This document shows positions 1 through 51,468 of a stretch of 51,468 nt of DNA, in pieces. The stretch is from assembly GCA_024741835.1 (NCBI GenBank), contig JAENRP010000277.1, positions 4,693 through 56,160 of the forward strand, in the 5' to 3' direction. How positions within the stretch are numbered: position 1 is the first letter of the stretch; the number at the start of each line of letters is the position of its first letter. Source of the stretch: Diplocarpon mali (taxonomy: Eukaryota; Ascomycota; Leotiomycetes; Helotiales; Drepanopezizaceae). The notes beneath the pieces are model-generated. The model saw only the letters and a program-made list of their open reading frames with translations. It did not search any database and was not told where the DNA came from. The position numbers were made by a program, and so were the translations under genes.

Positions 1-221
1 AACGTGCTTTATTAGTTCTAAACTATGTAGCACGGCTAGTCTATTAGCGTATCTAATTGTATATATATAGTATCCTTTCCACTATTACTGCTAATATTTA
101 TTTGGGAATAGGCTCTTTAGCGAAAAATTCGCTTAAAAGAAAATAAAAATAAAAACAAACTATAACGCTTAAATAAAAGAAAGGGTTTTAAAAGAGATTA
201 ATAAGTAGTTTAAACTACCTA

Positions 222-3200
222 TTAGGATTCTTCGTCAGAATAGTATTGCGAATTAGGAGCTATAATAGCCTTTGTTTCTCTATCTAAGTGCTACTAACGC
301 GTATAAATCTTAGTTTCTTTTAAAAATATTAAGAAGTATTTAATTCCAGTTTTTATTTTAAATAGTAAGGGTAAAGATAGCTTTCTAAATCCCTTATATT
401 CTTCTTTTATTTTCTATATAAGAGTACGTCTTTGATTACGGTACTCTTTATAAGAAAGAATTAAATAGATTAGAGTTTCTCTATTATTATAAATATAATA
501 GGGGTTTTGAGTTATACTTATTCTTTTTAAGTAAGACTTAATATACCTATAGCCTAGTTTCAATTGAAAGAAGGCGCTAGCAGTTTCTCTTAAAGTACTT
601 ATAAGTAAAGAGATCTATTTTAATATTCTATAAGAATATCGGGTTTTATAACTTTTTAAGGAAGTAGAATTAAGGTTATTCTAAATAAATAGAGACATTT
701 CCTACTTTTTGATTTCACTTATTTTTACCTTTAAAAAGGCAAAAGAAGTATAATTAGAAGAATGAGTACTTTTTATAGCTTATTTAGCTAGTTTATCTAC
801 TTCTTTATTTCCAATTATATTAGTATGCCTTAATACCTACTTAATTGCAATACTAGCTCCTTTACTAATTAAAGTCTTAGAAGTAGTAATTGTAACAATT
901 TAATAGTTTTATCTTAGGCTATCTAAGGGAGTTTTTAATCTTTAAATAGCCGCTTGGTTATTTGAAAAAATTGTAAAAATATCCCCTTCTTTTGCTATTA
1001 AGCTTGCTTTTGAGATTGCCTTAGCTATAGCTTTAAGCTCTCTATTATAGACTAATTTTGAATTTCTAATATTTACTCTATTAGAGTATTCTGGTAATTT
1101 TAAAATGAATAGGTCTTTATATGAATATAGAGCGTAGCTAAAACTAACTCTATTCCCTTTGGCTATTTAAAAGCCGTTAGTATAAATCGATAAATTATTA
1201 GTACTATAGATATTTTATAAATACTATAGGTATTATACTGCTTTTTCTTTTTTTAATAGTTTAGATATTTCGATATTATAAGGCACTTCCTTTTCCTATA
1301 AGGTAAAATAAAAGTGCCTTATTATCTCTAATGAATCTAAATTGACTAAGAAGTATATTGATTTAATTAAGCTCTTAATTTGAAAAGAGGATTTTATATA
1401 GAAATTTTCATCTGCGATAATTTCCTCTTCTTTAATTATTTAAATTGTTTTTTAAACTTCTACCCTAATAGGGTGTTTTAAGCTTAATTTCAAGGAATGG
1501 AGTACGTAGCGTCTAGCACTATAGTTTAGCCTTATCTATAGTAGTAATAGGGCCGATTCTAATTCTATTAGGATAAAAGGGGCTATTTAAAAAACCCTTA
1601 ATATTTTTCTATAAGCTAGATTTTATATAACTTATAGTAGTTTTAGAATCGCCTTATTTTTATATTAAGGTTTCTATTAAAGTATAGAACTATAGTCTAT
1701 AATACTTATAATGTAGGCTAAGTATAATTGATATATTATAAATAGGAAGAGACCTTTTATAATAGAAGCTAGTCTATTTATATAGTATAATATTTACTTT
1801 CCTTAGAAAGTCCTAATTGCTCTATATTCTTTAAATTATAGATTCGAATTGAAATAAATCCTTAATTACTTATTTAACTTTTTTAAAGCTAATATAGTAT
1901 TATCTAAAAGTCTAATCGATAGGGGATTTCTATAGAAAAAATGAATTAATTCGGTTTTTTCAATATTAAAGCTAATTGAATATTATTCCCTTAGATTAAT
2001 TAAATCTTTTACCTCTCTTTTAAGAATTTTAATATTACTTTTAAAATTTGAAGAAGAGGCTATAAGACTTAAATCATTTATATAAAATTATAGTTTAACA
2101 TTTTAGGATTTAAATAGGTCTTAAATATAGATTAAGAATAAAATTAGTAAAATAGGACTTCCTTAAGGAATACCTATATTAATAGACTTAAATTCCTCTA
2201 TTTGGTTATTAAAGGTAAGTTTAAGAGTACGGTCTTTTAGAAACGATTGAACCTATATAATAAGACTAATAGGGAGATTTAGTAAAACTAGAATCTATAA
2301 TAGTCTGTTTTTCGCAATATGATCAAATGCGCCCTTAATATTAAGGAATAGTATACTTATTTTTAGCTTATTTGTCTTATTCAGCTTTACTTTATTTTAT
2401 AGGAGTAGAGCCACGTTAATAGCCGATTTATATAATCTGCTACTAATTTGAGAATGGTATAGTAGAGTAGTAGTTTCGGCTAAATGATTAAGACGCTAGG
2501 CTATTATTCTTTTAGAAATTTTACTAAGACAATTAAGTAGTAATATAACTTTATATACTTTTAGTATTAAATAATCTGGTTTTTTAAGCTTTTTAAGAAT
2601 AAATCCAGTAGCTTGTTTCTATACTTTAAGGTAGTAGCCCTGGTTTATTAAGGATAAATAGACTTTAAAAACACTTTTAAAATAGCTAAATAAGCTTAAA
2701 TAATTATTTCTTATATAATAAAATCTAGTCCAAGGGTTTTACCTTTTATCTTTAAAGTATATGCATTTTTAATCTTAATTTGCGTTAATAATAGCTAACT
2801 CCACTTATTGCTCTTATTTGAATAATTAATGTTATTTTCTAACGCTTATAGATTTAGATTATTAGAAATAGGTAGAGTTAGAAAGAGGGTACTTTTAAAG
2901 ATTTTATATTTTTTTAGAAAGTCGATTCAAGCTCTTAAGTATTAGAGTTAAATAAACTAGGGATTAATTGAGAGCTAAATCCCTTAGTATATGATATAGC
3001 TTTGAATATCAATTAGGAGTCCTCTTTTTCTAAGAATTAGTTCTAGTGCTTTGTTTTTACTATTTTAATTGAATTAAAATACGTATTTCTAGCTTATTTT
3101 AATTCTTATTAAAAAAGAGTATACCTTAAGGATTTGCTTCTATAGTAGAATTGTTATATGATTTTATATAGATTTTTTAAATCCTTATTCTACTAGGGTT

Positions 3201-4105
3201 TACTATTTATAGATAACTTGGATTTCGGTATTACCTTATCTATAGCTTCTATGAATTTTATAGTAAAAGTATTTACTAAGTCTTCTAGTTCTTGATTTAT
3301 ATTAAAATCTTTAGAATATTCGAAATTTAAGAAGACGTTTTTAATTATCCTTTTAAATTTTTCCTAAATTAAATTTTTTATATTATATTATAGAATAGTA
3401 GGGTAAGACCTAGTATTATTAGTACTAGTAGTAATAGTAAATAGAACCCTGAAGTGATTAGAACCTAGATCTGGTATAGTTTGCTAGTCTACGATTTTAT
3501 TTACTATTCCTTAAGTAGCAAATGTTAAATCAATAATAAAGGGAGTTATTATATTTGATTTAAAATAAGTTCCTTCCCTTAGAGTATTTAATAGATATAA
3601 AGAGTATTTCTTTATAATATCTAATAAAATTTGAGTGTAGTAATTAGTTTTTTTAAGGGGGTCCTACTAAAGGTAATATATATTAAAGTCTTTTAAAAAT
3701 ATTAAATCCTTAGAAAATAATACTAGTAAATAGTCTCTTTTTAAGAATTTAATATTATTTGGCATTTTAAAGTGACTTATATTATAGACGTTAATTAATT
3801 GAATATGAAAAACGTCTATAATAATACAATTAGGATCAATTGGTAACCTAGGCGCTAGTATAGCGTAAATTTTATTTGAAATATAAAATAACGTTTTAGA
3901 CTTAAAGGAATTTTGATTTGAAAGGATTTGTTTAAAACTAAAGTATACGATAGATTTATATAATAAATCGCTCTCTTATATAATCTAAGGTTCTTAAATC
4001 GCAATTAAATCAATAGATAATTCTATAGCCATTTGTAAAACGTGCTTTATAGTAGGCAAGCTTCTATTTATATTAATTTATAGGCATTTATTCCTAATTA
4101 TTATT
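222..4105 (-). pseudogene. LINE ORF2: endonuclease, reverse transcriptase, RNase H, zinc motif (degraded)
   Basis: This is the polyprotein for target-primed reverse transcription. Landmarks read on the minus strand: the apurinic endonuclease N terminus, with SIDLIAI*EP* (family motif I-Q-E-P-W) at about 4020-3975; RT motif FLNIKGAFDHIA (family FLDxKGAFD) at about 2355-2315; GIP*GSPIL at about 2178-2152; FYINDLSLIA at 2088-2059, where the family has Y-x-D-D, so the first catalytic Asp is now Asn. RNase H ends with GNKEVDKLAK at 813-780. A C-terminal segment (about 560-400) resembles the C-x-C...H...C finger of Tad1 elements, with Cys changed to Tyr. The frame closes at TCC-TAA-TAG near 222. 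Stops are mostly TAA/TAG at expected Gln codons. Confidence 0.85.
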
Positions 4106-4109
4106 AATA

Positions 4110-5840
4110 GTAAATAGAGCGCCGAATCGATTTATAGTAGTAGTACTACTAATAGTACGTTTTTCTATAGATTTGTTTTTAATTGTAATAAAAACTTTAT
4201 ATAGCTTAAAATCAGCCGAATGTATAGTTTCTTTACAATTAGCGCATTTAATACTAGTATGCTTATACTTAGTATTTACCTTATAAGTATTATAAGTATA
4301 AGCCTATCTTATATAGTTGCCTTTATATAAGGAGCATTTTAGTTCTCTTTTATAAAGAACCTTTAAATGGCCAAATCTAGTATAGGTTTTATATTAATAT
4401 ATACTATTAATAGCTATATATTTGACGACTTTTACTAAAGTACTACTAATATATAGTCTTTTGCTTATAGCTCGCTTAGCTTGATTTTCATTTAGGAAAG
4501 AGATAATAATTATACTATTCTTATATAAACTAGAGTTACGTTTCTCTCTTAGAGTAGCCTAATAGGATTTTCCTACTAGGGTAAAACCCTTATTAAAGGT
4601 TTTAATCTCTTTTAAGATTAGCTCTAAGTCTAGGCTATGCTCTATATTAAAATCCGCAAATAGAATACTATAAATAGCTACTTTATACTATAGCTCTCCA
4701 TTTTTAAGGCTAGTTAATTAAAGAAGCACCCCTTTAATAATAGCCTTATTTGAAATTAAAAAATCAATGCTAAACGTAGGAATAATAGTTAAAATAATAT
4801 TTCTATATAAAGATAAGGACGCAATAGCGATTATTAAATCATTAAAACTATTCTTTTTAAAAGTAGTATTAATTCGATTATATAAAGCAATTGACGAAAA
4901 AGAAGTAGTCGAAGCTAAAGGGGACTATAGGAGGGTGCATTTCTTAAAAAGGACTGGCTTACCGTTTCCCTTTGGCTTATTAGGCCTTGAATTCGCAGTA
5001 GGGTTCCTAAGGCTACCCGCAGCCCTAGCCCTATTCCTATTAGCGCCACCTATACTAGTACTACTAGTAGTAGCGCTAGTACTATAATTTGCAGTAGTAG
5101 CTATAGTAGCTACTATTGCTAACTTAATTGCTTAAGTATACGTTTTAAGCGTTTGCTCGATTTTCCGTATTGCTCTCTTTAAATTAGCTACTTGTATAGC
5201 TAGAATCGTAGAAGTGTTTTTAATACAATTGTGCTTTATATACTCTTTGAAAACCTTAAGTAAATCAAGTAGTTTCGTCTGTTTTTCCTAAGAATTAGTC
5301 GCTAAGTATACTTTAATAAGGAGGTCTCTTACTTAAAGTATAAGCTTAGTTAATTTATTAGTACTAATACTACTAGCGTCGTTTTAAAAGGAGAAGTCGA
5401 TTCTAAGGGTTTTATCAGCTCTTTAATTGATTAGGGATAGTAGTCCCCTTTTAGCATTATTAATAATTTGGCTTGAATTAGCCGAAGGAGCCGCATTCTG
5501 CATTTAGCTAGCGTTAGTTTAAATAGGGGTAAGATTAAGGGGGTTAATACTCGAATCTCTACCTCTTGCAATAGGATTACCCTTAAGGGTTAATTCGACT
5601 TTAGAAATCGAATCAAAGCCTTTAATAGGGCTAGGTATCTCTCCCTCCTCTATAGGGGAGTTGGAGTTGTAATAGGAGACGCCCGCGGGGTCGCTCAAGG
5701 GCTCTATACTACCCACTTTGCTATTATAGTAGTAATAAGCCACTGCAGCTTATAAGGGCAAAAGGGCAAGGTGTTTAGGGTATTCTGCAAAGAATGGAAG
5801 GTAGTAGGCGTCGTTTGCTAAGGGGTGAAAAATCCAGAAA
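4110..5840 (-). pseudogene. LINE ORF1 (gag-like, zinc knuckles), RIP-degraded
   Basis: This would be the RNA-binding ORF1 protein of the LINE. The minus-strand frame is readable from about 5840 (Asp-Ala-Tyr-Tyr-Leu-Pro region) through the open stretch at 5743-5519 (Ala-Tyr-Tyr-Tyr-Tyr-Asn...) and on to about 4110, broken by TAA/TAG codons at Gln-like positions. The middle part is rich in Ala, Thr and Ser. The basic segment around 5080-4940 reads GGANRNRARAAGS and continues. Near the C terminus (about 4360-4190) lie Cys-rich knuckles; KCANCKETIHSADFKLYK fits a C-x2-C-x4-H-x4-C finger with the last Cys lost to Tyr. The true start is uncertain; GTG at 5743 is only where the longest open stretch begins. 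Confidence 0.75.
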
Positions 5841-5856
5841 AGAGGTTGTATACTCT

Positions 5857-6600
5857 GCGTACTTAATAGTTTAAAAGAGGTCGATCTTCTTATAAATCTT
5901 AAAGTTAAGTTAAATAAAAAGAAATAGTTTTATAATAGCAAACTTAAGAAGGAGGCTATTAAGTAGGAAACTAAAAAGCTAAGTTTCTTTAAAAGTTATA
6001 GCTATCTTAAGATCTGCGGCTTTTACTTTCCTTTTTACTTTATACAGTATAGATTAAGTAAAGTCTATATTTATATTTATATTCTTATTATCTTTATCTT
6101 TTCTATATTAAAATAAAGTAATCTATTATAGTAAATGCTAAGTATTAAAGGCAGTTATTTAAAAGTATTTTACCTTTGGAGTATCTTATCTTATCTTTGC
6201 ATTATTATAAATCCAAATAAAATCTTAGTCTTTGTCACTTAAACCTCTATTGATTTTAAGATTGCATTTAGCTAAGGCCAGCTTATATTCCTTCTCCTTT
6301 TCTATATTTAAAACTTTTCAAAGTCTTTAGTTATTATCTACTAAAGCTCTTAAGCTAAGCTTATTTAATATATCTATAAGGTCCTTTTTAATAGTATTAT
6401 CTATTAAAAAAGAAGTATTAATAGAAGGGGTAAAAAATACTATACTTACGTACTTAATAAGTGTCTTTTAAATCGCTACTTTAATACCTTTGCTCTTAAA
6501 GTAAAGCTTTAAATCGTCGAAGTATTATTGCTAGTTCTTTTAAAAGAGTTAAAGGTCTTTAGGCTTAGTATTTCAATCGGAATTAAAAGCTATTGCTGTT
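5857..6600 (-). pseudogene. copia-R gag, N-terminal part (copy 1)
   Basis: The minus strand from about 6590 reads in one frame, broken only by TAA/TAG: YFDDLKLYFKSKGIKV near 6540-6490, then a long charged region with NIEKEKEYKLALAKCN near 6310-6260. The position directly after the leader and primer-binding site, and the charged and largely hydrophilic make-up, fit a Ty1/copia Gag capsid region. The frame runs on to 5857, where the LINE interrupts it. The start codon is not clear. The second copy at 12193-12950 has the same frame. Confidence 0.6.
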
Positions 6601-6739
6601 TCGAATAGAATTGCGTTAAAATCAAATAAATTAAACAGTTGAAGGCATTCCTCTTATCGAAAAGTCAAAATAATTAAATAGCGGTATTATAAAAGTATTA
6701 AATAGAAAGAAAGTCCTCTTATCGAAAAGGGTTTCTAGG

Positions 6740-6885
6740 CTATAACGCAAGGATTCATACCTCTTATAAAACACAATAGAGCAAGGAATCACACCTCTTG
6801 CAATACCAGGGGTTATAAAGCAAGGAATTATACCTTTTGCAATATAGGTTGGCCAAATAGGGAATTATACCTCTTATTCGCCGAT
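6740..6885 (-). repeat. Imperfect hairpin repeats in copia-R leader (copy 1)
   Basis: Four imperfect units containing gcaaggaatcatacctcttg occur between the LTR/primer-binding site and gag, spaced about 35-45 bases apart. Each unit has short inverted arms (gcaag...cttgc). The same array is present in the complete copia-R at 13085-13230, so it is a family feature. A role in RNA packaging, dimerisation or translation is only a guess. Confidence 0.7.
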
Positions 6886-6980
6886 TGCTCGCCTTTTACT
6901 ATAAGTCTTATTCAACTTCCTACTAATAATTACAGCGCAAGTGGTTTTTAAAGGAAGTTAATAATTAGTTATTAGTCTAG

Positions 6981-6995
6981 CTAAGGCTTATAACC
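6981..6995 (-). other. Primer-binding site, half initiator-tRNA type (copia-R copy 1)
   Basis: Directly inside the 5' LTR the minus strand reads GGTTATAAGCC. This matches the complement of the 5' half-molecule of initiator tRNA-Met cleaved in the anticodon loop (GGTTATGAGCCC), as used by Drosophila copia, with one G-to-A change. Confidence 0.6.
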
Positions 6996-7190
6996 TATTA
7001 AGCTTAAGTGAGTTAGCGTAGTAGGTAAAGGAGGCTTTTAAAGGTCGATAGTCGATATATTAATAAGAGTTAAGGAAGGAAGGTTACCCCTTTCTTCCTT
7101 ATAGCTATATACGTATCAATATCCTATTGATTAAGCAATAGGGTCATATGATAATATATCAAAGTGATAGCTGTATCACCTATCTTAACA
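6996..7190 (-). repeat. copia-R 5' LTR (copy 1), 195 bp
   Basis: It begins tattaagctt and ends tatcttaaca on the plus strand, so the minus-strand form is TGTTAAG...CTTAATA, i.e. TG...CA with RIP change at one end. It aligns along its full length with LTRs at 7536-7730, 13343-13537 and 34722-34916. Confidence 0.85.
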
Positions 7191-7535
7191 AAGGTTCGCT
7201 TGAAAGAGGTGGTTAGTCGAGGCTTGCTAATAGAATCGGCTAGTATAAGGGATTCGTTATCTATAGGGTTTTAAAAGGTATCCTCTTTAATTAAAAGATT
7301 GCTTAACTTAAAAGGTACTAGCATTATTATCTTAAGATTGATTTTCTTAAAATAAGAGGTCCTTTTATAACGTTTATCCTATTAAAGGCTATAGTTAGGA
7401 AATGCCTTAACTTATAAATTCTATAATTTCTTTTAAAGTTAGTTAAAAGCTATTAACTATTAATAGTTATTTTAACTAAGTCTATTAGCTCTTTTTCCAA
7501 TTCTTAAATTTAAAAAGGGATTAAATATTAAGGCG
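7191..7535. other. Older spacer, left half
   Basis: This is AT-rich sequence between two copia-R LTRs. It ends in AGGCG (7531-7535), which is repeated at 13538-13542 as the target duplication of the complete copia-R, so it was once continuous with 13543-14172. I see no convincing reading frame or RNA gene in it. Confidence 0.6.
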
Positions 7536-7730
7536 TATTAAGCTTAAGTGAGTCGGCGCAGTAGGTAACGGAAACTTCTAAAGGTCGATGGTCGATATAT
7601 TGGTAAGAGTTAGAGAAGGAAGGTTACCCCTTTCTTTCCTATAGCTATATACGTATTAATATCCTATTGACTAAGCAGTAGGGTTATATGATAATATATT
7701 AAAGTAATAGCTATATTACTTATCTTAATA
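7536..7730 (-). repeat. copia-R 3' LTR (copy 2)
   Basis: 195 bp, tattaagctt...tatcttaata on the plus strand. It is preceded by the target duplication AGGCG. It matches the partner LTR at 13343-13537. Confidence 0.9.
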
Positions 7731-7869
7731 CCCTTACTTATACCTTACTCCGATTGACTTATAGTTAGGAAAATAATAACTATCCTTTTGCGCTAATCTA
7801 ACTCTTAAGTATCTCTTTAAATTAAAAACAATCAATTAATAGCAACCTCTATTAAAATTGCCAAACTCT

Positions 7870-8019
7870 ACTCGTAGGGTAAGACTAGGAGTCAATTTTC
7901 CTAAAAGCGTTCCTTTATAAGATTATATAACTTAACTTGCGGTCTAGGCCTAGGAGTCGATCTAAAAAACTTTCCTTTATAAGACTATATGACCAGACTT
8001 ATAAGGCAGGCCTAGGAGT
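7870..8019. repeat. Three 23-nt palindromes in copia-R 3' region
   Basis: Copies at 7870-7892, 7935-7957 and 7997-8019, between the pol end and the 3' LTR. They are variants of left arm ACTCGCAGGCC, one central base, and right arm GGCCTGCGAGT. The same three occur at 35056-35078, 35121-35143 and 35182-35204 in copia-R copy 3, with nearly the same spacing (65 and 61-62). Confidence 0.85.
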
Positions 8020-8039
8020 CGTCCTTAAGCCTACTAAGC

Positions 8040-11000
8040 CCTTATTGTCTTTTGTAACCTTAGTATATCTTGAAATGCTTCGAACTTTACAATTGTCTCT
8101 AATAGCTTTATAAATCTATCTGCTACTATTCGATCGGTTAGGAAATAGGTAATTAATAACTTATTCTTTATAATAAGGTCGCAGATAAAGTAGTAAGTAA
8201 TATTAATATATTTCGATCACTTATATAAGTATAGATTCTTTATAAGTGCAATTGCCCTTGTATTATCTGCTTAAAGATTAATACAGTTCCTATCTTATCT
8301 AATATACTTAGCGAAACCTATGTCTTTTAGAACTTAAGCGATTTATAATCCTTACTTACAATTTAATAAAATTAATATATATTCGGCCTTAGTGCTTATA
8401 ATAGCTATTAATTTCTACTTCCTACTTCCTTATAATATAGGTTTACTATATAGTACTACTACGCTTTTAGATATACTTTTCCGATCTTTTATATTTGCTT
8501 AATTAGAATTAGTATATACCTTAAGCTTTGCGCTTATATATTTCATTAGTCTATATCTTACCTTTTATATAATTATTAATCAAAGGTACCTTTTAAGTCG
8601 CTTAATTGCATTCTTATATTAAATCGTCAGATCCTTTAAGTTTTAATTAAGTTACCTAGTAATAAAGGTAATATCTGGTCTTATATATACTATAGTATAT
8701 ATAATTACTCCAATATCCTATTAGTACTTCTTCAAATCTCCTCTCTACTTATTTTCATTAGCAGGCTCTAACTTATTATACTTTCCTTTGATTAGAGTAT
8801 ACTTTGGCTTAAAGTTAAGAGTATAAGTAGAGAGTCCTATTCGTTCTAGGATCTTTTTAATATACTACTCTTAATCTAACTAGAGTTCTTAAGTAAAGCG
8901 GTTCCTTATAATACAAATGCTAAAGATCTTATAAATTCCCCTTAGATCCTTAATATTAAAATGTTTCTAAATAGTTATAAAGAACTAATTTAATTAAGTA
9001 GTTGTTTTTATAACTATAGTAATATCATCGATATATAGTAGCAACTTGATTCTACACTTAATATAGGTAAATAGATAAAGGTCAGCTAGGCTTTAAACAA
9101 ATCCTATTTCCATTAAAGTAGAGCTATATAAGAGGTTCTAATTATAAGCTGATTATTTAAGCTTATAAATACTGCGGAGTATATAGAGAGAGTAGCTAGC
9201 ATATATAGGAATACTATTAGGTCGGGAGAGAAAAATCCGTTCCTTTATAATCGCTTTAGTAAATGCATTTTCAATATTATACTATCTACATTTAAGGTTC
9301 TTAGCAGCTATTATTACTATAAATATATAAAGGGTATCTATACGAACTATTAGTACAAATATATCAAAGTAGTCTTCTTTATACTATTAGAAGAAGCCCT
9401 TAGCTATAAGCCTTGCCTTCTAACGTTCTAGGGTCTTATTTATATATGTCTTAATTATAAAGACCCACTTCGTTAATACTAGGTTCATATCCTTTAGTAT
9501 TAGTTCCTTTATCTATATGCTATTTGCAATAAGAGAGCTTATCTCCTTTTAAATTGCCTTATTCTATACTACTCTATTCTTTAGATTATTAATAGCTTTA
9601 TTATATATCTTTAGAAGAAAGATTTCATTATCCCTTTAGCAGCTAAGAACGCATTATCTTTATTAAAGCTCTATTAAAGTTCGAGCTTATAGATCCTATA
9701 CGCTATTATAGCTTAGATACGCTTAGACTCGCGTTTATCTAAAGTGTCTTCTAATTCTAGGTCTTTATTCCTCTTTAAAAGCGTAGGTTCAGCTATAGGT
9801 TCTATAGGCTTATTATCTAAGGAACCGTTTTCTAATAGTAGAGGCTTATTATTACTAGTACCTATTTTAGCAATATCCTTTACTATAAGTACTTTAATTA
9901 AAGGGATAATAATATTAAAGTTATTCTATACTTTAAGTAGTTCGCAGATAATAGGAATAGTCTATTCGGCCTTTAGGCAACTAATAGGTCGTCGATCAGC
10001 AGGTACGCTTAATATGCCTAAGCTAAAAGAGAGGGGTTATTAGTTCGGCTTAATAGTATTACTATTAAGTAGTATACCTTGCGAATCTCTAGATATATAG
10101 AGCTTTAAGGATAGCTCTCTCCTATTTTAAGATTCGTCGAACTTAACTATTAAAGATATAACTACTTACCCTAGATTTAGCGCATATACTATCTATTGCT
10201 TTATTATCTATTTAATATACTTAATAAATATATATTCTCTACTTTAGTCTATTAGCTTCTTGCTCTTTATACTTATAAGTTAGGACTTTAGGCTAATATA
10301 AGAATAGCAGATGCTTCTAAAGATATAAATATAATCTAAGCTTAGTTTCTATCTGAAATATACCTTATATAGCGATATTCAAGTGCTATTAACTATTAGT
10401 CTACTACCTATTCTATTTCGCAGGTATATATCTGCTTTAATCGCAAGGTCTTAGAATTCCAATAGTAGGTTAGTATCTTATAATAGAGCGCGATAATCAG
10501 TCTCTGCTTGCTAAATGCTTTACTTAGCGATGCTATTCTAATAGGAACCTTTATATATTATAATTAGTTTATAATAAACTCCTTATTTTACCTATTTGTT
10601 AAGCTTTGCCTTAATCTCTAATACATTATTAGACTTAATAGCTATTAGCTTTAATTAAGTCTAGCGTTCCTCTATCACTTTCTAAGTTTCTAACTTTTCT
10701 ATAAGCTTAGATTTAATCCTAGCGCAAATGGTTTATATTTATTAAATAGAGTTATCTACTATTTAAGAAAACTAATTATTTCCTTTAATTAAGATTATAA
10801 AAAGTCTAGCAGTATTAATAGATATTAGCGCTAGTATCGAATCTTTCTATAGACTAAGCTTAATTTGCGTCCGATTTCAAAGTTTTATTAGCTTGCAAAT
10901 TCGGCATACTAGGCGATCCTTTAGTACTTAGATCTTCCGTTTTAAAGTTAAGACCTTATATAAGCCCTTTAATTTCTCTAGCCCTAGATGCGCGAATCTT

Positions 11001-11120
11001 CTATATATTAGCTAATACCTTAATAGGCTTTCGGCTTTTAATAGCTTTAATAGCCTATTATCAGTTAATACTTTATTATTAGCAGCTAGAAAGGATTAGT
11101 AATAGCAGTTTAAGGTTTTG
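8040..11120 (-). pseudogene. copia-R pol: integrase, reverse transcriptase, RNase H (degraded)
   Basis: The pol part of the copia polyprotein. Landmarks on the minus strand: integrase zinc finger, RRFAHLGLEKLKGLYKV at about 11015-10965 followed by CRICK near 10900, giving the H-H-C-C pattern of the pre-integrase domain; RT catalytic box LLLYIDDITIVI near 9045-9010 (family Y-V-D-D, both Asp kept); RNase H end with ADNTRAIALIKN near 8275-8240 and YINITYYFICDLI near 8200-8165 (family D-N-Q-G-A and K-H-I-D-I-R-Y-H-F). The frame is full of TAA/TAG. Open plus-strand stretches at 9744-10043 and 11118-11450 are shadows on the opposite strand. Confidence 0.88.
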
Positions 11121-11129
11121 CCATTTTCT

Positions 11130-11416
11130 AATCGTAGTCCTAGCTTAGGAGTCGATTTCCTAGAAATGGCAAGATCTACTCGCAGTCCTAGTTTAGGAGT
11201 TATTTCTGCGAATTTCATTTGCGATCCTAGCCTAAGAGTCGTTATTGGCGAATCTGCAGAATCCACTCGCGGTCCTGGCCTAAGAGTCATTTCTGCTAAA
11301 TTCACTTATAATCCTAGCTTAAGAGTCCATCTATTCTTCTTATCCTCACTTAATTATATTAAGGTAAAGAGTGCACTTTCCTTAAAGGAATCCACTTATA
11401 AGTCTGGCTTAGGGGT
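11130..11416. repeat. In-frame array of six 23-nt palindromes upstream of copia-R integrase
   Basis: Copies start at 11130, 11178, 11217, 11265, 11304 and 11394. The spacings are 48, 39, 48, 39 and 90 bases, all multiples of three, with an 87-base higher-order period. Both strands stay open across it: minus frame with T-P-K-L-G-L-R-type repeats, plus frame with T-R-S-P-S-L-G-V-type repeats. It lies between the protease region and the integrase zinc finger of the polyprotein, so it would have been a repetitive linker in the protein. Confidence 0.88.
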
Positions 11417-11949
11417 CAATTTCTATAATATTACCTTTAAGATAATATAAAGTCTATCTTTGATTTTAGCCTTAAAGATCACTTTATAATTATTATTTAT
11501 AAACTATATAAATTGATTATTAAAAACTCTTATATAATTCAACTCTATATAGATCTTGCAGCTAAATAAAAGATTAATACTTAGGCTAGGTATAAAGAGA
11601 ATATTTTGCAAAAGGAAAGAAACGCTAGTAATATTCATTTCTACTATACTTATTGAGTTTGTATATAACTTTCTACTACCAACCTTAATAGAGCGCCTTT
11701 TTATTTTAATAAGCAGGCCTTTAAATAGGTAGGGTTTATTAATTATATATGCTATATAACTAGTATTACTATATTAGTTAGATTTAAGGATCTTATAAAG
11801 ATCGGCTTTTAAGATATAAGCATCTTTATTATAATTATCATCTAAATTATTAAAAGTGGATTTAGGTTTAAATAACCTACTATTATTATTAAAGGTATTT
11901 GCTAAAGTTTTAGCTAAATAGCCTTTTCTTTTGCCTTTCCTTAGTAATT

Positions 11950-13000
11950 GCAGCCTTTGGTAGGATAAGGGCAGTTTGCTTTTTAACTTTTGCTTTAATT
12001 GCTTCTTAATATTAAAGCTAGCGATTATATTAATCAGTTGCCTTTTAACTTTATAATTAGTAATATTATAAGCACTATTATAGAAGTAGTATCCTTAATA
12101 AGCTTAAGGGCTTATCCTACGCTCCTTCCTCTTCTTAGGCTTATTATTATTATATAATATAGCATTTGCCGAAATAAAGCGTCCTTTAAGGTCTTACTTA
12201 ATAGTTTAAAGGAGGTAGATCTTCTTATAAATCTTAAGGTTAGGTTAAATAAGAAGAGATTATTTCGCAATAGCAAACTTAAAAGAGAGGCTATTAAGTA
12301 GGAAATTACAAAGCTGAGTTTCTTTAAAAGTTATAGCTATCTTAGGATCTATAGCTTCTACTCTCCTCCTTACTTTATATAATATAAACTAAGTAGAGTC
12401 TATATTTATATCTATATCCTTACTATCTTTGTCTTTTTTATATCAAAATAAAGTGATTTATTATAATAGATACTAAGTATTAAGGGCAGTTATCTAAGAG
12501 TATTTTACCTTTAAAGTATCTTATCTTATCTTTGCATTATTATAAACTCGAATAAAATCTCGGTCTTTATTACTTAAACCTCTATTAATCTTAAGCTTGC
12601 ATTTAGCTAAGGCTAGCCTATACTCCTTCTCCTTTTCTATATTTAAAATCTGCCTTTAGGATTCTCAGTTATTATCTACTAAAGCTCTTAGGCTAAGCTT
12701 ATTTAATATATTTAGCAAATCCTTAATAGTTATATTAGCTATTAAAGTAGAAGTAGACGAATTAGTAGAAGGAGTATAAGGGGCTATTCTTATATATTTA
12801 ATAAGTGTCTTTTAAATTGCTATTTTAATACCTTTGCTTTTAAAGTAAAGCTCTAAATCGTCGAATTATCGTCGCCAGTTCTTTTAAGAGAGTTAGAGGT
12901 CTCTAGGTCTAGTATTTCGATCGGAATCGGAAGCTATTACCATTTCAAATAGAATTGCATTAAAATCAAATAAATTAAATAGTTAAGGGCACTCTTCCTA
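11950..13000 (-). pseudogene. copia-R gag (copy 2), degraded
   Basis: The minus-strand frame matches the gag start of copy 1 over 12193-12950. At about 12100-12060 the stretch YYFYNSAYNITNYKVK follows a basic run (NKPKKRKERR) and looks like a nucleocapsid zinc knuckle whose Cys and His residues have become Tyr and Asn. The finger is one residue short of the standard C-x2-C-x4-H-x4-C, so this part is tentative. The exact start and the gag/pol junction cannot be fixed. Confidence 0.6.
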
Positions 13001-13084
13001 TCGAAAAGTTAAAATGATTAAATAGCAGGTATTATAGAAGTATTAAATAGGAAGGAAGTCCTTTTATCGAAAAAGGGTTTTTAG

Positions 13085-13230
13085 GCTATAACGCAGGGAA
13101 TTATACCTCTTATAAAATATAGTAAAGTAAGGAATTATACCTCTTGCAGTATTAAAGGGTTATAGAGCAAGGAATCATACCTCTTGTAATATAGGTTAGC
13201 TAAATAGGGAATTATACCTCTTATTTGCCA
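13085..13230 (-). repeat. Imperfect hairpin repeats in copia-R leader (copy 2)
   Basis: Units with (gg)aatYatacctctt occur four times, matching the array at 6740-6885. They lie between gag and the primer-binding site. Confidence 0.7.
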
Positions 13231-13327
13231 ATTGCTCGCCTCTTACTATAAGTCTTATTTAACTTCCTACTAATAGTTGCAGCGCAAGTGCTTTCTAAGG
13301 GAAGTCAATAATCTATTATCGGTCTAG

Positions 13328-13342
13328 TCGGGGCTTATAACC
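13328..13342 (-). other. Primer-binding site, half initiator-tRNA type (copia-R copy 2)
   Basis: The minus strand reads GGTTATAAGCCCC immediately inside the 5' LTR, complementary to the anticodon-side half of initiator tRNA-Met apart from one G-to-A change. Confidence 0.65.
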
Positions 13343-13537
13343 TATTAAGCTTAAGTGAGTCGGCGCAATAGGTAATAGAAACTTCTAAAGGTCGATAGTC
13401 GATATATTAGTAAGAGTTAAGGAAGGAAGGTTACCCCTTTCTTCCTTATAGCTATATATGTATTAATATCCTATTGATTAAGCAGTAGGGTTATATGATA
13501 ATACATCAGAGTGATGGCTATATCACCTATCTTAATA
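13343..13537 (-). repeat. copia-R 5' LTR (copy 2)
   Basis: 195 bp, followed by the duplication AGGCG at 13538-13542. Very similar to 7536-7730. Confidence 0.9.
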
Positions 13538-13542
13538 AGGCG

Positions 13543-14172
13543 ATTCTTTAAGTTGCTTTTATGTATTATAAGAGTTGGTTAAAAGAAAGGTCTTTAAAGG
13601 GGTACTAGTCCTTTGCTAGGTATATTATATTACCTTATAAGGCTAGAGGAAGTATAAGCTTTAAATTATATATTAGCAAAAGTAAGGCATAAGTCAATAA
13701 AGTTATTAAGATTAAAGCTACCTAATTATATAGAATTCAAAGCTAAAGAGGGAGTATAAAGTAAGAGACCTTCCTCTTAATATACCCTATTAGACCTAAG
13801 GTCTATATAAGTCGATTTCTACTAATAACTTATATTCTATCTATTAAAGGAAAGGTATAGCCAAGAGGTAGTATATCTCTTATATTAGTCGGTTTCGCCT
13901 CTGTTTATACTACTATTTCTATTGCAGGTGCTTTGACAATTCCAAGTTCTTTGATATAACTGTGATACCTATTGCGACTACCTAATAGCCTTAATAAAAA
14001 ATGTCTTTAAAAGAGAGATCTATTAGTATTAGTACGCAGATTCATATATAAGAGACAAATTCCCTTTAATTCTAAGATCATCCTATAAAGATATATCATA
14101 TATAACTAATAGGGTTTCAAATGGATTTCAAAGGGCCGTATAGCCTAAAGACCTTAATATTATACTTATACT
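13543..14172. other. Older spacer, right half
   Basis: Sequence between the copia-R target duplication and the gypsy-B1 LTR. The plus strand has a short coding-like stretch around 13760-13960 in one frame with TAA/TAG at Gln positions, but I recognise no family. It is probably a decayed older repeat or host fragment. Confidence 0.4.
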
Positions 14173-14439
14173 TGTTACAACTTGCTCTAGAGCGTACAGA
14201 GGGGCGATAATCAAGTAACGCTGACTATATTACCTTAAGAGGTATGCTATATAATAAAGAAGAAAAGATAAAGAAGAGAGAGTCTTTAGTAGAGCTCCTT
14301 TAGAATAAGTATAAGTGCTTTACTAGCGTATATATGATTTAGCTACCTTGCTACCTTAGCGTGCACCTAACTTCTTATAGTCTTAGCGTATAGTCTTAGT
14401 GATATATGATATAACTGTATATATAATGCGGCTGTAATA
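14173..14439 (-). repeat. gypsy-B1 3' LTR
   Basis: About 267 bp, plus-strand ends TGTTACAACTTGC and gctgtaata. It matches 17024-17276 and 32472-32724 over its length. The flanking pentamer ATACT (14168-14172) should recur beyond the missing 5' LTR. Confidence 0.88.
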
Positions 14440-14455
14440 CTACCTCTCTCCTTTA
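14440..14455 (-). other. gypsy-B1 polypurine tract
   Basis: The minus strand reads a run of A/G (AAAGGAGAGAGGTAG type) directly against the 3' LTR, the expected plus-strand primer. The B2 equivalent at 17277-17292 is GGGGGGAGGTAG. Confidence 0.65.
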
Positions 14456-14459
14456 AAAA

Positions 14460-17018
14460 ACTGCGCTTGCGCAGTTGTATCTATAGGTGTATTATCCTTT
14501 AGGTCCTTATAATCGTCAACTCTATTGTTATATGACTTAAGCCAGCTTGCTAGCGCTTTTGGTAGCCCTTTAGCTTAAGGGTTCTTTAGATGGAAATCTC
14601 GAATAGCATATAGCGCTATTATAGCTTTAGAGCACTAGTACTATTTAAGGTCTTTATTAGCTCCCTTTTATTTAATTTGATATTTGAGCTTCTTAGCTCG
14701 AATATAAGATCTGATTACTTCTTCTATCTCCTATTTCTCTTATTCTAGCAGTACTTTAATTAGGGTAGGAGGTTCCTAAGCTTGGCCTAGTAGAGGGTTA
14801 GGAATGTATTTATGTAGTAAGTGTGAGTAGAATATAAGGTAGATCGAATAGAGCGAATTAGGTAATTATAGCTTTTAGCTTTCTCTTAGCTTTTCTAGTA
14901 CTTTTACTAAGCCGTACTACTTATCGGAGAGCTTTCGGCTCGGCCGGTCCAGTTTCTAATTTTTAATGCTAATTAGTATATTATCTTTTATAGTCTAATC
15001 AAATGGCTGGTAGTAAAGATCTGCAAGCTATTTTATTTTAGCCTATTATACTTAAAGAGATAATTAAGCGAATTAGACTTCTTTTTAAGCTCTAATAGCT
15101 ATATAAAGCGCTATTTTACGATTTAATCTCTTGGTTGCTATTTATAAAGGCTTTAGGTTAATTAAATTCTAAGAGGAGCGAGCTTTGTAGCTATTTAGCA
15201 CTTGGAAAGGGGAAATTTTCCCTAGGGATTTGTAAAGTAAAGTTAATTAAGCAATATCTATTAAAAGTAAGAGACGACTTTAATTATCTTAGTAGTATAA
15301 GTAGAATAGTTTAAGGCGTTATTTTAAGTATTAGTTTATAATCTTAGTTTAGCTATCGATATTAGGGTTATAGGCTATAGTTAGCTTGACCTTTATACTT
15401 AGTATCTAATAGAGTTCTTTTTAAAAGGAAGAGACGAATTAGGCGCCCTTATTTAATAGAATTGAATCGGGCATATTAAAATAGCGTATTTAATGAATTA
15501 AAAACAACTCTATAAGGCCTTTTGCATTAATTGAATTATGGTATAGAACTGAAACTGCCTTCTTTAATAACCTATTAATAATTATAAGGGCGAAATCATA
15601 ACTGAGTTTATTAAGCAAAAGCTTTATAAAATCTATTATTAAGTGTTAGTATACTTATTTAGGAATTGGCAAGGGTTATAGGAAACTTAGGGTTTTATTA
15701 TAATAAGCTTTTATTTTCAAATAACAATAGTATTAAATATAAGTGCCAACGTTGCTGCTAAGGCTTTTCTAATAGTATTTTCTTCTTATTAGAAGCCTTA
15801 TTTTCCTGATTCTAGTGTATGCGACGCAAAGTTACTTATATATATAATAAATTAAGGCTATTTGTAGTTTAAGAGGTTATAATAGTATAATAAGTCTACC
15901 TTAGAAGAAAAGTTTGCCTTAGCTAAGTTTATAGTTGAGGCTATAGCTCTATGCCTTATCTCGGAACTTCTATAGCTTAAAGGAGGTCTTATTAGCTTAA
16001 ATGACCTTATCGATAGTATAATAGTTCGCTACATTATACTCGACCTTAGATATTAAGTCGGCAAGTGCCTTTATTAGTGCGATTGGCATAATCATCACTT
16101 ATAGGCTAGGCCTAGGAGTGGAATTAATCTGCGCTAAAGTCGCTTATAGGCTAGGCCCATGAGTGGAATTATTTTATAGAAGAGTTACTTATAAGCCAGG
16201 CCCGCGAGTAGAACCGCCTTTAGTAGCAAGTACTTCTATAGAGAGCTTATTATTAGGTAAGAGCTACTAGTAGCGTAAAGCTCGTTTCTTAGCCTTAAGA
16301 GAGGTCAGCTCCTAGTCTTAATATAAGAGTGTATTAGCCAGTATATTCGTTATGCCTATTTGGTATATAATAAGGAAGTTGAAGTTAGCGAAGAACTCCG
16401 CTTAGCAAGCCTACTAGGCTATTAAGTCCTTAATTATTATAAAGTACTTAAGGGCCTTATAATCTATATATACGCGTACTATTTTCTAGGCCTTAAGTAG
16501 CTCTGCCTTATATTAGTAGAACGATTTAAAAATCGCTAAGAGCTCCTTATTATAAATGGGGTAATTTAGCTTAGCGTTATTTATAGTCTTTAAGAAGTAC
16601 TTGATTAGGTAGTAGTTATCGTCTTCCTAGAGTTAAGAGAGTATGCTAGCAACTATGCTATTAAAGGTATTAGTCTTAAGCCTTATCTGCTTTTAAGAGT
16701 AATAGTAGTATAAAATCGGGGTTATTTAAAAGCTTAAGCGTAAAGCTTCCTAAGCTTGCTTATAAGTATTATTGAAATTAAAAGAAACGTTTCTTATAAG
16801 AGCTATTAAAAGTCGGCAGATATAATTATAGCTTTAAATAAACCTTTAGTAGAAGTTATAGAACTTTAGGAAGCTTTATATACTATATATGTTTTTAATA
16901 TATTTCTACTTTTAAATAACTAAGATCTTATTAAAGTCTACTTTAATTCTATAAATGCTAATAATAAATCTTAGGAACTTAATCTTTATAACCTTAAACT
17001 CGCTTTTCTTAATATCTA
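14460..17018 (-). pseudogene. gypsy-B1 pol C-terminal half: RNase H, integrase, chromodomain-like end
   Basis: On the minus strand from the right: the RNase H tail YFIIIKDLIA..ACQAEFFANF (about 16450-16380), typical of Ty3 RNase H. The palindrome array follows, then the integrase core. The core has MDFIELLP-like IIDFIKLLLNK at about 15640, YDFALIIINRLLKKA near 15600-15545 and an AYNPNIDSQTKN segment near 15370. The second catalytic Asp position reads LLNKGA*FVSSF where the family has SDRGPQFVS, so that Asp is now Asn. Near the end, KLDRPSRKLSDK (about 14955-14915) precedes KLKYQIK*KGANKDLK*YQ (about 14690-14630), which fits a chromodomain. Many TAA/TAG stops are present. Confidence 0.87.
16097..16209. 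repeat. Three-copy, 45-bp tandem array of the palindrome in gypsy-B1
   Basis: Palindromes at 16097-16119, 16142-16164 and 16187-16209, exactly 45 bases apart (15 codons), between RNase H and integrase. The same place in gypsy-B2 has a single copy (26995-27017). Confidence 0.88.
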
Positions 17019-17023
17019 CTTAA
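17019..17023. other. Target duplication CTTAA (left), gypsy-B2 into gypsy-B1
   Basis: CTTAA here and at 32725-32729 flanks gypsy-B2. Joining the two sides restores the gypsy-B pol sequence seen uninterrupted at about 27810-27840. Confidence 0.9.
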
Positions 17024-17276
17024 TATTACGACTTGCTCTTAAGCGTATAGAAGGGCGAGAATCGAATAACGCTGACTGTATTACTTTAAGAGGTATACTA
17101 TATAATAGAAAAGAAAAGATGAAGAAGAGAGAGTCTCTAATAGAACTCCTCTAGAATAAGTACAGGTGCTTTACTAGCGTGCATATGATTTAGCCACCTT
17201 GCTACCTTAGTATGCACCTGACTTTGTATACCTAACTGATATATAATATAATTATGCATATAATGTAGTTATAATA
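17024..17276 (-). repeat. gypsy-B2 3' LTR
   Basis: 253 bp, plus-strand ends tattacgacttgc and gtagttataata, the RIP form of TGTTAC...GTAACA. Pairs with 32472-32724. Confidence 0.9.
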
Positions 17277-17292
17277 CTACCTCCCCCCTTTA

Positions 17293-18846
17293 AAAAACTG
17301 CGCTTGCGCAATTGTATTTATAGGCGTATTATCCTTTAGGTCCTTATAATTGTTAACTCTATTATTATATAACTTAAGCCAGCTTAATAGTGCCCTTAGT
17401 AGCCCCTTAGCCTAAGCGTTTTTTAAATGGAAATCTTGAATAGTATACGGTGCTATTATAGCGTTAGAGCATAGGTACTATTCGAGGTCTTTATTAGCTC
17501 CTTTCTACTTAATTTAATATTCAAGCTTCTTAGCTTAAATATAAGATCTAATTATTTCTTCTATCTCCTACTCCTCTTATTTTAGCAATACTTTAATTAG
17601 AGTAAGAGGTTCTTAAGCTTAGCTTAGCAGAGGGTTAGGAACGTATTTTCGCAGTGAGTAAGAGTGGAATATAAGGTAGATCGAATAGAGCAAATTAGGC
17701 AATTATAGCTTTTAGCTTTCTCTTAGCTTTTTTAGTACTTTTATTAGGCTATACTACTTATTAGAGAGCTTTCGGCTCGGCTAGTCCAGTTTCCAATTTT
17801 TAGTACTAATTAGCATATTATTTCCTATAGTCTAATTAACTAGCCGGCGGTAGAGATCTGTAAGCTGTTTTATTTTAGCTTATTATACTTAAAGAGACAA
17901 TTGAGCGAATTGGACTACTTTTTAAGCTTTAGTAGCTATGCAAAGCGCTGTTTTACGATTTACTCTTTCGGTTGCTATTTATAAAGGCTCTAGGTTAATT
18001 AAATCCTAAAAGGAGCGAGCTTTATAGCCGTTTAGCACTTGGAAAGGGGAAATTTGCCTTAGGGATTTATAAGGTAAGGTCAATTAGGCAATATCTATTA
18101 AAGGTAAGAGATAACTCTAATTATTTTAATAGTATAAGTAGAACGGTCTAAGGTATTATTTTAAGTATTAGTTTATAATCTCAGTTTAGCTATTAATATT
18201 AAGGTTATAGGCTATAGTTAGCTTAACCTTTATACTTAATATCTAATAGAGTTCTTTTTAAAAGGAAGAGATAAATTAGGTACCTCTATTTAATAGGATC
18301 GAGTCAGGTATATTAAAATGGCATATCTAGTAAATTAAAAACAACTTTGCAAGGCCTTTTATATTAATCGAATTATAGTATAGAACTGAAACTGCCTTCT
18401 TTAATAACCTATCGATAATTATAAGGGTAAAATTATAACCGAGTTTGTTAAGTAGAAGCTTTATAAAATCTATTATTAAATGTTAATAGGCTTATTCGAG
18501 AATTGGCAAGGGTTATAGGAAACCTAAGGTCTTATTATAATAAGCTTTTATTCTTAAATAATAATAGTTCTAAATGTAAGTGCCGATATTGCTACTAAGG
18601 CTTTTCCAGTAGTATTTTCTTCCTATTAGAAGCCTTGTTTTCCCGATTCTAGTATATATAATATACAGTTACTTATATATATAACAAATTAGGGCTATTT
18701 GTAGTTTAAGAGGTTGTAATAGTATAATAAGTCTACCTTAGAAGAAGAGTTTGCCTTAGCTGAGTTTGTAATTAAGGCTATAGCTCTGCGCCTTATCTCG
18801 GAACTTCTATAGCTTAAGGGAGGTCTTATTAGCTTAAATGACCTTA
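17293..18846 (-). pseudogene. gypsy-B2 integrase and chromodomain-like end (degraded)
   Basis: Aligns with gypsy-B1 14456-16009. It has the same integrase core (IIDFIKLLL-type start near 18470, YNPNI.SQ segment near 18205) and the same KLD.PSRKLSNK-type linker near 17790 before the chromodomain. The frame is interrupted at 18847-18851 by copia-C and resumes at 26913. Confidence 0.85.
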
Positions 18847-18851
18847 CTAAT

Positions 18852-19150
18852 TGTAGGTTCTATACTGGTAATCGATATTCACGTAAATATAGTTAAGTAC
18901 TTATTGTTAAAAAGAATCTATTATAATGTCTATCTATCTTTACATAACCGAGATAGTACCTTTATACCTCTGAATGTCCTCCCTCCTATATTCCTTCCTA
19001 GCCGCATATAGATATCCTTCCGAAGTCCTCTGGCTAAACAGCTGTTTGAAATACATACGAAACCCCTTATATCGTATATAGTATAGCTATATAGGATAAC
19101 CCTAGGAACGAGGATGGCTTGCCTCTTATATAGGAATCTGCGTACTAATA
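18852..19150 (-). repeat. copia-C 3' LTR
   Basis: 299 bp, tgtaggttctatactgg...gcgtactaata on the plus strand. Pairs with 26609-26907. The minus strand just inside reads TTTTAAAAGAAAGTAC, a plausible polypurine tract (19155-19172). Confidence 0.9.
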
Positions 19151-19194
19151 CTAGTAGTACTTTCTTTTAAAAAGACCTTTTTAACTCGCATAAG

Positions 19195-19395
19195 GAAGTA
19201 CGTAGAATAGGTGTATAAAGGAGGCAGATTGGTAGCAAATAATCAAATAGCAATAAAGAATAGAATAGCAAAGACAAATAGCTTAATAGCAAAGGCAGAT
19301 ATAATAGGTGATAAAGATAGTATATATATAAAGTAAAATAGCTAAGATAAAGGCAAATAGTAAAGATAAAATAGCAAAGAAGGAAAGGAAAGGTA
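19195..19395. repeat. Purine-rich minisatellite-like tract in copia-C
   Basis: Loose repeats of aaatagcaaag / aatagcaaagac, nearly free of pyrimidines on the plus strand over about 190 bases. The minus strand is open here as low-complexity Leu/Tyr/Ser, which I treat as a by-product and not a gene. Confidence 0.55.
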
Positions 19396-19780
19396 TCCAA
19401 ATGATAGAAGCAATCTAAGGTCTTTATTTAAGCCTTATAGTAATGCAATTATAGTCCGGTTGCGTTCTAGTAGGTTTAAGACCCTTTATTAAAGAGTCAT
19501 CTAGAGTTATAATCCACTATGGCTATAAATCATAATAATCTATAGAAGGGAAAAGAGGGGCCTTTAAGAAGGCATATATATTAAGCTTCCCTCCTCCCTT
19601 GATCTCTTAACTCCAACTCCCACTTCTTATAAGTAGGTCGATTCCCCTTTTTACTTTTAAGTTAATTAACCCTTTAGTAGATCTTATCTTATATTATCTT
19701 ATTACTAATATTATTATTATTAGTAAGTGCCCTAATAGTTGGCCGACCCCCTTTAATATATATATTACTAACTTAGATAG
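19396..19780. other. Unassigned part of copia-C 3' region
   Basis: AT-rich with moderately GC-rich islands (ctcctcccttgatctc near 19590). I see no domain, repeat or RNA gene here. Confidence 0.4.
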
Positions 19781-19784
19781 TGCT

Positions 19785-20690
19785 CGAATGCAACCTAAAA
19801 GATTTGCCTAAGGCCTTTCGGGTATTATGCGTACGTTATATATATATAATATCGAGAAAGGAGGCTAATAAGAATAATACCGGCTATATATGCGCCTTTA
19901 ATACTCTTACTTCTAAGAAGTATAAGTACTATATTGTATAGTAGGCTAAGTGTATTCTAATAAGTGCCTTTTAATATCCTCTTGCTCTAATAACCTTTAA
20001 TAGATATCTGTTTTAAATACCTATTTAAGCTTAGGATAAGTATATTATCCTTTAAGATGCTTAGGTTAGCGGCAATATTAAAGCGATCTAAGAGGCGGCC
20101 TAAATTCTATCTAAGGAGACTTAGATATAAATCTCTATAGTCCTAAAGACTTGGGATGCCCTTTAGCTAGCCTAGCTGAATGAAGCTCGTGCCCTCTACT
20201 ATAGTATCGACCTTGCGAATACCTAGTAGGCTATAAGTATCCTTAAATCTATTTAATATTAATAACTAATTATTCGCAGGATCTATTGCGTGCTATTTAA
20301 GGCGGCAATGCTGCCCTTAGGCGTCTTAAGACTTAAGGCGCTAAGGTGCTCGGCTCCCTCTAATATATAAAGGGGCTATCTAGCTTAGCTAAGGGCCGTT
20401 CTTAGGCTCCCTTTAATAATATCTGCCGCTAAAAAGGCAAGGGTAGATAGGTCCCTTCTAAAGGCTCTTTAGAGGGCGGGGATTTGGATCTTAGTAATTT
20501 AAATAAATCGAATCTAAAGGAGATCGCGGCCGCTCTTACTTAGGTATAAGCTTAAGAGGAGCGGGCCAACTTAGTCGCTATTTCAGGTAGTAAGGCCTCT
20601 AGGACTTAAGGGGCTAGGGATCTACGCTTTAGAAATCCTAGTGCTTAAGATAAGTGCTTGTTAAGGGTAGAATCGTTAATAGATTATTAT
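19785..20690 (+). pseudogene. Antisense ORF relic with Cys-rich motif inside copia-C
   Basis: The plus strand, opposite to copia-C, reads one frame from about 19785 to 20250 with stops only of the TAA/TAG type: LKDLPKAFRVLCVRY, then GYICAFNTLTSKKYKYYIV and AKCILISAF. These look like a decayed C..C...C..C cluster of the kind seen in many fungal-specific hypothetical proteins. A Gln/Ala-rich, probably helical part follows (VSGNIKAI*EAA*ILSKET and ALYYSIDLANT). After about 20250 the frame is less certain. I do not recognise a named family. It may be a host sequence captured by the element or an older insertion. Confidence 0.4.
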
Positions 20691-20764
20691 TTTTAGTAAT
20701 ATAATAATTGCTGCTTTACTATAACCTCCTTCTTAAGTACTACTTAAGTAATAAAAAAAATGCA

Positions 20765-20860
20765 AGTACGCGCAGGTAAGAAAAGATAAAAGAAGGTAGT
20801 AATAGTAAATGTAAGTAAGAAAAGATAAAAAGAAGGTAGTAATAGTAAGTATAGGAATAT
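20765..20860. repeat. Tandem duplication of a purine-rich 38-40-bp unit
   Basis: gtaagaaaagataaaa..gaaggtagtaatagtaa occurs twice in succession (from about 20776 and 20814), followed by A-rich sequence to 20915. Confidence 0.7.
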
Positions 20861-20954
20861 ATCTTATAATAAAATAAAAAATAAAAAAATTGCTAATAGC
20901 TTGCAATTAAAAAATATCGGATATTGTTAATCTAGGACCTTTTTAAGTCTAGTT

Positions 20955-23900
20955 GTGCCCTAATAGGCCTTTATACCTATCCTTCCTTTTTAATAGTTAT
21001 CGAATTAGTATCTACCAGTTGCTAAAGGGCCTGATTTGGATTGGCTTTTATTATAGCGTTAGTAGGGTTGCTAGCGCTATCGATCTAATGTATCTTTATA
21101 AGCTCCCTATTCTTGTACGATTATCGAATAGCTATTATATCGATTATTAATCGCTTCTCCTTTATAGTACCCAATTTGACGATATACTTATATAAGGAGA
21201 GGGAATTTATATATATAACGGTAGGAAGGCGGGGTAGACTTAGCTTAGTTATTACTATATCGATCGTTATAGCTATAGAAACTAGCATATCAATACCTGC
21301 CACTATAGCATATAGTTCAAAGGCTAGTACAGCTCTCGTCACTCTCTTATACTTTATTGAGCTATAGTATAGAATATTGCCTTTCAAAGTAAACTGCGAT
21401 TCTCCTTCCTCTTTAATAGCTAGTATAATAATATAGCCGATCTGCGAGCTTAAATCCTTATTATTAGTAAAAGATCTATTGATAAATGCGAATAGTTTGG
21501 CGTTTTGCAAATTAATAGTAAGGTAGGTCAGGCCTCTTTTAAGGTTGTTTTAGATCCATTTGAGTCGCTTATTTAAATTCTCTATATCTTAAACTATCGG
21601 ATCCTAGTATTAGGCTATAGCTGACAAATCGAAGGAAGCTTTTAGCTAGTAGATCGTAGCTAAATAAGCTCCTCTTGCTCTCTGCTCTAAGTATTATTGC
21701 TTATAGCCTTCTTAAGAAGTGTCGACTAGTTCTAGCCTTTGGCCTTAGCCCTTTTATCGCATATATACTATATCCCCTTCCTAGGAAATAATATACCTAT
21801 TAAAAGCTAGTAATTCGGTGCTTAATAGGTATTATATTAGCTTTATAAGGAATCCTACCCTTTTGATCTTATCTTCCTCCTTTTTCAAGAAGTCTGCTTC
21901 TCCGAGTATCAAAGTATCGTCCGTTTGTATTCCTATTATACCGAAAAAGAGAGAAGTGCTTAAGGTTAATAATAGACAGGGGTCATAAGTTGAGTTGGCT
22001 ATACCGAGATTACTACGATAGTACTTATAGTAGGTATTAAACCAGTGATTTCCTAATTCGGGAATGCCGTAGAGCGGCAGTACCACTTTAAAGACCGTAC
22101 CTATAAGGAATAGCTTAGCGATATCTTATAGGGGAAATACAAATATATCGCATAGTAGCTTTAAAGCTACCTAGGTATACGCTTATATAATATCCTATAA
22201 GCCGAGGATGCCCTTCTTGCCCTATTCTTTAAAGTATTCTTAGATTAATACCAAAAGTGATACTAAAAGGCGTTAGCTTACTTATTAGATAGTTAGGGAT
22301 TAAGTGATTATACCTTCTTCCTTTTTACTAGTATCGTTCTAGGCCTATATAACCAGGCGTGATTTCTCAAATAGGTGATCTGTCTCCTTCTCCTTTATCT
22401 TATCAACCATTCTTAATTTAAAGATCCTCTTGCCTTTTATAGTAGGGTCATTTTTATTTATTAGCATAAATACCCCCTTATTTATCAGCCCTTAGTACTC
22501 CTTTAGGTGAGATTGCTAGAAAGGGCGCCTAGGAGTAATAATCTTACCTTCTACCTATAGCTTCTGCGATAGTTCCTAGTCCCTATTCTCCTTCTTTATT
22601 AAAAATACCTCCGATTTGGCTATATATAGCTTATCGTCTGCTTTAAAGGATATCTATATCTTAGCATTATAGTCATTATCGATTATAAGAAGGCCAGAAA
22701 TAGGCTTAATAAAAGGAACCTCTACTCTTGGCGATTGCTTGCGGCTATTAAGTTACAGCTTAGCTAAGCAAGAGGGCTCTACTTCTTTATTAACATCAGT
22801 TGCGTTCTACTCCCTTTTAGTAGTCGTTTGATCCTTGGATTCAATTCCTTTAGTTTCCTTTAGGCAGTTTTCTTTATTATCGATTTTAAATAAACGTACG
22901 CTTATTAATCTAAAGTGCCTTATTCTACCACCGATATTAACTATATAGGTTTCGTTCTTTAAGCCTAGGAACTCGAATAGGCCTATCTATCCTCCCTTCT
23001 CCTAATATACTAATACCAGGTCTTTTAGCCTTAAATCGTAGATATAAGTGGTTCTAGGGCCATTTCTTATACTTAAAGCGTTATTGACTTTGCGAGTAGC
23101 GTAGATCTTCCTTACTTCCTTTATAGCCTTCTTAATTGTTACTACCCTCTATTCTATTGATAGATTTAGTAGATCTAGTTCAATTAGCCTCAGATATGCC
23201 TTAAAAACGAGCAGGGTGGGAATCATTCTATTAGGCCCTGCTATATTGTTGACTGCTTTAATAGCCATTTGCAGCCTCTTATCGTCGCTTAATCGGAGGT
23301 ATTCAGCTGTTATTATCTCAAAGGCACGTCTCAAAGGGCGATAATACCGTTCGACCTTGCCGATAGAGTAGTGCGCCTCTATAGGAACCAGTTTAGGGGT
23401 TGTTCCTACAGATCTTAAAGAGCTTCTGAACTCTGCCGAGTTGAAGTTAGTGCTGTAGTTATATACTACAAAATCAAGAGGTCTAATATACGTATCTAGC
23501 TAAGCCAATTTAAAGGCTTGAAATACTGCGTCGGCCGAATGTGCTCCTATTCCCTTTTATAAGAACCTTGCGGCTTTAAATCCTATTGCTTTATCAACTA
23601 TATAAAGGGCGTTCTTTCTACTAAACTAAGCAATATCAATATATATAGTATAATTAAAGTCGATATTATCTTATAGCTTAAATCGGAATCTATAAGGAGC
23701 GTTAGCGTAGAGTTGATAATATTGGCATATTTCCCTTACTCTTGCTATAATACTAGAGTCGATATTATAACCAGCCTGGTTCAAGAGGTATTTAAGGCGT
23801 TTTATTAAAGGATATCCAAATCTTTTATATAGCCTTTAGATCTCTATTTCTATTAAGTGGCATATATTGATTATATCCTCTAAAGTTATTAGAAGTTGCT

Positions 23901-24000
23901 CTATTATATTGAGTAAGAGCTATAAGTGCTTATATTTTCTAATAATTAAGTGTTTCTCCTTACTAATAATAAGCAAATTGCGCAGATTGTTATATTTAGC
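20955..24000 (-). pseudogene. copia-C pol: integrase, reverse transcriptase, RNase H (degraded)
   Basis: Minus-strand landmarks. Integrase segment with LQMAIKAVNNIAGPNRMIPT, inside the open stretch 23334-23149. RT with PLYGIPELGNHWFNTYYK and GIQTDDTLIL in the open stretch 22086-21832; T-D-D replaces Y-x-D-D, as in many fungal copia elements, with both Asp kept. RNase H with NNKDLSSQIGYI, SSIKYKRVTRAVLAFELYAI and LGTIKEKRLIIDI in 21510-21121. The C terminus reads IDSASNPTNAIIKANPNQAL then LVDTNSIT, and the frame ends at about 20955. Other stretches between these islands carry TAA/TAG stops. Plus-strand open stretches at 20953-21367 and 23867-24202 are shadows. Confidence 0.88.
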
Positions 24001-24199
24001 TCCTATTTTATCGAGTTATTGCAAGCAGACTAAAAACGGTATATCTGCCTTTATAATTAAGAACTCTATAGGGCCTGCTGGTATTCGAATAGTTATCTTG
24101 CCGATTGTATTTTGTAAATCTGCCCTAAAGGTAATTTTATGCTTTTCAGCGCCGAGTGGAGCCAGAACTGCATCCTATATATTTTATAGGGCTTTAAAT

Positions 24200-26500
24200 T
24201 AGTTGATTCCTCTTATATTTTTATTTAAAGCACTTATATTAATTAGGAATCCTTAGAAGAATTGATCTGTCTACTATATTATAAATACCTTAAGGTCCGT
24301 TTATATTAGTTTATTAACCCTTATTATCAAAAGGTATTCAGCCTCCTGCTTCTTAAGCTAGTCAAGCACGGTTCTTAAGTCATATTCCTAGTCAAAAGCT
24401 AAGAATACTATAGTGAAATTAATATTACTATCCTTAGGGTCGCTAATCGCTTAGTCCTCCTTTTCTAAAGACGTTTCCTACTTATCCTTATCAGTCCTAT
24501 TGCCCTTTGAACATACTCCTTTATCTTCCTATAAGAGGTATGCCTTATATGTTTTATCTATTGGCTTATACCCTTCGGCTCGTCAGCTTACTATATAGTA
24601 AGACTTCTAAGCAGCTCTTTCTTCTTTCGAGTGCTTGCTACTATAGCAGTCCTTTTTCTAGTATATAATATACCTTATATAGCCTGGTTTTAGTTAGAAG
24701 GTTATTCCTCTCTTATTACCCTAGGTAAACTTTATCTTTCTATTTGAAAAGTGCGCTATAGATTACCCTTGCTCCTTAGCCAAATGATATTAAGGTCTAT
24801 TAGTAGCCGAACTAAGGTACTAAAGTTTAAATGGTCCGTCCTAGGCAACTACTCCTACGCAAGCCCGTAAGCTGTCTAATAGAGCTAGGAATATTGCTAG
24901 TGGCTTAAAAAGTACTATTTAGAATAGCCGATTCCTAGAAACACCTTATATAAGCCTATCTCTAATTAATCGATCGTTCCTTATACTAGTATATAGGCCT
25001 AATTGCAAGTTCTGCAGCTCCTTAGTATAGTTTTCAAATTGGGTCAGGATCGGTTTCTCCCTTTAATAGTCTTCTTATTAGAATAGGTCAAATGTCAGCC
25101 GAAACCACCTCCTTAGGAATCTGCTACTTCTCTCTTCGGTCTTATAATTGGCTTGAATAGCCTTTACTAGCTTAGCAAACTTGAAGTTCTTATTTTACAA
25201 GTACTGATAGTAGTACGTCAAGGCCGAGTCTTATAGTATAGATAGAAAGGCTTTATACTATATGCTCTAGTCTACTAAGGCTCTTTAGCACAAATCGGCG
25301 AATATATAAAGCTTCTTATTAAAGTGATCTTTCCTACTTAAGTACTAAGTCTCCTTAATATATATCTTACTTAAATTTACAAGGGTTTTAGCCTAATCCG
25401 AAGTCAAAGGTTCTATAATATACTAGGATAGTTGAGTATTGCTTTAGTTAAGGTCTAGAAGCGCTCTTAAACCCCTTCCTATAGTAAAGGGTAGCAATGA
25501 TCCGTCTCTTAATTAGATTAGCGGCATCGGTGTCGGATTCGGGATCTCTAAGTATTGCAAGACTAAGGTCTATCCTAATTAAGGTTAATAAGGTATTCTT
25601 TTAAGGTTATACCGTTCGGTTGTTTATCTTAGAGTGTCTGCTTTATATAGGTTATCTTACAAAGTATTATTATTATATCTAAGGTATCCTTGCCAAAGCG
25701 AGTCTTAGTATAGTATCTCCTATTTAACTATAGTAACCCTTTAAGCGGGTGGCTTGCTTATTTGCATAGACTTGGCAAATTCTAAAGTAGACCTTATTCT
25801 ATATCTCGGAGATTATGCTATAACTGAGTTCGGTACTTCTTAAGTCTATAACTCTAGCTGGTCTTTTAGCCACTCATTTCCTTCTTAGTATACTATATCG
25901 AAAAGTGCCTAGCCGATCGAAACGCCCTTCCTACGCTAAACGTATACTCTATAATACTAAAGGTTGTCCCTCAAGCGTTGTCGAACGTCCTTATCTAGCG
26001 ATTTAAAGTCGCCAACTGTCTAATCTTAGAATTCCTCTTAAAAGTCCTTAGTGAAGTATAGCCCTCTCCTTTTGCTATCTTATAATATCTTTCGGAAGTT
26101 CTCTATATATTGATCTTTTGGTCTAAGGGCCTCTTCGCTAGGTTGATCCTCCTAGGGTCTTATATCCCTTTCAAGGTCCCTTAGTGTCTGGGGTTGCCTT
26201 AGATTAAGCGGTATTAATAGTCTCCCTTTGATCATTTCCTAATATTGTCTAGATATTGCTCTGCGCCTTAATAGGGTCCGAAAGAAGTCTAATATAGTCG
26301 TATTTTGCGTATTATTATACTATTATCTAATTATAATCGGGATACCGATTGCACTCCGGTTTTGCCCTAATTGTAATATATAATAGAACGCAGGTAGAAG
26401 AGGATAGTATCTACCTTTATAGTAATAACTCTAGCTGGATTCGCATACCTTTCGCCTTTTCCCCTTTAATGGTAACTGATATTACTTCGTACGTTTAGGT
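24200..26500 (-). pseudogene. copia-C gag with zinc finger (degraded)
   Basis: The minus-strand frame runs from about 26220 (RQPQTLRDLERDIRP) with a long charged N-terminal part, then a capsid-like region: RKDHFNKKLYIFADLC near 25330 and NFKFAKLVKAI with TEERSSRFLRRWF near 25190-25110. A finger follows near 24670-24590: KKDCYSSKHSKEER, the remains of a C-x2-C-x4-C/H pattern with W-S-T-x-H-type residues usual in fungal copia Gag. TAA/TAG stops are frequent but the frame is otherwise kept. The start codon was not located. Confidence 0.75.
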
Positions 26501-26608
26501 TAGTATTTAAGGTAAGCTGGAAATACAATTAAGTACTCCTTAAATCAAGAAAGAATTCTTCAGTTTAATAACCTTGCTATCTATAGTAAAGGTGCTACCA
26601 CTAATCAA

Positions 26609-26907
26609 TATAGGTTCTATACTAGTAATCGATATTCATATGAATATAATTAAATACTTATTATTAAAAAGAATCTATTATAATATCTGTCTATCTTTAT
26701 ATAACTGAGATAGTACCTTTATACCTTTGAATATCCTCCCTCCTATATTCCCTCCTAGCCGCATATAGATATCCTTCCGAGGTCCTCCGGCTGAACAGCC
26801 GTCCGAAATATATACGAAACCCCTCATATCGCATATAGTACAGCTATATAAGATGACCCTAGGAACGAGGATGGCTTACCTCTTGCATAGGAATCTGCGT
26901 ACCAATA
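26609..26907 (-). repeat. copia-C 5' LTR
   Basis: 299 bp, tataggttctatactag...gcgtaccaata on the plus strand. The minus strand just inside reads TTGATTAGTGGTAGCACC, which contains a TGG start for a possible primer-binding site, but I cannot match it to a tRNA with confidence. It is clearly not the half-tRNA type of copia-R. Confidence 0.9.
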
Positions 26908-26994
26908 CTAATAATATAGTAGTTTGCTATATCGTACTCGACCTTAGACATTAGGTCGGTAGGTGCCTCTATTAGCGCAATTAGCACACTTGTC

Positions 26995-27017
26995 ACTTGT
27001 AGGCCAGGCCTAGGAGT
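26995..27017. repeat. Single 23-nt palindrome in gypsy-B2 between RNase H and integrase
   Basis: Reads acttgtaggccaggcctagg... Corresponds to the three-copy array at 16097-16209 of gypsy-B1. Confidence 0.85.
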
Positions 27018-28881
27018 GGAATCGCCTTTAGTGGCGAGTACTTCTATAAAGAGCTTATTATTAGGTAAGAGCTGCTAGTAGCATAAAGCTCGTTTCTTAG
27101 CCTTAAGAGGGGTCAGCTCCTAGTCTTAATATAAAAGTATATTAGCTAGCGTATTCGTTATACCTATTCAGTATATGATAAGGAAGTTGAAGTTAGCGAA
27201 GAACTCTGCCTAGCAAGCCTACTAGGCTATTAAGTCCTTAGTTATTATAAAGTACTTAAGGGCTTTATAATCTATATATATATATACTATTTTCTAAGCC
27301 TTAAGTAGCTCTGCCTTATACTAGTAGAATGATTTAAAAATCGCTAGGAGCTCCTTATTATAAATAAGGTAATTTAGCTTAGCGTTATTTATTATCTTTA
27401 AGAAGTACCTAATTAAGTAGTAGTTATCGTCTTCTTAGAGTTAGGAGAGTATATTAGCAACTATACTATTAGAGGCGTTAGTCTTAAGTCTTATCTACTT
27501 CTAAGGGTAATAGTAGTATAAAATCGGGGTTATTTAAAGGCTTAAGCGCAAAGCTTCCTAAGCTTCCTTATAAGTATTATTAAAATCAAAAGGAATATTA
27601 CCTATAAGAGCTATTAAAGGTCGGCAGATACAATTATAGCCTTTAATAAACCTTCGATAGAAGTTATAGAACCTTAAGAAGCTTTATATATTATATATAT
27701 TCTTAGCGTATTTCTACTCTTAAATGATTAAGACCTTATTAGGGTCTACCTCAATTCTATAAACTCTAATAATAAACCTTAGGAACTTAGTCTTAGTAAT
27801 CCCAAACTCGCTTTTCTTAATATTTGCTTAAAGGCTATAGTATTAGAGAATTCCTAAGATCTTCTTAATATAAATCTTATAGTTAAGGGAGTTTTCTAAG
27901 TAGATTAGAATATCATTTAAGTAGGTAGAGTAGAAATCGTTAAGGTAGTTAAGGAGAATATTATTAATGAATTATTAAAAGGTAGCAGGCCTATTTGTTA
28001 GCCCAAATGGTAAAACCTTATATTTATAAGTCTTATAACGCATGCGAAAGGTAGTTAGGTCCTTAGCATTAGCTAATATGCAGATATAGTAAAAGGCTTA
28101 TTATATATTAATTTTTATAAAAACATAAGCTTTCGATATATATACTATTATCTTATTAATAAGGGGAATCGGGTAAGGGTCTTTCTTTATTAAGGCGTTT
28201 AGTTTCTAGTAGTCGATATATAGATATAAGAAGCTATTAGCTTTTCTAATAAAGAGGATTAGGGCTGCTTAAGGGGAACTCGAAGCTTTGATAAATCCTT
28301 TATATAAGTTTTTAAGAATATAGCTCTTAACCTTTAAGAGCTATTTATTAGTAAGGCGGTAGAAGGGCTCAATTGTTAAGTTGTTCTTACTTATTAGCTC
28401 GATTTTATAATCTACCCTTGGCTTAGGTTTCGGCAGCTGATCAAAGGCCTAGCGATTAAAGATATTCTTAAACTTAGCGTATTAAGGTAGGAGCTTCTAA
28501 TCTATTAGCTTGTCGTTGCTCTTATACTTAGCTTATAGCGCCGAACTAAGGCTAAAGGAGCTAATTTCAACTTGCCTAGCCGATTCTTAATAATTAATCT
28601 CTTAGTCTAGATTATAAACCGAGCTTACGAATATGAACTCTTTAGGCATCGGTTTCTAAGTTTATATAGCTTGCCTTACCTTAATTATAAAGCGGTAGTA
28701 GAGGGCGCTAATTACTAAGGCTAAGATTAGGCTAATCTAGTAAGCTATCTTTAAAGGAGCGTTTCTCTTTACTAGGAAAGGGAGCAAGGGGTCTAGTACT
28801 TTTAATAAGGCCTTCTTTATATAGTTCAGATCTCTTTTTAAGTCTTTAAAGAAACTGCTATCCTTAGGTTTATAAAAGGCC

Positions 28882-28994
28882 ATTCGCAGGCTAGGATTAA
28901 GAGTGGGATTTAAGTTTGTAGATTTTACTTATAGGCTAGGACTAGGAGTAGGATTCGAGTTTGCAGATTTTACTCGTAGGCCGGGATTAAGAGT
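28882..28994. repeat. Three-copy, 45-bp tandem palindrome array in gypsy-B2
   Basis: Palindromes at 28882-28904, 28927-28949 and 28972-28994, exactly 45 bases apart, in the pol frame between RT and protease. Gypsy-B1 has two copies at the same place (33780-33847). Confidence 0.9.
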
Positions 28995-29863
28995 AGGATT
29001 CAAGGCGTTATTGCTTACTAGCACTAAGAGCTAGGCTTAGGCTATTCTTAAGTCTTTATCCTTAGCGTCTATTATAGCTACTTAACAATTAATATCTTAC
29101 TAGGCTATTAAGGGTTTTATTAGCTATAAGAGATCGATTAATATATATTAATTAAAGTAAAAGACAATAGGCATATCCTTAAGCTAAGAGATACTGTTTT
29201 TTCCTCTTCTATAGGACTATTTAAGGTTATAGTGCTTTAAGAACTTCCTACTAATTAAAACGTCAGTTGCTCTTAAGCTTATAATTAGGAAAGGGAAGTT
29301 TATTTATCGCCTATTAATTATAAGGGTAAGTAAGACGGCAAATCGAATAGTTTCTCCCTTAAGGCTATTATAGCTAGTAGGAGTAATCGGTTTAGGCAAT
29401 TTAATAAACTTTACCTTAAGTCTTTAAGAGAGCTAGTATGCTAAAGACATCTTAATAATATCGAAAATATTAGCTCTACTATTAATATAGGTAACTATTT
29501 TAATAAATGATCTATTTCAAGCTAGTTTTATAGAAATTAAGAACTAGCGGACGCCTATTAATAAGCGGGAATTAAAATCTAAGTCTTTTTATAAATTATA
29601 ACTTATATTATAATAAGAGTCTTTACTATAGCTTAGCAGTTTCTTAATAGTAGGTCGTTTTCTATTTTAACTTTAGCTATTATAAACTCGCCTTACTTCT
29701 TTAATTTAAAGTAGTCTATCGTATAGTGACTAAAGGCTCCGCAGTTATAGTAGAGATCAGATAACGGCTTCAGGCTAGCAGACCCTTTTTAATAGGCCGC
29801 TGGCAAAGGGGAATAAGTATAAGGAGCTAAGGAAGTAGCTATAGCTATAGGTCTTTATAACTC

Positions 29864-29948
29864 TATTATGCATAATACCGCTTGGCCAAAATGTGAATCC
29901 ATACCTTAAGGTGCGTACTAGCATATTTAGCCTATTTTCTATATAATA
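29864..29948 (-). repeat. TRIM 3' LTR, 85 bp
   Basis: tattatgcataataccg...ctatataata, the RIP form of TGTTA...TAACA. Shares the core ccaaaatgtgaatccatacc with 30287-30371. Confidence 0.85.
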
Positions 29949-30286
29949 CACCCCCTAGGTCGTTAGAAGAATAGTTTTTCCGATAGCCTAAGTACTAGCC
30001 TAGTCTATAGTAGCATAGATATAGCGCACAGACTGCTAAGCTAGTAGGAAATAGGTAGTCGGAAGGCCGGAATGCATTTTTCTTCGGCTATACATCAGAC
30101 GGCCATCGGACGTCTTTTTACTTAAACCTATTGAAACTTCTATTGATATAGTCGAAACTAAGTATAATTATTACTAAGAATTTGAAAAGTGGTTTACTAA
30201 TAGAACTTTAAAGTAAAAAACGTTGGCTAAACCTTGCGTAAGAGGAATGCAAAAAGAATTATCGCTGCGCTTATAAGGCTTATAAC

Positions 30287-30371
30287 TATTGTATATAATA
30301 CCGCTCAGCCAAAATGTGAATCCATACCTTAGGGCATATATTAGCATATTTAGCCTATTTTCTATATAATA
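30287..30371 (-). repeat. TRIM 5' LTR, 85 bp
   Basis: Direct repeat of 29864-29948. Abuts the primer-binding site on its left and the duplication AACTC on its right. Confidence 0.85.
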
Positions 30372-31259
30372 AACTCCCTTTTTAATATACTAAGGACGCA
30401 GTCCTTTGAAGGGAAGAATGCGATAGTAGAGGCAACTTATCAAGCATTATAAGCTTTTTCTTATTTAATATTATAGGCCTTGCGGTCTATAATAGCTAAA
30501 AACTTATCTAAAGTAGTATAATTATTATTTATTTTATACTTCTCTACTTAAAGGTCGTTCTTTAAGGCTAAGGAGACCTTTTTATAGACGTTATCAAACT
30601 AGCAAGACTAATCGATCTTACTAGTTATAATAAGGGTAACGAACTTAAATTGGAACTTATTATATAATATTAAACCTATAGTTAGCCTGCTATATTTAAG
30701 CTTAGCAGACTAAATATAGTTATAGTTAAAGAACCTTTGATTTAAGACCCTAAGGATATCAGTAGTATATATAAACTCATTAGCAAAGATAGGATTTATA
30801 TATTATAAGATTAGGTTTTAAGCTTTACCTATTATATACTTAAAGTAGGCAATAATCTAGTCTTCTCTTAAAGTAAAGTTACTTAAATACTTTTAAATAA
30901 ATACCTTTATAGCCATCTTTTAAGTGTTATAAGTGATTTTGCCTTAATAGTTGCTAAAATGGGTTTAAAGGTACTTGATCTAATAAGGGTCGATAGCTAG
31001 GACTAAAGGTCGGATAATCAAGAGGTAATAGTCTAAGGGAGGTAGTAAGTCGGCGGTAAGGGACCGAGTATTCTAAGGGCTAGCACTTAGGAAAGAAGGG
31101 GCAGTAGTATTATTTTAAAAAGCGGCGGCTATAGTAGCGCTAATAAGGTTTGCGATTTCGGCCTATTAGGCAGCTAAGAAGAGAGGGGCTAATATAGTAA
31201 AGGTAGACGTCGGTTCTTCTTTAACTTTAATCGATAGAAAGGGAGTATTTTAAGAATCC

Positions 31260-31282
31260 ACTTATAGGCTAGGCCTAAGAGT
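31260..31282. repeat. 23-nt palindrome in gypsy-B2 gag
   Basis: acttataggctaggcctaag..., one copy within the gag region. Confidence 0.8.
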
Positions 31283-31499
31283 GAAATCTATACTAGGGGA
31301 GGTAGCTTCTTAAGTAGGCTTAAGAGGGAGAAGATCTTTAGGACTAGGGTTGGCAGTAAGGCCTATAGAACTGGAACTGGTAGTAGTAAGGCCTATAGAA
31401 CTAGTAGTAGTAAGGCTTAGTAGTAAAGGTGCAGTTAACCTTTCACTTCTCTTAAGTGGTATAAGATTAAAGGTTATAAGTATTAACTCTTTTTATATT

Positions 31500-32471
31500 A
31501 TCTAGTTTAGTCTAAAGGGACCTAATGCTAAATAGTGACCTATTTAAAAGGGGGAAGATTAGTATGAGCGGAGCTATATACATTCTTAAAGCCTTTTAAT
31601 AAAGTATATATTAAGGTATTATAAGTTCATAGATCTTAAGAGAGAAGGTTTTACTTTAGGATTACGTCTCTTTACTAATTAGGAGTTGTAATAAGGTTAT
31701 ATAAGGAGGGGTATAGTGCAAATCCAAGGAAGTAGGGTCTAAAGCTTATCATTTTACTAATATTAACCTAGTCTTAAACGATATAGTATAACCTATTAAG
31801 GCTAATTAAGTCTTTATATATATATATAAGTATAGGTCCCTTAGTTTTGTACCTAAGTATTCGAAGGAAGGAGTAAGGATCTTTAAAGAGTATAAGGAAG
31901 AGTCGACGAGTATAGGTCAACAAGTATAGGTCAATAGGGAGTATAGAGAAGGTTGACAACTTATTCGCAAGGAGGTATTTTCAAAGAGTCGAGTTATATT
32001 TAAGGGTTTTAAAGGAAGGAGTAAGGAGCTTTAAAGAGTATAAGGAGAGTTATTAATAAGTATATTATTAATAAGTATAAGGTTGATAAAAAAGAGTAGT
32101 ATAGAGTTATTTATAAAGGAGGGAGAAAGTTAAAAAGAGAAAAGTTATTATACTGCTTTAAGCAGCAGCTTATGCTAGCGAAGCAAGGGTATAGTAAATA
32201 AAAATTTTTCGAATTGAAATTAAAGGTAAATTTCTATTTACCAAATAGAGTAGGTAAGGGGTTAAAAAAATAAGTTAATCTTATATTTAAAGGTTATTGT
32301 TTAGCTTTCTTTAAAAATTAGATTAGTAAGATTTAGGCGCTATATATAAGTTGCTTAAGGCAATTTGTAATAGAAGAGTCGAGATCGAGTTACTTAAGGT
32401 AATTCGAAGTGACGATTCTAAAGGGGATAGATATTAAGCTTTTTAGCAAAGGTTGAGTTGATCTTTTCTTA
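31500..32471 (-). other. gypsy-B2 leader (5' UTR) with direct repeats
   Basis: About 0.95 kb between gag and the 5' LTR, A/G-rich on the plus strand. ggaaggagtaagga.ctttaa followed by agagtataagga occurs at about 31864 and again at about 32015, forming two imperfect direct repeats. No tRNA-type primer site is evident next to the LTR (minus strand TAAGAAAAGATCAACTC). The open stretch on the minus strand at 31774-31959 is low-complexity and not supported as a gene. Confidence 0.55.
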
Positions 32472-32724
32472 TATTACAACTTGCTCTTAAGCGTATAGAA
32501 GGGCGAGAATCGAATAACGCTTATTGTATTACCTTAAGAGGTACGCTATATAATAGAAAAGAAAAGATAAAGAAGAGAGAGTCTTTAGTAGAACTCCTTT
32601 AGAATAAGTATAGGTGCTTTACTAGCATATATATAATCCAGCCACCTTGCTACCTTAGCGTGCACTTGACTTTGTGCACCTGATTGATATATGATATAAC
32701 TATATATATGATGCGGCTATAACA
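32472..32724 (-). repeat. gypsy-B2 5' LTR
   Basis: 253 bp, tattacaacttgc...gcggctataaca. Followed by the duplication CTTAA at 32725-32729. Confidence 0.9.
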
Positions 32725-32734
32725 CTTAAAGGCT

Positions 32735-34715
32735 GTAGAGTTAGAGGATCTTTAAGATCTTTTTAATATAGATCTTATAGTTAAGGGAGTTTTCTAAGTA
32801 GATTAAAATATTATTTAAGTAAATAGAGTAGAAATCGTTAAGGTGCTTAAGAAGAATATTATTAATAAACCTTTAAAAGGTAGCAGGCTTATTTATTAGC
32901 CTAAAGGGCAAAACCTTATATTTATAGGTCTTATAACGCGTGCGAAAGGTAGTTAGGTCTTTAGTATTAGTTGATATGCGGATATAGTAAAAGGCTTATT
33001 ATATATTGATTTTTATAAAGATATAAGCTTTTGATATATGTACTATTATCTTATTAATAAGTAGGATTAAGTAGGGGTCTTTTTTCATTAGGGCGTTTAG
33101 TTTCCAATAATCGATGTATAAATATAAGGAGCTATTAGCTTTTCTAATAAAGAGGATTAAGGCTGCCTAAGGGGAACTCGAAGCTTCGATAAATCCTTTA
33201 TATAAGTTCTTAAGAATATAGCTCTTGACCTTTAAGAGCTATTTATTAGTAAGGCGGTAGAAGGGTTCGATTATTAAGTTATTCTTACCTATTAGCTTAA
33301 TTTTATAATCTACCCTTAGCTTGGTTTCTAGTAGCTAATTAAAGGCCTAGCGATTGAAAATGTTTTTAAATTTAGCATACTAAAGTGGGAGCTTTTGATC
33401 TATTAGCTTATTATTACTCTTATACTTAGCTTGCAGCGCCGAGCTAAGGCCTAAGGAGTTTATTTCAACTTGCTTAGCCGATTCTTAATAGTTGATTTCT
33501 TAATTTAAATTATAAATAGAGCTTATAAATATGAACTCTTTAAGCGCCAGTTTTTAAGTTTATATAGCTTATCTTACCTTAGTTATAAAGCGGTAGTAGA
33601 GGGCGCCGATTGCTAAAGCTAAGATTAGGCTAATTTAATAAGCCATCTTTAAAAGAGCGTTCCTCTTTATTAAAAGAGGGAGCAAGGGGTCTAGTACTTT
33701 TAGCAAGGCCTTCTTTATATAGTTCAGATCTCTTTTTAAATCTTTAAAGAAACTACTATCCCTAGGTCTATAAGAGGCCACTCGCAGGCCGGGCCTAAGA
33801 GTAGGATTTGAGTTTATAATTATTACTTATAGGCCAGGCCTAGGAGTGGAATTCGAGGCGTTATTACTTGCTAGTATAAAGAGCTAAGCTTAGGCCATTC
33901 TTAGGTCTTTGTCTTTAGCATCTATTATAGCTGCTCGACGATCGACGTCTTGCTAGGCTATTAAGGGTTTTATTAGTTATAAGAGATCGATTAGTATATG
34001 TCAATTAAAGTAGGGGACGATAGGTATATCCTTAGGCTAAGAGATACTATTTTTCCCCCTTTTATAGGATTATTTAAGATTATAGTACTTTAAGAACTTC
34101 CTATTAATTAAAACGTCAATTGCTTTTAAGCTTATAATTAGAAAAGGGAAGTTTATTCGTTGCCTATCGATTATAAGGGTAAATAAGATAGCAAATCGAA
34201 TAGTTTCTCCCTTAAGGCTATTATAGCTAATAAGAGTAATCGATTTAAGCAATTTAATAAACTTTACCCTAAGTCTTTAAAAGAGCTAATATGCTAAAGA
34301 CATTTTAATAATATTAAGAATATTAGCTCTACTATTAATATAAGTAACTATTTTAATAAATAATCTATTTTAAGCTAGTTTTATAAGAATTAAGAACTAG
34401 CGGCTACCTATTAATAGGTAGGAATCAAAATCTAAGTCTTTTTATAAATTATAACTTATGCTATAGTAAGAGTCTTTACTATAGCTTAATAGTTTCTTAA
34501 TAGTAGGTTATTTTCTATTTTAACTTTAGCTATTATAAACTTACCTTACTTTTTTAACTTAAGGCAGTCTATCGCATAATGACTAAAGGCTCTATAGTTA
34601 TAATAAAGACCAGACGACGGCTTCAGGCTGGCAGACCTTTCTTAATAGGCCGCCGGCAAGGGGAAATAAGTATAAGAAGCTAAGGAGGTAGCTATAACTA
34701 TAGGTCTCTATAACT
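32735..34715 (-). pseudogene. gypsy-B1 protease and reverse transcriptase (degraded)
   Basis: Minus-strand reading parallel to gypsy-B2. The protease C-terminal part is open at 34252-34070 with FPFLIISLKAIDVLINRKFLKYYNLK-type ending (retroviral-type aspartic protease). RT lies at about 33020-32760, with the palm motif damaged as in B2. It joins the RNase H and integrase of the same gene at 17018 once gypsy-B2 is removed. Confidence 0.82.
33780..33847. repeat. Two-copy, 45-bp palindrome array in gypsy-B1
   Basis: Palindromes at 33780-33802 (actcgcaggccgggcctaag..., close to the unmutated form) and 33825-33847. Gypsy-B2 has three copies at this site. Confidence 0.9.
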
Positions 34716-34721
34716 CCCTTT

Positions 34722-34916
34722 TATTAAGCTTAAGTAAGTCAGCGCAGTAGGTAAGGGAAACTTCTAAAGGTTAATGATCGATATATTAATAAGAGTTAAG
34801 GAAGGAAGGTTACCCCTTTCTTCCTTATAATTATATATATATTAATATCCTATTAATTAAGTAGTAAGGTTATATAATAATACATTAGAGTAATAGCTAT
34901 ATCACCTATCTTAATA
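34722..34916 (-). repeat. copia-R 3' LTR (copy 3)
   Basis: tattaagctt...tatcttaata. Matches the other three copia-R LTRs over 195 bp. Confidence 0.9.
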
Positions 34917-35055
34917 CCCCTACTTAGACCTTACTCTAATTAACCTATAGTTAGGAAAATAACAACTACCCTTTTATGCTAATCTAACTCTTAAGTATCT
35001 CTTTAAATTAAAAACAATTAATTAATAGCATCTTCTATTAAAATTACCAAACTTT

Positions 35056-35204
35056 ACTTATAAGGCGGGACTAGGAGTCAATTTTCTTAAAAGCGTTCCT
35101 TTTTAAGACTATATGACTTGACTTGCAGTCTAGGCCTAAGAGTCGATTTAAAAACTTTCTTCTATAAGACTATATGACTTGACTCGCAGAGCGGGCCTAA
35201 GAGT
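35056..35204. repeat. Three 23-nt palindromes in copia-R copy 3
   Basis: At 35056-35078, 35121-35143 and 35182-35204, orthologous to 7870-8019. Confidence 0.85.
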
Positions 35205-35214
35205 CGTCCTTAAG

Positions 35215-36173
35215 CCTATTAAGCCCTTACTATCTTTTATAACCTTAGTATATCTTTAAATGCTTTGAACTTTATAACTATCTTTAATAGCTTTATAAAT
35301 CCATTTGCTACTATTTGATCAGTTAGGATATAAGTGATTAATAACTTATTCTTTGCAATAAGGTTGCAAATAAAGTAATAGGTAATATTAATATATTTCG
35401 ATCGCTTATATAAGTATAGATTCTTTATAAGTGCAATCGCCTTTATATTATCTGCTTAAAGATTAATACAGTTCTTATTTTATCTAATATACTTAGCAAA
35501 ACCTATATCTTTTAAAACTTAAGCGATTTATAATCCTTACTTATAATTTAATAATATTAATATATATTCGGCCTTAGTGCTTGCAGTAGCTACTAATTTC
35601 TACTTCCTACTTCCTTATAATATAAGTCTACTATATAGTACTACTACGCTTTTAAATATACTTTTCTAACCTTTTATATTTGCCTAATTAGAATTAGTAT
35701 ATATCTTAAGCTTTGCGCTTATATATTTTATTAGTCTATATCTTACCTTTTATATAATTATTAATTAAAAGTACCTTTTAAATTGCTTAACTGCATTCTT
35801 ATATCAAATCGTTAGATCCTTTAAGTTCTGACTAAGTTGCTTAATAATAAAGGCGATATCTAATCTTATATATACTATAGTATATATAATTGCTTTAATA
35901 TCCTATTAGTACTTCTTTAAATCTCCTCTTTACTTATTTTCATTAGTAGGCTCTAACTTATTATACTTTCCTTCGATTGGAGTATGCTTTAGCTTAAAGT
36001 TAAGAGTATAATTAAAGAGTCCTATTTAGTCTAGGATCTTCTTAATATACTGCTCTTAGTTTAACTAGAGTTCTTAAGTAGAGCGGTTCCTTATAATACA
36101 AATGCTAAAGATCTTATAAATTCCCCTTAGATCCTTAATATTAAAATGTTTCTAAATTATTATAAAGAACTAA
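35215..36173 (-). pseudogene. copia-R copy 3 RNase H and partial RT (degraded)
   Basis: Minus-strand sequence parallel to 8030-8990 of copy 2: RNase H with the K-H-I-D-I-like end near 35390 and the D-N-Q-G-A-like site near 35450. It is cut within the RT region by gypsy-D before the catalytic Y-V-D-D box. Confidence 0.8.
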
Positions 36174-36709
36174 TGTGGAGACCTGAGATAGATAGGTCTT
36201 GTGATATATATCATATGATCGGCGCAGGCCGGTAGGAGGATAAAAGGGCCACCTTCTATATATAAAGATAGCGCGTGTCGCTATAGTACTGAATATACCT
36301 TATACTTAGGACTTGTCCTTAATATCTTGTCTAAGAGAGCCCGCTTATAGTGCTTCCTCCTCTTGTTTTTAGGTCTTCCCTTAGGCCTATTCTTATATTA
36401 TCTTATCCTTAAGTTTTATATTAGTGACCTACGCAGGGACCGATTTCTTAAGATTTCCGTCCTTATACGACCTTATCGATCTCTTGGTTTATAGATAAGA
36501 GACCGGCCTTTAAAATATATCTTTGAAACACTTATAGCATTTTAATCAACTTTAAAACCCTTATCTTTAATCGCTTAGTTATTTAGAACTATCGATTTTC
36601 ATTTAGCAACTATTAATAACCTTAGACTTTCCCTTTTCGGCTTTGCTTTAAAAACCCCTATTCTCTTCCTTAACTTTGAGATTTTCGGAATTTTCGGCTT
36701 CTTAGTATA
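36174..36709 (+). repeat. gypsy-D 5' LTR (approximate right end)
   Basis: The left edge is exact from the copia-R junction. The right edge is inferred from tagtata just before the primer-binding site at 36717. It contains TATA-like ggataaaaggg (about 36238) and tatatataaag (about 36271). Only one LTR is present in the window, so its length is not confirmed. Confidence 0.65.
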
Positions 36710-36716
36710 AAAAGTT

Positions 36717-36730
36717 TGGCGAACCCTATA
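36717..36730 (+). other. gypsy-D primer-binding site
   Basis: TTTGGCGAACCCT, a TGG-initial site resembling the TGGCG-type primer sites of many Ty3/Gypsy elements. The tRNA was not identified. Confidence 0.55.
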
Positions 36731-37092
36731 ATAGCAATCTTAAATAGTAGTAGTTTTAAGTACTTAAGTAATACTAAGCGTAAACTCTAATCGGAAGTGC
36801 CTCTTTAGAATCCTTAGAAATCCGAATCTGATAATTTAGCCGCTTTAGCTTAATAAAACTTTAAAAATTGCCTTAGAATCGTCTTTAGAGACCCCTTTAT
36901 TCTAAGGACTAATAGGAATTAGCTTAAAGGTTAAGAAGAATCTTAGATATAAACCTTATCTTAGAAATTAGTCCTTGATTAAGTAAACCTTATCTTATTA
37001 CGATTAATCGCAACGCTCCTATTGGCTATTTAGTACCTACTTAAAATCTCTTAGCAAACTTAGATTAAACTTTTAGCAGAATCCGGAATTCT

Positions 37093-37115
37093 ACTCTTAG
37101 GCCTGGCCTATAAGT
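37093..37115. repeat. 23-nt palindrome, gypsy-D
   Basis: actcttaggcctggcctata..., 10 of 11 arm bases paired. Confidence 0.85.
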
Positions 37116-38101
37116 AAAAGGATAAAAAGACGTCTTTAAATAACTTAAGACTATTACTTACTTTTTTAATATTAATATTAGAAAACACTAAAAATAATAA
37201 TAATTTTAAACTTTTCACTAACCCTTTATTTAAATCTTTTCAAACTCGTCCTAGTTACTCTAAGATTGACTCAGATTCTGAACGTTTTTTAAGCCCTTTT
37301 GAATTTCGAAGTACTCCTCTTAGCAATCAATCTCGCAATATCGAAGCTTCCCCTTTGCCCTTTATAGATTCTATTAACTTAGACAGTTAGTATGAAATAA
37401 TAATAGCCATATTTAAGGCTATTACTAGTCACTTTCCCCTCTTTAGTTCCCTTAGTGCTTCTTACTTTATAGGTGCTAATATTACTAATTTCCTTAAGTA
37501 ATATAAGGAAACTTATTACGATTTTAGTATTATATAAAAGGATATGATTTCTCAACTTCCTTGCTATTATAACTATATAAGCAAAGATATTATCAAATCC
37601 CTCCTTAAATGGAAAACGCATAGTTTATAGGAACTCCTTATTAAGGCTCTTAAGTCTGAATTCTAAGAATTTGATAGATAGCAGATTCGCAATACCCTGG
37701 CTTTCTTAAAGGAATTTGTTCTGGTCACTTATACTCCTAAGGAACTTAAAAACTACTATCGGACTTTTACTTATATATCGAATACCTTGATTAGCTAGAA
37801 AATACTTAATAAAGTTAAAAGAGGCCGCCTTTTCTTACTCGGATTACCTACTAGCCTTTGAAATAAGATTATTAAGCATTTTAAGATCGATAAGTAAGAC
37901 CTTATAACCTTCGCCTTATTTAAGGAATTCTTAGCCTTTGCTTTAAAATCAGATCTTAATAAGAGAACTATTAATGCTATAGAGTAGGAAAAAGCCCTTA
38001 CTCCCTCTTATATTAAAGACCTTAAGAGCCTGGTCTAAGAATACTCGAAAGCTCTGGAAGTTATAGAAAAGGTAAAGAAGAACCTAGTAGTTATACCTTT
38101 T

Positions 38102-38124
38102 ACTCGCGGGCCTGACTTAGGAGT
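38102..38124. repeat. 23-nt palindrome in gypsy-D gag
   Basis: actcgcgggcctgacttagg..., read in gag frame as T-R-G-P-D-L-G-V. Confidence 0.85.
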
Positions 38125-40017
38125 AAGATCTAACCCTAGAATTGAGGAACTTAAGACCTAATTTATAGAACTCTAAATCTAAAGCTTAGAAACTAGGATT
38201 AATAATCTCTTATAGGAAAAATAGCATATTCTTTAGTTTGGTAATAGATAAAACTCGGCTACTATAAGCCAACTTAGTAGTTCCTATTATTAGACTCTTG
38301 CTTTTTATCATTTAAAACAACTAGCTAATATAAGAATGTAATAGCTGGCTAAAGAAGGAGGAATTAATCCTAACTAGCACTCTGCTAATATTAATGCTAT
38401 AGGGTATTAAGGAAATGGCAATAGAAGACGATTAACCTGCAACTTTTGCAATAATAAAGAACCTAATTGCACTTTATATAAGTATTATAACGATTGCCCT
38501 CTTTTCCTTTGTTTTATTAATACTAGGGTTATATATATTAATAAGTATAGGATGCTTTGCATTAGGGATCCTAGGCTAGAAGCTATTCCTATTAAAAAGC
38601 ACTAGAATCGCTTATGGTTATAGACTATTCGAATAATGATATATAGTATAAAATAGGACGAGAATTTGGTCGAACGATAGTATATTATAGATATAAATGC
38701 TAAAATCCCAACTTATATATATATAAGTCTAATTAGCAATCTACTTAAGGGAGTTCTTAAGGACCTAGCTTTTAATTAAATAGTTATAGAAGTTAGAGGC
38801 ATTTCTATCTTAGGATAGGTTAATAATAATATTTCAGCTGATATTAATACTACTTCTATATTTAAGAACCCTTGGAATTCTTAGCGTCTTTTTAGATCTT
38901 CTACTCTACTAATACTAATAAAACCAGCTAAAGTCCAGAAATCAGCATATGCAATTTAGGAATCTTAATATAGAGTCTAAATGTTAAAAGACACTTAATA
39001 ATCTGGAACTGCAGTAGATAAGGATAAAGCCGATATAGTAGATAAATTAATTAGAGATATAATAGATAAAGATGGCTTTAAGCTTAAAGATTAAGAAGTT
39101 GAAGTTATTGCGCAGACTTCTAACCTTAAGCGAAAGAGATAGATATTAAAATAGGAAAAATTTATTAATAAATACGCTAGTTCAACTGCAATAGAGAAAG
39201 CTATAGAGAATATTATAGCCTAGCAAATTAACCTTATATTTAAAGACCTATTTAGTTTGACTGGACGCTTTAATAAAGTGCTAAGAAAGCATATCCTAAT
39301 AGCTTTTAAAGATTTGAATAATAATAAGGAAATGGAAATTGTAATACGAAAGAACTTTAAGAAGCACTTAGCCTTAATTAAATGTCTTTAGATTGTAGAA
39401 AACGAAGGAACCCAAAGGTACTATAATATTATAGTAATAGCTTTAATATCTTAGAATATTAATTGAAATTGTTTAATAGTTGTAATAAAAAGCCCTATTA
39501 TTATTTGTTTAATAGAAGAATTAGTTAAAGCAAAGGCTTTAATTGATTATAGTTTAGAAGTTAATATAATAACTAGAAAAGTGGCGGAAATGGCTTAATT
39601 GATAATTGTTAGCGATCGACTCCTTATTTATTCGACTATCTTTAGATTGAAATACAATTTTAATAGATAGGTAAAAAATATAAAGGTTAGAGTTAGAGGA
39701 ATCGTTAATTATATTAACTTTCTAATAATAGAGAATTCTTCAAATGATATTCTTTTAAGAATACCTTTTATTTTAAAATCTTAGCTAATATTTAACTATC
39801 TTAGAGATAGGCTTATAAAAGCTAGCCTTTAAAATATAGATCGATCTTTAGAAGGATAAATAGTTATTATAGGAGATATAGCCGAATTCTAAAATAAGGT
39901 TTTAGGAAACGATTAGCTAGTATAAGGGCTAAGCTTAATACTAGTAAAGGAAGGCACCTAGTAAGGAGTTATAGCAAAAGAAAGGTAAGTTTATCGATTT
40001 TAAATAATAGTGATTTG

Positions 40018-40202
40018 ACTTGCGGTCTTAGACTAGGAGTTAAATCTAGAATTTTGAAAAATAGTACAATTGGTGTTTTATCGGCTTAATAATTAAGAAA
40101 AAAGAAAAATAAGATAGAGAAGAGAGTTCGTTTTATAAATTTCGATAATTTACTAATTATTTTAAAAAACCTAAAAACCACTTATAAGCCGGACCTGCAA
40201 GT
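40018..40202. repeat. Two 23-nt palindromes between gypsy-D protease and RT
   Basis: At 40018-40040 (acttgcggtcttagactagg...) and 40180-40202 (acttataagccggacctgca...), 162 bases apart, a multiple of three. Confidence 0.85.
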
Positions 40203-42146
40203 GAAAAATAATAAAATTACTAATAATATTTCTATCTATGCACTTTAAATTGATAACTTAGAAAATCTTTTATTTGTTTTTAAAAAGGAAAATTCGAATC
40301 GTTTTATAAGATTTGATAAAAAAGGAAAGAAGTAGAGAAGTATAGTACTAGCTAATATTTAAACTATATATAAAAGCAAGGCTGATAAAGTACAACTGGT
40401 GGATTAGGGAATCTTTAATAGCTTAAAGCCTAGAGGACTAGATGATTGGTTTGAATAAGATAAGAAGCTTCGACCTTTAAAGCTAGGTGGCAAATTCGAT
40501 AAGTTTATTATAGGCAGATTTTCTAATAAACCTATCGGATATCGACTAATAAAAGAACGTTTCAATATATTAAAAATTAAAGAAGACTTAATAAAGTAAG
40601 AATGCAAACTACTTTATAAAACCTTAATAAATCGAGAGGACGCCTTAGCTTTTAATTAGATAGAACTTGGCCAGATTTGAGAAGAGGTTACGCCTTATAT
40701 TAAGATTAAGATAATACCTTATAAAGCCTGGCAAGAGAAAACATTTAAGGTCCTTAAAGCTCTTTAAGAAAAGGTAATCGAAATATTAAAGGATAGGCTA
40801 AAGCAAAGTGTTTTCGAGTTCTGTAATAGCCCTTATAGGAACAAATGGTTCTTAATTATTAAGAAGGAGAAGGGAACTTATAGACTAATAATAGTAGTAG
40901 TAGAGATGAACTAAGTAATTGTTAAAGATGCTAATATTCCTTTGAATATGGATAAGTTCTTAAATGAATTTGTAAGATTAACCTATAGCTCTCTTATTAA
41001 CTTCTTCTTTAAATATGACTAATTCATTTTTGATATTAAATTAAGAGATATAATAGTAATTTAAACCCCTCTTAAGCTACTTCAGATAATAAGATTACCT
41101 TAAGGGGCTATAAATTCGATCGCTTAATTTGTTTAAGTAATCTATAAGATACTAGTAGATTATATACCTAATATTGCGCTCCTTTATATAGATGATATAG
41201 GAGTAAAAGGATTAAGATCATTCTATAACTATAAAGAAGTTCTCCTTAGTATATAACGATTTCTAATAGAATATATTTAAAACCTAGACCAAGTGCTTAT
41301 ACAATTCGAAAGGGCAAGAGCAATAGTTAGTCCGAAGTTATAATACTATCTCCTATTAATGGAAATTGTTAGTTTCATTACTAATTCCAATAGCCGAAGT
41401 CCTTAGAGGGCTAAAGTACTTAAAATCGACAAATGGAAGAGGTATAATAATATAGTAGAAGCTTGCGCATTTATTAGAATTATAGTATACTATCGCATTT
41501 GGATTAAGGATTTCGCTAAAAAGGCAGCACCTATTTACTCCTTATTTTAAAAAGGGGCTGAGTTTCAGTAGGAGAAACCTTAAATAGAGGCTATAAAACA
41601 ATTAAAGTAAGCATTACTTAAGGCGCCTTATCTAATTAAAATAGACTATAGAGCTAACGCTAGGCTAATTATACTAATAGTTGATATAAGCTTAATTGGA
41701 TAGGGTGCTATCCTTTAATAAGCTAATAGCTAGTAGAAAAGATATCTAGCTTGCTTTAAAAGTAGTCTTTAGAATCCAGTGGAAATAAAGTATAATACTA
41801 TTAAATAGGAATGCAAAGGCGCTTTAAAGGCGATGAAAAAGATAAGAAGCGACCTTTATAGCACTTACTTCATTCTTAAAACTAATGCTAAAGTACTAGT
41901 AGAATAATTAAATAAAGCTATAAGCAACTTATTAAGAGCCTTACTAATGAAATAGATTACTTAAATAAGACTAATAGACTTTGAAGTCAAATATATTTTA
42001 AGAATGAAAAATACTGCTACTAATAGCCTTTTAAGAAGAACTCGGCCCTACCCCTTTGATTTGATTAAAGAAGATGAAATAGATATTAATAAGTAGGTAG
42101 AAAACGAAGTTAGTTGTCTATTAATATATTACCTTAAAGGGATTCG

Positions 42147-42169
42147 ACTCGCGAGCCTAGCCTGCGAAT
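42147..42169. repeat. 23-nt palindrome at gypsy-D RNase H/integrase linker
   Basis: actcgcgagcctagcctgcg..., read here in a different frame (R-L-A-S-L-A-C-E) from the usual one. Confidence 0.8.
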
Positions 42170-43581
42170 TAAATAAGAGAATTTTATTACCTAACTACTT
42201 AGGTAACTCTAAAGAAATTGCGAAGTTTTTAATCACACTTAAACAACTAAAGATAGTTGCTCTTAAGGATTTTTAGAAATTCAAAGCTAAAGCTCTGATT
42301 TATCTAATATAAGGAAGACGATTATTTAAAAGGAGCGATAACTCATTTCTTATATAACTCTGCTTAGATAATAAAAAACTAAGGGCTAAGGCTATTTAGG
42401 ATATTTATAAGGAAACTGGCTACTAAGGAGCTAAGTCTACTTACTATTAACTCTTGAGAAAATTCTTTTGGAAAGGCTCTTTTAAGGACTGTAAAGCTTT
42501 TGTAAAGAGTTGTATCCCTTATTAGAAACGAAAACCTAATTATAAGGAAAATCCCTTATTCCTAACCTGGCTATTAGGCCTTTTCTATAAAGTCAGCTTT
42601 AATATTATATAAGTACTAATTATTAAAAATAGGATAATATATTTTATTCTAATAAAGGAAGACCTATTAGGATAGTCTAAAAGACGACCTTTAAGATCTA
42701 TTAACTTTAAATCTATTGCAAAGTTCCTTTAAGAAGACGTAGTCTATTGCTATAAACTTTTTAGCAGATTAACTATTAATAGAGGCCTTAAAAATAAAGG
42801 AGTAGTTAAAGCTTTCTTATAAAAATATAGTATCAAATGGGTTTAAATCTTAGTATATAACTCAAAAGCTAATAGAGTGATAGAACAAGGATACTATAAC
42901 ATTCTTAATAGTCTGTCTAAAGTTATTTACAAAGGATTTAAGGATTAGATAAAACGCTTTTATAGAATACTCTTTGCTTATTAAATGATAATCTATAAAC
43001 CGACTGGAATTATACTATTTTTCCTTATCTATAGCAGAGAGGCATAGCTCCCTTTTAAATCCTAATAGCCTATTTAAAGATTGTTTAATTATAGTCAAAT
43101 TTGGAACCGTTCCGATTTACTTGCAATAAGATGCTAATAACTTAAGCTTTAAGATATAGATATAAAGGAAATCATTTTATAAAAGAAATAATATTAGGAA
43201 AAAGCTAAAGAAGCATAGGCTGCTTCTAAAGTACTTAAAATGTACCTTATTTGAAAAGATAATCTTATCCTAGTTTATAATATTATAAGAAGTATTAATA
43301 TATTAGTAGATACTAAACTTAACTATTAATAGCTTAGTCTATTTAAGGTTAAATCTAAGTAGAAAGAAAAGGGATATTATTCTCTTTAGGAATTTGATAG
43401 AGTCGATATTAAGGGAACCTTTGCAGCTAATTGATTAAAGCGCTTTTATTAATGCAACTAGACCTTATTCCCTTTAGAAGACGAATTAGAAATTGATATA
43501 ACCTCCGAATTCTTTATAAGAACCGACGGTAATATAAGCAATTTTAAACCCTTAGATAAAGACTAAGATTTTTCTAATTTA

Positions 43582-43604
43582 ACCTATAAGCCGGTCTTAT
43601 AAGT
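43582..43604. repeat. 23-nt palindrome near gypsy-D pol C terminus
   Basis: acctataagccggtcttata..., usual frame T-Y-K-P-V-L-*-V. Confidence 0.8.
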
Positions 43605-43694
43605 AAAGAATATTAAAATACTTAACTAATTGCGACCTTAAGTCATTATTCTTAAAATATCCGAAGAATGCAAGTAGGAATATTAAACGATTTC

Positions 43695-43998
43695 TTAGCC
43701 TATTAATTATCTTACCTTCCTTTAATCCTTATTTTTACATTTTCGGCAAGGTCGCCTCCTTTATTATTTAAGATATAAATCTTTTAAGATTACTTTAAAT
43801 TCTTATTTACTTTAACTTATTTTACATTCTTAATATTAGCCTTTAATTATAATATTCCTATTACTTTCTTTAAATAATAAATAAAAAGTCCAATTTCCTT
43901 AATATATATATAGTAAACCTATTGCAGCTTATATACCCTTTTAATTCTTATACCCTATTAAACTCTCTTATTTATACTACCTATCTTTTATAAATAAT
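43695..43998 (+). other. Pyrimidine-rich intergenic stretch before ORF X
   Basis: About 300 bases, strongly T/C-rich on the plus strand with tatatatata near 43905 and ataaataat just before the ATG at 43999. Similar in character to 47396-47870 before ORF Y. No LTR or polypurine tract is seen, so it may hold a promoter for X. Confidence 0.4.
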
Positions 43999-44844
43999 AT
44001 GCCTTTAAAGAACTTATAAATGGTTTTATCTATTATAATAGGGGATAAATAAGCACTGGTTATAAACTTCTTTTAAGATAGTAGAGCTATTACATTATTA
44101 GAGAGCTTTAAATCGACCTACGCAGCTTTAAGAGATATAGAGTAATAAAAACTCCTTTTAGCTTACGCGAATGCTATTAGTAACCTTTCAACTTAAGTGG
44201 CCCTTAGAATTCTCTAATTTGACAACTTCCTAACTAAAGAATTAAGACTAAAGGGAATCTTTAAAAAGGAATTCTTAGCTAATGCAAATTAATATATAAC
44301 CTTGGCTAACACTTTTAAAATAGACTAAGATAAAAGAGAAGAATCTATTTAATAATTAGATAATTTAGCTACTAATAAGAGAGGACTCTTATTTTATTTG
44401 CGCTTTCTAATAAATATTAATTCTAATAATAGAAGACAAGTATTATTAAAAATTCTTAAGGAAAACACTCCTACTACTAGAGCTATTCAGATTCTTAATT
44501 TCTTTATTATTTAAGAAGCAGTAGTAAAATTCTAAGGCAATCGAATTCGCAGTTGCAGATTTATAGGCCTATCTAATATAGTACTTATAGTAGCTAATAG
44601 GGCTATAAAAAGATCAAATTAGGCTATAGATATTATCCTACTTAATAGTACTATTATTAATATGCTAAGGCTTTGCGCTTCTGCTTATAGTTTGCTTATT
44701 TTAAGAGAAAACTGGACTCTTATAATAGGATTTAAATAAGATTTCTTTAATAATAAAGAAGGGAATTAATTATTTATAATTAAGCCTGCTTTGAAATTCG
44801 CTTCTTAACCTAAAGATATAATAAGTGCTAAACCACGTGATTTG

Positions 44845-44867
44845 ACTTATAGTCCTAGACTAGGAGT
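44845..44867. repeat. 23-nt palindrome in ORF X (site 1)
   Basis: Read as T-Y-S-P-R-L-G-V. Matches the site at 48768 of ORF Y. Confidence 0.8.
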
Positions 44868-46230
44868 TAGAAATGAGAATTTTAAAACTAGACCTAACTT
44901 GCCTTTTATTAAAATAATTTTAGAAACTGCTGCTAAACAAACTGCTTAAACGCTTAGCGCAGCCTCTTTGGAATTTTCAGAATCTTTAAGGGACTCTCCT
45001 TTAGCTAAATGACCTATTTTAGCTTAACCTTTAAAAAGGATAGATCGTTTAATAGCTACTTTAGCTGATTTGCAATTTAAAACCAAAGGATTGCGCGCTC
45101 GCTTAAACTCCTTTCTTAACAACTTAAAGGAGCTAGTTCTTGACTTCTTTATATTTATATATAACCGTTTTAGAAATAATAATATAAGGGAAGACCCTAT
45201 TCCTACTACTCTAAAGATAATTAAGAGAGCTATTAGATAGATTCAATAGCTTATCTTAGATAAGTTTGCCTCTATAGATATTATTTAATTCTTTAATAAT
45301 TATAAAAGTCAAGAACCTAGTCTCTTAAATGCTAAGCGAGACTATTTTATCTTATAAGAAAGAGAACGCAAAGAGGAATCTATTAATTAGGATATTTATA
45401 ATTATAGTAATATGCTTCAATCGGTCATTCTCAACCTTAAGCTTAAAGAACGATATAACATTTAGGTATCCTTTATAATAAAGACTCGCTTTCGACAGTA
45501 TCTTCCTAGCGTAGGAATCGAAGGGAGAAGACTTTGCAACCTTTATATTCGCTCTCTTTCGATTTACTATAGTCTTAATTATAAAGGATTTGATATTAAT
45601 AAAACTATTAAATACTTCGAACTTCTTTATATAGCAGAAGATATTGATCTTTTTCTAATCCACCTTAATAATTAGTTCTTTATCTTTTTAAGGATATGCA
45701 AATCTAACCTATTAATAATAGAGGCATCTTTAAGTATTATAAAATTCAAGGCTAATCCTAAAGCCTTAAAGGCGTTAGAGCCGATTAAATAGAATAATTC
45801 TTTCTTTTCGATATTATTAAGTAATAAATAGTAAGAGGAAATAGAAGAAGAAGGGTCAATTGTAATACCTAAATCCTTTGGATACCGCTTCCTAACTGAT
45901 AATTTTACTACTAATAATAGTGCTTTTATAAGTATATTCCTCTTTATTATAAGATAAGAAGTAGAGATATACCTTTATTACTTCTACCCTATGGATAACG
46001 CAACCTTTATACCTTCTTATTTTCTTTATAATATGATATTCAGCCTTATTTAACAAGTCCTTTAGATATATTATAGACTCTACCTCTCAGCTATAATAGT
46101 AAAAAGTAAAGGAGCCTATTAGCTTATAGCCTACCTTAAACCTCCTTAATTAATTGGCTTTAGTCTTTATAATTAAGTTGTTTTAATAAAGAGAGATATA
46201 AGTGCTGCTAATAAAGAAATTCCGATTTTT

Positions 46231-46253
46231 ACTTACGGTCCTAGCCTATAAGT
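46231..46253. repeat. 23-nt palindrome in ORF X (site 2)
   Basis: Read as T-Y-G-P-S-L-*-V. Matches 50174 of ORF Y. Confidence 0.8.
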
Positions 46254-47115
46254 CAATTTTATTAAAAAGCAAGTCTTAGATTATTAGATCCTATTAATCG
46301 GATAAGGGCCAGCTTCTAAAAGCCTTAATAGGTAGGTCGGCTCTTAATCGATTATAAAACTCACTCTATTTATAAAGAAGATAAGTCGATAGACTTCTTA
46401 AGCACTTGGTTTAAAATCTTAATTAGCTTAAATGATTGCAAAGTTAAAGCGAAAGGAGATCTTGCGACCTATTACTAATAATAGCAATCTAATTATAATA
46501 ATAATGAAATAGAGATACCTTTTTAAAATGCTTTTAAATAATTCTTATAGGACTAGTGGTTTTATAGCCTTTTATAATAATTATATAGTCATCCTTGATA
46601 AGAATACCTTAGAAAATAAGACTCGAATCTCCGATTTTATCTTTTCAGTCTTTACTTTAAAGTAACCTCTAGTACTTTAATAGATTAATGCAAGTAGAAC
46701 TACTGCACCTTTTAAAGCAGCTTTTCATCTTAAGAACTGCAGTAGCCTCTTTAAAGCTATTATTAGTCGATGCTTTTAAATAGATCCATCGGTTATAATT
46801 GAAGTATAGGAGTTGTTTCTTCTTAATAAAGACGAATTGAAAATCTACCTTATAAAATATAATTAGAAGCTCTTTAACGCCCTTATTAAGGCCTAGACGA
46901 ATATTATAAATACTAAGTCGCTTCTTTATAGACTTAAGTCTTAAGGATAGCGCGATAAAGTAAATGCTATTTAAAAGTCTAATATACTAATTGATAAAGG
47001 TATTATTATAAGAAAATTCGGAAAAGAGATAAACCGAGACTTTAGTATAGTATTAGACCTTGATTTAAGAACCAATCTCCTATTTTTACCTTTAAGCTTA
47101 GAAACGCCAAGACTG

Positions 47116-47138
47116 ACTTGCGAGCCTAGCCTGCGAGT
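47116..47138. repeat. 23-nt palindrome in ORF X (site 3)
   Basis: Read as T-C-E-P-S-L-R-V. Matches 51006 of ORF Y by position near the C terminus. Confidence 0.8.
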
Positions 47139-47395
47139 AAGGTTAAACTTGGCTGGCTTAAGCCTATAAGATAGTTTGGATGAACCTTAGTTATCAAATC
47201 TAGAGGTATTAATAAAAGATCCTTTAAGAGAGGTCCTTGAAGCTGAGAAATCGCTAAGAAATAAGAACTAATGCAAGAGAAGAAGACTCTAAAGTAATAA
47301 TAGAATTAATAATTAAGTTAACTTAAGCCTAGAGAATCGAGTCTACTACCCTCCCTTTTAAAAACCATTTAAAGAGATTGCGAATTAGAAGTTGA

Positions 47396-47870
47396 ATTTT
47401 TTTAAGGATTATCTACTTTCTATATACTTGTACCTCTTTATTCTTAACCTATTATTCCATTTTATATATATTCTTTATTTACTTTACTCTTTATATAATT
47501 TATTCTTTAATTATTCCCTTTATATACAACTTTCTAATACTTACCTTTGAAATATCTTCCTTACCTTTGATAATTGTCATTTACCAATTGTGGGTCCTTA
47601 TATGCGTCACACCCTACTTTTGTTCCTACTTCTAAGCTTATTATGCCTACTTTTCCTATATATATTAGTGCGATTTCAAACTCTATAAATAAGCCTCTCC
47701 TTGCACTACGATTTTACTTTTTTTACTTTTTCTATAACCCTACCAGACTTATAATACTAGTACTACTACTATTATCTTTTATTATTAATCTTTTTTAGTA
47801 TAAGCCTCTTATATTATTAATCTTTCTTAAATAATTATCTCTTCATTTAGAACTACTCCCTCTTATTAAA
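47396..47870 (+). other. Pyrimidine-rich intergenic stretch between ORFs X and Y
   Basis: T/C-rich, with ctataaataagcc near 47680 as a TATA-like site and cttttttac runs near 47720. The open plus-strand stretch 47574-47798 is low-complexity (Phe/Tyr/Leu) and not supported as a gene. Confidence 0.4.
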
Positions 47871-48767
47871 TAATTTATTATAATACTACTAAGCTTAAGT
47901 AAAAGAGCTATACTTAAGAAGAATATATTAATTATAGCTTTAGGTAGCAAACCCTTAAATACTACCAATAATGAACTAATGTTAAAAGGTAACTTTTCAT
48001 AGGATAGAAAAGCTTTAAGATTATTAGAAGATATAATAAGCACTTATAGAACATTAGGTGAAATAGAATAGTAAGTATTCCTAAACTCATTTATAAAAGT
48101 ATTGAACTATAGAATTTCTACTATAGAAGAAGGATTTTTAAGCTTTAATGATTTTCTTAAGAATGAGCTTAAGATAAAAGGGATCGATTATGAAAAATTT
48201 CTATAGGAATATTAAGGGTATGCTAATTTAATAGATTTATTTTAAAAAAATCGAGATAAGAAGAATAAGTGTATAAAAAGATTATTATAATTTATAAGTA
48301 GTACTTATAGTACACTTTTCCAAACCTACTTTATAACTAATATTACTACTAATAATACCCTATAGAGGCTTGGCAAAATCTTTGAAATATACTAACCTAT
48401 AGCAAAGGCTATATAGGTATTAAATTATTTTACCATTTAAGAAGGTATAAAAAAGCTATAAGGAAATAGTATTAAAGGTAGAAAATTTATTAGGTTCTTA
48501 AGTACTATTATACATTCTACTATTTAAACTATAAAAGATGAACCCTTATAATATGATAATTTTGCACTTTCTAATTAAACTATTTTAAATACACTTAGCC
48601 TTTAATAGTCGCAATATAGTCTACTTATTATAAAAGAAAAGATGACTTATCTTATTAAGTATACTATGAATTACTTTAATAATAAGTTAGAGAGATAGGA
48701 GTTTGTTATCCCTATTACTTTAAAAATGCTACTACCTTTAGTAGGAATAACTGATAAAGAGAATTTA

Positions 48768-48976
48768 ACTCATAGGCCTGGCCTATAAGTGGAATCAGTA
48801 TATAAGGAGAATATCCTTAAGCTAGAGGTGCCTATAATACTAGGAACTTAAGTAGCTAACCTACTTGACTATTATTCCTTTAACTTAGACGAATTTGAGT
48901 TACTATCCTTAGAAATGCTTCAAATACCTTGAATATTAGTAGCAAAGAAAATGACTCGCGGGCCTAGTCTATAGGT
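48768..48976. repeat. Two 23-nt palindromes in ORF Y
   Basis: At 48768-48790 (T-H-R-P-G-L-*-V) and 48954-48976 (T-R-G-P-S-L-*-V), 186 bases apart (a multiple of three). The second has no counterpart in X. Confidence 0.85.
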
Positions 48977-50173
48977 TAATATATATAATATTATAAACTT
49001 AGAAGATAAATTATCTAATAAAGAAATAGGTACTATTACTAATATGCTAGAAATTTTTAATAATATTAAGAAGGATACTACTAATATTATACAATCTTTC
49101 CTTAATAATCTGTAAAAATTTGTTCTTAAATTCTATAAGTTAATAATAAAGCGTTTAAGAAAAGAAGGTTAAGGAGAAGTCTTATTAGTATAAGAAGGGA
49201 TAATAAGAGCTATTAAGCAGATTATAAAACTATTATAAGACGAATTTTCTATAGATAATATTATATAGTTCTTTATTAAGTATAAGAAATTGAAAGGTGA
49301 CTTTTATATTCTTAAGGAGAAATCCAAAGTTAATATAAATATTATCTCTATAGAATATTATCAGGTCCCCTTTAATATAAAGATAATACTATAGTATAGT
49401 GATAGTTTTAAGATAGTAGTAATACTAGAAATAAAAATAAGACTTATAAAGTTTATAATAGGAATATTTAAGGACTTTAATTTTGAAAAGTTCTACGCCC
49501 TTTATAAATGCTAATATATATAGTACTATAGATTGGCAATAATAGGCCTTACTAATAAAGATATATTATCTAATATCTATAAATTTTGCACTGCTTCTAA
49601 TCTAACCTTGTTTTTATTATATCTAGGAAATTATGCAATTGTGGCTATTAGCAATAGAATAGCAAGCTAAGTTAAGAAGGATATATTATTAGGCTTTTCC
49701 AAGTTCAAAGTAGCACTTAAAGCCTTTAAATTGTTCTATAATATTGTATAAACCCCTGCCTAGTACGACGCTATACTGACTATTAACAACTTTATATTAT
49801 TCTATAGCAAAGGCTTTTTAAATATGCCTAAGTTGTTTAGCTGCGCCTTTTTAAGCGCTATGCGCACGTATAGTTATAGTAATTATAAAAAGAATTCATT
49901 TTTAATATTAGTATAAGAAGAACTAGAAATATACCAATACCACTTTTAGACCTTAGGTAAGAAGCTAAACCCCCCCTTTGCCTACCTCTATAATATGACT
50001 TATAGCTTAATATAATAAATACTAAGGATATATTATAAATTATACCTAAGTACTCTACTAACTTAATATAAGTCTTTATATAAACTAATAATATATCCTA
50101 AGCCTATATAGTTTATTAGAATTGACTACTACTTAAGAGTTATTGCTACTAAGATTAATACTAATATAAGATT

Positions 50174-50196
50174 TATAAGATTGACTCTTAGGCCTG
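50174..50196. repeat. 23-nt palindrome in ORF Y (matches X site 2)
   Basis: Read as T-L-R-P-G-S-R-V, just after the conserved YLYNM segment, as in X. Confidence 0.85.
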
Positions 50197-51005
50197 GCTC
50201 GCGGGTCAATCCACCTGATAATAGAACTATTAACTACTATATGATTCTAGCAGCTAAATAATCGATTAGAGAATTTGCTATTTAAGAAAAATCTTATAAA
50301 TTATCAAATCTTATACCCTAACGCCTTAAGAATGCTTAATAGATCTTACTAAATCTGGCTCGAAATGCAGTATAATAGAAAGAATTGAATACTAGAGAGA
50401 AGATACTTCTAAAGGAGTATATCTCTAATAAGACGACTTTATTCTTTATATTTATTAGATAAGGCATATTTATTAATATAGAATCTGCTAAAGAACTAAG
50501 AAAAGGTAGCTTTCTTACTATTAGCAATAACTATATAAAAGTTATTAGCAATAACTTATTAGAGAATAGCATAGACTTAGAAGATTTTCTTATCAATTCT
50601 ATTAGTATAAAGAGACCTAGTACTATAAGATGGAGTATTACTAGAGAATCGTTAGCCAAATTTCATATAACGCTTAGCATAACAAAAGGAGGCCTACTAT
50701 TAGAGGTACTTATAGGGAAACGGCTATAGAACGATCTATTAGTAGTAATAATAGTAAAGGAGTTATTCTTTAAAGATATAACTCAATTGATAATATATTT
50801 AAAGAAGTATAAGTAAGAACTTTTTAATAATTTCACCTATACTTAGAAGCTAATTCAATAGTTAAAGCTATAGCTATATAGGGATAAGTCCTAGACTAAG
50901 ACAAAAGGCATTAATGATAATATCAAGGCTAATAATATAATTAATAAGACGATCCTTTTCGAAAAGTATAGTATTAAGAAACCTTATGCTAAACCCTTTA
51001 ATATA

Positions 51006-51028
51006 ACTCCTAAGCCTGGCCTGCAACT
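51006..51028. repeat. 23-nt palindrome in ORF Y (C-terminal)
   Basis: actcctaagcctggcctgca..., read as T-P-K-P-G-L-*-L. Confidence 0.8.
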
Positions 51029-51116
51029 TATATTAACCAAAGGTAAAGAAAAGGAAGTATTATCTATTAAATTGCCTGCCTTATCCCCTTTTGCAATAGA
51101 AGACTCTCTAAAGGAT

Positions 51117-51155
51117 AATAATAATAATAAAAAGGATAATAATAATAATGCTATA
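51117..51155. repeat. AAT trinucleotide microsatellite in ORF Y
   Basis: Two runs of aat repeats separated by aaaaaggat, encoding the Asn-rich stretch. Confidence 0.75.
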
Positions 51156-51430
51156 ATATAAGTCTCCCTCCTTATTAGCAGAAGCCGTCAAACTATATTA
51201 GTATCTTTACGAAATACTAAAGCTTTTATAATACCGAGACCGGACTCTTCTAATACTAATAGTGAACTATTAAGAAGAAGTAGGCGCTTTATAAAGAGAG
51301 TATTATCTAATGATAGTTCTTCTTATCCCTTAAAGAGAATTAAGGAAAATTGATATCTAGGTTAGTACTATTTTTAATTGTTTTTACAACTCTATAGCTT
51401 GTTTGTTTATTTTGCTAGTTTCGTTTTCTA

Positions 51431-51453
51431 ACTCCTAGGCCCGGCCTATAGGT
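51431..51453. repeat. 23-nt palindrome downstream of ORF Y
   Basis: actcctaggcccggcctata..., in the 115-base tail after the ORF Y stop; non-coding context. Confidence 0.8.
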
Positions 51454-51468
51454 GAAAAGTATATAAAA

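Follow-up and report, generated by a model that had tools for sequence, protein, structure and literature searches.

Rickettsia palindromic elements, in the account given of them (PMC10969869), are bacterial sequences of about 150 bp found in metabolic genes, and many lie in frame in unrelated open reading frames (ORFs), where they encode a conserved peptide. The GC clusters of yeast mitochondria are described as short GC-rich palindromes, some in frame (VAR1), that are polymorphic between strains and end in short repeats interpreted as target duplications (PMC8811140). PARCEL is a coding repeat with dyad symmetry, partly linked to mobile elements and presented as 25-residue amphipathic tandem repeats (PMC2996958). 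Among LTR retroelements, the GalEa copia elements have a Conserved Hairpin Site, an extended form of which is reported to be common to distant families in one species (PMC5445492); its two 9-nt inverse-complementary sequences (CTGATCAGT-type) occupy one non-coding place directly after the 5' LTR, replacing the primer binding site. Ty1, Ty3 and HIV-1 have palindromic dimerisation sites in their RNA, that of Ty3 being a 6-nt 5' site. Ty3 RNA also shows raised structure at the J/RT domain join, although, in the same account, HIV-1 shows the link between structure and domain boundaries far more clearly than Ty3 does, and no such link is found in Ty1 (PMC11381356).

The window analysed here, 51,468 nt of a Diplocarpon mali contig, holds many copies of a 23-nt palindrome. 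As with the Rickettsia elements, to which the sequence-only reading had likened it, the repeat is palindromic, lies in frame in unrelated ORFs and encodes a shared, TRxPGPRV-like peptide; the likeness is one of style and does not extend to size (23 nt, or 35–39 nt with wings) or to proven insertion, and the copies here are nuclear, fungal and so far in retroelements. Like the GC clusters, it is a short GC-rich palindrome that is sometimes in frame; however, no target duplication, which is also a feature of MITEs, was found over 27 sites (exact matching, a single genome compared). Where PARCEL has long amphipathic repeats, the peptide here is a Pro/Gly/Arg octapeptide whose copies are either dispersed or set in short tandems. 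The sequence differs from that of the GalEa site, and in the giant Ty3 element described below the nearest palindrome lies some 0.7 kb inward from the end of the LTR; the Ty3 dimerisation palindrome differs in being a 6-nt 5' site. Among the open-licence papers that searches listed, there was no nuclear family with this palindrome sequence.

Copy number and form of the palindrome

Searching the window with a sequence-only profile yields 36 distinct copies (E <= 0.01), in agreement with an earlier count by eye of about 36 and with the span then given, 7870–51453. The profile was built from 39 sites; 15 of its 36 window matches served as training sites, and many of the other 21 are second copies of these. 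The relaxed pattern ACTYNYRRGYCNGRCYYRNRRGT, with up to three mismatches, occurs 34 times in the window, whereas five dinucleotide shuffles give 0, 0, 0, 0 and 1 matches and the reversed control gives 0. Genome-wide, the strict symmetric pattern (AA') has 451 forward copies and the patterns with one variant arm (AB') have 634 (304+330), the controls giving 0 in both cases; the frequency is thus far above that of controls, a comparison that the sequence-only reading had proposed. The BB' form, which has no arginine codon, occurs once.

In its GC-rich form the palindrome reads ACTC(G/C)CGGGCC-N-GGCCCG(C/G)GAGT. The genome has 55 forward copies that depart from ACTCGCGGGCC-N-GGCCCGCGAGT by no more than one mismatch; each of the 50 listed has exactly one. 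The least mutated copies are also the most GC-rich and the most symmetric. Earlier described as a 23-nt palindrome, the repeat keeps that length as its core, but the full unit is longer: a weak symmetric wing of about 6–8 nt on each side, reading outward S-R-A-W-T-Y, brings it to about 35–39 nt. Most sites, moreover, are imperfect palindromes, and the standard pair at 5/19 is found in just 8 of the 39.

Sites in the retroelements and coding phase

One carrier is a giant Ty3/gypsy LTR element of about 15.8 kb (36170..51468, forward strand), truncated by the contig end. This copy is 84% identical across 15.3 kb to one at G000:C12:227882-243652, in which Pfam recognises a protease (below cut-off), RT_RNaseH and Integrase_H2C2; the LTR is about 247 bp. 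The order is LTR, leader, gag, PR, RT-RNaseH, IN, ORF X and ORF Y, so that X and Y, previously treated as elements of their own, are extra ORFs of this one element. (By sequence, the ORF Y protein profile finds no solved relative below E 0.07.) Fourteen palindromes lie at fixed sites in the window copy. The one in the 5' leader (37093..37115), shortly before the first ATG likely to start gag, is taken as non-coding. In phase 0 are one in gag (38102..38124), two in the PR-RT linker (a, 40018..40040; b, 40180..40202) and one near the pol C-terminus (43582..43604), while the copy in the RNaseH-IN linker (42147..42169) is in phase 2 and encodes LASPAxE. ORF X holds X1 (44845..44867), X2 (46231..46253) and X3 (47116..47138), and ORF Y holds Y1 (48768..48790), Y2 (48954..48976), Y3 (50184..50206) and Y4 (51006..51028); at the place equivalent to Y1, four D. 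coronariae proteins have TRGPGPRV. The last palindrome, past the ORF Y stop in the 3' UTR (51431..51453), is non-coding.

The sites in the other elements that follow are all on the reverse strand. Three tandem palindromes with a 45-nt period, in phase 0, lie upstream of RVT_1 (~27779-28217) in a second Ty3 family (28882..28994), presumably in the PR-RT linker, where no protease was found; another copy of this family has two in tandem (33780..33847). In a third Ty3 family, three more with the same period and phase directly follow RNaseH (16097..16209; RT_RNaseH at ~16386-16770, a weak SH3_Tf2-1 further downstream), probably in the RNaseH-IN linker, and a second copy has one (26995..27017). These places, upstream of RT and after RNaseH, are like the junctions of the giant element. 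A Ty1/copia element with an SH3_retrovirus match below the Pfam cut-off (~10126-10348) carries a six-palindrome array (11130..11416), all in phase 0, with a minimum spacing of 39 nt. Three palindromes in mixed phases, possibly non-coding, lie in a Ty1/copia element (7870..8019), downstream of a weak RVT_2 match (below cut-off, ~8825-9056), and three are in its second copy (35056..35204). The copia places are between gag and the Pol_BBD domain, behind the integrase SH3 domain and at the 3' end. A lone palindrome (31260..31282) has no assigned context. The proposed spread over unrelated retroelements and coding contexts is real: copies occur in gag and pol, in ORFs X and Y, in the gag-pol of copia elements and in untranslated parts. 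A viral-contig collection gave one match (L038), by eye a chance one in a GC-rich contig, and two further searches gave 0; in two Ty3-bearing contigs filed under bacteria, palindromes were not above shuffles.

With an assigned frame, 26 of 27 copies are in phase 0 and encode a loose Pro/Gly/Arg octapeptide linker, TRxPGPRV. The giant RNaseH-IN copy is the one clear case of a second phase, and copies outside ORFs (giant 3' UTR, copia 3') have the same sequence as coding ones. Descent from a single ancestral protein domain, which had been named as grounds against mobility, is unlikely because the copies are in different ORFs, in a second phase and outside ORFs.

Conservation, mobility and pairing

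The window DNA is strongly RIP-mutated, and many of the C-to-T and G-to-A differences between palindrome copies are RIP-type decay. Transversions are rare in palindromes (10/2782, 0.36%) as against their flanks (353/14378, 2.5%; Fisher P ~1e-16). Shielding from RIP was considered and rejected, since CpG and CpA change about equally inside (0.47, 0.52) and outside (0.48, 0.62); rates at CpC and CpT are lower in palindromes (0.07, 0.10 vs 0.13, 0.19). Between the X and Y paralogues, third positions are not extra conserved (7/19 vs 433/1051) in an automatic alignment that misplaces linkers; anchoring on the palindromes gives 3/21, a partly circular figure. Across 25 phase-0 rows, in which array rows are non-independent, 4/7 third codon positions are free of transversions vs 11/25 at the centre, and third positions 9 and 15 have them in 4 and 8 rows.

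Is the palindrome mobile or recombinogenic, as the sequence-only reading supposed? The comparison of copies with and without it that was to reveal insertion borders and a target duplication yielded neither. No target-site duplication was found over the 27 sites (726 tests, best z 3.0, exact matching only), and no empty site among 20 copies of one copia family selected by flank or among 121 giant site-copies, 120 of which have no indel. Alignment ends are not in excess at palindromes (38 of 1551 vs 33.1 expected), and a recombination hotspot was rejected on that ground. At L058, an apparent break at a palindrome was dismissed, the giant-element LTR occupying the expected place of the left arm. 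L039 and L040 are without such a palindrome and have no clean border, and the linkers of related pol proteins differ in length. L028 has a tandem 54-nt unit that L033 lacks, gained or lost as a repeat together with its linker.

A shared RNA hairpin had also been suggested, and here the outcome is divided. Within this genome the arms do not covary (paired cells 66.5% vs 66.6% after shuffling), RNAalifold predicts no structure for the palindrome sites, positions 5 and 19 fail to pair in 31 of the 39 sites and there is no Rfam family. A one-base centre makes a poor hairpin loop. Related pol proteins lend the idea weak support. At their PR-RT and RNaseH-IN linkers, 13 site-instances (P0005, P0006-P0011, P0077; centres placed by alignment) were scored from protein, so that palindromes there are possible codings rather than seen DNA: all 11 pairs are possible in 6, 10 pairs in 3, 9 in 2 and 8 in 2. 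As a baseline, all windows of 111 pol proteins reach 11/11 in 0.27% and at least 10 in 2.7%. Some of these proteins, though not all, have palindrome-compatible peptides at the two linkers; P0005, the nearest relative (55%), allows 8 pairs at PR-RT and has no motif match at RNaseH-IN, and P0009 likewise allows 8 at PR-RT. A free scan also reached 12/13 somewhere in 41 of 57 other linkers. A test with swapped halves is weak, giving P=0.017 and 0.038 when the giant element is included, P=0.083 (four proteins) and 0.13 (six) when it is excluded, and P=0.003 and 0.057 once more relatives join the set. Compensatory change between elements is weakly suggested by these protein sequences.

Origin and role of the palindrome

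How did one palindrome come to lie in so many unrelated places? Our tentative preference is for an old cis-acting nucleic-acid module that fungal LTR retroelements carry and that has been homogenised across families here. The 23-mer with its wings would punctuate these elements where protein domains join and in the untranslated ends. Its presence at some junctions of a single Ty3 clade is probably old. In this Diplocarpon lineage it may have multiplied, reaching more junctions of the giant element as well as other families of Ty3 and of Ty1/copia; its arms would have been homogenised between sites, for which template switching in reverse transcription, between RNAs packaged together, is the simplest route. 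In coding DNA its phase is nearly always the one that encodes the TRxPGPRV linker. As RNA, it might act through self-complementarity, as a hairpin or a dimer contact that marks junctions, with a putative role in packaging, dimerisation or domain-by-domain folding. A version in which the arms of the punctuation module drift by compensatory change between species, while reverse transcription homogenises them across Ty1 and Ty3 within the genome, is rather doubtful. If the structure is indeed shared and cis-acting, it would mean that a functional motif passes between unrelated LTR families of one genome, and nucleic-acid structure would be tied to polyprotein layout.

A selfish palindromic mini-element of about 37 nt is possible, if on the unlikely side. 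It would insert in retroelement nucleic acid and multiply in tandem with no function for its carrier, surviving at linkers and UTRs alone, where insertion does no harm. The mitochondrial GC clusters would then have a nuclear counterpart, resident in retroelements. The recurrence of the same sequence both between unrelated families and in places outside ORFs, the tandem gain or loss of the 54-nt unit, the spacings of 39 and 45 nt and the location at linkers and ends wherever context could be mapped all speak for it; the lack of target duplications, empty sites and breakpoint excess speaks against it, as do the single phase common to nearly all framed copies and the possibility that some sites predate this lineage. 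That common phase is, conversely, an argument for a peptide-level repeat, TRxPGPRV being a flexible linker or protease site copied as coding DNA and the palindrome a by-product. The places resemble the gag, gag-PR, PR-RT, RNaseH-IN and integrase-end junctions, the arginine-codon-free BB' form is all but absent and the arms vary independently within this genome. Such a repeat is nevertheless unlikely, given LASPAxE at the giant RNaseH-IN site, the unchanged sequence of copies outside ORFs and the third codon positions without transversions.

A dimeric protein that binds DNA or RNA, and that requires at least one canonical half-site, might recognise the palindrome. This would suit its dyad symmetry about a free centre, the presence of one or more GCG-type arms in all copies but one (three patterns counted) and the fact that, within this genome, sequence rather than pairing is kept. 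Such a binding site is quite improbable, however: a candidate protein is lacking, related proteins suggest other arms elsewhere and the abundance of sites inside ORFs is left unexplained. An artefact of chance or composition, which strongly RIP-mutated DNA might invite, is ruled out for practical purposes by the empty genome-wide controls, by the shuffles of the window and by the GC-richness and symmetry of the least mutated copies.

Four palindrome copies, in a setting not assigned to gene or element, lie in the 16.5 kb of examined sequence that has GC >=42%. In a general palindrome scan of the examined loci, 22 of the 26 GC-rich palindromes belong to the 23-mer family.

Number, form and codon phase of the palindrome

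The 23-nt palindrome is a real, dispersed and conserved module that lies where domains join, and at element ends, in several families of LTR retroelements. Its abundance, put at about 36 copies by the sequence-only reading, was borne out by a strict pattern, a relaxed pattern and a profile, all far above controls. The relaxed pattern gave 34 matches in the window (host genome contig, G000:C277:4693-56160), with 0–1 in controls, and the profile found 36 distinct places, 15 of which had been used to train it. Genome-wide (49.4 Mb, 676 contigs), there were 451 copies of the strict form and 304 + 330 with one variant arm, while control counts were 0. The GC-rich form is ACTC(G/C)CGGGCC-N-GGCCCG(C/G)GAGT; 55 forward genome copies differ from the symmetric form at no more than one base, and 50 of the 50 places listed have one mismatch. 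A weaker symmetric wing flanks the core, most biased at positions 1–3, 5, 6 and 8 (91 flanks, among which array members are not independent). If GCG-type arms are called A and CCT/CCC-type arms B, there are 451 AA', 634 AB' (both orientations) and a single BB' copy genome-wide, the last in a copia family whose usual form is BA'. Clustering the flanks of 159 matches gave 23 clusters, and tandem palindromes are spaced by at least 39 nt (13 codons), with 45 and 54 nt also found.

The window lacks any ORF reaching 150 aa. Where a frame could be assigned, 26 of 27 palindromes begin with the first base of a codon (phase 0), a count that omits three mixed-phase copies of the Ty1/copia family copia-R and three copies taken as non-coding. 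Its tandem members are not independent observations; the giant Ty3 element alone gives 11 to 1. The sole phase-2 copy, starting on the third codon base, is the RNaseH-IN palindrome of that element. Since its gag frame is open some way above the likely gag start, the leader palindrome could also be coding, which would bring the phase-2 copies to two.

Carrier elements

The giant element (window 36170-51468; full length 15.8 kb, LTRs of ~247 bp) belongs to Ty3/gypsy, because the C12 copy (G000:C12:227882-243652), with stops masked, has Pfam matches to an integrase zinc-binding domain, an RNase H-type domain and, just below cut-off, the protease PF13650. Relative to a better-preserved copy, C-to-T changes in other copies fall mainly at CpA and CpG, as RIP predicts. 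The genome contains at least 52 copies of its pol, query included (52 scored of 509 candidates). The family has 14 palindromes at fixed sites: one each in the leader, gag, RNaseH-IN linker, pol end and 3' UTR, two between PR and RT, three in ORF X and four in ORF Y. These ORFs are two large, mutually related frames downstream of pol, with 323 of 1070 aligned residues identical (~30%); they lie in tandem, roughly 1100 aa, at approximately 44000-51400 of the window and at L018:1586-5056. Neither had a Pfam match above cut-off, and at E ≤ 0.001 ORF Y matched only four Diplocarpon coronariae proteins (7989 candidates scored), which makes Diplocarpon the probable host genus. A shorter element with LTRs and gag related to the giant's keeps palindromes at matching positions. 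This ~2.9-kb element (L024:3300-6200, minus strand) has a gag-like frame but hardly enough space for pol, and resembles a non-autonomous derivative.

One further Ty3 family carries three or two tandem palindromes upstream of RVT_1, and no protease was found in it; another has three in tandem directly after RNaseH. In Ty1/copia elements, palindromes lie between gag and Pol_BBD (a region taken as protease), after the integrase SH3 domain and at the 3' end beyond RVT_2, and one array of six has a weak domain match. Directly upstream of the copia 3' palindrome, the number of units in a short tandem repeat (CTCTATTAAGGGGTGA with a T run) varies among loci L026-L036 and L041-L060. The window also contains a 94-nt direct repeat (29863-29956 and 30286-30379; 86%, 423 nt apart).

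Conservation and the candidate explanations

Of the 121 site-copies compared in the giant element (from the window and 17 loci, with the C12 copy as reference), 110 were within three mismatches of the pattern and one had an indel, and transversions numbered 10/2782 inside palindromes vs 353/14378 in 60-nt flanks. The copia 3' palindrome was present in 19 of 20 copies chosen by their match to its downstream flank (40 scored of 217 candidates, loci already obtained via the palindrome being left out); in the twentieth (L058:1-181), a giant-element LTR replaces the left arm and ends inside the palindrome, as seen from one side. The scarcity of transversions and indels, together with this retention, speaks for constraint or homogenisation. 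Neither set contained an empty site. Of the earlier proposal of a tiny mobile unit, dispersal across several LTR families stands, but direct support for mobility was not found, and a selfish palindromic mini-element is a somewhat doubtful explanation. We tentatively favor, over its rivals, a cis-acting module homogenised across families in this genome.

The other proposal was a shared RNA hairpin. Within this genome, the sequence is conserved rather than the pairing, since arm pairing across 39 sites was no better than after shuffling (66.5% vs 66.6%), pair 5/19 is unpaired in most of them, and RNAalifold returned no structure. Homogenised arms and RIP noise would lower a covariation signal; still, the missing pairing is a real objection. 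Conservation of this kind is better explained by a peptide-level linker, which we consider unlikely, or by a predicted protein-binding dyad, less probable again. Transversions at third codon positions, counted over 25 phase-0 rows, are lacking at positions 3, 6, 18 and 21 and number 4 at position 9, 8 at position 15 and 11 at the centre.

Possible compensatory signal in related pol proteins

What lends the hairpin some support is a compensatory signal between elements, which is suggestive but not established, because it comes from the protein sequences of few relatives, with centres placed by alignment, and a free linker scan separates palindrome-site linkers poorly from others. Two linkers of the pol homologues P0006-P0011 (48–49% identity to giant pol) correspond by homology to palindrome sites and have peptides codable by palindromes with other arms: LREPGSRR, LPEPGSGR, LPEPGSER and FLEPGSRN at PR-RT, and FLSPAQE, LLSRTQE, LPSPARQ and less fitting ones at RNaseH-IN, where the giant has LASPAxE. 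In P0077, close to P0009, P..R becomes L..Q, so that the pair can remain complementary, and the centre is changed too. With centres and phases fixed from the giant, pairing scores at PR-RT were 11 (P0006, P0010, P0011), 10 (P0008) and 8 (P0009, P0005), P0007 stopping short of this site; at RNaseH-IN they were 11 (P0007, P0008, P0009), 10 (P0011, P0077) and 9 (P0006, P0010), with no matching motif in P0005. A score of 11 is reached by 0.27% of all windows in 111 pol proteins. When halves were swapped, P was 0.017 and 0.038 if the giant was included and 0.083 and 0.13 if it was left out; adding P0009, P0005 and P0077 gave 0.003 and 0.057. The relative with the highest identity (55%), P0005, lacks the signal, and two more distant DNA loci, L039 and L040, held no such palindromes beyond shuffles. 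Both are bacterial-filed contigs (Beijerinckia mobilis and a Bacteroidetes MAG, respectively) that encode Ty3-type gag-pol, and are probably contamination of bacterial records.
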